A stretch of DNA of 64,000 nucleotides from NCBI GenBank assembly GCA_037951105.1, contig JBAMJV010008508.1, positions 27,827 through 91,826 of the forward strand. The letters are read 5' to 3'. Below are positions 1 through 64,000 of this stretch, one piece after another (position 1 is the first letter of the stretch; every line of letters begins with the position of its first letter). Made by a program: the position numbers and the translations under genes. Below the pieces are notes generated by a model that saw only the letters and a program-made list of their open reading frames with translations, searched no databases and had not been told where the DNA came from. This stretch comes from Echinarachnius parma (lineage: Eukaryota > Echinodermata > Echinoidea > Clypeasteroida > Echinarachniidae).

Positions 1-47
1 AAAACAAAAATGAACAGAAAACTGTCAGCATCTTGGACTTCTTGAGA

Positions 48-345
48 TTATTTTAAAGACCATTTCCTTCCCGAAGAGGCCTGTCTGTAGTGTCTCCCAC
101 TCCTCCATCTCCTACTCTTTTTCCTCATCCTCCTCACCATCATCATCATTTCCTCCTCCTTCTGCTGCTTTCTCATCCATACTCTCTTCATCTTCACTGC
201 TAAAGAAAAAATGGAAATGAAAACTATCAGCATCTTTAACTTGAGACAATTGTTAAGACATTTTACTTCCCGAAGAGGCCTGTTGGCAGTGCCTCTTTCT
301 CCTCCTCCTCCTCCTCCTCCTCCTCCTTCTCCTTTCTCATCCATG
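48..345 (-). pseudogene. Two acidic SEC63-like exon copies with stops
   Basis: Two tandem copies (about 203-345 and 48-211) each begin after a TTTAG acceptor with AG(T)GA codons and share GATGAG, a GAG/GGA run and AGGCCTCTTCGGGAAG. Joined to exon 18 in phase, the copy at 211 reads SEDEESMDEKAAEGG and DDDGEEDEEKE, then TAG. After the stop it continues EMEEWETLQ, resembling the family's EAEWQELQQ. The copy at 345 reads SDHE then stops. Either these are echoes of a real exon left of base 1, or SEC63 is broken here. Confidence 0.5.
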
Positions 346-457
346 CCCTATTCATGGTCACTGCTAAAAATGTGAAAAACAACAACAACACATTTTCAAA
401 CAGAGAGAAAACTGATCAGAAATACATCAAATAAATGAAAATGAGCAAATAATAATG

Positions 458-531
458 AGCTTCAACAGGAATTGAACCCGAGACGTCTGGATTGCAAGAA
501 CGGTGCTCAACCAGAGCATCGAGCGACCATC
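458..531 (-). repeat. tRNA-derived (Cys-like) SINE head
   Basis: On the minus strand the sequence reads GGTCGCTCGATGCTCTGG (A-box-like), an anticodon loop TTGCAAT with GCA, and the B-box GGGTTCAATTCC. The acceptor stem does not pair well, so a SINE head or tRNA pseudogene is likelier than a working tRNA-Cys. Confidence 0.5.
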
Positions 532-943
532 AAACATATAAAAAGGTGAAATAACTTTCATCACAAAAAACCTCCTACAACACAAAAATGAACACCTGCT
601 TTGACTATCAACTGATGTATGAAATATACACATCTACATGCGCTATTAGAATATTAACTCATCAACGATGATTTGATTTTGATGTTACATGCACTCTCAA
701 TAGGCTGCACCCCAAGTAGTTTCGGGACCAGTCATGAATGGGTTGAATAGTTCATTCAGTTCTGACATCCTAATGAATTAAAGATACACCCTGAAAACAT
801 GTCTGTTTTTACAATTGATCAATAATCGTGTTATTAATAATAATGGTGTCTATCTTTTTATTTGGAAAGGGTATTGATATTTAAGAGAAGCCAATCTCTG
901 GCATCTTCACTCACTGTTTACAGATAATTGCATATGTCCTGTC

Positions 944-1192
944 CCTTCTAGTCGTATATATCCTCCTGAGTATCACTAATGATGGAAATAATGTTTTTGA
1001 GACCACCATCATGATCTCTTTTTACTGCCCTCTGGAGACCGCTACGTTTTCCACCGGTTCCGCAAGTCACGTCATCCGAGCATGCACTAACCAAGCGGTT
1101 ACAGAATCACTGACATAGCAGCAGACTGAATAACAGCAGTTACATAACAATAACGAGTAATGACAGCAATGACAATAATTAAATGAGACTCA
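944..1192. repeat. Copy of the dispersed CTTCTAGTCGTATAT repeat
   Basis: CCCTTCTAGTCGTATATATCC, a GAGACCGC segment and GCATGCACTAACCAA recur in the palindromic element at 45562-46029. This copy abuts the donor side of SEC63 exon 18. Confidence 0.55.
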
Positions 1193-1193
1193 C

Positions 1194-1255
1194 CTTGCTG
1201 AGTTCTGTGCAATCTCATCATCACTCTCTGCTCCGCTACGGTCTCCTTGGTCAAC
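1194..1255 (-). CDS. SEC63: SEC63 exon 18: acidic segment
   Basis: It encodes VDQGDRSGAESDDEIAQNSA, like the charged region before the SEC63 C-terminal beta domain. Acceptor TTCTCAG, donor GTGAGT. It leaves phase 2, so the next exon should begin with one base completing AG-N. Confidence 0.65.
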
Positions 1256-4200
1256 CTGAGAAATGTCAAATTCAAAAGGCAAAGGTCATATATTAAACTT
1301 TGAGTCCACAAGCATTGCCTTCTACCAAGGTCTCCTCAACTTTCTATTGTAACAACATGTTATGTTAACTTTGATATTGATTCATAAACACACATTACAG
1401 ATATGACAAGGAAGATCAATTAACTTGAATTTGAAGATCGTCATGCATGGGGTATGCTATACTGCAGATCACTATTTTGAACTACATGTACAATAGTTTG
1501 TGGGCACTGTGTGTATTATGCACAATGGCACCAGGCGTCACATTTTCGTATCCTAACACCTTTAAACTAAAGGCCCGGTCACATATCACCGCACAGCATA
1601 AACGGACGCCCGCATAAAAGCAACATTTTAAATCTGTTTGTATGCGTTTCTTGTCCATTCCTCGTCAGGCGATGTACGTTGATCTATATGGCGGAATGTT
1701 TTGTGCATGATGCAGTGGAGACAACTTTCATCCCCGGATAATTTGATTTTCGCAAATTTTCTAATCGTCGGGCATCCGTTTACGCTATCCGGTAATATGT
1801 GACTGGTGTATGGAGTACCAAAGTGTGACCTCAGTGACCTAACACCTATTCATTGTCATGGGTAGTGGTTCTAAACAAAGTCGGGCAAGCCAGAAATATG
1901 TGACCAAGCAGTTGCTAGGAAGGAAATCTTTAGCTTCAAATCACTAAGGACATGTTATTTAGGATTATATTCCACATACTAAGAATCTTGCTCTACGATT
2001 GGTCAAAAGTTAATCACGTGATGAAACATAGTTTCGCCCATCATTGATGGAAGAAAACTTCGTTACACTGTGTAGATATCTTGGGCGAAAGTGCGTTGCA
2101 CTCACTAGATAATTGGTAAAGTACTATCTACACTCCGCGGTTGCATTGAATTTAACGTGGTGTGTGGCCACTCAAATTCCGTACCGGCGCGATAACTCTA
2201 TGCGCGCGAATTACAAATTTAATTGTATTCGTTGTGCATACGGTAGTACACTGCACGCTATGCACTGTACATACGTATCGTACATTACACCCTATACTGA
2301 TTACACCGTTTGCTGTTAATGGCTCGTTCTGTTGCTCTACTAAAATGGCGGCCACACACGTAAGGTTTGAGCTTTTTGATGAGGATGAAATGGACAAGTT
2401 TTTACTTGAGAGTGAAAGTAAAAATACAAAGCGACAACTTAAGTTCAGCCTGAAAGTGATCCAAGATTATTGCGATGCTGGAATCATACATTTTGACAAA
2501 CTGTCTGACATGGACTTGAAATCGCTAGACCAAGTGTTGGGGAGATTGTATGCTGGTGTGAAATCGCGAAATGGTGAGTCATACAGTAAGAAATCTCTAC
2601 AAGCTTTGAGGTATGTGGTCTGCAGAGACATTTTTTGAATTTGCGAGACATAGACATTATCAAGGATACCAACTTTGCGAAACCTGGTCGAGTGTTCAAA
2701 ACTGTTCTTCGGAAACTCAAGGAAGAGGGGAAAGCCAATGTAAAACATCATATACCTGTCAGTGAAACCGGCATGAACACGATTCAAGACAGTCTAATCT
2801 AGACCAGGTCCAGGACTCTCCTTGTGGACTACAACGTAAAGTTTTCAATTTCATCGACATTATGACCAATTGTGCGAACAGGGGTGAAAAGAATTTGCAT
2901 GTTGAACTGTTATGGAATTGTCATGGAATAACATATTGGTAAGTAGATGAAACCTAGTAACACAGTAACACTAACAGTAGACTAGTACTAGATCTAGAAG
3001 ATCTAGAAGATGAGGAATATAAAGCAAATAATCACCTTTTGGTTTCAGGCGATGGCAAACTATCACTTCCTCGGCGATCTGAATGTATACGCTTATCTTT
3101 CCTCAGCTTCGCTTCGGAAAGATAGCTACATCCAGATTGCCTCGGAAGTGATAGATTGTGCCATCGCCTTTACCAACGGTAATTATTTGCTTACTATCAC
3201 TATGGTATAACAAAGAACGTGATTTTATCACTATCACTATACTATATTTATATTTTATCATCAGAGTAATGACAAATTTAATTTAGATTATATATATTAT
3301 ATAAATTAGTGATGACAATGATAGTTACTTCGCGTACCCTGTATTCATGTCAACAAAATGGACGATACAAGACTGTATGTACATATTTTTTATAGTTGTT
3401 ATGTAAGGCTACATGTGATCTTGTGTGCTGGATTTCCTTTTATGTTCCTTTCGTACAGCGCATAGAGAATTTCATGTATGTGATATGCGCGTTATAAATA
3501 AGATCATATTATTATTATTACAATATTAATCAATAAAAAAACTAGATGGATCTTCGATTGCGCGCAATCGAAAATTATGCCTCCGCTATCACGCGATTTT
3601 AATATCAAGCCCAAATTAACATGCACTGATTTAATTTTAAAATATATTTTTCATATATTTTGAGTCCTGTGACCTTGACCATATAACCCCAATCTTTGAT
3701 GGATCCCTAAAAAACATTCAGGTACCAAGTTTGATTGAAATCTGACATTCATTTCTTGAGATTTTGGCATTACAAGCTTTTTTGCATGTATAATGAGTCC
3801 CGTGACCTTGACCTTTGACCTCATGAGCCCCCAAATCTAATCAGATCAGTGGCACCCCGATATGTACACTCATACCAAGTTTGAAATTGATCTGTCAACC
3901 GGTTCTTGAGATATCGCAAGAACGAGGCATTTTTGCGCATACATTGAGTCCTGTGACCTTGACCTTTTACCTCATGAACCCCAAAATCTAATCAGATCAT
4001 TGCCACCCCAATATCTACACTAATACCAAGTTTGAATTTGATCCGTCAACCAGTTCTTGAGATATCGCGAGAACGAGGCATTTTTGCATATATATTGAGT
4101 CCTGTGACCTTGACCTTTGACCTCATGACCCCTAAAATCTAATCAGATCATTGTCACCCCAATATGTACACTCAAACCAAGTTTGAAATTGATCCGTCGA

Positions 4201-5284
4201 CAGGTTCTTGAGATATCGCGAGAACGAAATCGGGACGGACGGACGGACGGACGGACGGACGGACGGACGGACGGACGGACGGACGGACGGACGGACGGAC
4301 GGACGGACGGACGGACGGACGGACGGACGGACGAACCCGAAAACATAATGCCTCCGGCCACTTCGTTGGCGGAGGCATAAAAAGTAAAGCAATATTTCCT
4401 TCTTCTGCTTTTATTATTGAAACAAATTATTGTGGTAAATCTACCGAAATTTCAAATTGTTTACCGCTTGATCATCGTCTTCTGGCAGAGCTTATAAAAT
4501 AGGATATTAATATTATCATTATAATGAATAAATACAAATTAAATAAAGCCATCATTTCTTGCTTTTCTCCGCTTTTATTTATTGAAAATAAGTCTACAAA
4601 TGTTACAAACTCTTTACCGCTTGATCATCGTCTTCTGCCAGAGCTTCTTTCGCCGGTGAGCCGTTTGCATTTAATGCAGCTTTGCCGGCTGCTTTCTTCG
4701 GTTGTTGTTTCTTGGGTTTGGGCTTGTTGCCCCCACCCCCGCCAGCACCTCCCTTCACTTTCTTCTTTTTCTGCTGCTTCTCCCAAACTTTGGGCTTATT
4801 CTTGCTAGCCATTGGAGAATCCTATGAATACAAATGATCAAAAATATTGAACAATTTAATTCATATCATAATCAAATTAATATTTATAATCATGAAATTG
4901 TCATATTTAATGATCAAATGTTCTATATATGTGGCAGGTTTGCTGGATGGTTTATTCTGTTGTTGCTGTTGCTGCTGTTGTTGTTGTTTCTTTTGTTTGG
5001 GCTTGTTTCAACCACCCCCTACTCCCCGCCCCCACTGCCACCATTTCCCTTCCCTTTCTTCTTTTTCTGCTGCTTCTCCCAAACTTTGGGCTTATTCTTG
5101 CTAGCCATTGGTGAATCCTATGAAATAAAAAGTATATTTAATTTCAATATTTCATTCATATCATAATCAAAGTCATATTGTAACCATATAATTATCATAA
5201 GATGATCAAACATGCTTTCTTATGTTGTTGTTGCTGCTGCTGTTGTTTCTTTGGTTTGGGCTTGTTGCAACCACCCCCCCCCCC

Positions 5285-5320
<36 letters not shown>

Positions 5321-7428
5321 ACTGACACCATTTCCCTTCCCTTTCTTCTATTTCAGCTGCTTCTCCCAAACTTGTGTAGCCATTGGAGAATCCTATGAAA
5401 TAAAATGTATATTAAATTCAAATATTTCATTCATATCATAATCAAATTTATATTTATAACCATGGAATATGATAAAAAGTAATAAATGTGGCAGGTTTGT
5501 AATCAAATAAGTATTTTTTAAAAATTAGACCTGTGTATTTCTAGTTCAAGTTATAGCTAGATCAAATGAGCTTCAAGATGCTTGCGTCCTTGCGCTAGCT
5601 ACCATACCACTACTCGACTGGCCGCCCACATGCATAATTTATGAATGCCTCCTGACTAGATTGTATGAATGACTGGCAATATTTGTTATTGTTGTTAATT
5701 TTGTGGCTGCCTACCAATTTGCAAAATTTGCAAAATTTGCAAAATTTGCAAAAAAAAAGCTCATACAGTAATCAAGATCATATTAGAGAGGCGGGGGGAG
5801 AGGTTCTTGTGTTACTCACCTTTTCTGAGACTTCCCTCTCTTCCGCAACCTCCCTGGATTCCAGGGCTGGCATGCCGGCTGTGCTACTCACATCATCTTC
5901 TGAAGGTATCTGCAATATTACGCAAGAAATGTATCTTTCGTTTCATTTCATGTTATTCCATTCGTCATATAAAAACATACATAGTTAATTATAACATTGA
6001 TATTTACAGTAAAGAACATACAAACAACATGAAGAAAGATAAACTCAAAATACAATTATATATGTACGAATGAGGAAACCGGCAAGAAAGAACATTAAAG
6101 TCTTATGTGGTGCTGGTCTCTTATGAAATAATAAAGAATGTTACCCGTACCTAACACATTAACACCTAAAACCTTAACACCTAACACATTAACACATAAA
6201 ACCTTAACCCTATCTAGACTGGGCTATTTTGAACCTTAAAAAAACTGGGGGGGGGGGGGGGGGCTAAAAGGGCCCCCCCCCCCCTAAGAATTCGGCAACC
6301 GAAACTCTGATCGACTCCAAATTTGGCATCGTGATAGATGTCTATAAGGTCTACAATATTGCGTAGTTAAAATAAAAAAATTAATTAGAATATGCTAATT
6401 AGAGCTAATTAATTATGCAAAAATTGTATTTTTTTGTATTTTTTGTAGTTTTTTCGGCAATCGAAACTCCAATCGACTCCAAATTTGCCATGGTGATAGA
6501 TGTCCATGAGCCATACAATACTGCATAGTTAAATGTTTTGTTTTAATTATAATATGCTAATTAGAGCTAATTAATTATGCGAAAATTGCATTTTTTTTTT
6601 CCGTATTTTTTGCATTTTAAAAATATTTCTTATATATTTTTTCGATGGAATAAAATATTAACCATTATTCAACCATTTGTAGCCCAAAATTAAATGATTG
6701 CAGTGATCAGAATGAAAAATAATGAAGGTTTTGTCTTATTCTAGGAAAAAGTCAATTTCCATAGGATTTGTACACAAATCACAAAATTTAGCGATTTTCG
6801 GGCCGACGCTCACTTACAAAAGGTCACGTAACTTTAGAACGGTACACCCGGTTGTCGCAAATTTGGTATCAAAAGTTGCGCAAGACTCTAAGGAAAAAAG
6901 TCGTGAAGTGGCACCGTAAAATATTTAAGCGTTGCGAAGTAATCGCGAAAATAGAGGTGGGGGGGCTAAATCAGCCCCCCCCCCCCCCCAGTCTTATTAC
7001 GGTTAACACCTTACAACTAAGATCTTTTGAGGGTGGCTGGCATATTCAGTTAAATTCAATTCACTTTATTTCCAATATATACCAAAACAACTCCCAACAA
7101 TTACAAAATATTCAAATGGATAATTGATTCAAAAATTAAATATCGCATTCTTACGGAGTAAAATAAATATGTACAATCGTATTATCAATAAAAGTGGAAA
7201 TATGAGAAGCCTGCAAAGCTAAAGCTAGAACCAGAACGTCAATGACGTAGCGCTCATCCGGCATCTCGCAACATCAAATATCGCAAATTTCATGTGGTAC
7301 ACTTTTCAACTGGTCAAAAAATAAAAATGTGATGCCCTGGAAGGGACATAAAAATTAATTTTAAAAAAAATAGAGTGAAAAAAATATAAATTTGACGCCC
7401 CAGAAGGGACATGGGAAAAAAAAATAAA

Positions 7429-7465
<37 letters not shown>

Positions 7466-10400
7466 AATAAAATAAATTAAAACAAATAAATAAATAAATA
7501 AATAATAAAAATAAATAAATAAATAAATAATGAATAAATAAATAAATACAAAATTACCATAATTAATTAATGGAGACAAATTTCAAAATTCTGTGTAGAA
7601 GTTTAGTGTACCAAAGTTAGCTCTACCAGATAAAGCAAACCAAATCAAAATCGGTCGAGAAATTAGGGAGAAGAAGCATTTTTTGTGATTTTTGGAATAA
7701 ATTTGCATAAATTACCATAATTAATTAATGGAGAAAAATTTCAAAATTCTGTGTAGAAGTTTAGTGTACCAAAGTTAGCTCTACCAGATAAAGCAAACCA
7801 AATCAAAATCGGTCAAGAAATGAAGGAGAAGAAGCATTTTTTGTGATTTCGAATAAATTTGCATAAATTAGCATATATAATGAATTTCACGATTCTGTGT
7901 AGAAGTTTTAAATCCCCCTCCTAGCCCTATCTTATGAAACAATCAGAATCAAAATCGGTTGAAAAATAACGAAGAAGAAGCATTTTGAAAAATGTGGACG
8001 GACGGACGGACGGACGGACGGACGGAAGGACGGACGGAAGGACGGACGGACGACGGACGCCACGCCATGGCATAAGCTCATCGGGCCCTTCGGGCCGGAT
8101 GAGCTAATAAAATGGATAACCGATATTAAAAAGATGTGATCTTTTTTTGTCAATTGACTGCTTTCTTTTAATGCAGGTCTCGAAAACTTCACGAACTAAT
8201 GCAGACTGTGCATGCATTTGGTTGATACATTCATGCACAACTGTCTTGCTCTCTTTTAGGTGAGATACTAGTATAACCACAGGAAAAAAAATTTCTCTCA
8301 TAGTTACTATGCGAAACTTGGGTTGCCAATCAGGCTACCAAATGTAACTTCTATGAAATTTGCTGGTAGACATCAATTTCCACTGGCCATCAGGTCAGTG
8401 CTATCGTCGAGTCCTGCTCATTATAAACGCTTTTTGCCATGTATTTTTCTCCTATTTTAATGAATTAATTTGTTTGCTCTACTTACCGTGAAGTTTTCCC
8501 TTCTTAATGTGATGGCCGCCGTTACAATCGCTCCCGCTGTAATTGTAGCTTTATCTTCATCGTCATGAACTAGAAAATACAAACAATAGAAACATACCTC
8601 CAATAAGCACCGACATTATAATGGCTCATGTAATTTCAAAGGTTTTTTGTTGTGGTAATGTCACTGGCATATCTCCATCTTGACCAACATTATTATTATG
8701 TATCATTTATCATTAATGCCACAAGAATAGAAATAATATTACTTTAAAGACCCAGTTTCCGTTATTTCCATTATAAAACATAGAAATAGTCACATCCAAA
8801 TGGATTAACAACTAAAACAATCATTTATTTTGATATTGTGGGTAGTATTACTAGGCCTGGGATGAATACCCTTTTTGCTATCCGAATATTCGACTGCACT
8901 CCTGATTTTGGGTTGTCGATGGACAAAAAAAGTGGTAGTACTTGTATATTCCCCGATTTCTAGATGGTCAAAATGTACCAAGGATAAATAAAAACATACT
9001 TCTCTATGAGAGTTTTTTTTTTTGCCATGAAAATGTTCTTTTATTTAGTGAAGTCTACGAAGTAAATAGAGTAAATTATTAGCCCCTTCTCAGGACAATC
9101 CTGTAAATAATTTAACAAATTGTAACAGCAGTTGTAAATGAAAAATGAACACAGAAAATTGTGTATCCCTGGGTAACCCAATTTTCTTTGTTCATTTTTA
9201 ATTTATATTATATAATTCTGGCGGGGGGGGGGGGGGGGGGGGGGTGTTTCACAAAGATCCTAAGTTGAACTTAGGTCTAAGTTGGACTTAAAAATTATGG
9301 AGAGCCATTAGTTACTTTGAAATATTGTTGAAAAGCTTCTTTTAAAAGGCATAAAATGTTGATTAAAATCATAATAATATTCTCTATTATCAAGGAGATT
9401 CCATGTTCTTGATGTAAAATTTAAGGCAGTCAAAAATACTTGCATTCTTGCTTTGAATATGTTTTATTCTAAGGCTACAAATGGCAATCCATAATAGTTA
9501 GGTCTACTTAGAGTTAAGTTCAACTTAGGATCTTTGTGAAACACCCCCCTGGTCAGTTTCTTTCTATTTGAAATAAAACACAGTAGTTGGTGAGATTACA
9601 AGTTGATGTGTTACCTTCTAACTTGATGTCTGCATCTATGAGCGGCAAGCTGGCACAAACATTGAGCACATCCTGGTACTGTCTCTCGTCCAGGTGGCGT
9701 AGAATATATCTTGAGTTTACAGAAAAAACAATAAAATACTTAAAGGACCTACAGAATACAACGTACTTTGACACTTATTCCATAGTTGATGACTTGAAAC
9801 ATAGGTATGCCGAAGAAAAATCTATGAAAATAAACACAGTAGTGATTTAAGACTAGTTTTCTGATGCCAAATCTCACTTAGCAGCCGGTTTACGCCCCAC
9901 CCACATTTAGCGTCCGGAATCAGCAGCGTGATCGACGTGTGATTGACAATTCATTTGCTTACGTCATGACGCGTCATCTACAGAATTTAGTTCATTAGTC
10001 CGGTCTTTAGATGACGTCACATTTTGGCGATTTAAAAGGGGCGTTCCCAGGACAATAAGATATTTACTAATTACCCCAAAATTGATTGATTTCATGAGAA
10101 ATGACTGCTAAATTCTTTTTCTACGGACAAAATTACTTATAGAGAGCCGAATTGTAAAAATTAGGCCATCTAGACGCTGTAGTTCCTTTAAATAGCAACA
10201 AATATTCTCACACAGGGAATGACAAGAATGGTCTGGAATGTACAAAAATGACATGATAATTTGCATTAGATAACATTTTATGCGATTACTGTTAATGCAC
10301 CAGTATCTAAGCACTGTTGAAATCGTTTATGCTCCTGGTTAATGGCTACAATTAAAGTTAATACATTAAAGTATTACAGTGTGCAATTTCAACTCCATGG

Positions 10401-13400
10401 AGAGCATACGGCCAATGAGCAGCCTTGGAGGCGCATCAGGCAAGCAAAAAATATGACAAAATACATGTATGGTGCGATTGATACACAGAGTGGTATATTA
10501 GCAAAAATATATCTGAGAGGGAAAGATATAACAATTTTACAAAGTAGACTATGATTTTTTTTATCGGAGATAATAACCAAACACTTTATACACACAACTA
10601 CCCTTAATTCTATTTTATATCATTTGAGCATCATCAGCATTTTATTTCATTTTACTAGCTGTGCACAATGAACTAAATCTCTAAAAAAATATAAGCTCTT
10701 TCCACAAGGTTTTTAACGCAGTGAATGTGCATAAGAGCCTGCCTTCATCTAAGGCCAGGGGGGTGTTTCACAAAGATCCTAAGTTGAACTTAACTCTAAG
10801 TTGGACTTAGCAAATATGGAATGCCGTCAGTTTCTTTGAAACAATTTTGTACAATTTCTTTAAAAAGGCAATAGGTGTTGATTCCAATCATTGATATTTT
10901 CCATTATCAAGGAGATTTTATGTTCTCGATGTAAAATTTATAAAAAAAGTCTAAAATACTTGCATTTTTGCTTTTGAGTATACTTTACTTCAAGGCTACA
11001 CATGGCTGTCCATAATTTTTAAGTCCAACTTAGAGTTAAGTTCAACTTAGGATCTTTGTGAAACACCCCCCTGATCAATTATAATTCATCTTGAATAGAT
11101 ACATTGTCCTTTTACACACTCTATTTGTGCAAGAAACTAATGTATTTAAAAAGAAAAAAAAATTGTTAAGAGACAAACCTCTTGTCAGTGTCCTTCAATC
11201 TGATGAACTGACCTATACTCCTGATGTTCCTCTGCAAAAGTGAAATGAAAATATATAAATATGTTGATGTTTCATTAAAAGGATAGTTGAGTTTTGGTAT
11301 TAAAAGAGAGTAGAGTTTTGGTCAAACTGAATTTTCGTAACCTACACCTGCACCATTACATTACAAACTAATGGTTATATCTCCACTATGCTCGAAATGA
11401 ATACAAAAATTACAAAAGACTAAGTAAAAAGCCGGTTAGCATTAAATAGAGAACTGTTAAAACTCAAGAGGGCGCTCTCAAAAAACTCATTGGTTTCAAC
11501 CATTTTAGATAAAATATTGTGCATACATGTGATGTTTTGTTGAAGTAGTGATTAGATAGAGAGATAATCAACAACTATTTAAAAACCTCTTTTGTACATT
11601 TTTGAAAAGAGGAAGCATTTTTTTTTAAATTAACCATGTTAACGGTTGGTTCAAAATTATCGAATAATTGTGGGGCCCCACAATTATCATGCATGCAATT
11701 TTTCACGGCGATCGGCCGCTCCGCGGCCGAGATCTTAGGGTGGGGCCATAATGGCCCCCCCCCCCCCCAGCCTGCTGAAGACCTCAAATAGCCCGGCCTT
11801 TTTAGGGTTAAAGGGAATCAAACTAAAGGTTATAAATCATTTTGTAAACCACTATTCAGGTAAGTAAAGATAACATTAACACATTACACTTTAATTTCAA
11901 ATATTACAACTGATTTTTAACTGACCTTTTTTGACTGGCAAAGCCCGAGTGTCTCCTCAGCATCATGAGGGGTGATTTACCCCCACGTTGCATGTATGAT
12001 CACAGGGCTTAACAGACTTTTAACTGACCTTTTTTGACTGACAAAGCCGGAGTGTCTCTTCAGTGAAGTGTGGAAGTTGCATGAGGGGTGATTTATCCCA
12101 TGTTGCCTGTATGATCATGGGGCTCAGTTTCATGATGTGCTCTATCGTCTGAAGTTTAGGCTCCTTGGCAGCTGTAATAACAACACACAGATAATGAAGA
12201 CTACTTATGCCTAGGTCACAAATGCACCGGGTGCCGCACAATTTTTCTACCTACGGCAGATTTTTGGAAAGTCTGCTGTATCTTGGGTAGCAATCACATC
12301 CAGTAAATCACACATGGACGCCTTACGGGACTCGTACGGACATCGCAAGATACTCTTACAATAACTTTGAAATCTTACCACTACCATATGATTTGAGTAG
12401 CCCAAACTTCAGTCTCAAAATTGTATGATATTCAGAAAAATGTTTAGGTTGAAAACTCATCTTCTCTTCTCCGCTTCTTTGTGATTGTTAATGTTTTACT
12501 ATATACTGTACATGACGTTTATGTTATATTTACGTTTAAACTTACAAGCACTTATAGGTTTTCTGCAATATGCGCTATACAAATATACATTATTATTTGT
12601 ACTTGCCCAACGATGAAAAGTTAATTTCTAGCATGACTTACGATTTCCCCCGTTGTATTTAAAGAAGACGATGAGCTGAGCCGCTGTGTTGACCATCTCT
12701 TGGACTAGCTGCGGACACTTCTTCACCATGTACAAACGATCTACATGAACAAGAAAACAGGAGGTATAGTGGTTATAATAATAATAATAATACACATCTT
12801 TTATATAGCGCATATCACACTGCAAATGCACGTCTCTACACGCTTGTATTATTACCCTGGTCGTTACTGGTACAGTTCAAACCCGCACAATTATCTTACG
12901 CACCATCTCAACTCCCTGGGGAGCATACTAGCCAATGGCAGCCATATGATAGCGCCCAGGCTAATTGACATCCAATTAGGTACCCATTTATACTTCTGGG
13001 TAGAGAGCAGCAATATGGATTAAAATGTCTTGCTGAAGGACATAAATGATGGGACATCAATCGGGTTTGAACCCACGACCTCTAGATTTGAAGTCAAGCG
13101 TCCATCCGATCGTGCCACACCATCCCCATAAACTGCAACTAATCTTAAAGTTTTCAACTGCAAGTCTAAGTAGGAGCCGTTTAATATAGGTCTAGGATAA
13201 ATCTCAGTTATAAAGGTTGTTTCGCCTTGTGAGGCTCTTCAGTAACTGATTAAAATTTCACTTGGGGTACAGTTGCAAGTACACTTATATATAATAGACC
13301 AAAAGATAACATATTTACAGGGATCTAGTAACTATGTTGACATAAAAAAGTTAATAAAATGTATATTTCTGAGATTTGATATGTCTACTACATGAATAAA

Positions 13401-16400
13401 ATTACCAGATCTAGTAACTACGGTGACAAAGGATTTATCATGTGTCGACCATCTCTTGGATAATTTTGATGCTGTGTGGGTTGCAACCCTTTTGAAGAGC
13501 GAACATTTCAACACCTAGACTACCTCACATCACCCAACAGGGGGTTTCAACAGGAGAATACTGTAAGAGGTTAACCCGTTCCCTTTGAGTTTCTGAAATC
13601 CTCATAGACTTTGTACACAACCCACCCGGTTCCCATAGTCAAGGGGTTAACAAACTTTAGCTTGGTCCAGTGGCTCTGGCAGATGATCGGACCGACCGTG
13701 CCAGATGAGCGTGGATCAAGCTCCTAATTTTGACGCTGTGTGGGTTGCAGCCCTTTTGAAAAGCAAACATTTCAACAACTACATTACCTCACATCAAACA
13801 ACAGGGTTTTTTAACCCATTGCTTACGGGAACCAGGTGGGCTATGTACAAAGTCTATGGGGATTTCAGAATCTTGCAGGGAACGGGTTAACAGGAGAGTA
13901 CTGTAAGAGGTTAACAAACTTTACCTTGGTCCAGGGGCTCTGGCAGGTGATCGGACCGTGCGAGATGAGCGTGGATCAAACTCCGGACTTTGACGCTGTA
14001 CGGGAAGCAGAACGGTTTCTCCTTGTTCTTGATGTTGATTTCAAACTCGCGCACAAGCTGTACACAAAGAAAAAAAGATTAAGATGTTTTTAAAAAATAA
14101 TCATCAATGAATGAAACTCAATCCCATTGCACATGCACCTTTGTAAAAAAAAAGATACATGTACACGTTTTTTTTTTGTTTTTCTTACTCAAAACTTAAA
14201 ACACTAAAGAAATTTGTTATTAATTGTTGTTTTTTTCAGGCAACTAGCCACATGAAAATTCATTTTTGAGGTGCTGAAATAACCCTCATCTTGTTTGTTC
14301 TCATACAAATAAAAAAGGAATGCTGATGGGTAAAGTTTTCTGGCATGTCAAACCTCAACAAATTATACTGGCAGTAGCTCGCAAATGATCACGTATAGAA
14401 CCAACACCCGAAAAATATATATCTAATATATGAAAGATAATAGTTTTAGTAGTTCATTCAACATAGAAGTTTGGAACAATAAGTTTGCAGAAAAAACTAG
14501 ATGGATCTTCGACTGCGCGCAGTCGAAAAAATTATGCCTCCGCTATCACGCGATTTTTATATCAAGCCCAAATTAACATGCACAGAATTAATTCTGTAAA
14601 CTCAATTTTGATGGTAATCCATCAACCAGATCTTGAGATATCACTATTACAAGCTATTTTTTGCATATAACACGAGTCCTGTGACATTGACCTTTCACAT
14701 CATGACCCCAAAATTATATGGCTACACTGGCTCCCTAAGATTCATTCAGGTACCAAGTTTGATTGAAATCTGAAATTTAATTCTTGAGTTGTTACAATTA
14801 CAAGCTATTTATGCAATTCTGTGACCGTGACCTTTGACCTCATGACCACAAAATTGTATAGCTACATTGGCTCCCTATGATACATTCAGGTACCCAAGTT
14901 TGATTGAAATCTGACATTCAATTCTCGAGGTTATACAATTACAAGCGATTTTTGTATACAATCATATCATGAGTCCTGTGACCTTGACCTATGACCTCAT
15001 GAGCCCAAAATTGTACATGGCTACATTGGCTCTCTATAATACATTCAGATACCAAGTTTGATTGAAATCTGACGTTCAGTTCTTGAGATTTTGCCATTAC
15101 AAGCTATTTTGGCATGTTTGAGTCCTGTGACCTTGACCTTTCACCTCATGACCCCAAAATTATATGGCTTCATTGGCTTCCTAAAATGCATCCAGGTACT
15201 AAGTTTGATTGAAATCTGACTTTCAGTTTTCGAGATTTTGCCATTACAAGCTATTTTTGCATATATGATGAGACCTGTGACTTTGACCTTTGACCACATG
15301 ACCCCCCAAATCTTGTCAGATCATTGTCACCCCGATATGTATACTCATTCCAAGTTTGAAATTGATCCGTCAACCGGTTCTTGAGAGATCGAGAGAACGA
15401 AGACGGGACGGACGGACGGACGTACATACAGACGGACGGACGGACGGACGGACGGACGGACGGACGGACGGACAACCCAAAAACATAATGCCTCCGGCCA
15501 CTTCGTTGGCGGAGGCATAACAAAATAATTTGAAAACTCATTATCATACTAAATTATGTGTTCATGGGTCTGCAGATGAAGACTAATTAAATGAGTTCTA
15601 TTGTCTAGGTCATACGCGTTCTATTGTCTCCAAACCTATCCACGTATTGAATTGACGCACTCGCAAATGTTTGGCGATTAATTGCATTGTTTATGAATTA
15701 CACAACCCTTTGCAATATGTTGGACATCTATTTAATATCAAATACGGTACTAAAACAAATAAGCCTGTGTTGTTCTTTGCTCGGTGGTCCCCTTTAAGAC
15801 CAGAGTTCCTCACCTTGGGCACTTCTTCGTTGTCACTGGGTCTGACGACCACCTTACTGTTGTGTCGTTTATCAAACTCAAAGGAACCAGACAGGATTAT
15901 CAAGGCACCTATTAAAGAAATCAACAAATGAAAATGAAATATTATTCCAGAATTGAAATATATAAGTGTTGAGTTGCAATAAATATAATAAACATAATTA
16001 TGGAATGGAGTAACATTTAAAGTCTTATCCATCATTTGCATAATGTTAGTGCAGCAAAGATATACAGATCCATTAACTCAATCAAAAACTGATTTGAGGC
16101 TTTAACATTTTTCTTTTTGACTTATGTAACAGAAGTATGAATTGGGTTTTGATTTTTCAAATGTCTCCCTAATTATGGAGACTGAATATGATTGAAAAGC
16201 ATTTCATTAAATTCGTTTTTTATTGTAGTAACAATCAATGGGCAGTAGGCGATACAAACTGAAATCAATTTTCACCTCTGTATTAAAACAGTGTTCTTTC
16301 ACTCATCATTCTGAGAAATCTTACACTGCGAATGGTTTATGACGGAATTCTCAAATATTAATTCTCATATATTCTCATTAAAGTTTCTACATAGTCAAAA

Positions 16401-19400
16401 TAAATGGGCAGTAGGCAATACAAACTGAAATCAATTTTTCAATAATGTAAACGGTGTTCTTTCACTCATCTTTCAGAGAAATCTTACACTGAGAATGGAT
16501 TTTGATGCGATTCTCAAATAACACTTTTGGAAAAAAATCTGGTGTCATCACCATCATCAACATAGACGAAATTGTGATGAATATGCTTTACACGCTTCAG
16601 CTAAAAGCAAAAGGGGTTAAAAGACGAGTGAACAAGATGGGTCGACTGTTAACAATTTGTATCGTCAGAGAATGGGATCCACGTCCTTATCCACACAATC
16701 AAGAGGACTCTACAACAAAAGGGTGTCAAAGATATTGAATGGGAGGGGTTGACTTCAACCAATTTGCATCGTCAGAGAACCGAAACGACGTCCTCATCCA
16801 CACAATCAAAAAGCCCCTACTGTTGTACTTACTAACATCATGAGGGGTTTTTAAGATAGCATAGCTGCCAGCCTGCTTAGATCAAAAATCAGAATGAATT
16901 AAGCAAAAAGTAGCAATCTTCATATACATGTAACTACATGCTTTTACATTGAGATTTCTGTGCAAAAAGGGGAATCAACTGTCTATAGCCTACAAGAGGG
17001 GGAAAAATAGGAATCATCCCTCCAAAAGAGGAATAGTTGGCAGCTATGAGAGAGTGATTGGGAGGGGTCGACTGTAATCAGGGGGTGTTTCACAAAGATC
17101 CTAAGTTGATCTTAGCACTAAGATGGTCTTAAATATTATGGAAAGCCATTAGTGTCTTGAAACAGTTTTATAAAAGTTATGTTGAAATGCATAAAATGTT
17201 GATTCAAATCATATATATTTTCTAATTATCAAAGAGATTCATAATCTTCACATAAAATTCATGAAATCTCTTTGATAATTAGAAAATATATATGATTTGA
17301 ATCAACATTTTATGCATTTCAACATAACTTTTACAAAAATGTTTCAAGACACTAATGGCTTTCCATAATATTTAAGACCATCTTAGTGCTAAGATCAACT
17401 TGGGATCTTTGTGAAACACCCCCCTGCTCACATTGTCAGAGAACAGGAAAGACATCCTCGTCCACACAATCGAAACTGTTGTACTCACGTTTAAGGTTCA
17501 TACAGGGTGTTTTGTGGAGATAGTATTGGAAGAGCTGAGTGGTGTCAATCAGAATCTCCACGGCGGTGTAGCGGATGGACCGATACCACCATGTCCCCTG
17601 GTAAAAGGAGAAATTGAAGAAAGATACCATAAGGATAACGGTTAATAAAAAGGATTTTCCCTAATAATCTGCAAAAGGCATGCACGATACAGAATCAATA
17701 ACATTTTTAGAGGAAATATTGTAAGAGCCGAGGGGTGTCCATCAAAATCTCTTCAGTGGTGTAGCGGATTGGCCGATACCACCATGTCCCCTGGTAACAT
17801 AGACAAATGCTCGCCAGCATTGCACCTCCGGCCCTTCGCAGGGAGCACCACACACAACAACTAGTAAACAAGGCACCCCCTACACCACATCACCCAAAAC
17901 GCACAACTAGGCTGTCAACGCCTGCATTCCTGTAGACCCTTCAGCCGCCAACCAGCATCTCTGCAAGATTTCAGCCGCCAACCAGCATCTCTGCAAGATG
18001 GTACCTACAACACCCTCAGCGCATGGAAGGACGGCTGGCAGCAGACCCCTCGACCCTCCCCCCCCCCTCCCCAATTCACAGTGACCCCCAACTCAAAGCT
18101 GCCAACAGGTGCGGACCTACCACAAAGAGACTGGGTCACCCTCAACAGTCTCTGTACAGGAGTTTGCAGATTTTAACGTCTACATTATGGACCTTTTATT
18201 AAATTTGATTTGCCCAACATATTAGTTTACCTTAGGCAACGCTCGAAATTAACTTTTTTTGCTGGTGGCCCGGTCGGGCCAGTAAAATTAGTATTTTTCC
18301 AATTTTGGTGGCCCGAAACCAAAATCTACTGGCCCGAAGAAAATAAAGAAAAACAAAAGAAAAAAAACGAGAAAATTAATATCACATTCAAAACTGTGGA
18401 AAAGTGCAAAATTCACTGTTATTATACAAATTTGACCTCAACATTCCGTGTAAATGTCATGTGAAAATCTCAGACAAATAACATGTTTTTAAATTGTGGT
18501 GTTTTAAGCTAATAATTGTAAGTCAAAAAGCCGATTCATCGGCTGCAAACATTGACAAGTCACCGATCTACTGTATCCGATTTCGAATACGGCAAACATG
18601 ATTTATTGAGTTTTACATGCATAACAAATTTGATTGATAATGGAAATTTGTGCTTATATATCAGACTTTTAATCTCACAATTCCGTAGAATATTGTTTTG
18701 AAACCTGTCATGAATGACACATTTTTCAAATTGTGGTGCTATATTTGTAAAACTGTTAGTCAAACATTTATAAATTCTTTGTGAACTTACGGACACAGTC
18801 ACAACATCGGCGGCAACACAAGACGTAGACAATGCAGACACAACATAGGCTATGTTGAATTTTACATGCGAACCAAATTTGATCGATTATTAAAATATCC
18901 TCTCACATTTCAGACTTTTAACCTCACTTTTCCATGGATTATTGTTTATAAACCTCACATAAATTAAATATTTTCAAATTGTGGGTTTTTGTTGTTGAAA
19001 TTTTGGTGTCAAACATTGATGAATTGATCGTAAACTTTCTATGCTCACGTAAATTGCATGCACACTCACTACATGTTTTTACATTCCATATTTGGAATTG
19101 GAAAGCTCCATTCACAAAACGGGGGTGTGGGGATAAACAGAATGGAAAAAAAACACAAATTAAACTTTTACAAATCGGACAACATTTCTCTTAACTTATT
19201 TCCGCAAGTGTAGCAAATATTATTCTTGATATTTCCTATTATTTATTCAAGTTTTATATACAAACTGAACTGATAACAGAATTAATTTGATATCCTTCTA
19301 CCTATCCCAAGTGGAACATGCTGTACAAATTTTACATGTGGGATCGGATGGGGGGCGGGGCAGAAATAATGCTAATTATAATAATTTGCGCCTTTTCTAA

Positions 19401-22400
19401 GCTGTCGGCAGAAGAAAAAAAATCACACAAAACTGTTCATTATTGATCTCTCTTTCCTCTCTTTTTAAACCACAAATCAAGTATTTTCTTTGAGGTATCA
19501 AATTTGCAATAAGAACCATAATATTGTGCACAATTGTTTCAACACATGGTGGCCCGATCGGGCCAGCAAACATTGGAATTATGAGTTTTTTACTGGCCCG
19601 ACAGCAATTTTTGGTGGCCCCGGGCCATCGGGCCTGTGCTAATTTCGAGCGTTGCCTTAGGCAAATAAGGCAAGAGCTAGCATCAAGTCCTGGATTTATA
19701 CACTTACCACAGTTATAGGAAGTATGACCATGAATGCTAACCCGTAAGCTGCTAACACCTGAGAAAAGATAAATGAAAACAAAATGAAAATGTTATTCAT
19801 TAAAAGTATTTCATTCTTAGACTCAATGTATTGAAGAAATACTAAATTAATCAGCAATTAAATATTATAAAGCGAATGTTGCAAAGGACATTTTCAATGA
19901 ACTATTTTTAGTTTCCATTTTCGATTATTGCAATTCGAGAATTCTAATGTATTCATAAAACTATAATTACTATGTTTGAATCAGTGTGGCTAATATGCTC
20001 CCAGGGGAGTTGAGATGGTACACAATATTTTTGTTCTCACAGAAAGTCTCTCTGCAAAAAAAGGGGAAATACCCCGCCATCGATGAAGGCGGGACAGTTT
20101 GGTAAAGTTTGCAAAAAGTTTGCAAACAAAAGCCTTACACAAGGTAATTTTCATCTTTTATTGATTGTGTAGAAATGAATTTTCAAAATATTTAGATATA
20201 CAATATGATTTTGCGGGTATGAACTTTACCCAATGACCAGGGGTAATGAAAGCGCGAGGAGTGACACATCGTGACAAACCTGAGAGTAATATAAGATACC
20301 ATTATTAGATTTCCATTTGTTACCATCTCACTACAAGGTGAAATATATTATACAGAAGTGGTCTTTTCATGGAAATTGACAAGTTAATAATGGATAAGTT
20401 CACAATAGTACAAAAAATATCTAAACATACCCAGACAGAATTATTCTGATCCACAATCCACGCTGGAAGGGCAATTCCAAATTGTGTAGCTGGAAAAAAA
20501 AGGAGAAAATATTTCAGTAAAATGTAAAAATATAACATAGTCAGTGAGGTGGGTGGCATATAAGATACTACGTGTGCATACAAAGGGAACAAAATAACCA
20601 TGGAAGGATTGTCACAGTGTGACACATAAGGATTTATAAGACGCAACTATTAACATGTTTAGGGGGGTGTTTCACAAAGATCCTAAGTTGAACTTAACTC
20701 TAAGTTGGACTTAAAAAGTATGGAAAGCCATTTGTAGCCTTGGAAGCAAACATGCAAGTATTTTAGACTTTTCATCAATTTTACATGAAGAACATGAAAT
20801 CTCCTTGATAATAGAAAAATATGAATGATTTGAAACAACATTTTATGCCTATTTAAAGGACTTTTACAAACAAAAATTCAATGAAACTAACAGCTTTCCA
20901 TACTTTTTAAAGTGATTATTCAAAGAAAAAGCAACATAAGCCAAGTTTCATCTTTCCAAACAGTTCAAATCATACAGAAAATGAAAATATCACTTTCCAA
21001 GTACTCGCACATCCGAAAAAGAAAAAAAAAATGAAAATATTAAACGCTGTTTCAAAACCACAATCCCGCTACGAGCGGGGTCCGATAGCCGGGTGTGTTG
21101 TACTGACGTAGAGCGAGGGGTTATCCAATCAGAAGCCTCGGTTTCTACCACATTATATACCGGATTTATACCCCTTTATACCGGGGATTCCGTGGTTGTT
21201 TTAACTATATTATATACAATTATGGTGGTTCAAACTTTTTGAACTAATGCATAAACAGCTTATATTCGTTGTAAATGTATTCTTTTATTCATTTATATGT
21301 CTGATAATGTAAAAATACAGGTAAATAAATCACCTAGTCTGCGAGTGAAATCATACTACGTGCGGTGCGATGTGAGTGTATAGGCTAGTGTGTACCGTGC
21401 ATGCACCCCGGGCGTCCCCGCGCACGTACGAATGGTACAGGTGCCAGCGCCTCCAATTCAGCTCGCGCTCCTCCTCTCGATCTTCTCTATAGCTCTCCTC
21501 GATACCCGGTACCGCCCGCGCCCCCGGCCCAGCCAGCTAACCCAGACGCCCCGCTCACATGCACACACCGGCCCAATCGACGGGTTCAATTCAAGCCAGT
21601 ACAAACAACATGCAAAATTACAACTCTGCTCGATCAAGATCACATATATATGCTGGCCTGCGCAATAATACTATACTAGCTAGCATGCACTGCATCGAAT
21701 GTTTAGCGTGCAAATTAAAAACACGTGTGCTACGAACGTAATTTTCCTAACAAATAATCCTGGATCGGACGGAGTTATTTTCACGATTTGACAACATTGT
21801 CATTGAGCTGAGCTGAGCGAAGTATCGGAGAGCTGTTCTCTGTCTCGTCTAGCTCATCTTCTACTTCAAAACTCAAATCTAAATTCAAGTCGTCCGCCAT
21901 TCGAGGTGCTTTAGTCAAAAGAAGTTGGAGTAACACGAACAAGATGTCAACAGAATATGCACGCTAACCTATATAAAATGCACCGTTCGCGCATGCGCAA
22001 TCGATATAGCTGAGAATGTGCATCCTTGGGTGACGTCATCAATCTAAGCGGCGAAATCACGGTGGATACGGGCTTGGTTTGAAGGGTGAATTTTTCACAT
22101 TTTCAATTTTAAAAAAAATATATAAAAAAAATTGCAAAAAATCTGAAATTTGCCAGTCTTATAAAGTAGACGATTACCTTCACATTCATACCAAATTCGA
22201 CTCAATTTATAATCAATATACCAGCAGTTTAAGTCAAACTTAGAGCTAAGTTCAACTTAGGATCTTTGTGAAACACCCCCCATGATTGGCCCACAAAATA
22301 CTTGAGCAAAGGGTCTATGCAGGGCTCGAAGTTAGCATAGGCCCACTGGCCCAGGGCCACCAAAAATGAGCTTCGGGCAATGTCAAATGTTACTTGCCTG

Positions 22401-25400
22401 ACTGGGCTAGCAAAATTAACAGAATTGGACATGGTTTTCTTTGTTTTAATAGGGCCACTCAATTCTGGCTTCAGGCAAGCAAATTTTAACAAATCTTCTA
22501 GTCTACTTGCCCGAATGGGCCACCAGGTAAGAAAATTAATTTCTAGCATTACTCTATGAAATATATGAAATATAATGATAATGCATGTTATAGTAAAACA
22601 CAAGATATCGCGAGAACGAAAACCGGACGGATGGACGGACAGACGGACTACATATTATACGGATGTACGTACGTACGGACGGACAAACCAACAAAATAAT
22701 GCATCCGGCCTAAAAAAAGGCATTAAAATAGCTTTGAGTGGGTAGAGTGCCACGACTTACCTTGCCTTCCATCTGGATTTCCATGCTCCTCCCAGTTTCT
22801 CCTCGATTCTTCATCTGTTAACCTGTGAAAAGAAGGGTATGTTCACAATAATGAATTCTTATCAATGAAAGTTATTTTGTTGATTTATATCATATATCTC
22901 TAGTCAGTTTCCTAATGTTTGAAATAACAAATAATATCTTCATGTTTTGGGGGAAAATCAACTTCCATACTCCTCCCAGTTTCTCCTCGACTCTTCATCT
23001 GTTAAAGGTAGTTCAGATTCGTCAAATGAGATGCGCGGCGCCATCTTGCATACGCGTTGCGCACGGTGCGTAATGCACGTTAGCTCAGTGTCATGCGGTG
23101 CGCGCAAACTAACCCAGTTCAAAATGGTGACCCGCTATGTAGCATCCCCACGCTTGATGCCCTTTAACCTGTGAAAAGAAGGGTGTGTTCACAATAATGA
23201 ATTCTTATAAATGAAAATTATTTTGTTGATTTATATGATATATCTCTAGTCAATTTCCTAATGCTTGAAATAACAAATAACATTGTCATGTTTTGGGAGA
23301 AAATCAGTTTATAGACTCCATACTCCTCAGTTTCTTCTCGACTCTTCATCTGTTAACCTGTGAGGAGAAGGGAATGTTCACAATAATGCATTATAACAGT
23401 AACATTTTTGTCCCCCCTTTTGTTCTTGTTCAATTTAGCCTGTACCTGTTCCCACCTTCTCTCTACCTGTTTTATGTATATAAACTGGGTTCCAAAAGAA
23501 ACTTATCATTTCTTCAGAGCGACGCTCACTAAAATCCATCGCATCAAATTGAATCATATTTAGACACAGATAAGCTATCATTCTCCTTATGAAGCATATC
23601 TGAAAAATTGAATGGTTGCTTTTGCCAAAAAAGAGAAAAATGCGAAGGAATCGCTACAGGTCATTTTACAAAAATCACAGAAACTGCTCGCTGCGAACCT
23701 CCACGAAAGGCGGTCTATTCAGAACTTTCAATAGCTATTAATTCAACATCAAAGGCGGGTTATGTAACCACCAGGCTGGCTATTGTCCGTACCGAGCTCC
23801 GTGCCCAGAAGGCGAGCAGTTTCTGTGATTTTTGAAAAATTACCTCTTGCGATTTCACCTTATTTTATTCTTTGTTGACTAAATCAAACATAATTTTGTT
23901 TAGATGTGCATGCTGAGGAATATTATAGCTAATCTATGCCCAATTATGATTCATTTGTATGCTTTAGATTTTAATGTGTGTCGCTCTGAAGAAGTGATAA
24001 GTTTCTTTTGGAACCCAGTTTAGTTCCACCATGTTTAGTACTTACAGTACTCATCAGTTCATTGCCTAGACGAAGGATCTGCTAGATTCAAAAGCTTGGC
24101 TACATTGACTTACAGTAAAAATGTTCAATAACACACATTTAATGGCTTCACATTTGGGGGAAATCGATGCATAAACTGTTACAAATTATGGTTATTAATT
24201 AATACGCACCAACAACAAAATAACTATATAATTCACTTGTAGCACATGATTTCAGGTTGTAAACATAATTTATTCTTTTTATTCTAAAATTTATATAACA
24301 AACTTATTACAAGCACCACAAATTGCCTAACTTTATAACACAACTATTTTGAAAACAAGTTAACATAAAAGCCGTTTTAGATCACATAACATGTAATATT
24401 AGATACCAAACGTTAAAAAAAAAATAATACAGATTACTTACGCAGCGTGAGCCTTGGCAATCCTCATGAACATTTCAGCATTACCGCCTTCCTTATCAGG
24501 ATGGAACTGCTTGCTCAGCTTACGGTACTGCCGCTTGATCTCCGCCTCAGTAGCACCCTGAATCAAGACCAATTTATTATCAGATTTATTATGCCATGGT
24601 CAACTCATGTCACAATATTCAAAGAATCCAGGGAAAAAAATAAAATTCATTTTTCGGGGACTAGCTTTCAAGCTTGCCTGCGTAAAAATAATACTCTTAA
24701 AATTGGTTTGCATTGAACTCTATACAAATTTGTTTTCCTCACGATACTCTGTATTCCGTAACGTAGTGGATTGGTTTCCTTTCCTTCATTGTTGATTGTT
24801 TTTTACAAACACGGGTCAAATTTTGCCCAGAGGTCAATACCTTTTCTGTAGTGGCAATGGATTTTACTTCAAAGTGCAAATTTGGCTGTATATAGAAATG
24901 AATACATTTGGACAATATGCACTTACCCACTGCTCGAAACTAGCAGAGGCACGCTGGCCCAGGGCCACTAAAAGTTAGCTTTGGGTCACCAAATTTCATT
25001 TATTTTGACTGGCCCAGGGCCACTAAAAGTTAGCTTTGGGCCACCAAATCTGGCCCGAAAGGGCAACCAAATATAGCAGAATTTCTTATGTTTTCTTTGC
25101 TTGGGTCTACCAGATTCAGTCAGGTTTTGGGCCACTAGAATTTAAAATATCTTGTTTTTACTTGCCCAACCGGGCCACAAGGCAAAAAAAATTCTAGCAC
25201 TGACTTACCCGATCCACTTGGAGGATTTCAAACGGGTCATACTCTATGTGGTCCCTCTCTACCTGAGATGCTTTGAGTGCTATTAAAATGAACACAGCCC
25301 AGGCAATAAATAGGAATATCCACCTGTAGAAGTAAACAATTGGGAAAAATCAATTATGATCATGACATTTATTATCATCTTCCTTGAATGCCTCCTCCAA

Positions 25401-28400
25401 TTTTAAATAAAAATTAGCGATACTTTAGTTTATGTGGTCCCTCTCTACCTGGGATGCTTTCAGTGCTATTAAAATGAACACTGCCCAGGCAATAAATAGG
25501 TAAAAAAAAGGTTACAAAATTGACAAAATCAATTACAATCAGTTCATTATTCTATAATCATTTTCCCCTCATCATGGTATTATAATAATTTTAACTTTGA
25601 AGCACTAATCTGTTATGTAAATCAGTTTGTTCAAAGTCATTTAAACATCAATGGAAACATACTTTCTTACCAAATGCTTGGACTTAACACAGGCTTGCTA
25701 GCCAAGGGAGACTAACAATTGGCTTTGGGCAATTTTCAAGCAGTCAGCATATCAAGGTAAATTTGAATTTCACTTCCCCAAATAGGCAACCAAATACAAT
25801 ATAATTTTACAAGATTTTCTTTGGGGCTACCTTTTGCCACCAGATTCAGATTTTGGGCCACTCAAATTAGAAAATCATCATATGTGACCTCACACCACAA
25901 AACGACCGATAAGTCGGGAAAAATGATTCTGCTAATTTTTACATGACATTAAAGTAGAAGTTATTACCTTTAAAATGGTATATAATTTGTCATATTTGGA
26001 CTAAGCGAACCCTCTCATAATGAGCCCCAAAGATTTGGAACATGGCTGAATTAGTTTTAAAGTTAGGGAGAAAACAGGCTGTTTCAAAGATCGGCGTCCA
26101 TTCAAGCACTGTAATCTGATCATATTTATTTGATTAAAAATCATATTTAAACATGATTTCTGCCGCTCAAAATTTTACAAAAGGTAGATTATGATACCCT
26201 CATTCAGGAAATACCAAAATCTTGAATTTCATATTTTAAACAAAATTTGGCTATATCAGCTAATAACAGACAAACTACCACGGCGACATAACGGTCGTTT
26301 TGTGGTGTAAGGTCACATATTTACTTGTCAGACTGGACCACAGGGAATAAGCCCTGGTTAATTTCTAGCATGCTCTTACCTTAAGACATTTTTGACAGTG
26401 CTAGATGTTGAGGGTGCCTTGATTTGGGCTCTCTTGGCTTCACACGGGTCACAGTGGCAAGCTTTGCGTGATTTTTCAGGATCATCTAAAATAAAATAGA
26501 AAACAAAATTAGGGAGAAAAATTTTTTAAAATTCAAAATAATCAGTTGGCTGTTGACAAAGTGTAGTGAATTTTTCAGGATCATCTAAATAAAAAGGAAA
26601 ACAAAATTAGGGGGGAAAATCAACATTCAAAATAATCAGTTGACAAAATGAAGATAATATTTTACATATTCCCAGGATCCTTTATTAATAATCCAAGTAA
26701 ATGAAAATAAAATCTTATGCTGACTTCTTATTTACAATTCACAGAAAGTTGAACAGTGGACAAATAAGTGATGTAATTTGACAAGGTCATTTTCAAGCTT
26801 GCCTGCATGAAAATAGCACTCTAAAGTTGTATTGCATTGAACTCTATTAAAGGGATAGTTGAATTTTGTTAAGGAGTGTACAGTTTTGGTCAAACTGAAT
26901 TTTAGTAACCAAAACCTGCACCATTACATTACAAACTAATTTATAACTCCATCATGCCCGAAATGAATAACAAATTATAAAGGACTATGTAGTAAAAAGC
27001 CTGTTATCATTAAAAAGGAGCTGTTCAAACTCAAGAGGAGGCTCTCTAAAAACTCATTGGTATCAACCATTTTATATAAAATATTGTGCATGTGATGTTT
27101 TGTTGAAATAGTAATTAGAAAGAGAGATAATCAACAACTATCTAAAAACCTCTTTTGTAAATTTTTAAAAAGAGGAAGCATTTAAAAAAAAATTAACGGC
27201 TGGTTCAAAATTATCGAATAATTGTGGGGTCCCCACAATTATTACAAATGGTTATGGATATTCAGCCATTTCTGAACCGATTTTGATCAAATAAATTTTA
27301 TTCTGTCATTAAAATTGTATGCTCTTTCGAATTTGCCACTCAGTTTTTCATTATCTCACAACAAAATTATTTTGTGTAGCGCCCTCTATACCAAAACTCA
27401 ACTATCCCTTTAATTTTCTACAGCCTGTACAGGGGGTTCTTTTATGATTCAATTTAGGGCCTTTTTGGCATTTCAGGGACTCAATCACCCTGAGACCCTG
27501 TGTACTTTTTTTAATGGAGGAAAAGGAAGAAACATTTTTTATATGTACAACTTTTATCATAGGCTTTTTGAAAGAACGAAAATAAAGTCTTGAAATACCC
27601 ATTTGAAAATCATGTCGTTATACTATTACTAATGTCTAATGAATGATCTTTTCTGTTTACGCCAATTCACACCGGTGTAACATAATTTACGAACAACTCA
27701 TCATAGGTTTTTGTACATTACAAATTCACCTTTTAATGGGGGGGGGGGGGGGGGGGGGACTAGTGGGGGGTTATCTTTTTGCTTGTTTTCACAAAAATAT
27801 GAAGGAATAGCTTATAGTTATTACTGATGGGCGACAAGTTGTTCATGACCTTAAGTTTATTCAAATCAAAGCTTCAAGCTCATAAAATTGCTTGACTTTG
27901 TAAAATTGTAATTTTAAAAATTTGACTTAATTGTAAAAATATCAGGACTCAGGTAAAAATCTGCCATCTGTAAATTAGCAGCATCTCGCATTATATATGT
28001 GTTCTGACAGATTGCAATTAATTAGCCAATTACGAACAACATGCACAATTCTCAACAATGACAACAATGATCCATTGAGTATAGCAGGGGGTTGCATTAC
28101 CGAACGGGTTGTATTTCCGGACATACAAATTCACATAGGAAAAACGTTCAAATTTTGAAAGTTAAATTTGAAAGTCGGCATTAACGGAGGATAATAAATG
28201 GATGTTAAGCAAACATTTTCCATCATTTCCCGATGAAAATAAGCGTCGTGAGGTGTTATACGCGCGTTTTGCCGCGCACCAGTGGCAGCGCGCATGTCAA
28301 TAATGACATTCCCATGCAAAACATTCACGTTCGGTTAATACAACCCGCAATTTTGCGTCAGGAAGAGGCTTCTTTTTTGGAAGGGTTTACAAGAAAGTTG

Positions 28401-31400
28401 ATTTGGAGAAAAATTGGTAAATTCTCGAAGATAAAAAGGTACATCAAATGTGTTCTTTATCATGTTTATGAATATGAGCACATCTACAATGTATTGTAAA
28501 TGGTCCTGATAGGACCATTTACTGCTCACAGTGGTAAAAATCTACGGGACACAATTTAAACTACAAACAGAGAGAAAAGAACAGCATATCTAAAGTAAAA
28601 AATTGCATACCTAGATTGAAGCTGATTTTATGATTTATTGTACAAAATTTCATTTTCAAAATGATAAGTCATACTTACAAAAATCGTCATATAAGTTCCA
28701 TTTCTTTCTCTTTCTGCTCGATGTCCCATCGTAAACAAAGAAAGCCCGCCCGCAACATGCGGAGGCCGCTTATTATTGTCCAAAACAAGCCAACTCGCGA
28801 TCTGCAAGCATGCCCGCCGTATCCGATTTCGGATACGCCGTATCAGAATTCGGATACGCCGTGTCAGAATTCGGACACGGTAACACGTGTGGTGTGGGAA
28901 GCTTGCGTGAAATACATGACAGTCATCCAGATAGCAGCAACACTTTCGAGAGGGATCACGACTGAGATTTTCTCAGTCTTTTTATTTTCCAAAACTGCAG
29001 ATTTTCCATTTTTTTCGACATTTGAAGAATAATTTGGACCATTTTGGTAAGTTCATATAACACTTGTATCATTTTTAGGGCCAGTCATGATTGATTTTGT
29101 TGAATTTAAGATAAGAATTTTGTGTGAAATTTTGACAAACTTTTTTTGTACTGTCCCACATTGTTCCCGTATAGCGCAGCATTACAATGTAGTGTTGTGT
29201 GAATATGAGTTTATGCAGCTGCTCATATAATTTCCACTTTGATTTTATGCATCAATTGTTTGTTTTGTGCCGTCAAACTATTGGTGTCCGGCAATAGGAC
29301 TCGATACCATACAATGTCAATGTTCATGTCATGAATCATGATGTTCAGAATGATAATATTAATACATTTGATAAGATTTCATGTCTCATGATGTTCAAAC
29401 AAACAGAACTTGTTTTTGCCTGTACCAAAATAAAATGCAAAAATGATGTTCCTTGGCAGTTTTACGTTTTCGGTCATTATTTCTCTAATTCACATTCTGT
29501 CATTTCTAGGGCCGAATTCCGGGCATAATCGTGTATTAGGCCCCACCACTGCTATACTGTATGCATATAACCTAACCATAACCATAACTAAACCCTAACC
29601 CAAACCCTAACCCTAACCCTAATTTGGTGGCTATAGGTCAGATTAATGGCTATAGGTCAGATTGGCTATATCGTGGTTTAGTCCCCTGGGGACTCCAATT
29701 TTTACAGCACCAAACTTACGGCAATTTCGATGGATTTCTCGGTCTACTAATCTTGAATAGATTTCCTTTGTGTACGCTGCGAAACTCGCCTGAAAGCGGG
29801 GATTTCTTGGGTTTTCTTTCCACCACGCGTTTTCCCATAGAAACAATAATCACGGATGCGGACGAGTATCACAAGAGACATATAATTGCAAATTTTGTAA
29901 TCGCAATCAAAAACACATAAATCGCTTCCACAAATCAGTAGTAAAACCAAAAACTGTATAATATTTAGACAGTTCAATAATTCAACTCTCTTTTACTTAC
30001 TCGTGAAATTAGGCTCCGCCCTGTACAAACCTATGTAGCGCCTTCCATAGAGTTGTACATGGCGGAGCCTATATTCACGAGTAAGTAAAGAGAGTTGAAC
30101 TTCGCCAACTCTCTTTACTTACTCGTGAAATTAGGCTCCGCCCTGTATAAACCTATGGAGCGCCTTCCATAGAGTTGTACAGGGCGGAGCCTTCATTCAC
30201 GAGTAAGTAGAGAGAGTTGAACATTGATTTTCATAATTACTTGATGCAGTTTATTTCGGGTTCTTAGATGTTATTATTCTGACGAAATAAACCCAATCTC
30301 ATAAATATTTGGGTTCATTTCGTCAGAGGAGTTTAGGATTCATTGATTTCACGAGTAAGTAAAGAGAGTTGGCGAAGTTCAACTCTCTTTACTTACTCGT
30401 GAATATAGGCTCCGCCATGTACAACTCTATGGAAGGCGCTCCATAGGTTTGTACAGGTCGGAGCCTTATTTCACGAGTAAGTAAAGAGAGTTGAACATTG
30501 ACTTTCATAATTACTTGAAGCAGTTTATTTTGTTTGGACGGTTCTTTGATGTATTATTCTGACGAAATAAACCCAATCTTATAATTATTTGGGTTTATTT
30601 CGTCAGAGGAGATTAGGAATGGAAAATGTTACGAATTGTCGTTCTGACGAAATAAACCCAATATTCTCGAAATTTAATATTTGTTAGTTTGTGGAAGCAG
30701 ACACGCGACGCGCATCAGATCATATCGGCCGCAATTTGACTTGTCAGCTGGTAGGAAGGTGTCCGGTTCGAACTGTCCCCCGGAGCCTTATTTCACGATA
30801 ATGCCGGTCAGATTAATGGCTATAGGTCAGATTTAGTGGCTATAGGTCAGATTTAGTGGCTATAGTTGGCTACATAAGTGTATACAGTATAGCAGTGGTG
30901 GGGCCTAATACACGATATTGCCGAATTCCGTATGAATCATTAATAATACTAGTTTTAGTTATAGTTTGCAGTGTGCATGATACCTCAGTCATAATACAAG
31001 CCCCAGGCCCCAATCAGTCCACGTCTACATAAAAGATAGTAAATTAAATGTTGATGAACCGTACTGCGCAGCTTACTCCCCAGTATAAGTGGCTTGTTTA
31101 TGCTGCCGTCTACGTGATCGATATTGTGTACATTGCGATACAGGTGCTACAAACTGGCGTACTCTAAACAATATATCGCAGGCGGCATTTCGCAGTTCCA
31201 ATATCACTATGTAATACAGAGGTACATAAGAATGAGCGAAACACAGCAAGTATACAGCGGATGATTACATAGACCGAAGCGAAATTTTTCCTAAATTCCA
31301 GAAACTACAACATACGCCAGCATACGGTATATTTTATTAAAACGAAGAATTCTTTTTCAAAAGTATGAAAGTAAACAATTACTTACCTTTCTTTTGTTTG

Positions 31401-31504
31401 GAAGGCCATAGGTAGTACGTCAATGGAAATAGAACAAGCGCATAAAATGATACGAGGAAATAAAGAGACGTTCCACCAGATTCGTCATACTCAAATTTGG
31501 CCAT
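1194..31504 (-). CDS. SEC63: SEC63, ER translocon J-domain subunit (18 exons, C-terminus off window)
   Basis: SEC63 is an ER membrane protein whose lumenal J domain recruits BiP to the Sec61/Sec62 channel for post-translational import. Exons, in coding order, are 31504-31387, 26485-26380, 25323-25209, 24557-24442, 22822-22761, 20489-20431, 19758-19708, 17597-17489, 15908-15814, 14057-13925, 12740-12642, 12171-12029, 11231-11179, 9709-9615, 8569-8487, 5909-5820, 4821-4618 and 1255-1194. All junctions are GT-AG, and the frame is kept throughout for about 597 codons. Order: N-terminal TM1, TM2, lumenal J domain with HPD, TM3, the cytosolic Sec63/Brl domain, then Lys-rich and acidic segments. This follows human SEC63 (about 760 aa), so roughly the last 150 residues lie left of base 1 or in the damaged copies at 48-345. 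Introns are full of repeats. Identification by recalled family similarity is strong; exon borders are predictions. Confidence 0.93.
1573..1808. repeat. MITE with GCCCGGTCACATAT ends, copy 1
   Basis: It starts GCCCGGTCACATATCACCG and ends with the near-inverse CCGGTAATATGTGACTGG. It contains TGCGTTTCTTGTCC and TCGCAAATTTTCTA. The same element is at 38818-39052, in PRKN intron 5. Confidence 0.7.
2344..2940 (+). pseudogene. Crypton/DUF3504-like tyrosine recombinase fragment
   Basis: From ATG 2344 the frame encodes MAATHVRFELFDEDEMDKFL, then RQLKFSLKVIQDYC, LDQVLGRLYAGVKSRNGE and SYSKKSLQALRY. This is the N-terminal core-binding pattern of the KIAA1958/ZMYM-type Crypton-derived recombinases. At about 2613-2617 two extra bases shift the frame, giving a stop at 2636. 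In the other frame the family continues with IIKDTNFAKPGRVFKTVLRK, then further stops appear. The piece ends with HVELLWNCHGITYW before a GTAAGT-like site. No catalytic Arg/His/Tyr domain is visible, so it is a dead 5' fragment. Confidence 0.65.
3048..3172. repeat. Imperfect hairpin with GGCGATGGCA arms
   Basis: GGCGATGGCAAACTATCACTTCC at 3049 pairs imperfectly with the inverse ending TGCCATCGCC near 3168, with an inner CTTTCC/GGAAAG stem. It lies just downstream of the recombinase fragment. Confidence 0.55.
3537..4380. repeat. Dispersed element with TTATGCCTCCG inverted ends and GGAC microsatellite
   Basis: Ends are TTATGCCTCCGC near 3576 and GCGGAGGCATAA at 4369-4380, preceded by a GATTGCGCGCAATC hairpin. 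The body has tandem units of about 150 bp, each with GTGACCTTGACC followed by ACCAAGTTTGA and TTCTTGAGATATC. A pure (GGAC)n run covers 4228-4332. A second full copy lies at 14491-15520 and fragments at 22602-22720 and 41590-41690 (inverted). Frames through GGAC give repetitive VRPS peptides that are not genes. Confidence 0.8.
4618..4821 (-). CDS. SEC63: SEC63 exon 17: Lys-rich insert
   Basis: It encodes MASKNKPKVWEKQQKKKKVK, a Gly run, a second KPKPKKQQPKK block, then an acidic end. This corresponds to the Lys-rich region after the Sec63 domain. The open frame spans the whole 204 nt and the donor GTAAAG follows GCG. Two broken copies lie at about 4960-5121 and 5340-5394, and a copy of its 3' end at 4455-4500. 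Confidence 0.75.
4960..5394 (-). pseudogene. Two decayed copies of SEC63 exon 17
   Basis: The copy ending at 5121 keeps the TTTCATAG acceptor and the codons for DSPMASKNKPKVWEKQQKKK, but reaches TAG after a Gly run. The copy ending at 5394 keeps DSPMAT and VWEKQ, then TAG. CTG/TTG-type triplet runs and a C tract of about 50 bases (5274-5321) replace the second Lys-rich block. A fragment of the exon's 3' end is repeated at 4455-4500. Confidence 0.75.
5820..5909 (-). CDS. SEC63: SEC63 exon 16: acidic linker
   Basis: This 30-codon, phase 0/0 exon encodes IPSEDDVSSTAGMPALESRE. Sequence is weakly conserved in this part of the family. The call rests on splice signals, frame and position. Confidence 0.68.
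6200..7010. repeat. Repeat region with G- and C-tracts and GGCTAAAAGGGCC hairpin
   Basis: A G-tract at 6247 is followed by GGCTAAAAGGGCC and a C-tract. Two tandem copies of TCGGCAAyCGAAACTC with CGACTCCAAATTTG follow (6294, 6454). Another AAATCAGCCCC plus C-tract lies at 6968. A related fragment is at 11735-11815. No gene is seen from 5910 to 8486. Confidence 0.55.
7410..7545. repeat. (AATA)n microsatellite
   Basis: AAATAAATAAATA repeats with few interruptions. They generate meaningless Phe/Ile/Tyr-rich frames on the minus strand. Confidence 0.9.
7550..8105. repeat. Tandem 160-bp units ending in GGAC run and GCTCATCGGGCCC hairpin
   Basis: TTCAAAATTCTGTGTAGAAG with CCAGATAAAGCAAACCAAAT is repeated at about 7580, 7740 and, partly, 7890. 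A (GGAC)n run and GCTCATCGGGCCCTTCGGGCC...GATGAGC close the element. It resembles the 3537-4380 family in layout, not in sequence. Confidence 0.7.
8487..8569 (-). CDS. SEC63: SEC63 exon 15: last Sec63-domain beta segment
   Basis: It encodes HDDEDKATITAGAIVTAAIT, equivalent to DDEDSNNITVGSLVTV in vertebrates. Acceptor TTTCTAG, donor GTAAGT. Confidence 0.9.
9221..9551. mobile_element. MITE family A (GTGTTTCACAAAGATCC), copy 1
   Basis: The terminal inverted repeat is GGGGGTGTTTCACAAAGATC followed by CTAAGTTGAACTTAG. The right end is the exact inverse, ending CACCCCCCTG. The inside is an imperfect palindrome around CTCTATTATCAAGGAG. No coding capacity. No clear target duplication. Confidence 0.85.
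9615..9709 (-). CDS. SEC63: SEC63 exon 14
   Basis: It encodes LRHLDERQYQDVLNVCASLP then DADIKLE, matching the family's FLEDEKYEEVMAVLGSFP segment. The first codon is completed from exon 13. Confidence 0.88.
10756..11073. mobile_element. MITE family A, copy 2
   Basis: It has the same ends as the 9221 copy, CAGGGGGGTGTTTCACAAAG to CACCCCCCTG, in intron 13 of SEC63 just before exon 13. It is about 318 bp and non-coding. Confidence 0.85.
11179..11231 (-). CDS. SEC63: SEC63 exon 13
   Basis: It encodes RNIRSIGQFIRLKDTDKR. The position, phase 0 in and phase 2 out, fits the vertebrate segment KIKTIQDLVSLKESDR. The donor GTTTGT is weak. Confidence 0.8.
11278..11710. mobile_element. MITE family B, 5' half only
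   Basis: AAAGGATAGTTGAGTTTTGG through the AATTGTGGGGCCCCACAATT centre. After that the sequence changes to a GATCGGCCGCTCCGCGGCCG hairpin and a family 6200-type G/C tract. Confidence 0.7.
11930..12008 (-). pseudogene. Decayed copy of SEC63 exon 12 (3' half)
   Basis: It repeats TGACCTTTTTTGACTG, CAAAGCCCGAGTGTCTC and ATGAGGGGTGATTTACCCC, with an internal deletion of the TGAAGTGTGGAAGTTGC segment. It keeps the donor side and has no acceptor. Confidence 0.75.
12029..12171 (-). CDS. SEC63: SEC63 exon 12
   Basis: It encodes IEHIMKLSPMIIQATWDKSP and LMQLPHFTEETLR, matching the Sec63 domain. The donor is GTCAGT. A decayed copy of the 3' half with its donor lies at about 11930-12008. Confidence 0.9.
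12642..12740 (-). CDS. SEC63: SEC63 exon 11
   Basis: It encodes MVKKCPQLVQEMVNTAAQLI, a highly conserved Sec63-domain helix. Acceptor CATGTAG, donor GTAAGT. A tRNA-derived SINE begins immediately upstream in the gene's direction. Confidence 0.92.
12743..13127 (-). repeat. tRNA-derived SINE with TAT/ATT tail
   Basis: The head at 13127 on the minus strand has GTGGCACGATCGGATGG and the B-box GGGTTCAAACCC. The body contains ATTGCTGCTCTCTACCCAG and GGGTACC. The 3' end is GCGCTATATAAAAG followed by (TTA)n at 12778. Partial relatives of the body occur at 10385-10440, 19988-20022 and 38520-38590, and of the head at 32590-32660. Tails GCGC-TATAAA-(ATT)n occur at 3478, 12560, 41710 and 59110-59165. 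Confidence 0.75.
13430..13770 (-). pseudogene. Decayed copies of SEC63 exons 10 and 11
   Basis: 13675-13770 repeats the 3' two thirds of exon 10 (GATGAGCGTGGATCAA, TTTTGACGCTGTGTGGG) with an extra GACC that shifts the frame. 13438-13510 has CGACCATCTCTTGGA, as in exon 11, followed by TTTTGATGCTGTGTGGG as in exon 10, and so looks chimeric. Confidence 0.6.
13925..14057 (-). CDS. SEC63: SEC63 exon 10
   Basis: It encodes LVREFEINIKNKEKPFCFPY followed by SLIHAHLARSDHLPEPLDQ, matching the central Sec63 domain. Decayed copies lie at about 13675-13770 and, more weakly, 13430-13510. Confidence 0.9.
14491..15520. repeat. Second full copy of the TTATGCCTCCG/GGAC element
   Basis: It has the same GACTGCGCGCAGTC hairpin, TTATGCCTCCGC start, six tandem CCTGTGAC-TTGACC units, GGAC run (15409-15473) and GCGGAGGCATAA end as the 3537 copy. 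It lies in SEC63 intron 9. Confidence 0.85.
15540..15797. repeat. Copy of the CTGGTGGTCCCTTTTAA-ended repeat
   Basis: ATGGGTCTGCAGATGAAGAC, GCACTCGCAAATGTTTGG, TTGTTCTTTGCTCGGTGGTC and CCCTTTAA recur in the 54780-57760 region. It ends 16 bases from the exon 9 donor. Confidence 0.75.
15814..15908 (-). CDS. SEC63: SEC63 exon 9
   Basis: It encodes ILSGSFEFDKRHNSKVVVRP within the Sec63 domain. Donor GTGAGG. A TTAA-ended repeat (15540-15797) stops 16 bases beyond the donor side of this exon. Confidence 0.88.
16660..16860. repeat. Tandem copies of SEC63 exon 8 3' flank
   Basis: TCAGAGAA...CGTCC..TCCACACAATC occurs at 16667, 16770 and, beside the real exon, 17437. The 16770 copy also keeps CTGTTGTACTTAC, the exon 8 donor context. 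These are local segmental copies of one exon edge. Confidence 0.65.
17079..17426. mobile_element. MITE family A, copy 3: almost perfect 348-bp palindrome
   Basis: It shares the family A ends but with GATCTTAGCACTAAGATGG in the sub-terminal part. The two arms are nearly identical through the centre near 17252 (ATTCATGAAT-like), so the whole element can fold into one long hairpin. It sits close to SEC63 exon 8. Confidence 0.9.
17489..17597 (-). CDS. SEC63: SEC63 exon 8: start of cytosolic Sec63 domain
   Basis: It encodes GTWWYRSIRYTAVEIL, the hallmark post-TM3 motif. Acceptor TTACCAG, donor GTGAGT. A decayed copy of the 5' half lies at about 17716-17791. Copies of the 3' flank lie at about 16770-16855 and 16660-16720. 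A 348-bp palindrome ends only 63 bases from the donor side. Confidence 0.92.
17716..17791 (-). pseudogene. Decayed copy of SEC63 exon 8 (5' part)
   Basis: After a TTACCAG acceptor it reads GTWWYRPIRYTTEEILMDTP, then diverges before the donor. Splice acceptor and frame survive. No functional donor is evident. Confidence 0.8.
18231..19667. mobile_element. 1.44-kb element with GGCAACGCTCGAAATTA inverted ends
   Basis: TTAGGCAACGCTCGAAATTA on the left is matched by the inverse TAATTTCGAGCGTTGCC on the right. Next to each end is GGTGGCCCGrTCGGGCCAG. The inside has three diverged tandem units around CAGACTTTTAAyCTCAC. No long ORF. End fragments of the CTGGCCC..GGGCCAC family are spread at 22318-22555, 24932-25200, 25690-25870 and 48520-48600. 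Confidence 0.75.
19708..19758 (-). CDS. SEC63: SEC63 exon 7: TM3
   Basis: This 17-codon exon encodes VLAAYGLAFMVILPITV, the third membrane segment. It is in phase 0 at both ends and is flanked by TTCTCAG and GTAAGT. Confidence 0.88.
20431..20489 (-). CDS. SEC63: SEC63 exon 6: lumenal linker before TM3
   Basis: It encodes TQFGIALPAWIVDQNNSVW, nearly identical to the vertebrate linker. Acceptor TTTCCAG, donor GTATGT. Confidence 0.92.
20661..22281. mobile_element. MITE family A, copy 4, split by a 1.3-kb insertion
   Basis: The left end is at 20661 and the right arm reaches TTTCCATACTTTTTAA near 20910. The right terminus resumes at about 22228 with GTCAAACTTAGAGCTAAG and ends CACCCCCC at 22281. 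The interior (about 20912-22226) is unrelated, locally CpG-rich, and holds a short ORF. Confidence 0.7.
21781..21900 (-). other. Short 39-aa ORF in an inserted CpG-rich segment
   Basis: The frame opens MADDLNLDLSFEVEDELDE in a GAATGGCGG context and ends DNVVKS before TGA. I do not recognise it. The acidic N-terminus and CpG-rich surroundings look like a captured first exon or a transposon leader exon. A GTGAAAAT site overlaps the stop. Confidence 0.3.
22602..22720. repeat. Truncated GGAC-type element end
   Basis: ATATCGCGAGAACGAAAACC followed by GGACGGATGGACGG and ACGTACGTACGGACGG, then ATAATGCATCCGGCC. This is the right end of the 3537-type element. Confidence 0.7.
22761..22822 (-). CDS. 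SEC63: SEC63 exon 5: end of J domain
   Basis: It encodes LTDEESRRNWEEHGNPDG, the conserved segment closing the SEC63 J domain. Two decayed copies lie upstream in the gene's direction, at about 22960-23000 and 23310-23360. Confidence 0.92.
22960..23365 (-). pseudogene. Two decayed copies of SEC63 exon 5, one split by an insertion
   Basis: The first copy runs from about 22960 and is interrupted at 23006-23163, after which ACCTGTGAAAAGAAGGG (acceptor side) resumes. The second covers about 23310-23360 with a 3-bp loss in TCCTC-AGTTTC. The 180 bp of flanking intron (GTTCACAATAATGAATTC, ATATCTCTAGTCA) is duplicated with each copy. Confidence 0.85.
23006..23163. mobile_element. 158-bp MITE with TTAA target duplication
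   Basis: It is inserted at TTAA inside an exon 5 copy: left TTAA 23002-23005, right TTAA 23164-23167. The intact paralogue CATCTGTTAACCTGTG near 22815 is the empty site. Ends are AGGTAGTTC and GATGCCCT. Its body (GCGCCATCTTGCATACGCG) recurs at about 42302-42450. Confidence 0.85.
23483..24020. mobile_element. TA-flanked element with AACTGGGTTCC inverted ends and inner hairpin
   Basis: TA then AACTGGGTTCCAAAAGAAAC; right end GTTTCTTTTGGAACCCAGTT then TA. A second inverted pair inside (AAATCACAGAAACTGCTCGC near 23666 and its inverse near 23815) makes a nested foldback. It looks like a Tc1/mariner-type non-autonomous element. Confidence 0.8.
24442..24557 (-). CDS. SEC63: SEC63 exon 4: J-domain core with HPD
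   Basis: It encodes GATEAEIKRQYRKLSKQFHPDK, with the HPD tripeptide needed to stimulate BiP ATPase, then MFMRIAKAHA. The match to the DnaJ family is clear. The exon starts in phase 0 and ends in phase 2. Confidence 0.95.
25209..25323 (-). CDS. SEC63: SEC63 exon 3: TM2 and entry to J domain
   Basis: WIFLFIAWAVFILIAL is TM2, followed by EYDPFEILQVD, the first helix of the J domain. Acceptor CTACAG, donor GTAAGT. A decayed copy of the middle of this exon sits at about 25428-25500. Confidence 0.9.
25428..25500 (-). pseudogene. Decayed copy of SEC63 exon 3 (middle)
   Basis: It repeats TATGTGGTCCCTCTCTACCT, GATGCTTT-AGTGCTATTAAA and CCCAGGCAATAAATAGG, including TM2 codons. Neither exon end survives. 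Confidence 0.8.
25881..26319. mobile_element. Palindromic MITE with TATGTGACCT ends
   Basis: The left end TATGTGACCTCACACCACAA with AACGACCG matches the inverse right end CGGTCGTTTTGTGGTGTAAG with GTCACATA. It is about 440 bp, non-coding. Confidence 0.85.
26380..26485 (-). CDS. SEC63: SEC63 exon 2: cytosolic loop
   Basis: It encodes a basic, Cys-containing loop (RKACHCDPCEAKRAQIK) between TM1 and TM2. The acceptor is TTTTAG and the donor GTAAGA. It joins exon 1 in phase 1 and exon 3 in phase 2. A short echo of its 5' end lies at about 26566-26592. Confidence 0.85.
26520..26650. repeat. Local duplication including SEC63 exon 2 edge
   Basis: AATTTTTCAGGATCATCTAA with AACAAAATTAGG and TTCAAAATAATCAGTTG is repeated about 100 bp apart. 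The second copy keeps the exon 2 acceptor and about 17 exon bases. Confidence 0.7.
26853..27409. mobile_element. MITE family B (AGGGATAGTTGA ends), TTAA-flanked
   Basis: TTAA (26849-26852) then AGGGATAGTTGAATTTTG; at the other end CAAAACTCAACTATCCCT then TTAA (27410-27413). The centre has AATAATTGTGGGGTCCCCAC. The TTAA target duplication and lack of coding fit a piggyBac-type non-autonomous element. Confidence 0.8.
27738..27759. repeat. Poly(G) tract
   Basis: An uninterrupted run of about 22 G. Similar G or C runs occur throughout the window and are candidates for G-quadruplex or assembly-length errors. Confidence 0.9.
28496..28522. other. Perfect 11-bp stem hairpin
   Basis: GTAAATGGTCC, loop TGATA, GGACCATTTAC. 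No gene is nearby; it lies in SEC63 intron 1. Confidence 0.7.
28816..28878. repeat. Three tandem 21-bp self-complementary units
   Basis: Units GCCGTATCCGATTTCGGATA(C), GCCGTATCAGAATTCGGATA(C) and GCCGTGTCAGAATTCGGACA(C). Each unit is itself an inverted repeat. The third carries compensating changes (GTGTC/GACAC). Confidence 0.8.
29512..30935. mobile_element. 1.4-kb composite foldback element
   Basis: The outer inverted ends share CGTGTATTAGGCCCCACCAC and TGCTATACTGTAT (29530 and inverse 30880-30920). Inside lie four or more hairpins built on TTACTCGTGAA and AGGCTCCGCC with CTTCCATAGAGTTGTAC, three TCTGACGAAATAAACCCAA stems, a GGCTATAGGTCAGATT tandem at both ends, and a telomere-like tract. 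No long ORF. Confidence 0.7.
29573..29622. repeat. Interstitial telomere-like (CCCTAA)n tract
   Basis: Degenerate CCATAACCATAACTAAACCC becomes CCCTAACCCTAACCCTAA. (TTAGGG)n is the common metazoan telomere repeat. The tract is about 50 bp. Confidence 0.8.
31387..31504 (-). CDS. SEC63: SEC63 exon 1: start, lumenal tip and TM1
   Basis: The ATG opens MAKFEYDESGGTSLYF, like the start of vertebrate SEC63. A hydrophobic stretch ending in TYYLWP forms TM1. The exon ends in phase 1 before a GTAAGT donor. No other in-frame ATG fits better. Confidence 0.9.
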
Positions 31505-31539
31505 TTTGAATAGTAAACGTGTACATAACTATTCAAATG

Positions 31540-31547
31540 TGACGTGC
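31540..31547 (+). promoter_or_regulatory. TGACGTGC motif upstream of SEC63 ATG
   Basis: TGACGTG is the core of CRE and of the XBP1/ATF6 UPR element. It lies 36 bp upstream of the SEC63 start, probably in the 5' UTR or core promoter. One 8-mer match is weak evidence. Confidence 0.25.
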
Positions 31548-31609
31548 ATGTGTATTATGTGTGTGTGTAAACACCAGTAGTGTGTACTGTGTATAGTGTG
31601 TGTGTGGTA

Positions 31610-32856
31610 ATACCGGGGGGGGGGGGGGGGGGGGGGGGCGGTCATTTATCCCACAATGTACCAACATTTCCTTAAAATTGGGTGAACCATACTCCTCGAC
31701 CCTAATGCCATGGAATGCAAAGGATGGTTTGTTATCGTTTTTAACTTGATGTGTGATGTAATCCTATGCGTCACTCCCAGGCGGGGACGGGTGAAACATG
31801 TCCCCCCCCCCGGCCCCCCATCACATTTGAAAGTGGAGGGGATTGTCCCTCCCCCCCCCCCCCCCCCCCACTTTTCCATAAATGTATACATTATGTATAT
31901 TTGGTCATATAGATTGCACTACATATTGTATTTCTGTCTGAGGATATATATGCACCAAATCAATTGCACAATTTCAAGCCCAAAAGTGTGAAAGCTCCCT
32001 AGTGGCATGGGCGTTGGTCACGGGGGGATGGGGGGGGGGGATATATCCCCCCCCCCCCCCAATATTTCAGGTGGGGGGGGGGGGGGTGGCCTGTATTATT
32101 ATCCCCCCCCCCCCCCCAAAATATTTTGGGGGTTCAAAAATATATAATAACATTGAAATAAAAGAGCATTGCCCCCTCTCATTCATAATGTGAAAGTTGA
32201 TCATAATTATAGTCTTCTTTAAACCACATTTTGATAGCTTTGACAAAGCCCTCCTCATAACATGATGCTTGCAATGTGCACTTAATAATCTTCCGATTTC
32301 TAAACAGCTAAATCCAAAAGCTTTTGGGCCCCCTATCCCCCCCCCCCCCCCCCCCCCCAGTCATAAAAACCCGGGCACGCTGCTGGGTTGTCTTTTCGCT
32401 CCCTCGCAAAGATGGTCAAAATGATGAGTATCATCCGCACCCAAATTCGAGAAGAAATCGACGCCTATGCCTAGTGGCATACCCTCCCCCACTCGATCGC
32501 TTCGCTTTCTCGCAATGCCGCCCCCCCCCCCCCCCCCCCCCCCCCACTTTTGATAAGATGTTGACGCCCTGGAAGGAGGTTATTACAGTCTGGGATTATC
32601 CTTTATCATCACCATCCATAGGTTCATCATCGGGTTTGAACCCAGGCTGATTTGTTACCACCAGACCACAAAACCTCTGCTATTCATGAATGCAAATTGT
32701 ACATCATGCCCCCCCCCCCCCCATACAAAAAAATAATAATAACAATAAAAAATGAATAAATAAATAAAAAATAAAATACAAAATAAAAATTAAAATAAAT
32801 AAATAAATAAATAAAATAAATAAATAAAAAATAAAAAATAATGATAATAATCAATT

Positions 32857-32901
<45 letters not shown>

Positions 32902-32909
32902 ATCGATCG

Positions 32910-32967
<58 letters not shown>

Positions 32968-33060
32968 TTATCAATCGATACTACTATCAATCAATCAATC
33001 AATCAAAATGATAATAATAATTATGATATAAAATAAGTATGATCATTCAAAATGCCTCTT
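31610..33060. repeat. Spacer of G/C homopolymers and AT-rich microsatellites
   Basis: G or C runs lie at 31615, 31801, 31848, 32031, 32050, 32079, 32105, 32338, 32520 and 32709. A SINE-head fragment lies at about 32560-32665, (AAATAA)n at 32740-32840 and (ATCA)n at 32852-33004. Proline- or glycine-rich frames here are homopolymer artefacts. Confidence 0.8.
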
Positions 33061-33357
33061 ACAGATACACATGTGTCCCAATATTTTATGGAGAAAATAT
33101 AAAGACCTGACAAAATTGGTAACGAGGGAATAAATTATGGTATAAATAATTATACATACAAAAGTATAGGTGAAGCCCTTTCCGAGTCCGTTTTCTTCCA
33201 AAAAGAAAAGACAGATAATGGAGAGGGGTTCCCCCCCCCCCCTTGATGAAAAAAGGGCTGTTTTTGGGGGTTCAAACCCCCTCCCCCTTTACAAAATTTA
33301 AGTGGTCTCGACTCTCGAGGCCACTTTTTAGTGGTCTCGACCATCATAACCAATGGT

Positions 33358-33632
33358 CGTCACTGACACCCCCCCTCGAAAAATTTGCTGGACATCCCCC
33401 CTCGAAAAATCTTCAACCGACACCACCCCCTCCAAAAATCTTCACCGCCACCCCGCCCCTCGAAAAATCTTCACCGACACCCCCCTCGAAAAATCCTCAC
33501 CGATACCCCCCCTCGAAAATTCTTCACCGACACACCCCCCTCGAAAAATTTTCACCGACACCCCCCCCTCGAAAATTTTGGTCGACGAAATAAGCCCCCC
33601 CCCCCCCTTGAAATAATCCTTGGTACGCCACT
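33358..33632. repeat. Tandem CCCTCGAAAAAT(C/T)TTCACCGACA units
   Basis: About nine units of 27-30 bp, each CCCCCCTCGAAAAATCTTCA plus CCGACA, end at CCTTGGTACGCCACTG. The inverse of that end resembles AGTGGCATACCCAGGAT at 62116, where another tandem array begins. The two arrays are probably one element family. Confidence 0.75.
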
Positions 33633-33730
33633 GATTGTGGCCCCTCTTGTTTATTTTGTGAAAGTTGTAAACCACTTCTTGGCAAAATAAAGACTGCTTT
33701 TTTTGGATAGATCTGTGGAAAGAAACATCC

Positions 33731-34609
33731 CAGGGGGGTGTTTCACAAAGATCCTAATAAAGTTGAACTTAACTCTAAGTTGGACTTAAAAAGTATGATA
33801 AGCCATTTTTAGCCTTGGAATAAAATATATTCAAAAGCAAAAATGCAAGTTTATTTTAGAATTTTCAGAAATGTTACATCAAGAACATGAAATCTCTTGT
33901 TTGATAATAGAAAATATATATGATTTTAATCAACATTAAAGGGATAGTTGAGTTCTGGTAAGGAGAGTACAGTTTTAGTGAACTGAATTTTAGTAACCAA
34001 AACCTGCATCATTACATTACAAACTAATAGTTATAACTAGAAAGGAACACAAAATTACAAATGACGTAGTAAAGATCATGTTATCATTCAAAAAGAGCCG
34101 TTAAACGTAAGAGGGCGCTCTCTAAACACTCATCGGTTTCAACCATTTTGAATAAAATATTGTGCATGTCATGCTTTGTTGAAATAGTGATTAGATAGAG
34201 AAATAACCAACAACTATTTAAATACCTATTTTGGAACTTTTTGAAAAGAGGAAGCATTTTTTTGAATTTTTAACGGCTGGTTCAAAATTCTCTAATAAAC
34301 CCGGGCCCCGGGTTTATTACAAATTGTTATATTTATGGATATTTCAGCCGTTTCTGAACCGATTTTGATCAAACAAAGATGATTTTATTGTTTAAATATT
34401 ATGCTCTTTCAAATTTTACACTCAGTTTTTCATTACCTCACAATACCAATTAAGTAGTCTAGCGCCCTCTCTACCAAAACTCAACTTTCCCTTTAAGCCT
34501 TTTAAAAGAACTTTTACAAAAATGTTTCAATGAAACGAATGGCTTTCAATAATATTTCAGTCCACTAGAGTTAAGTTCAACTTAGGATCTTTGTGAAGTT
34601 ACACCCCTG
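33731..34609. mobile_element. MITE family A, copy 5, carrying a nested TTAA element
   Basis: The ends are CAGGGGGGTGTTTCACAAAG and TTAGGATCTTTGTGAAGTTA. The body is interrupted at 33940-34492 by a family B element. It lies 170 bp upstream of the PRKN start. Confidence 0.85.
33940..34492. mobile_element. MITE family B nested in family A
   Basis: TTAA at 33936-33939 and 34493-34496 flank AGGGATAGTTGAGTTCTG...CAAAACTCAACTTTCCCT. The outer MITE's AATCAACAT...GCCTTTTAAAAG continues on both sides, so family B was still moving after this family A copy landed. Confidence 0.85.
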
Positions 34610-34779
34610 AAATGTTTATTATTAAATTATTAAATTATTAATTGTGTTGACTGTTGTTGCGCCTGAAAAGTCAGACTATATCGTCAACCCGAAAATAACA
34701 TGTTGCAGGAGCTGCGGCTCTCCAAAAGAATCTAAAGTTTCATCATTTCGACATTTATTTCACAGTTTTTAACATCATT

Positions 34780-34996
34780 ATGGATAAGATAATGATATCT
34801 GTTAAACTCACCCAACCTTTGCATCTACAAGGCGAGGATTTACCCAGTCGTTCTTCATTAGTTGCAGTAAATGTTGATCCGTCCGACAGCGGTAACGATC
34901 TACGGAGGACCTGTTGCTCGTTTGTCGGGGCACCAGCCCGGTGATATTCGACTGATTTTCGCTGGAAAACTAATAAGCGATGTGTGTACATTGAAG
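34780..34996 (+). CDS. PRKN: PRKN exon 1: ubiquitin-like domain, frameshifted
   Basis: ATG 34780 (or 34792, giving MISVKL) reads to [17 protein letters not shown], matching human VEVDSDTSIFQLKEV. The next family-like residues, [19 protein letters not shown], are in the +1 frame. One extra base near 34912 explains this; unshifted, TGA at 34942 ends the frame after 54 codons. ATG 34871 would start in the second frame but lose the first beta hairpin. Donor GTGCGT. Confidence 0.8.
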
Positions 34997-36289
34997 GTGC
35001 GTATAACTCAAGTGAACGCTACCGCAGAGCGGTAGCGTCAAGGTCGGGCTCATAGTGCCCCCGAATTTATGCGCTAATGTGCACAATAAGTGTGCTTAAA
35101 ATTATAGATATGATACGGTACTTACCACCGTGTAGATGATACATATGTTATGCCAACTATGGGGTGGATCAGAATGATGATTTTTCGCTCCATTCCGCAT
35201 CAAAATGAGTGATTTATGCACCTCCTCGACTTCTATCTGTGTTGTATCGCGACTTCTGAGCGATCGATGATCGCGCGAACGGTCTCCATTCAAGTACCGC
35301 GCCCGCGAATAGACGGCAGATCTGACTCGCGCGTTAGTTGGTACCGTACGGTAATCGATCGTTCAGAAGTCGCGATACAACACAGAAGTCGAGGAGGTGC
35401 ATAAATCACTCATTTTGATGCGGAATGGAGCGAAAAATCATCATTCTGATCCACCCCATAGTTGCATAACATATGTATCATCTACACGGTGGTAGGTACC
35501 GTATCATATCTATAATTTTAAGCACACTTATTGTGCACATTAGCGCATAAATTCGGGGGCACTATGAGCCCGACCTTGAACGCTACCGCTCCGCGGTAGC
35601 GTTCACTTGAGTTAGTATAAACCCAGTATTACCAGTAACTCGAATTCTTACAACTTTTATACAAGAACTACGGTCAGGAGTCAATGGTAAAACAGTATGT
35701 CATTTTCATCTGGAAGATATTCACAGGAATCAACATTGAACATATGTTATATGTGTCATTGTCAAATATTCAACTCAAGTGTTGTCATGATTGTCTGGTG
35801 TAATTTTGTAAATTCAGTTGATTATTTGGAAATGTATTTTTTAATTTAATGATTTATTTGTAACCTCAGCCAGCTAAGGGTTACATTATGTTGGCATTTG
35901 GAAAATTTCAATGCTACTACGAAATGTGAAAAGAGCTTATTATTGATTTCCTATGAAATATGAATTGTTTTTAGTATTTGTTACAACATTTCTTTCTTTT
36001 TTAAAGTTTCAGTTACAATCACATGATAATGTGATTATGGGGCATAATGGAGGATGGCCATCTGAGGAAGAGAGGGAGTGAGAAGGTATCCAGGGAAGAG
36101 GAAGAGGAAAAAGGGGAGGGGGAGTGAGGCATGCAGTTATTAGTAATCTCAGAAGCAGTACGTACAGCATGATCTTTGGCTTGTTTTCACTACGAGCCAA
36201 GAGGAAAATTATGTGGTCACGGATTGCCTTATTTTGAGCAGGCCTGTAGCTTAGGAGGGGGAGGGGGTTGCATTGGGTGCATTATGCAC

Positions 36290-36323
<34 letters not shown>

Positions 36324-39300
36324 ATTCAGAAAGGTCCACTTTGCTTCGATCTCGTCCATCGCTTGTAATGTAACTATAATAAACCAGTGGTCTCAGTCTT
36401 ACTGTGTAGGCCATGATTGGTCTTTGCCACGATCAACCCCTCCCCCACCCCCGCTCACCCAACTAAACCTGTGATATGTCTTTTTATCTATTTATTTAGG
36501 CACTCTACATTGGTGAATGGTGATATTTATGATGACTATCATTCTCTTTATAATGCAGGAATTGGAAATCACTGACAATACAGTAATCCATGCTGTGGCA
36601 ACTCTCGAGCGGTCCCCCGTCTCAAATTCTGGTTCTGGCGGCAATGGTACTTCTCAGGTTGTAGACTCTCCAGGTAATCATGGCGTTTTAAGGAATTATC
36701 ATTAGTCTTACTTTTATGTTTATTCTTAAAAGAATAGGAAATCACTTTCAATAGAGTAATGCATAGGCCTACTGTGGTGACTCTGGAGAGGTTCTCAGTC
36801 TAATTCTTTGTCCATATTTTCACATTTCAATTATTGTATTATATATATGTTGAGTGTAAAAATTAATATTTTAAACATTAATTTAATCATGTAAAGTATG
36901 ATGTACATAGTATAGGTTGGTGCAACTTTGTTTGGGGTGGGGTAGTTGATAAAAATTATATAATTTATAGTTTGACTATTCACATATACACACTCTGGTC
37001 TGGTATGAAATGAAATATATTTAGATATGTAATAATATAAGTGAAAAATAAATAATTTGTTTGGATGTGTATTTGCTTTCTCATTCCTAAACTCGGCAGG
37101 GAGTGTAACAGATAATGATGCAATGAAATCCAGCTTCTATGTGTACTGCAAGCATCCCTGTCAGTCTGTCCAGCCGGGTAAACTCAGAGTGTGCTGCAGA
37201 CAGTGTAACCAGGATGCATTCACTGTATCTAGGGTAAGCCACTCTCATCGGTTCTTTCTTTTGTTCATTCGTTCATTCATTTATTCATTTGTTTATTCAT
37301 TCATTCATTCTTTCATTTGTTTGTTTGTTCGTACATTAGGTCTGGTCAGTTGTGTGTTTATTCATTCATTCATTCATTCATCCGTTGGTTGGTTGGTTGG
37401 TTGGTTCTTTCATTCATTCATTCATTCATTCATTCATTCGTTCTTTCGTTCGTTCGTTCGTTCGTTCGTTCGTTCGTTCGTTCGTTCGTTCGTTCGTTCG
37501 TTCATTCATTTATTCAGTCATTCATTCATTCATTTGTTCGTTCATTTGTTCATTCATTTGTTAAATCATTCATTCATTCATTCATTTGTTCATTCATTAG
37601 GTCAGTCATTCATATATATATGTAAAACTCATAAGTTTGTTTTATTGTTTTCATTTCATCCTTCATAATCATAGTTTTATCATTCAGATTATTAAATATA
37701 TTTTCAACACTATTTGTATGTTTTAGGATCCAAGTTGTTGGGATGACGTCTTGAAACCAGGCAGAATACCAGGGAGATGCCACATATCACAGTGTGAGGG
37801 GGAGCAAGCTGTAAGTTACCAAGATATTCAGTATCCAGGTTAAACGTTTGGATAATGTTCTAATAACAGGCAAAAAAAAGAAGAAGGTTGATGCCGCATA
37901 TCCCAGTGTGATGGGGAGCAAGCCGTAAGTTTGAAGAAAATATTGATGTTAGTATTAAAAAGAAAACTATTTTGTGCGTGTTTTCCAATTTGTTGATTAT
38001 ACGTACCATTTTTTTTAGACCTCTGGAGTCTAGAAGATATTACAATGACATAAATATTTTCTATTTTGTAAATGACCCACTGTTATTTATTTGTAATTTC
38101 CAAAAGTCATATTAACAATAGAATTAAAAAAATAAATAATACCTTTAAGTTTTAGGATAGACTGAGAGTCAGATGAAGAAATAAACATGATGTTTCTTAT
38201 ATCATTTATATAGACACTCATTAAACTAGGTAGGTCACATTTCTGAGCTCATCTTGTCTTAAATCTGTATAAATCTGTATTTATTTCTTCTTTTTGTTTT
38301 GCAGAAATTTTACTTCAAGTGTGCATCCCACAGTGCTGTTGATGGCGAGCATGTTATACCTCTTCCGCTCCTACGGACCAACACCAGACAAGTGGAATGT
38401 TTGACATGCGGGGATGTTATGTAAGCCTGAGCCTAATTGAATGGATATTTCCTCTATTTATTAAGAAGTTAGTTTGTAACGTTATCAGAAGCTTCAGTGC
38501 AAAAGTGTAATTTACACCCAAACGAGGTACCCAAACGTGGAACCCATTTATACTCCTGGCTAGAGAGCAGCAATGTGAACAAACTTGTCTTGCTAATTTT
38601 GAAAAGCATTAAATATGGTGCCGAATAAAGATTGAAATGTTTACATGCTCTTCAATCCATCCATGTTTATCTATTTCGTTTATTTTTCTCTGGAGCTCAA
38701 CATATATTATACTGAAAATCCGGGGGGAAAAAGATCAATATGAACAAAAATAAAGAAGCTGACCTGTAATTTTACTTTCTATCTTGTAAATCATGTTATG
38801 TTAGTGTGCTTTTTATAGCCCGGTCACATATCAACGGATTGCGTAAAGGGACGTCAAACAGAGAGCTAAATTTTCCATCCGTTCGTCTCCGTTCGTATGC
38901 GTTTCTTGTCCGTTCCTTGTCCGGTGATGTACGTTGTTCTGTGTTTTGTACATAAAGCAATGGAGACGACTTTCATCACCGGATAATTTCATTTCGCAAA
39001 TTTTCTATTCGTTGGGCATTCGTTTCCGCTATCCGTTGATATCTGACCGGGCCATTAACAGTTATCCATTTTCCCTGTCTTTGTTAATCAAAATATTTAT
39101 TGCAGGAGCCCGATCATAGTGTTTGAATGCCCTGCGTCACATGTGGTGTGTAGAGACTGCTTCACTCAGTACTGCCAGCTTTGCCTCAATGAGAGACGCT
39201 TCATCCACGACCCTGATCTTGGCTACACACTACCCTGTCCTGGTAAGATTACAGTCTTGCCCTTTATGCAGGCCTCCACACTGACTTTTTTCTATGCTGA

Positions 39301-42300
39301 CTCTTTCAGGCAAGTCAAATCATAAATGTTCAAATTTTACTTGCCCCAATAGAAGCAATTACTTGCCCTAATAGAAGCAATTACTTGCCCTAATAGAAGT
39401 AATTACTTGCCCCAATAGAAGCAATTACTTGCCCCAATAGAAGCAATTACTTGCCCCAATAGAAGCAATTACTTGCCCCAATAGAAGCAATTACTTGCCC
39501 CAATAGAAACAATTACTTGTCCCAATAGAAGTAATTACTTGCCCCAATAGAAGCAATTACTTGCCCCAATAGAAACAATTACTTGCCCCAATAGAAGCAA
39601 TTACTTGCCCCAATAGAAGCAATTACTTGCCCCAATAGAAGCAATTACTTGCCCCAATAGAAGCAATTACTTGCCCCAATAGAAGCAATTACTTGCCCCA
39701 ATAGAAGCAATTACTTGCCCCAATAGAAGCAATTACTTGCCCCAATAGAAGCAATTACTTGCCCCAATAGAAGCAATTACTTGCCCCAATAGAAACAATT
39801 ACTTGCCCCAATAGAAGCAATTACTTGCCCCAATAGAAGCAATTACTTGCCCCAATAGAAGCAATTACTTGCCCCAATAGAAGCAATTACTTGCCCCAAT
39901 AGAAGCAATTACTTGCCCCAATAGAAGCAATTACTTGCCCCAATAGAAGCAATTACTTGTCCCAATAGAAGCAATTACTTGCCCCAATAGAAGCAATTAC
40001 TTGCCCCAATAGAAACAATTACTTGCCCCAATAGAAGCAATTACTTGCCCCAATAGAAGCAATTACTTGCCCCAATAGAAGCAATTACTTGCCCCAATAG
40101 AAGCAATTACTTGCCCCAATAGAAGCAATTACTTGCCCCAATAGAAGCAATTACTTGCCCCAATAGAAACAATTACTTGCCCCAATAGAAGCAATTACTT
40201 GTCCCAATAGAAACAATTACTTGCCCCAATAGAAGCAATTACTTGCCCCAATAGAAGCAATTACTTGCCCCAATAGAAGCAATTACTTGCCCCAATAGAA
40301 GCAATTACTTGCCCCAATAGAAGCAATTACTTGCCCCAATAGAAGCAATTACTTGCCCCAATAGAAGCAATTACTTGTCCCAATAGAAGCAATTACTTGC
40401 CCCAATAGAAGCAATTACTTGCCCCAATAGAAACAATTACTTGCCCCAATAGAAGCAATTACTTGCCCCAATAGAAGCAATTACTTGCCCCAATAGAAGC
40501 AATTACTTGCCCCAATAGAAACAATTACTTGCCCCAATAGAAGCAATTACTTGCCCCAATAGAAGCAATTACTTGCCCCAATAGAAGCAATTACTTGCCC
40601 CAATAGAAGCAATTACTTGCCCCAATAGAAGCAATTACTTGCCCCAATAGAAGCAATTACTTGCCCCAATAGAAGCAATTACTTGTCCCAATAGGAGCAA
40701 TTACTTGTCCATGTACTTTTAGATGAGATTCACACAGACAAAATTGAATGTTTCTCTTATAGTTGAATATTTGTTTAGTTGCCCAATCGGGCAACCAAAT
40801 GAGACCATTTATGAATTTCTACTTGTCTGATATCAATTTGTAGTTTGTTCTTTTTAAAGAGGCCGGAGGCATAATTTAAACTGGGATTGTGTTCCAATTC
40901 TCAGTTGTGACTAGCAGCTTAACCAGCTGCACAATTTATTTTCTTCTTTTTCAGCTAAATGTGAGGATTCACTGATCAGAGAGACCCACCATTTCCTCGT
41001 TATGGGAAAAGAACAGGTAAATATGAAGAGAACGTCTTATATCGTATAACACAATAAATGCAAGTTTTGAACATTTTAAATGTGAGGCCATAATTGTGCA
41101 GCACACAATTAATTAATGCATTTCTTTGAATAGATTGATACTTGCTTGAATAAAACATACAATTATATTTTTGAAGTCATGATCAATAATATCACAAATA
41201 TTTATTATCTTTATGTATAAAATTGATTTGAGTATTTGGAGTACATTGGAGTACATGTATGAATTTCTCTATCTGTGCCTTTCAGTATACCAGTTTGGTG
41301 CAGAAGAGTACGGCTTACACTCAGGAGGGTGGGGTACTGTTTTGTTTGTACAATGTCACCCATTTTCTCTATCCTGACTTCAACATCTCAGTATACCAGA
41401 TACAAGCGGTTTGGTGCAGAGGAATACCTTCTACAGGAGGGTGGGGTACTGTGCCCCTCCCCAGGGTGTGGTGCAGGGATACTACCCCATGCCAGTGAGA
41501 GGAGAGTCATCTGTGAGAGGGAAGGGGGCTTTGGTTGTGGGGTAAGTATTCATTATTTTATCATATAGGTGTCTGTTACTGAGTTTTTATTTCTCCGCCA
41601 ACAAAGTGGCATGCAGAGACATTATGTGTTTGGGTTGTCCGTTCGTTCTTGTTATATCTCAAGAACCGGTTGACGGATCAATTTCAGACTTCTTTTCCCC
41701 TTGAACTTAACATGCGCTTTATAAGTAGCCATCATTATTATTATTATTATTATTAACTTCCTTTCTACATAATTATACGGTTATATTTTAAGCCAATTGT
41801 TATAAAAAATACTGTGAATTGGTACCATGTATTTATATCATATCAATTTTTCTATTAATTATTTTAAATTCATTTTTTGTTTGGGGGGGGGGGGCCTGGG
41901 GGTTATCACATTATGGAAAATTCCTACTTATTACAGCTTTTGTCTGCTATTAGTTATACATATTTTAGAGAAAAACAGTTGCATTGAACCACCCTGTTTC
42001 TGCTTCTGCTTGTTTGTGATAGTACGTAGTATTTATTTGTACTCACTCTTTTTTGTTTGTTTAAATACCATTCCATAGTTGGTCTTCTGCAAAAACTGCC
42101 ATGAAGGCTTCCACGAAGGGGAGTGTGGACAGAGGAAGGAAGAGCCAGGAGGTCAAAGGTCAGAGGTTGAGGCAGTTTCTGAGGAGAGGGAGAGGCAGGC
42201 TAGATGGGAGAGGGAGGAGAGTCGGAGGACGATAGAGAGAACGAGTAAACCGTGCCCCAAGTGCAGGGTTCCTACAGAGAGAGATGGTGAGACTTTACAG

Positions 42301-42979
42301 ATGGTTCGGATTTGTAAATCAGACGTACAGTGCCATCTTGCGAAAGCTTGCGCACAGTGTGTAATACACACTCGTTCAGTGTTATGCAGTGCGCATAAAC
42401 CAGCCTTGTTAAGAATTGTTGAATTGCAGTGTAGTATCCCCTTGTATGACGATCTGTAACTTCTGTCACTCTGTACCTTTTGTACGATTGTAATATTTTA
42501 GCCGCACACTACACGATATGATTTTGATCCGTCAACCAACTGCGCATCTGAACAAAAGCAAGATGTGCATATTTAAAGCTTGTAATTTAGATCCTTATTG
42601 TTTGACATATATTCAAATTGGATCTGATCGTGGTGGCCTTTAAGTAAAGCAAGAATTTGTAGTTTTGAAGGAGGTAGATTAATCAGAGGGGAAAAGAAAG
42701 AAAATAACGTCCCAGGCTCATTTCTTTCAACTTTGTTTTGTTGTTTGTAACATTTTATCTTTGATTGTTGCTAACATTTACACTATAAACTAAAATAATT
42801 CCATTGAATTGAGAAATATTAATTGTGTTTTGCATTCCTTCCATCTTCTTTCAGGTGGCTGTATGCACATGACTTGCAGTCGAGCACAGTGCGGGTTTGA
42901 GTGGTGCTGGATGTGTAGCGTTCAATGGAATTCAACTTGCCTTCAAGACCACTGGTTTGGAGCGGACCCCCTGTTGTGA
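34780..42979 (+). CDS. PRKN: Parkin RBR E3 ubiquitin ligase (10 exons, frameshift in exon 1)
   Basis: Parkin is a cytosolic RBR ligase that PINK1 activates at damaged mitochondria. Exons: 34780-34996, 36559-36673, 37100-37233, 37727-37810, 38305-38420, 39106-39242, 40955-41016, 41392-41541, 42079-42286 and 42855-42979, all GT-AG and frame-consistent. With one extra base in exon 1 ignored, the product is about 448 aa (human 465). Order: UBL, linker, RING0, RING1, IBR, REP, RING2. All zinc-ligand Cys/His positions of RING0, RING1, IBR and RING2 are present, as are the catalytic Cys in GGCMHM and the REP Trp in QARWE. The site matching human Ser65 is Thr. The C-terminus is HWFGADPLL instead of HWFDV. 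Head-to-head with SEC63 at 3.3 kb. Confidence 0.95.
34998..35618. mobile_element. Long palindromic MITE beside the PRKN exon 1 donor
   Basis: Arms are inverse around about 35310: TAACTCAAGTGAACGCTACC on the left, its inverse on the right near 35616. Shared blocks include GGTCGGGCTCATAGTGCCCC and GATCAGAATGATGATTTTTC. Each end has an extra GCTACCGC/GCGGTAGC hairpin. It begins within about 6 bases of the splice donor. Confidence 0.85.
36288..36323. repeat. Poly(C) tract
   Basis: A run of more than 30 C in PRKN intron 1. It gives spurious proline- and glycine-rich frames. Confidence 0.9.
36559..36673 (+). CDS. PRKN: PRKN exon 2: end of UBL and linker
   Basis: It encodes [20 protein letters not shown], aligned to human NCDLDQQSIVHIVQRP, then a Ser/Gly linker. 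Acceptor AATGCAG, donor GTAATC. The Thr in DNTV sits at the PINK1 site position. Confidence 0.85.
37100..37233 (+). CDS. PRKN: PRKN exon 3: RING0, first half
   Basis: It encodes [20 protein letters not shown] and RVCCRQCNQ, carrying four RING0 zinc ligands. The match to human NSFYVYCKGPCQRVQPGKL is near-identical. Donor GTAAGC. Confidence 0.95.
37255..37612. repeat. (ATTC)n/(GTTC)n microsatellite in PRKN intron 3
   Basis: Tracts of CATTCATTCATTC switch to TTCGTTCGTTCG at 37437-37502 and back. The resulting long Phe/Ile/His/Ser frames are not genes. Confidence 0.95.
37727..37810 (+). CDS. PRKN: PRKN exon 4: RING0, second half
   Basis: The 28 codons [20 protein letters not shown] and SQCEGEQA match human [18 protein letters not shown]. 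Donor GTAAGT. A broken copy of its 3' end follows at 37886-37933. Confidence 0.95.
37886..37933 (+). pseudogene. Decayed copy of PRKN exon 4 3' end
   Basis: GATGCCGCATATCCCAGTGT then GATGGGGAGCAAGCCGTAAG duplicates the last 40 exon bases with the donor, 100 bp downstream of the real exon. It has lost the 5' part and acceptor. Confidence 0.85.
38305..38420 (+). CDS. PRKN: PRKN exon 5: RING0 end, RING1 start
   Basis: It encodes [20 protein letters not shown] and [11 protein letters not shown], giving the last RING0 Cys/His and the first RING1 Cys pair. Acceptor TTTTGCAG, donor GTAAGC, phase 2. Confidence 0.93.
38818..39052. mobile_element. MITE with GCCCGGTCACATAT ends, copy 2
   Basis: GCCCGGTCACATATCAACGG on the left and CCGTTGATATCTGACCGGGC on the right are near-perfect inverses. 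It shares its interior with 1573-1808. Confidence 0.85.
39106..39242 (+). CDS. PRKN: PRKN exon 6: RING1
   Basis: It encodes [39 protein letters not shown], the most conserved part of RING1. A GCCCGGTCAC MITE ends 53 bases before this exon, and the 22-bp satellite follows the donor by about 100 bases. Confidence 0.95.
39339..40713 (+). repeat. 22-bp satellite array in PRKN intron 6
   Basis: About 62 near-identical units of AGAAGCAATTACTTGCCCCA(AT), with few recurring variants (AGAAAC, TTGTCC, TTGCCCTA). The array arose inside a copy of the dispersed CAAGTCAAAT/TTGCCC repeat, whose edges are at about 39300 and 40790. No spacers, so not a CRISPR array. Confidence 0.95.
40955..41016 (+). CDS. 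PRKN: PRKN exon 7: RING1-IBR junction
   Basis: It encodes [20 protein letters not shown], matching human [20 protein letters not shown]. Acceptor TTTTTCAG, donor GTAAAT. Confidence 0.93.
41272..41341 (+). pseudogene. Decayed copy of PRKN exon 8 5' part
   Basis: After CCTTTCAG it reads TATACCAG, lacks the 10 bases ATACAAGCGG of the real exon, then has TTTGGTGCAGAAGAGTACGG and CAGGAGGGTGGGGTACTGT. The 10-base loss shifts the frame. The acceptor is intact, so it could act as a poison exon. Confidence 0.85.
41392..41541 (+). CDS. PRKN: PRKN exon 8: IBR domain
   Basis: It encodes [29 protein letters not shown] and [10 protein letters not shown] with IBR zinc ligands. Acceptor CATCTCAG, donor GTAAGT, phase 0/0. 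Confidence 0.95.
41590..41690. repeat. Inverted fragment of the GGAC-type element
   Basis: CTCCGCCAACAAAGTGGCAT, GGTTGTCCGTTCGTTC and AGAACCGGTTGACGGATCAA are the inverse of the right end at 4190-4380, in PRKN intron 8. Confidence 0.75.
42079..42286 (+). CDS. PRKN: PRKN exon 9: IBR end, REP helix, RING2 start
   Basis: It encodes [16 protein letters not shown], an acidic/basic helix with [18 protein letters not shown] (REP, Trp kept) and [14 protein letters not shown] (first RING2 Cys pair). Confidence 0.95.
42302..42450. mobile_element. Second copy of the 23006-type 158-bp repeat
   Basis: GGTTCGGATTTGTAAATCAG, GTGCCATCTTGCGAAAGC, TGCGCACAGTGTGTAAT and CAGTGTTATGCAGTGCGC parallel the 23006-23163 element. 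It starts about 15 bases after the exon 9 donor. TTAA ends are not evident. Confidence 0.65.
42855..42979 (+). CDS. PRKN: PRKN exon 10: catalytic RING2 and stop
   Basis: It encodes [40 protein letters not shown], then L and TGA at 42977. It contains the catalytic Cys, the His two residues later, and the remaining zinc ligands. The terminal Asp-Val of vertebrates is replaced by GADPLL. Confidence 0.93.
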
Positions 42980-43480
42980 GGCTGAGAGGAGAGAAGACCA
43001 GTTTGTACTGGAATGAACTGGTTTGAACCACACTGGTTGTAGAACCCCTGTGGTGATCATGCTGAGAGGAGAGAAGACCAGTTTGTACTGGAATGAACAG
43101 GTTTGAGCCGCACTGGTTGTTTGGGGCTGCAGTAAAATTCTGCATGTCTGCAGGATCATTGGTTTGGAGCGGACCCCATGTGGTGATGCTGAGAAGAGAG
43201 ATAACAAGTTTGTACTGCACTGGACTGGTTTGAGCCGCACTGGTTGCGCTGCATTTTGTGTAATTCATCATGTCTGCAGGATCATTGGTTTGGAGCAGAC
43301 CCCCTATGGTGATGCTGATCAATGCATAGGCAGGGAAATCCAGTTCAAACTGGTTTGGACTAGTATTTTACCTCCTGAAGAGGTGCAAAATGGAGAGAAA
43401 CCCGTTTGTACTAGAGCTGACTTGTTTGAGCCATGCTGGTTGTGCAGAGTTCAGTGGAATTGAACCTGCCTTCAAAAACC
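42980..43480 (+). pseudogene. Tandem decayed copies of PRKN exon 10 pieces
   Basis: GGATCATTGGTTTGGAGCGG recurs at 43153 and, with one change, 43277. AGACCAGTTTGTACTGGAAT-type units recur at 43004, 43076, 43199 and 43398. TTCAGTGGAATTGAACCTGC at 43450 repeats the exon's TTCAATGGAATTCAACTTGC. None is an open exon. Confidence 0.8.
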
Positions 43481-44187
43481 CAAAACAAAACTCAAGTGTT
43501 GAATTATTGAACAACAAAACAAAGGAAGTGAATGGAGTGTCCCATCTGAAATAGCTTCCAGGTTCACTTAGACAGTGCAATGATAAGATACTCTTTACTT
43601 GTTTATACGGTCTTCCAGATAATTCTTGAATGCATAACCACGGCTTTGCAAGCTTGTAGTAATTATACAACAGTAAGAACCTCATTATAATGAGCTTGGG
43701 AACATAAAAATGACTTGGTTTACATGACTGTATATCAAGGTAGAAAATAAAAAATGATATACAGAGCGTGGACCTGCAAATTACCTTGTTATTTGAAAGA
43801 GGGTTTGTTTTTATTTCTGACAATGATGTAGCTCTGAAGAAAGTTATTTTCTTCAGGGGGGGTGGTGGTCAATGAATAGATCACGCTCAGTCCCGATCCC
43901 CCGAACAATGGGTATCACTTACAGTTATATCCAAGCTCTTTTTTAACATGGTTCCTCTGTATTACGTATGTAGGTAAGCCTAGGTATTAAACCACATTGT
44001 CCCAGTCTTGAATGAATCATTATCACTCTAGACTCGTAATTTCTTTAAATGCTGGAAATGTCATTTTACAGTGGAACCTCATTGTAAAGAGCACTGATAT
44101 AACCAAACCCTCTTTAACCCATTCCCTTTGAGATTCTGAAATCTCCATAGACTTTGTACACAACCCACCCGGTTCCCGTAGTCAAGG

Positions 44188-45000
44188 GGTTAATATGCTC
44201 TAAACGTGGTAATATTCGCGGTGCGGATTTCGCGCTGAAGTCGGCATCCGCGAACATTAAAACCCGCGAATATGCAATTTGATTGATTTTCATTTACTAT
44301 AATATAATATAATAATATAATTTTGATGAGGGTCTTACGATCGGCCGTGAAATTAAAAACCTGCAAAGGTGTTTTTGCGTCGCTCAGCGCAAAATATTTA
44401 TAGCGCGAAAATAACAACATTTACAACAAGGTTATTTTGCAGGTTCAAGCTCTTTGTCTTTTCTTTTTCTAAAATAACAAGATATCTGATGTAACGAGGT
44501 CATTTTGATGGTCCCAAGGGCCCCATTGCAGAACATTAGGTAATTCTATCGCTAGATGAATACCTCTCCTGGAGGGCTGAGGAGCGGTAGTGATTTTTGA
44601 GCACTCAAGCCGGCATCCAGTAGATTTTTTATCAGGGTTGGCACTTCTTATCTCTAGCCCCTGGGCGCTGATATCTCAGCAGAGGATTAGCATAGAGTAG
44701 AGAGAATGAACCACATAATCTACTATAGGAGGAGAGGGGGAGACCATGGTAAAGCCCTGGCTCTGGAATGTCTTATCAGTTGGTTGCCACGTCAACTGAG
44801 ATATGAGCCAGGGCAGTTATCTCTCTGGGCCTTGAGGGAAGTATACACAGCATGGGATTGTTGACAGTACTTAGTGATAAGACTGATAAGAATGTGGTCG
44901 ATAGGATACAAAAATTATAGAATTGATCACCACGATGGTGGAAGACAAGCTAAGGGGACAATCACTTCATGAAGAGATACATTTGATTGTAAGTTTACAA
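44188..45000. repeat. Repeat block: GTGGTAATrTTCGCGG MITE and GGCACTTCTTATCTC unit
   Basis: AACGTGGTAATATTCGCGGT with GCGCTGAAGTCGGC, then GGTAGTGATTTTTGAGCACT and GGTTGGCACTTCTTATCTC with CCCTGGGCGCT, recur in the same order at 47064-47670. CAGTGGAACCTCATTGTAAA at 44071 opens a pogo-like repeat. Confidence 0.7.
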
Positions 45001-45561
45001 CTAATTGTAAGTCAGAAAATATGTGAGCATTTCAAGCAACCAGATTTGCGCAATTAGTCACATGATCTGACTATTACGAGGGTCCATTGTGAAAATGGAA
45101 GAAATTGTTATATGCATGAACAATTTCTTTTTATCTGATCATAATCATATGTCTTAATTCATTCATGATTATGGTATATGAATCTGCAGTTTGAAACAGG
45201 TCTTCTTCAAACAGGTCTCTTATTGTGTGCAATAAATTGCAGTGAATATGTCATTGTAGGCCTTTCTGGATGGTGTTGCATAAAAAGTTGCAATCAATGG
45301 CAAAGTTGCAATTAAATGCAAGTAATTAAATATGCGCGTTTGGGCCAATCAGATTTGCGCATTATAAAGGCACATTTTTAGTTTGCATCTAATTGCATCT
45401 TTTCACTTTATCGCAGCTCTTTATATAACACTCCCCTGGACAAATATAAAATACTTCAGCATAAAAAATCATCATCATCATCATCAGCTTTATACGTAGG
45501 CATAAGCATAAATGCAAAATTTGTATGTGTACCGCCCATTTCTTTGAAAAAGGTCAGTGTT

Positions 45562-46029
45562 AAAGTGGAAGGAAACGCTGGAATTTTTGCTTGCTGTTAC
45601 TGATACATGTAAGTGCAGAATTCCTGTCACTTCTAGTCGTATATTTCCTCTTAGGTATAATTAAATAATCATAATGTTTTTAAAATCACCATCAACTTTT
45701 GACTGAGCACTGGAGACTGCCATGTTTTCCAATCGCACCATATGACACATCACCAGAGCGCCTTTGAGCATGCACTAACAAATTGGGTTACATAACCACT
45801 GACATAGCAGCATATTCAAAATCATTGGTTACGTAACCCGCTTTTGTTAGTGCACGCTCAGATGACGTTTCATGCGGAACCGTTGGAAGACATGGCAACC
45901 TCCAGTGCTCAGTCAAAACATTGATTATTTTCATTATTAGTGATACAAGGAAATATACGACTAGAAGTGACAGGAATTCTGCACTTATTAGGAACAGGAA
46001 GCGAAAATTCCAGCGTTTCCTTCCCCTTT
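45562..46029. mobile_element. 468-bp palindromic MITE with AAAGTGGAAGGAAACGC ends
   Basis: AAAGTGGAAGGAAACGCTGG and its inverse ending CCAGCGTTTCCTTCCCCTTT bound the element. Inner blocks CACTTCTAGTCGTATATTTC and GAGCATGCACTAAC are mirrored. Fragments at 944-1192 and 48600-48770. Confidence 0.85.
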
Positions 46030-47063
46030 GATACAAACTGTTGACACTGGGAAATAGAACAAGATACACAATATGATTATTAAGAGGGAACACTGATTTA
46101 TTTCCCCGTCACCAGTTTCTACATTGCAATTTCCTTTAATAAATATATTAATAAATTCATTTGTTTTAACGTCCCTTTTCTAAGTACATGTACAACAGTA
46201 CTGTGTTCAGTGCAATATATAGATTATCTGTTTAACAAATTCATCACAGATGACTTATGCTAGAATATACAAAAAATATGCCCTGTGTATGACTTTATCA
46301 TCCATTTTCTAAATATTTTGTGCAAAAATAAAGATTAACTTGAAACATTCATCACATATGACTATTCCAAGGATATATATATCTAGAAAGTTAAGTTTTA
46401 ACTTACAGTCTAGCATTCTGTAAACAATTTGTTTTTAATCTTTTTATAATATATTGTTAAAGTATTTAATGCTAACAATATAATCTAATACATTTAATCC
46501 CAGATGATTTAAGCAGAGATGTATCTAAAGTCATAATTTTAACTTGCACCATAATATATGCCTTATAATACATACATGTTATACATGTTACATTAACATA
46601 CAATGTATTGTTCATATTTCTGTAAGTTGGTTATCTTCTTGAACTATGCAAGAAACCGCTTAACATTTAATATTTTAGTTGGTATAGATGAACTGATTAT
46701 ACTGTTGTACATGCAGACGAGTCAAATATTACTACATTTATGTGATACCACAAAATACAAATGTATAACTGTACATGTGACCGGTTCTGCCCAAATCAGT
46801 TTCTTGTTGGAAACTCACGTTTGCAGAAAAGTATTAATTTTCACATGTCAGTAAAAAGTTAAGTCAACACAATCATACCAATTATATGTATTTTGTTCTT
46901 GATTGTTGTATACTGAGATGAAATCTGGTAAAGAATTTGTTTTGAGCATCTTGGGTCCATTAAAGTTACCCTGTTATACTCGTATCATATATCTTGTATC
47001 GGGGGTTTAAAAATAATAAAATACATAGAACCTAGGTTTGTGAAGTTACCTCGCTATATCAGA

Positions 47064-47670
47064 TACTGTAAACGTGGTAATGTTCGCGGTGCATTCATTT
47101 TCGCGGATTGTGCGCTGAAGTCGGCGTCTGCGAATATAAATGCGCGATTTGCAATGCGTGTGAACACTTGCTTTGCTGCGAAATTAAAAAGCCGCGAATG
47201 TGTTTTTGGGTTGCTCAGCGCGAAATATTAATCGCGCGAAAATAACGACGGTTACATTACCTCATTCTTAAACAGAGCTTGTTATAAAGCGGTTCCACTG
47301 TATAATAAAATCTTTATTTTGATCATAGCCCGCAAGAGCCTCATTATGCCAGTGCCAGTCACATACAGTGAAACCTCATCATTAGCTAATTCTATAGCGA
47401 GCTGAATACCGCTCCTGGAGGGCTGATGAGTGGTAGTGATTTTTGAGCACTCAAGCTTGCATCCAGTACATTTTATCAGGGTTGGCACTTCTTATCTCTA
47501 GCCCCTGGGCGCTAATGTCTCGGCAGAGGATTAGAGGATTAGGATTGTTGACAGCAGTAATAAAACTGATAAGAATGTGGTCGATATGGAAACAAAAATG
47601 ATAAAATTGATCACCACGATGGTGGAAGACAAGCTAATGGGACAATCACGTCATGTTATATCGAGCTGAT
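47064..47670. repeat. Second copy of the 44188-45000 repeat block
   Basis: TGTAAACGTGGTAATGTTCG, GCGCGAAAATAACGACGG, and GGTTGGCACTTCTTATCTCT are in the same order as in the first copy. No gene is visible from 43480 to 51201. Confidence 0.7.
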
Positions 47671-48225
47671 ATTACGAAGTACCTGATATAGCGAGGAAAT
47701 TTCACAGGTCTAGGTTCTATGTTTTTATTATTTTTAAACCCTGATATCTGATGAGGTAAATTCAAAGAGCCCAAGATGCTCATTATAATGAGGTGTAACT
47801 GTACATAATGTATATCCTCTGCTGCAAGAATACACTTGAGAATGTATGTATTTCACATACAATTATGTGCATGTAAACAGATTTGTTATACATATAATCA
47901 CTATGTGTTTTGTGCCATTATTTTCTCTTTTCATTAACTGAGAACAATAAGGAGAAAGAATAATTACATATCTATGAACTGAAATAATGATAATAAATCC
48001 CGAGCTTCTGATACCAAATAAACATTGTAATTGTTTTTTTTGGTATAATTTAGACACGTCACACTAATTGACTTATCAAATTCGGGTAGCCCAGCCCAGA
48101 ATCTGCCTGGACCCAAATATCCCCCAAAATGTTATATTGAATTGCCCTATTGAGCAGTGCAGTACATAGTGAAAAGAAAAATCAATTAAATTCATGCAGA
48201 AACACTAGCTAGAACTGAAATTACT

Positions 48226-48252
48226 TAGAATCTTTGTGAAACACCCCCCAGC
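48226..48252. mobile_element. MITE family A terminus only
   Basis: TTAGAATCTTTGTGAAACAC and CCCCCCAG remain. The left end is missing, so this is a truncated copy. Confidence 0.6.
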
Positions 48253-48291
48253 ACACTGGAATAGCATTTTTTTAAATTAGAAAAGGTAAAA

Positions 48292-48501
48292 GCCCGGCGC
48301 AGACAGAGCCGAGCCGACCCGATCCGACTGGTTTAAATCAGGCTAGAGTTGGGCCCGGTCGGTCAGAGCAGATTTATCGCGTTGAATCGGCCCCAACTGG
48401 CATCCGACTGTCTCTCGACTGGCAAAATGTGTATCGCGAGGCACTGAAAACTGAGCCAATCGGAATGACAACTAGTCGAATCGGCTCTGTCTGCGCCGGG
48501 C
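48292..48501. mobile_element. MITE family C (GCCCGGCGCAGACAGAGCCG), copy 1
   Basis: It starts GCCCGGCGCAGACAGAGCCG and ends with the inverse CGGCTCTGTCTGCGCCGGGC. The core has GGCCCCAACTGGCATCCGAC. It is about 210 bp. Confidence 0.85.
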
Positions 48502-48874
48502 CCGCATTAGTCTCATCTAGAAGTGAGCGGGCAGGTAAATTTTCTGTCTGGGCAAGTAGAATGTGAAAATGTACAATTTTGCTGGCCCACACGGGCAGCC
48601 TCCAGTGATCAGTCATAACAGTTGATAGTGATTTGCAAAACATTAGATTATTTCCATAACTAGCGATACCCAAGAGGAAATAACTACTAGAAGTGACAGA
48701 AATTATTTAACTTTAAATCAAGAACTGCAGTAAGCGATACTGCTAGCGTTTCATTTCCATTTGATGTAACCCTGATTGCCAAAGCTAATTATTTAGTGCC
48801 AGCAGGCCAGCGGGCAAGAGCTGACTTTGCGCATATACATATATGTATACTATAGTGTCACTTGAAAAGTGATA

Positions 48875-49290
48875 GGGCAAGTCCAAGCTATTTGTTTGCT
48901 GTAACGCGTGGGACATTTGAGCGAATAAGAGACCTTAACTCTTATAAGAAATATTGAAACACTATTTTTTTTATTTTTTAGATTCTTTGGAGCAAATTTT
49001 ATCAAATGGCAAACAAAATATTGAAATCACCAATGCATTAAAAAGTTATGCCACTTTATGCTTTCATAACGCGTGGGACATTCTGGTCCCACGCGCTACA
49101 ACATTTTAAAGTCGCATAACTTATTAATGCATGGGTGATTTCAATTTCTTTTTTGGCATTTGATAAAATTTGCTCAAACGAATCAACAACAAAAAGAATT
49201 GGGTTTCAATATTTCTTATAAGAGTTAAGGTCTCTTATATTCGCTCAAATGTCCCACGCGTTACAGCTACAAAATAGCTCGGACTTACCC
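48875..49290. mobile_element. Palindromic MITE with GGGyAAGTCC ends, GATA-flanked
   Basis: GATA then GGGCAAGTCCAAGCTATTTG; right end AAATAGCTCGGACTTACCC then GATA. TAACGCGTGGGACATT blocks are mirrored, with a tight GGACATTCTGGTCC loop at the centre near 49083. Confidence 0.85.
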
Positions 49291-49316
49291 GATACATGTA
49301 TACTACTTTATAAATA

Positions 49317-49474
49317 CAGTGGAACCTCGTTAAACCAAGGAACTTCGGACCATGAAAATTACCCTTTTCTATAAGGGTAAAGAAACCCCAAACCAGTTTG
49401 AACCAGCAAAATTAGCTTGTTATGATTTATGGATTTCATTACATCACATAACTCTTGATAACGAGGTTCCACTG
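49317..49474. mobile_element. 158-bp pogo-like MITE, TA-flanked
   Basis: TA, CAGTGGAACCTCGTTA ... TAACGAGGTTCCACTG, TA. These ends and the TA duplication fit pogo-type Tc1/mariner non-autonomous elements common in invertebrates. Confidence 0.85.
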
Positions 49475-50204
49475 TACATCGATTATACTTGGTAATTACA
49501 GTAGAAAACAATGTAAAAATAAATAATTTACCATATAAAACAGAGAATATCACAATCTAAATCATTGGCATCTCGTACCAACTTATGGTTCACTTTAAAT
49601 ACTCATCAGTATGTAATGCTCGTTCAGTGCACATTAGCTACACAAAAGCATGAATACTGAATGCTATAATACATAATGTACCTACATGTAACTGTGATAC
49701 AGGTGAAAGACATTTTCTATGTATATACTATCAACAAAGAATAATGATTCAGGGGCATAATTACCGATGTGTTTGACACTAAAATTTGACATACTATGCA
49801 CCTTTTTTGTATCTTAAACTTGTTTTAAATAATAACACATGTGTTTTCTAAATCAAATTTACTGACAGAAATTCTTTTTATATATATATTTAAAATCTCC
49901 TCTATTACATATTCAAATTTCCAAGCAAACATAATATATATTGCACCTTTTCTACTTTGTTAAAGATTATAATTATATAATAAATTAAAATATTTATTTC
50001 ATTATACTATATGACATAATATTATGCTGATAATAAAGATTGATCACACATGTTATGAAGACTTAAATCTGATCTTATAAGATAAATATTAAGTTAGAAA
50101 TATAGACAAATACAACTGTGTATTACTTCAGCATTTTAATTATTTGAGTTGAAATATTCTAAATGAATATAGTTATATACATTGTTGTAAACAAATTTTT
50201 AGTA

Positions 50205-50312
50205 CCGTATTTGTCGGTGTATTAACCGCTCCGGTGTATTAACCGCACCCCTAAAAAAAAAAAAAAAAAAAAAGTGTGGTTAATACGGTCGTGTATTAAC
50301 GATTAGTACTCT
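50205..50312. repeat. CGGTGTATTAACCGC inverted motif around an A tract
   Basis: GGTGTATTAACCGC occurs twice, then A21, then the inverse GTGTGGTTAATACGG. It is a small foldback remnant. Confidence 0.6.
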
Positions 50313-51058
50313 ATAAACATGTAGTATTACTTTTGTACTGGCACACACAAGTACATGTATTGTTTGGCATGTATATAAATATAATATATACATGATTCTA
50401 ACGAGTCAAGAAAGGTCCACTTTGTATCAAAATATTACTGTATTCTAAGTACAAAACTATATCCACAAACACTCTTCTTTTAATACTTAATAGTACTCTT
50501 GTTGTGATATCAATACTTGTTTTGTTTTTTTACTTAATACATGTTACATTCGTTGAAAATTATGATTACCATCAATATTTTCATAACTTCTCTTTTTAAC
50601 TTGGAAACTTATTATTAGAAGCCAAAATGTGTTTATTTTTGATTTCGTTTGCAACAACTAAGTTATTTTATTCCTAAAATATTAAATTCCGAGGCAGTTT
50701 TCTATAAATTTTACATTCATACGTAGATGAGTTATGATGTATTTGTATAACATTGATGGGGATAAAAAGCTAGTTTTTCAGGGTTTGTTTAAACTATTCT
50801 TTAGTTTTAATGTTAATTTATAGAAAACAAAATCCATTACTGAACACAACTAAGGACTAACATTCTACATATTGTACATGTACACTGTATCACACTTCTG
50901 AGTTAGCATGAACATTAAATTAGTACCTTAAATATAAACTTTCAGAATACTAAACTTACATTTAATAGAAACTGTCTTTCATTATGAATACTGACTTCAA
51001 CCTACTAGTACTGAATGAAATATAATCAAAGAATTCATGCTACTATATAGATCAAAAC

Positions 51059-51064
51059 TTTATT
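51059..51064 (-). terminator. AATAAA poly(A) signal for the FEM1-like gene
   Basis: TTTATT on the plus strand gives AATAAA 138 bases after the stop codon on the minus strand. It is the nearest canonical hexamer. Confidence 0.45.
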
Positions 51065-51201
51065 TAGATCCAATAATGCATTTTTTAAAATTATGTTCCC
51101 ATTGAAATAAGATTAAACGTTAAAGAATAACCGAGTACATGTACATGTACACTCTGAAATAACAATGTTAGTTCTCAATATAAAGCAAGAGTTATACATT
51201 C

Positions 51202-53559
51202 TCAAAATGACTCATTGAGCTCGATGAATTGTGCCAGCACAATGGGTGAGGTTTCCCTGTACGGAATCCTTTGGAGTCGGATGGTTCGAGCAGCAAGTAG
51301 AGAGAGTCTCATCCAGTTTTGCCTCGAGATTGGCACATTGCTCCGCAGCTCTTCCTCCAAGGCTGTGCCCTTGCACATGTCCAGGACTGTGCGTCCTTCG
51401 CTTGTGCAGACATCAGCAGACCCTCCATACTGCTGGATGAGGCCGAGAATTTCTGGGAAGGATTGCCTGACCTTGCCGTCGCTGTGCATGGAATGATCAA
51501 GCTCACAGTGGTAGATGTTGTCAAAGTCGATTCGATCAATCAGGATATGGAGGATTGTGAATCCTCGCTTGTCCATTGCGTTGGGATCTGCGCAACCCTT
51601 CAGAAGCATCTCCAGGACCCTCTTCAGCTGAGCATCGCAGGCGATATCAGCATTGGGAGAGACGTAACCGTTGACAACAGAATGTAATGCGGTTTGTTCT
51701 AGTTTATCCTTGATGTCTGGATCGGCTCCCGCCATCAACAACCTGTGTGCTGCGATGCAAGACGCTGCTGTCATAGCTGGCGCATGTCTGTCCAACAAGA
51801 CCTTCAGCGGAGTCTTTCCTTCAGAATTACGCTCATTGACATCTTCACCGCACTCATGGAGGATGATAAGTAGCTCGGCCAACTCGTCCGAAGAGTTCAC
51901 GGATGATTTATAGGCATGTTCCTTCTTCGGGAAGTGTCTGCAGGCCACGTGTAATGCGTTGTCACCTGCTACCGCTCGGAACGGCTCGCTTGAACAAGAC
52001 CCGAAGAGGTATGCTTCATCATAATGGGCATAGGTTGAGAGAACAGACTCCTTGATTTCCTTTGTGGCCCGAAGAAACCTAGATGTGAGAGCACGGACCT
52101 CCTCCCTTCCACCAACACCTTTGGGGGTGTCCAGAAGGCTCAGGTAGAGTAGATGCATGGGAGTCAAGTACAGCCAGCGGAGAAGGAACCGTTTCTCTGA
52201 GATGTCACACTTGTAGCACTCTTCAATGAAAGTCATCAAGGCTTCAACGATTTGCCTGCCTTCATGTCCCTTGATACAGCGGAACCGTCGCACAGTCCCG
52301 AGAAGGAGGATGATGGTGTGTTCGAACTTCCTCTGTGGCAAACGGAGCTGTATCCGTAACCTGTGAGTTAAGAGACAGATTGCCTGCCTGAAGCGTGATG
52401 AATTCTTCAGAAAGAGAAAGTACTCAGTGATGAAAGGCAGAAGGTGCTCATCGTAGGCAGATTCACTGAGGATTCGTTGCCTTGCTAGAATCAGTTCAAC
52501 AATGAGTCCTTCACCATGCGTTTTAATAGCATTAAGTTCCTCCATTGTTTGAGTTTCAACACGATAGAGCAATCCTTCTGAACGCTCCTGGGTACTGAAC
52601 TTCCACACAGGAGGTTCATGAGAGCTCCTCAACTTCATGGCTTTGGTCAGGATATCATGAGAAACAGTATGGACATCATTGATCTTGCCCATAATTGTAA
52701 AATCTCTATCTCGCTTGATTGCATTGAAGTAAATAGACGACGCCAAAAGTTCCAAACAGTCAGCACGTTCCTTATCACCGATGGAAAAGCTACCTGCCAA
52801 GAAGTGAACGAGGTCTACATTTCCTTTGATGCATGCGAGTTGTAAGGGATTCAGACCTTTGTTATTTGACTTCAACTTTGCCCCGTGCTTGACCAGAACC
52901 TTGACAATCTGCATTCTGTTCCAGACAGATTCCTTCATGATCTCATCCGTGCGTTTGATCGCGTAGTGGAGTGCGGTGTTGCCGTTCGGGGAACACTGGT
53001 TGACCTTTGCGCCAAGTTGCAGGAGCATTTTGACGATTTCCGAGGCTCTCTTCTCAGCTGCAATCATCAGAGGCGTCAGACCCTTCTGATTTTTTAGGTT
53101 GATATCCGCACCACTATGAATGAGGATCTTCAAGACCTGCGTCCCGTTGGGCGTGTCACCGCCACACACCCGATGGAGAGGAAACCCCCTGTTGACGTGG
53201 CGGAGCTTCTTGCAAAGTATCCTCAAGATGCTCACGTTCCCACCAAGGACGCTTTGCATGAAGGGAGTGGTCTCATCCACAGTAGTCTCATCACCAGCAT
53301 CCATCTCATCGACACTGACCCCGTAATACTCGACCAGCACTCGGACAAGTCTCTCGTGCTTGAAGCGAACGGCGATGTTGAGGATGGGCTCCGTGATGAT
53401 GGAATGATGCTCCAGCACCGTCTTGGCCTCCTCCTTTGAGAATCCCTGCAGTAGATTCTGGATCTCTTTCACGTCTCCCTTCCGGCCGGCCTCGTAGAGA
53501 CGCTGGGGCAGTCTCGGTGGCCTGATCATCTCCTGTGCGCCTCTTACAGACGTCATCAT
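51202..53559 (-). CDS. FEM1: FEM1-like ankyrin protein, CUL2 E3 substrate adaptor
   Basis: This 785-aa frame lacks introns in its coding part. The N-terminal half has ankyrin repeats from about residue 20 to 260 (e.g. GLTPLMIAAEKRASEIVKML, NGNTALHYAIKR, GLNPLQLACIKGNVDLVHFL). Next is a helical FEM1/TPR-like middle (ECLELLASSIYF-type motif, EGLIVELILARQRIL), then further ankyrins (GKTPLKVLLDRH, FTILHILIDRI). The end, RLSLLAARTIR...SPIVLAQFIEL, matches the FEM1 BC-box/Cul2-box tail (SLKCLAARAVR...IPRTLEEFV). FEM1 proteins present C-degron substrates to CUL2-ElonginB/C. An acceptor CCACAG lies 6 bases before the ATG, so a 5' UTR exon is likely upstream. At 785 aa it is longer than FEM1A/B/C (about 620-670), hence a divergent paralogue. 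Confidence 0.9.
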   Translation of the reverse strand: MMTSVRGAQEMIRPPRLPQRLYEAGRKGDVKEIQNLLQGFSKEEAKTVLEHHSIITEPILNIAVRFKHERLVRVLVEYYGVSVDEMDAGDETTVDETTPFMQSVLGGNVSILRILCKKLRHVNRGFPLHRVCGGDTPNGTQVLKILIHSGADINLKNQKGLTPLMIAAEKRASEIVKMLLQLGAKVNQCSPNGNTALHYAIKRTDEIMKESVWNRMQIVKVLVKHGAKLKSNNKGLNPLQLACIKGNVDLVHFLAGSFSIGDKERADCLELLASSIYFNAIKRDRDFTIMGKINDVHTVSHDILTKAMKLRSSHEPPVWKFSTQERSEGLLYRVETQTMEELNAIKTHGEGLIVELILARQRILSESAYDEHLLPFITEYFLFLKNSSRFRQAICLLTHRLRIQLRLPQRKFEHTIILLLGTVRRFRCIKGHEGRQIVEALMTFIEECYKCDISEKRFLLRWLYLTPMHLLYLSLLDTPKGVGGREEVRALTSRFLRATKEIKESVLSTYAHYDEAYLFGSCSSEPFRAVAGDNALHVACRHFPKKEHAYKSSVNSSDELAELLIILHECGEDVNERNSEGKTPLKVLLDRHAPAMTAASCIAAHRLLMAGADPDIKDKLEQTALHSVVNGYVSPNADIACDAQLKRVLEMLLKGCADPNAMDKRGFTILHILIDRIDFDNIYHCELDHSMHSDGKVRQSFPEILGLIQQYGGSADVCTSEGRTVLDMCKGTALEEELRSNVPISRQNWMRLSLLAARTIRLQRIPYRETSPIVLAQFIELNESF

Positions 53560-54056
53560 GAAGTCCTGTGGAAATAGTAAAAAACAACAAAATGAGTTAA
53601 TTCAAGTTGAGTACATAATTACCAAAAAACAGACAAACATGATAATCACTAATAACCCTATCAGGCCCAAACTATTTTGGCATTCCCAGGCCCAAGGGGG
53701 GGGGGGGGGGAATTCCTATATCACTGTCATATTTGGCACACATTTCCAGCAGGTCAAGCTCTACAAGTTGCAATCATAAACATTTTTTTAGGTCTCATGA
53801 GGGCGCTATTTAGGATGATATGATGAAAAACATAGAAAATGCTATGAATTCAGACATTACTGAGCCGTTTTCGCCAGATTAACTAAATTTTATGTAGGCA
53901 AATTGAACTTTTTACCATAATAATGCAAGAGTACGTCTTCTACACGAACATTGGGGTTTTAAGGGCCAATTATGTCTGCAAAGTAATTGTGGAGGTGACC
54001 TTCAGATGAGTTAGCAATCACATTTATAATACAGTACATGATAATAATGTGTATAC

Positions 54057-54357
54057 CCAGGGTGAAATTCCCATTGACTATATTATTACCAATTGAAATC
54101 AATTGGTACCAATGGAAAATTACCCATTGAAAATTACCAATTAAAATCAATTGGTAATCGAAGAGTATATGGAAAATGAAACAATGGGTACCAATTGAAT
54201 TCAATGGGTACCCATTAAAACCAATGCCAATGGGTACCCAATTCAGTTTCAATTGGTACCAATTAGAATTTCAATGGGTACCAATTGGTTTCAATGGGTA
54301 CCCATTTAATTCAATGGGTACCAATAAGAATTTCAACTGGAATTTCGTCCTGGGTAT
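54057..54357. mobile_element. MITE built of GGTACC-centred repeats
   Basis: Ends TACCCAGGGTGAAATTCC and GGAATTTCGTCCTGGGTA are inverse. The inside is a tandem of short palindromes such as CAATTGGTACCAATTG-like and AATGGGTACCCATT, at least eight in 300 bp. Confidence 0.75.
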
Positions 54358-54779
54358 GCAATTTCTTCAATTTTCACCGTTAACCTGAACCAAACTAAAG
54401 TGAAATGATTCATTTCTAAATGTATTTAGACATCAAGAAACCCCATTATCATATTTAAATCTAAATAAAATATCAATAAATATACATAAAACATGATTTG
54501 TTATAATTATTTTTATTTTCATAATATGCATTGTTTTGCAACCTATTATGACAGTATGATTCATACGTGCAATTGTCATTCCATCTAGTTCAGATAATAA
54601 CAAGTCTATTAAATAATCTACAAATTAACCCTGAATTGCTGAATTTGTATAACACCACACCCCCGTTGCAAGAAGAGGTACAATCAATTTTAAGTTACAA
54701 TTAATTGCAAGTCAGATCGTGTGTTCAAAATGTGCTAACCTGATCGGTTGAAACGTGCACATTTTCTGACTTACACTTA

Positions 54780-55735
54780 AAGGGGGTATACCCACCACCC
54801 AAAAATAATATTCTTATAAATTAATTAAGGTAACAATATTACTGATGACCGGGTTTACGATTGGAATGTCGAGAGACACTTTGTCTGGATGCCTTTGCAG
54901 AGGGGTGTGCAATGGACATTGAAGACAAAGGGCTAGTCAATGTTCACAGGTGCGACACATTGTTTAAAACAGTTACGGATAATTTATGTAATTTTGGCCT
55001 GGACTTATAAAACGGTACCATTATCAACAAAATAATAGTCTTATAAATGAAAGGTAACATCTTTAGTAGTCCATTCCATCAAAAAGTTCAGTAAAATATG
55101 TTTCCAGAAAAAAATATACAATCGGAAAACGCATCACCATACTACAACATGTGTATATGGGTCTGCAGGCACGAAGACTACCTTTGTCCAGAGTGAACGA
55201 ATCGTCCAGGATTCTATTTTCTCCAAACGTACGCGTGAATAGCATTGGTGCACTCGCAAATGTTTGGCCCGTACGGAACCAGGAAATAATAATAGTTCCG
55301 TAAGTGGGGGTAATTAATTGCATTGTTTATACATTACACATTAACCCTTTGCAAAATGTTGGGAATCTATTTGATATCACAAAACGGTACCAGAACTTAT
55401 AATTATGTGTTGTTCTTTGCCTGGTGGTCCCTTTTAATTGTAATTTACAATCCATTGTATTTCTTTTAGTTTGAATTTAGACAAAATAAGCATATTAAGC
55501 CCGGCGCAGACAGAGCCGACTCGACCCGACCCGACTGGTTTCAATCGGGCTAGAGTTGGGCCCGGTCGGTCGGAGCAGATTTATCTTGTTGAATCGGCCC
55601 CAACTGGCATCCGACTGTCTCTCGACTGGCAAAATGTGTGTCGCGAGGCACTGAAAACTGAGCTGATCGGAATGACAACCAGTCGAGTCGGCTCCGTCTG
55701 CGCCGGGCATTAGACAAACTTAGACAAAATTATTC
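54780..55735. repeat. Repeat family D unit 1 (TTAAAGGG ... CCCTTTTAA)
   Basis: CACCACCCAAAAATAATATT, GCACTCGCAAATGTTTGGCC, TTGTTCTTTGCCTGGTGGTC and GACAAAATAAGCATATTA match the unit at 55795-57760. A family C MITE is inserted at 55499-55708. Confidence 0.75.
55499..55708. mobile_element. MITE family C, copy 2, with paralogous empty site
   Basis: It interrupts GCATATTA|GACAAAC; the uninterrupted form GCATATTAGACAAACTTAGA is at 57731. ATTA occurs on both sides (55494-55497, 55709-55712), implying a target duplication of about 4 bp. Ends are as in the 48292 copy. Confidence 0.88.
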
Positions 55736-55794
55736 TTAAAGGGATGGTTGAGTTTTGGTATAGAGATTACAGTTTTGGTCCACCTAACCACCAC

Positions 55795-57765
55795 CCAAAA
55801 ATAATATTCTTATTAAAGAAAGGTAACATCTTTAGTATTCCATTCCATCAACAAGTTCACAAAAATATGTTTCCAGAAAAAATAAAAATAATTGGAAACG
55901 CATCACCATTCTAAAGCATGCGTTCATGCGGTCTGAATTACGCAGACTGCTATGTGTGCGGTGAATTGCAACGTGTGCAGAGCGAACGAATCTCCCGGGA
56001 ATCTATTGTTTACAAACGTGCGCGTGAATAGCATTGGCGCACCCGCAAATGGTTGGCCCGTATGGAACCAGGAAATAGCAGTGGTTCCGTAAGTGGTGGA
56101 AATGAATTGCTTTGTTTATGAATTACACAACCCTAAAGTGTAAAATGTTGGGTATCTATTAACCTAACCAGGCTCTGTGCGTAGCACAGAGCCTGGCATA
56201 TTGAAGTGTGTATTAGGTGTATCGCTCGTAACAATTATTGGTAAAAATAGTATATAAGATACTATACAATTTATATCTGGTTTTATACTTACGACGGATG
56301 TTATCCATGGACATCAATGGTCCACTGTCTTGATACATGAGGCTCCATTCGGTGTATTTATTCACAAAATTAGGTTTTTATCGTCCAGATTGTGGTAAGA
56401 AGCAAAAATTCCAAAATGGTATCCGAATTTGTGTCCACAGTGCGCATACGTGAGGTCGCAGGTCAAACTTTGGCGTACGAGCCAAGATGTACTCAATGTT
56501 AACCTAACCGCCTGGCATATACATCGCTCGAAATCTTGCAGGAACATGTTTGTAGATGGGCGATGAGGTGTTTTATCCTCTTTAAGCAGATTTTTTTTAA
56601 ATTTTGTTTACTTGTACTGCACCCTAAAATACCTATGTACGACGGCGCTACACAAAATTGCTATAAAAACAATGATAACCTACCTCAAATTGATTATTTA
56701 TGTCGATTGTCCTTGTTAGAATCCCGCTGTGCGATGCCGACGGATCGAAAAAAAAAGCCGGATTCTAACAAGGACGATCGACATAAATAATCAATTTGAG
56801 GTAAGTTATCATTCTTTTTATAGCAATTTTGTGTAGCGCCGTCGTACATAGGTATTTTAGGGTGCAGTACAAGTAAACAAAATTTAAAAAAAATCTGCTT
56901 AAAGAGGATAAAACACCTCATCGCCCATCTACAAACATGTTCCTGCAAGATTTCGAGCGATGTATATGCCAGGCGGTTAGGTTAACATTGAGTACATCTT
57001 GGCTCGTACGCCAAAGTTTGACCTGCGACCTCACGTATGCGCACTGTGGACACAAATTCGGATACCATTTTGGAATTTTTGCTTCTTACCACAATCTGGA
57101 CGATAAAAACCTAATTTTGTGAATAAATACACCGAATGGAGCCTCATGTATCAAGACAGTGGACCATTGATGTCCATGGATAACATCCGTCGTAAGTATA
57201 AAACCAGATATAAATTGTATAGTATCTTATATACTATTTTTACCAATAATTGTTACGAGCGATACACCTAATACACACTTCAATATGCGCGGAACCGGAA
57301 TAAAACCTCGCCTATATATCCCAGCATGCATTGCCGATGACTTTGGAGGCGACAGGACAATTTCGAATATTTGTGCGAAGCCGTTTGGGATTAATCATCA
57401 ATTTGAGGTAAGTTATTATTCTTTTCATATAATTTCTATGTAGCGCGCAGATAAAACGCACTTTTGTTCTCTAGAAAAGGTTAACCAAATACAAAAAAAT
57501 TATAATTAAAGGTGATAAAAACACCTCATCGCAAAAACGCTACACCATTTCGATCGTCAGTAATTCACAGCTCTGTGCTACGCACAGAGCTGATCATAGT
57601 TAGGTATCTATTTGATATCACAAAACGGTACCAGAACTTATAATTATGTGTTGTTCTTTGCCTGGTGGTCCCTTTTAATTGTAACTTACAATCCATTGTA
57701 TTTCTTTTAGTTTGAATTTAGACAAAATAAGCATATTAGACAAACTTAGACAAAATTAAAGGGAT
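55795..57765. repeat. Repeat family D unit 2, split by a foldback element
   Basis: It repeats unit 1 from AAAAATAATATTCTTAT to GACAAAATTAAAGGGATGG. The sequence AAAATGTTGGGTATCTATT is broken at 56160 by a 1.44-kb insertion and resumes at 57603. Confidence 0.8.
56160..57602. mobile_element. 1.44-kb foldback element with a 1.09-kb palindrome
   Basis: The host repeat's GGTATCTAT is duplicated on both sides (56151-56159, 57603-57611). The ends TAACCTAACCAGGCTCTGTG and the inverse of CACAGAGCTGATCATAGTTA are related. Sub-terminal CTCTGTGCGTAGCACAGAG hairpins sit at both ends. About 56197-57287 is a near-perfect palindrome with its axis at 56742, so identical ORFs appear on both strands. The 9-10 bp duplication suggests a Mutator-like foldback. 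No transposase seen. Confidence 0.88.
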
Positions 57766-57834
57766 GGTTCAGTTTTGGTATAGAGATTACAGTTTTGGTC
57801 AAACTTAAAGGGTACAACTAGTGCTGTAACTGAC

Positions 57835-57918
57835 CTTGATGATCGGATCGTTTGATCGGATCGGCAAAATTTTATCGATCTTCGAAATCGGATCGATGAT
57901 CGGGATCGGATGATTGGC

Positions 57919-57949
<31 letters not shown>

Positions 57950-57955
57950 GCTTTA
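57835..57955. mobile_element. hAT-like end with GATCGG run and A tract
   Basis: CTAGTGCTGTAACTGACC, then repeated GATCGGATC motifs and an A tract of about 27. Many hAT 5' ends read CAGTGGTGTAACGATC-like. The other end was not found. Confidence 0.4.
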
Positions 57956-58744
57956 ATTTGCATCACTTTGCAACAAAACTGGTTCGTTACTTACTGCACA
58001 TTTTTGTTCTGGTCACTCGATAGTCCGCCGTAGTATTTTTTATAAACATTAAAGCCATTTGGACGACTTAAATCAATATTTTGGATGCGCCGAGGCTGCT
58101 TGCTCGGAGCTGTGCTTCGCGCAGGGCTGGCGCTAGCGTGGCCAACCGGTAGAGATACGGCGGAGAAGACCGTCAGCGGATCGCGAGGCTATGCTTTCAC
58201 GTGCTTTATAACGGCATCGCGGCGCAGCATGCACGCAGCGCAGGTAGCACGCGCGCGACAGGATCTATCTCCGTCCATGTGACCTATTTTTGTTGATGTT
58301 GTTGTTATAATTATAGTTACTTAACTTTTGCATTTTGTTGTTTTTAGTTTGACATCGTTTTTTTATGCTGTTGCTGCATGCATTTTCAGTCAGATTTTTG
58401 CGCATCGCTTGTTTATTTTATCCTGTTTCCTTAATTGAATTGCAGCTTGATTATTAATATTACTCAGTAAAAAATAATAATTAAGAATAAGATATTTTGA
58501 TTTCTTTGTTGCTGTTTTTCACGACTGATTTTCTAAAAAATAACTGGAGTTTATTTAACTTTTTTGTTATTCTTTGTTCTCCTTTAGAATCAGTTTAACT
58601 CGATCAACAATTAGGGTACATGATGTATTATAAGCTACATGCAGTAAATAATTCTGAAAAAAAAAAACCAATAGAAAACATAAAATTAAGGGGACATTTT
58701 TTAAATAAACAAAGTAATAGTAATACACAGGTGTACCCCTAATA

Positions 58745-58770
58745 ATTTTCGTGCCCCCCCCCCCCCCCCA
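58745..58770. repeat. Poly(C) tract region
   Basis: GTGCC plus about 16 C, then AACCAGTCCGACC. From 57960 to 59600 I see no gene: AT-rich sequence, a SINE tail at 59110-59165 and GATGA-rich simple sequence at 59180-59310. Confidence 0.7.
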
Positions 58771-59634
58771 ACCAGTCCGACCACCTTCGCCACTGGCTAC
58801 ATGTGTTTGTTTGTTTGTTTGTATTTGATTAGTGTGTATTGCTTTGTTATTTTGCAACTAGTACATAAGTTTGTTCGCTAATTACTTGTACCAATAGCCC
58901 CAATACCGATCCCCACGTCATTCAACAATCCGAAATGTTTTAGATGTACTAAAAATAATAGCCCCCGCCCCCAAACTTTCCGTCGTCCGGCGTATAGGCC
59001 TACTCAAGAAACAAAGTACCCTCCCCCAGTCTACTGAGAAGTGAGAAGGCTGCCACCCCCTCCCCGATACAAAACGAGTACCGGGTATTATATTTTAAAA
59101 TATATAAATTATTGTTATGTACACAGAGTATAATAATAATAACAATAATATCGATTTATATAGCGCCTATTATGATTGATAAATGACGGAAATGATGAAC
59201 TGATGAGGATGACAATGAATGATCATTATGAAGATGGCGATGCCAATGATTATTATGATAAAAAAGAGGATGGTAATGATCCATGATGAAGATGAGGATG
59301 ATGGTGCATGTTTGACTGGTGATTATAATAATTACTAACATCGAGACGGACAAAGTGCCATTATAATGGAGCTAGGGGCGAAGCAAGAACATTGTAAACT
59401 GCGTCGTGGCAACTCCCCTATAAAATGTAAGTAGTATATAATTTATTATTATTTTTAATTGCGTTACGTACAATTATTGCAATATATGGGGAGGTCCTCA
59501 ATACAGTGTGACAAAAAAATGAAGAAAGCGTTAGCCTAATGGCAGTGTGAACGAAATAATTACAGTTCCCCAATTTGCGTGCCCCCCCCCCCCCCCCTGA
59601 AAAAATACAAAATCACACGGTCGCACATAAACTA

Positions 59635-60990
59635 AATCATAATCAGGGGCCGCAGAATGTTTTGATTTTGGGGGTGGGGGCTGACCACATTTCAATTGTT
59701 ATCATAACTATCTTATCACCATTATTTTCAATTTGACGTTTATATTATGATGTTTTTCATCAAGTATACAATTTCACAAGCCGCCATCCGTCGGAAATAA
59801 TAAGTATTTATATTTTGAACATCATCATGAGTACATAAAAATAAAAATCGCCCCGTCGCACATGGAAACTAAATCATAATCAGGGGCCGCATTGATATTG
59901 GGGATGGGGGAGGGGGCTGACCACATTGTCCACATTTCAATTGTTATCATAATTATCTTATCATCGCCATTATTTTCAATTTGACGTTTATACACCGTGT
60001 CTCAGATAAAACGAAACCGGGTTTCATGGCAGAAATTTTCTGTCATAATGAATAATTTCCTTGATGATATATATATGTCTGAAAAGCTCTGTGTCTCTTC
60101 TTTCATTTGATGTACAACTTATGGCACATATTTCAAGCATGACTGAATTAGAACAATGGAAAGTGGTGTTACCAATATTCCATTTGCACGCATAAATTTT
60201 AAGTTTGGGTGAGTTTTAAGGGTTGTAAACGTACTTATTTTTAAAAAGGACAAACACCACATGAAAGTTCATATTTGTATCTTTTACATGACACCTCATG
60301 CTAAAAAAATTAATGATTTATGCCAGAGAACGAGTACAATGAAACCATGCCTAATTTCTGACCAAATGAGTGAAAGTTGAGTAAGAAGTCGCTCACCTTT
60401 CCTGACAATGGACTTTGATGCATGAGTGAATTTACACAAACATGGGGATCAGGGAAACCATGGGAAACAGGCTAGATCAGGAAAATTACCCATTTGGGCT
60501 GGAATCAAGCATGATTTCATTGTACTCGTTCTCTGGCATAAATCATTTATTTTTTAATCATGAGGTGTCATATAAAAGATAAAATTATGTATTTTTATGA
60601 GGTGTTTGTCTTTACTCAAAATAAGTACGTTTACTACCGTTAAAACTCACCCCAAAACCTCACCCAAACTTGCAATTTCTGCGCGCAAATCGAATTTTGG
60701 TAACACCTCTTTCCATTGTTCTAATTCAGTCTTGCGTGAATTATGTGCCATAAGTTGTACATCAAATGAAAGAAGAGACACAGAGCTTTTCAGACATATA
60801 TATATCATCAAAGAAATTATTCATTATGACAGAAAATTTCTGCCATGAAACCCGGTTTCGTTTTTTCTGGGACAGTCTGTATTATGATGTTGATCATCAA
60901 GTATACAATTTCACAAGCCATCATCCATAGAAATAATAGAGTATTTATATTTTGAACATCATCATGAGTACATCTATATTATAATAAGAG
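59635..60990. repeat. Tandem duplication of a 240-bp segment
   Basis: AATCATAATCAGGGGCCGCA, ATTATTTTCAATTTGACG and CATCAAGTATACAATTTCAC occur at 59636/59723/59759 and again at 59873/59969/60894. The second copy is split by the 59993-60879 element. Confidence 0.85.
59993..60879. mobile_element. 887-bp palindromic Tc1/mariner-type MITE, TA duplication proven by empty site
   Basis: TA (59991-59992) then CACCGTGTCTCAGATAAAAC; right end GTTTTTTCTGGGACAGTCTG then TA (60880-60881). The neighbouring copy of the host repeat reads GACGTTTATATTATGATG at 59735 without the insertion. The arms mirror for most of their length (GACACAGAGCTTTTCAGACA and inverse). Confidence 0.9.
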
Positions 60991-61600
60991 GACGGTGTTT
61001 TTGTCTGTCGCCAAAATGTGTCCAAGATGTGTCCAGAATGCAGTTTTCAAGCTGCGTCTGGGCAATAAAATCGCGATGCAGGTTCTACTTACGAAATGTG
61101 CGTGCGAAAAAAAAACCCGTAGTGCGTTTTACTAACCAAAGTGATGTGTCCAGAATGCAGTTTTCAAGCTGCGTCTGGGCAATAAAATCGCGATGCAGGT
61201 TCTACTTACGAAATGTGCGTGCGAAAAACAAACCCGTAGTGCGTTTTATAACCAAAGTGATACCTCAAACATTGAACAAATTACTACCGGTCAGACGGGG
61301 AGCGTGAGTCTGCGATAAGCTTTCGTCTGGAGCACCTCAGTTGTTTACGAGTTGACCGCTATTGAAGTGCCTTGAAAAAACTGCCGTATCTCTCTTGAAA
61401 CCTTACCAAAATTCATATTTCATATACCAAATGAAAGAAGAATAACCTATTTTTACTGATAAATATAATATTCGAACAAAATAATGTGAGAAAATATTTT
61501 AAAATAGGCATGATCCCACCACAAAACTAAAATAATTTAAGCTTCAAAAAAGTAGAAAATTTCATTATTTATCACCCTTGGGCAAAGCCGAAACTTAAAT
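60975..61600. mobile_element. Possible Helitron-like element with internal tandem doublet
   Basis: TCTATATTATAATAAGAGGA then GTTTTTGTCTGTCG resembles common Helitron 5' ends. CCTTGGGCAAAGCCGAAACT near 61578 resembles their 3' region. A 117-bp unit starting GTGTCCAGAATGCAG is present twice (61029, 61146). No Rep/helicase. Confidence 0.4.
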
Positions 61601-62111
61601 ATATGATTAATCATACATTTATAAGACTTAACACCAAATACCCTGTCAATTTGTTTTATTTTAAAGAGTCATGTCCGGAAAATCCCCAACAATGTCGATT
61701 ACGATCGGACCTGCGATTGTCTCGCGCTACGAGAGTGCATGGCAGTCCCAACAGTTCGTGTAGTGTGTTGTGCGGTACTGGACCGTAGTCCGCCGGTAGT
61801 TCACCCGACTGCAAAACGAGTGTCAATTTCCAACTCTGGAAAGTCAATTAAATCGTTCTTTTTGTGATGTCTGGAGTCATTTCTGTGCTGTATAAGTGAA
61901 TGACTGAATTAATTATGATCTGAACGTGCTTTTTTTTGTTGTATATGCCGATGTTTGGTGCGTGATGGAGATATATAAGACAAAAACAAATTTCTCAAAA
62001 TTTGAAGAAAAAAAACAGGGGATCCTTTCGTGAAGGGCTACCGAAATATGTTGTTCACTTGCATTTTTGTAAATGTCTACTCGAAGTGTATACGTATTTG
62101 TTTTTGCACTT

Positions 62112-63830
62112 AAGCAGTGGCATACCCAGGATCTTTTGAACGGGGGCTTTTAGTCAGCGGGCCGGGGTAGTCGTAGAAAAATTTCAAAGCCGACATCAAC
62201 AATTTTTGACATTTTTCAAAACCGAGGTCATGGTTTTTCAACATTTTCGAAGCCAGGATCACGGTTTTTCGACATTTTCAAGGCTGAGACCACGGTTTTT
62301 CGACATTTTGAGGCCGAGTCTACGGTTTTCGCACTTTCCGAGGCCTAGACCATGGAGCGTACACAAATTTAAAAGCCGAGACCAACAATTTTCGAAATTT
62401 TCAAGGCCGAGGTCACGGTTTTTCAACATTTTCGAGGCCGGGATCACAGTTTGTCAACATTTTTGAGTCCGAGACACCAGTTTGTCGACATTTGCGAGGC
62501 CGAGACTACGGTTTTCTCAGTTTTCGAGGCCGAGACCAACAATTTTTGACATTTTCAAAACCGAGGTCATGGTTTTTCAACATTTTCGAGGCCGGGATCA
62601 CGGTTTTTCAACATTTTCAAGGCCGAGACCACGGTTTTTTCGACATTTTCGAGGCCGAGACTACGGTTTTTCGCACTTTTTGAGGCCGAGACCATGAAAC
62701 GTAAACAAATTTAAAAGCCGAGACCAAAAATTTTCGACATTTTCAAGGCCGAGATCACGGTTTTTTCAACATTTTCGAGGCCGGGATCACAGTTTGTCAA
62801 CATTTTAGAGTCCGAGACACCAGTTTGTTGACATTTTCGAGGCCGAGACTACGGTTTTCTCAGTTTTTGAGGCCGAGACCAACAATTTTCGACATTTTCA
62901 AGGCCAAGGTTACGGTTTTTCGACATTTTTGAGGCCGGGATCACGGTTTTTCGACATTTTCAAGGCTGAGACCACGGTTTTTCGACATTTTGAGGCCGAG
63001 TCTACGGTTTTCGCACTTTCCGAGGCCTAGACCATGGAGCGTACACAAATTTAAAAGCCGAGACCAACAATTTTCGAAATTTTCAAGCCGAGGTCACGGT
63101 TTTTCAACATTTTCGAGGCCGGGATCACAGTTTGTCAACATTTTTGAGTCCGAGACACCAGTTTGTCGACATTTGCGAGGCCGAGACTACGGTTTTCTCA
63201 GTTTTCGAGGCCGAGACCAACAATATTTGACATTTTCAAAACCGAGGTCATGGTTTTTCAACATTTTCGAGGGCCGGGATCACGGTTTTTCAACATTTTC
63301 AAGGCCGAGACCACGGTTTTTCGACATTTTCGAGGCCGAGACTACGGTTTTCGCACTTTTTGAGGCCGAGACCATGAAACGTAAACAAATTTAAAAGCCG
63401 AGACCAAAAATTTTCGACATTTTCAAGGCCGAGATCACGGTTTTTTTCAACATTTTCGAGGCCGGGATCACAGTTTGTCAACATTTTAGAGTCCGAGACA
63501 CCAGTTTGTTGACATTTTCGAGGCCGAGACTACGGTTTTCTCAGTTTTTGAGGGCCGAGACCAACAATTTTCGACATTTTCAAGGCCAAGGTTACGGTTT
63601 TTTCGACATTTTTGAGGCCGGGATCACGGTTTTTCGACATTTTGGAGGCCGAAACAATGATTTTTTGACATTTTCGAGGCCCGAGACCACGGTTTTCGCA
63701 GTTTTCGAGCCCGAGATCATGAAAAATGACAGTCGAGACCGATTAATTTTGGTATTGATACCGCTTAAATTTGGTCTCCAGACCGCTAAAATGTGGTTTG
63801 GAGACCAGTTAAGATTTTAAGATTTGAAAT

Positions 63831-63870
<40 letters not shown>

Positions 63871-63890
63871 GTTCAACCCCCCCCCCCTCA
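62112..63890. repeat. GAGGCCGAGACCACGG tandem array with 681-bp higher-order period
   Basis: Units of about 28-32 bp, (TTTC)GAGGCCGAGACyACGGTTTT and TCGACATTTTC, fill 62205-63720. Marked units such as CCTAGACCATGGAGCGTACA recur 682 bp apart (62346, 63028), and GACCATGAAACGTAAACAAA 681 bp apart. It opens with AGTGGCATACCCAGGATC and ends in a G tract of 30+ (63834-63869) and a C run. Confidence 0.88.
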
Positions 63891-63899
63891 AACAGACAT

Positions 63900-63985
63900 T
63901 TATTTTTTGTTACTACTACTATACTACTACTGATGCTACTACTATTATATCTACTACTACTACTAACAACAATAATACTTCTACA
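63900..63985. repeat. (TAC)n microsatellite
   Basis: TTACTACTACTATACTACTA type triplets run to the right edge. Confidence 0.8.
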
Positions 63986-64000
63986 GCTACATACATAACA

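Follow-up and report, generated by a model that had tools for sequence, protein, structure and literature searches.

Decaying partial copies of exons in SEC63, PRKN and CCT genes, and their likely origin in local tandem duplication

Introduction

Several exons in the DNA studied here are accompanied by broken copies of themselves, referred to below as echoes, which raises the question of how such copies arise and whether exons are singled out by the process. The window, that is, the whole 64,000-base stretch that was analysed, comprises bases 27827-91826 of a 91,826-base contig in a 1.2 Gb assembly of 14,790 contigs. SEC63 lies on the minus strand, from about 31.5 kb down to -5.7 kb and thus past the left edge of the window; PRKN lies on the plus strand and ends at 42.98 kb. 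A PRKN intron contains a 22-bp satellite of about 62 copies (39337-40707), and the SEC63 introns at 18235-19100 and about 1964-3000 contain repeat families with dozens of copies among the matches listed, mostly 95-100% identical.

When COX1 of the same assembly is compared with that of a mammal, ATA is found at isoleucine in 11 of 18 cases, AAA at asparagine (1/1), AAG at lysine (4/4) and TGA at tryptophan (14/14), while AGA occurs once each at S, A, G and V positions. The pattern indicates the echinoderm-type mitochondrial code (table 9), so the host is probably an echinoderm and not a cephalochordate; the protein may resemble that of a sea cucumber. Table 9 is also used by some flatworms.

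The exon set consists of 27 located exons of SEC63 and PRKN, 23 of them inside the window, and is without SEC63 exon 13 and PRKN exons 1-2. Exons are denoted S3 for SEC63 exon 3, P4 for PRKN exon 4, and so on; S19 and S20 lie left of the window. The SEC63 basic exon is the one numbered 17 in the first-pass annotation, a sequence-only reading that named decayed local copies at several exons of the two genes.

Exon echoes in SEC63 and PRKN

The echoes in the two genes are confirmed as real. Alignment of the window with itself by BLAST recovers those named in the first-pass annotation, with some corrections: the local copies at SEC63 exons 3, 5, 8, 10, 12 and the basic exon, and at PRKN exons 4, 8 and 10, are direct, with shifts of 77-583 bp. 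The exon 2 echo, which covers the acceptor, is visible in the unmasked alignment and scores 0 bp when simple repeats are masked. With this masking, 9 of the 23 exons inside the window have a same-strand copy within 1 kb, and at one threshold (E of at most 1e-3, fixed search space of 1e8) a local direct repeat covers at least 20 bp in 12 of the 27 exons, namely S3, S5, S8, S10, S12, the basic exon, the acidic exon, S19, S20, P4, P8 and P10. The echoes of S2, S5 (the second), S8, S12, S19, S20 and P4 cross an exon-intron border; for S3, S5 (the first) and P8 the aligned echo stays inside the exon. Many exons have a single extra copy, and arrays of more than two copies are found at S20, S19, the acidic group, PRKN exon 10 and the basic exon.

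Table 1. Exons and echoes of SEC63 and PRKN in the window.
Feature	Position	Strand	Basis or remark
SEC63 exon 2	26380..26485	-	reading frame and splice signals
Exon 2 echo: acceptor and about 15 coding bases, 86%, shift 99 bp	26570..26642	-	self-BLAST
SEC63 exon 3	25209..25323	-	
Exon 3 echo: 70 bp, 96%, shift 186 bp, flanks match poorly	25431..25500	-	
SEC63 exon 5	22761..22822	-	
Exon 5 echo 1: 43 bp, 95%, ends one base short of the exon's first base, then a stop codon	22963..23005	-	
Exon 5 echo 2, with intron flank	23317..23392	-	nested: 22818-23005 also copied at 23164-23356
SEC63 exon 8	17489..17597	-	
Exon 8 echo: 83%, stop in homologous frame	17704..17797	-	
SEC63 exon 10	13925..14057	-	
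Exon 10 echo and flank: 72%, shift 264 bp	13461..13750	-	
SEC63 exon 12	12029..12171	-	
Exon 12 echo: 3' part and donor, adjoining tandem copy, 77%	11908..12009	-	
SEC63 basic exon	4618..4821	-	
Basic exon, echo 1	5024..5210	-	
Basic exon, echo 2 (shift about twice that of echo 1)	5333..5499	-	
Basic exon, echo 3 (3' part)	4436..4493	-	
Part of the group of decayed SEC63 acidic-exon copies	1..360	-	intact exon left of window
PRKN exon 4	37727..37810	+	
PRKN exon 4 echo: exon end and donor, 90%	37890..37931	+	
PRKN exon 8	41392..41541	+	
PRKN exon 8 echo	41293..41340	+	
PRKN exon 10, including stop codon	42855..42979	+	
PRKN exon 10, decayed copies (43100-43246, 43227-43318, 43424-43475)	43042..43475	+	

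The stretch at 64-198, previously read as the acidic exon, has an in-frame TAG and is itself an echo; the intact acidic exon lies at about -1086 to -925, and the group of decayed copies to which 64-198 belongs extends from about -918 to +360. The case is a warning that echoes can be mistaken for exons.

An array is present at S20 (locus L009, -4885 to -3848), where eight tandem copies with units of 115-118 bp are about 96-99% alike. Each unit carries the 60 final coding bases in frame, preceded by a new AACAG and followed by the donor (GTAAAT), with no stop inside, and judging from its sequence could in principle serve as a 20-codon in-frame exon. At S19 there are two extra copies with 183-bp spacing, whose exon parts are 95-96% alike to the exon and which are 99% alike to one another over 113 bp. 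A separate class of spaced copies was considered and dropped, as it is partly an effect of masking: S19 is contiguous.

Echoes in CCT genes

SEC63 and PRKN alone were insufficient and the window had been chosen for its echoes; CCT chaperonin genes were therefore taken as a second set. A profile search gave at least 63 matches. Five stretches and a short sixth (L038) were fetched; they hold 27 matches, of which the 6 on a second-haplotype contig (L034) were left out, so that 21 were counted. The ends of these matches are profile ends and not checked splice sites, and 6 of the 21 have a stop within the match. Direct copies touch 2 of 6 matches in L033, 4 of 5 in L035, 1 of 4 in L036 (22 bp only), 2 of 4 in L037 and 0 of 2 in L038, that is, 9 of 21, or 5 of 15 among stop-free matches; 4 of the stop-holding matches are among the 9 touched. 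Six of 13 exon-echo pairs extend at least 17 bp past the profile match. The first-pass claim of a same-strand, DNA-level duplication of exon together with flank, leaving broken copies, is thus supported by the CCT loci as well as by self-BLAST.

Divergence by codon position

If an exon is held fixed at codon positions 1 and 2 while its echo is free to change, the two should differ at these positions half as often as in the flank, and this is what is observed. Pooled exon-echo differences amount to 114/1468 (7.8%) at positions 1 and 2, 148/735 (20.1%) at position 3 and 167/1014 (16.5%) in the flank, a ratio of flank to positions 1 and 2 of 2.12 (95% CI 1.69-2.65). The counts leave out the S20 array and are not independent, since pairs share exons; their SEC63 and PRKN part comes from a looser list of pairs (E up to 0.1, length at least 25). 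Taken separately, the two gene sets have nearly equal values: 34/372, 23/372 and 70/373 at positions 1, 2 and 3 with 88/580 in the flank for SEC63 and PRKN, and 33/360, 24/364 and 78/362 with 79/434 in the flank for CCT. With only stop-free CCT matches the figures become 7.5% (positions 1 and 2), 19.4% (position 3) and 16.1% (flank). The exon has been conserved while the echo decays freely, at the neutral rate.

The exon 3 echo speaks against free decay in its own case. All three differences from the exon are at third codon positions, and the exon part (96%) is far more alike than the flanks, which suits gene conversion or constraint better; on this pattern, gene conversion is possible.

Frequency of copies at exons and in introns

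Seventeen arbitrary loci (L011-L027, 161,898 bases) served as background. At the threshold given above they contain 29 direct and 20 inverted local events, indicating that the genome-wide surplus of direct over inverted copies is modest, and the direct events bear out the earlier suggestion that local copies occur elsewhere in the genome too. A direct repeat touches 11.9% of exon-sized intervals in these loci, 20.4% in the same gene loci, and 45.7% (21/46) of exons, a count reached in 0 of 4000 shuffles; the two L038 matches make it 21/48. Inverted repeats touch 0/46 exons, where 2.8 would be expected for these loci. Restricting the SEC63 span raises the null to 11.1 of 46 (ratio 1.89, P 0.0017), and a null without exon-linked pairs expects 7.75 of 46 (ratio 2.71). 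For SEC63 and PRKN alone the excess is 1.57- to 2.0-fold, with P between 0.009 and 0.053 according to the null chosen. Copies are indeed more frequent at exons than in introns.

Part of this excess is expected from conservation on one side. When exons were simulated as conserved and their copies as free to change (60 runs per point, with an assumed indel rate), copies were 1.45 times more visible at exons. After a 1.45-fold correction, P without L038 is 0.006 for the pooled set, 0.0005 for CCT and 0.22 for SEC63 and PRKN; after a two-fold correction the values are 0.11, 0.004 and 0.61. One-sided conservation may account for much or all of the excess, and an additional exon preference is possible but not robust. 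Of the density difference between exons and matched introns that the first-pass annotation had put forward for checking, the raw contrast holds, with exons touched 1.9-2.7 times as often in the pooled data; about 1.45-fold is predicted from conserved exons alone, and the remainder is not robust.

Exons could instead be true hot spots, at which duplication starts preferentially, for example through nucleosome occupancy, GC content or transcription. The CCT loci L033 and L035-L037 speak for this, as 9 of 19 matches are touched where intron-only events predict 1.52. Pairs at least 88% alike, whose detectability should be nearly equal, touch 9 of 46 exons against 4.41 (P 0.027) or 3.12 (P 0.0013) expected, and the commonest spacing lies near the reported size of a nucleosome. 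Against these figures, adding L038 (0/2) changes the CCT count to 9/21 against 2.57, for which two-fold retention is enough (Poisson P 0.078; 0.014 at 1.45-fold, exon-linked pairs out of the null). Stop-free matches give 5/15 against 1.96 (P 0.16 at 1.45-fold, 0.35 at two-fold, same null), or against 3.25 with all pairs kept in the null, where the excess is 1.5-fold (P 0.20, uncorrected); for all CCT matches that null leaves a 2.0-fold excess (P 0.015). As given above, the pooled excess is compatible with two-fold retention and that of SEC63 and PRKN with 1.45-fold. Moreover, exon-linked and other events are similarly spaced, and introns full of young elements have had a shorter time to acquire copies. 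Because the CCT excess weakens with L038 or without stop-holding matches, an exon preference was rated less likely, and we regard hot spots as an unlikely explanation. Slightly more doubtful is the broader proposal that nucleosome-sized tandem duplications in this lineage start preferentially at exons, leaving nearly half of exons with decaying part-copies; if true, it would provide a large lasting reservoir of cryptic exons and possible new introns.

Functional exons, misassembly or retroposition

The copies might be functional alternative or mutually exclusive exons that are spliced in: several keep an AG or a GT, the S20 units have both splice signals around open coding sequence, and the exon 3 echo has changed at third positions only. 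Coding constraint on both copies is not borne out, since differences at positions 1 and 2 are half those of the flank and not lower, as when a conserved exon has a copy that evolves neutrally; exon 3 alone is less clear-cut. Stops interrupt the exon 5 and exon 8 echoes of SEC63 and those of PRKN exon 10, and CCT echoes have indels of 1, 2, 5 and 13 bases within the exon. This explanation is improbable.

Stitched haplotypes or misassembled repeats would be another source of apparent copies, given that both haplotypes of at least one gene are present in the assembly, and that no second contig was found for the SEC63 exon 3 stretch, nor for the exon 8 stretch among the best 40 of 129 candidates. 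The gene with two contigs is the CCT gene on L033 and L034, which are 94-97% alike over longer blocks (84% in one 492-bp block). The echoes of both affected exons are common to the two contigs, with shifts of 160, 189 and 494-496 bp, which argues against misassembly, for this one gene only. Many copies are 70-85% alike, below allelic identity, and partial exons with decayed flanks fit stitched haplotypes poorly; an artefact is very improbable. The exon echoes of the two contigs do not differ, whereas a 149-bp unit in a CCT intron is in tandem on L034 (C8375:15225-15489) and single on L033. Its two copies are 92% alike, less than the alleles, so the difference may reflect the loss of an old copy from one haplotype instead of a recent gain.

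Retroposition, or transport of exon pieces by a transposon, has next to no probability: multi-copy elements do occur in the same introns, but the copies contain intron flank, lie on the same strand less than 1 kb away, and the exon 3 stretch with its echo is a single match in the assembly.

Mechanism

Local tandem duplication is well supported by the exon copies being on the same strand and by the direct events being mostly spaced 140-240 bp or less. Over the window contig, the CCT loci and L011-L027, 38 of 86 direct events are spaced 140-240 bp and 25 below that. The 140-240 bp class includes 14 of the 25 events linked to exons and 24 of the 61 others; the two groups show no detectable difference in spacing (Mann-Whitney P 0.72). 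We consider it likely that short tandem duplications recur here, and that those covering an exon leave the exon intact together with a freely decaying partial copy in the intron.

The proposed course of events is as follows. Short tandem duplications would keep arising in the genome, most commonly with 140-240 bp spacing, through replication slippage, flap ligation or repair at short matches. Of seven tandem-repeat junctions, the one read closely, at S20, has 7 bases shared between unit end and exon, with one mismatch. A duplication over part of an exon and part of an intron would leave the original exon whole, and the intron with a spare piece that often retains one splice site; selection should purge duplications that are internal to an exon or that repeat a whole exon out of frame, but tolerate those across one border. 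The spare piece would then mutate freely, presumably skipped by normal splicing, while the exon is held by selection, and some pieces would be amplified into small arrays, as at S20, in the acidic group and at PRKN exon 10. The exon excess would for the most part follow from exons being preserved old DNA, at which a copy stays visible longer and the exon itself cannot be lost. A nucleosome or Okazaki-fragment origin of the commonest spacing is a guess, from the sizes these are said to have.

Against this account, inverted local repeats are nearly as common in the arbitrary loci, where element ends may be involved. Within the window, the repeat 18606/18855 lies in a stretch with at least 40 genome matches and is probably internal to an element.

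Comparison with known systems

The original report of amphioxus "mirages" is said to concern Adh (Canestro 2002). Accounts of globin genes (PMC3087553) and PGBD5 (PMC3902484) describe, in the portions consulted, tandem copies over either exon-intron border, many keeping AG or GT, with units of 150-160, 157, 60, 108 and (Adh3) 10-72 bp. The same portions describe minisatellite-like arrays in cephalochordate hosts, with array length varying between haplotypes, somatic instability and normal splicing unaffected, and propose them as a source of new introns (PMC3087553, PMC3902484). The present echoes likewise span exon-intron borders, some keep AG or GT and some form arrays. Unlike mirages, which are reported for a handful of lancelet genes, they affect 21 of 48 sampled exons in a genome with the echinoderm-type mitochondrial code, and their decay has been measured by codon position. 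The mitochondrial code sets the host apart, and says nothing about the mechanism. By this analogy, the echoes look like the same kind of copy in another phylum, at high density. No earlier echinoderm report of such copies was recognised in the portions of the open-access literature consulted. This suggests that mirage-type duplication is not an oddity confined to lancelets. The echoes also offer an internal clock, in which the exon is fixed and the copy free, and many cases for asking how duplicated splice sites are ignored or turn into new introns.

Gao and Lynch reportedly treated intron gain by tandem duplication in 2009. Work on tandem duplication of AG/GT segments (PMC4974935, PMC3443670) describes, in the parts available, intron gain by this route. 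S20-type copies resemble the raw material of that model, being in-frame coding pieces with both splice signals; here no gained intron is shown. Studies of tandem exon duplication and degenerate intronic exons (Exonize, PMC12343006; PMC9013439) report, again in the parts available, exon copies within the same gene, some of them degenerate. That work is centred on full-exon copies, whereas the present echoes are mostly partial.

Non-genic parts of the window

Two non-genic regions had been offered as further examples of local duplication. The one at 59.6-61.2 kb does contain local copies, whereas 54.8-57.8 kb is largely dispersed repeat, parts of which match 14.4-15.8 kb and 48.3 kb. Close to the right end of the window there is an array with a 31-bp unit (62203-63719), and at 51205-53601 the minus strand has a stop-to-stop frame of 799 codons that looks ankyrin-like by eye.
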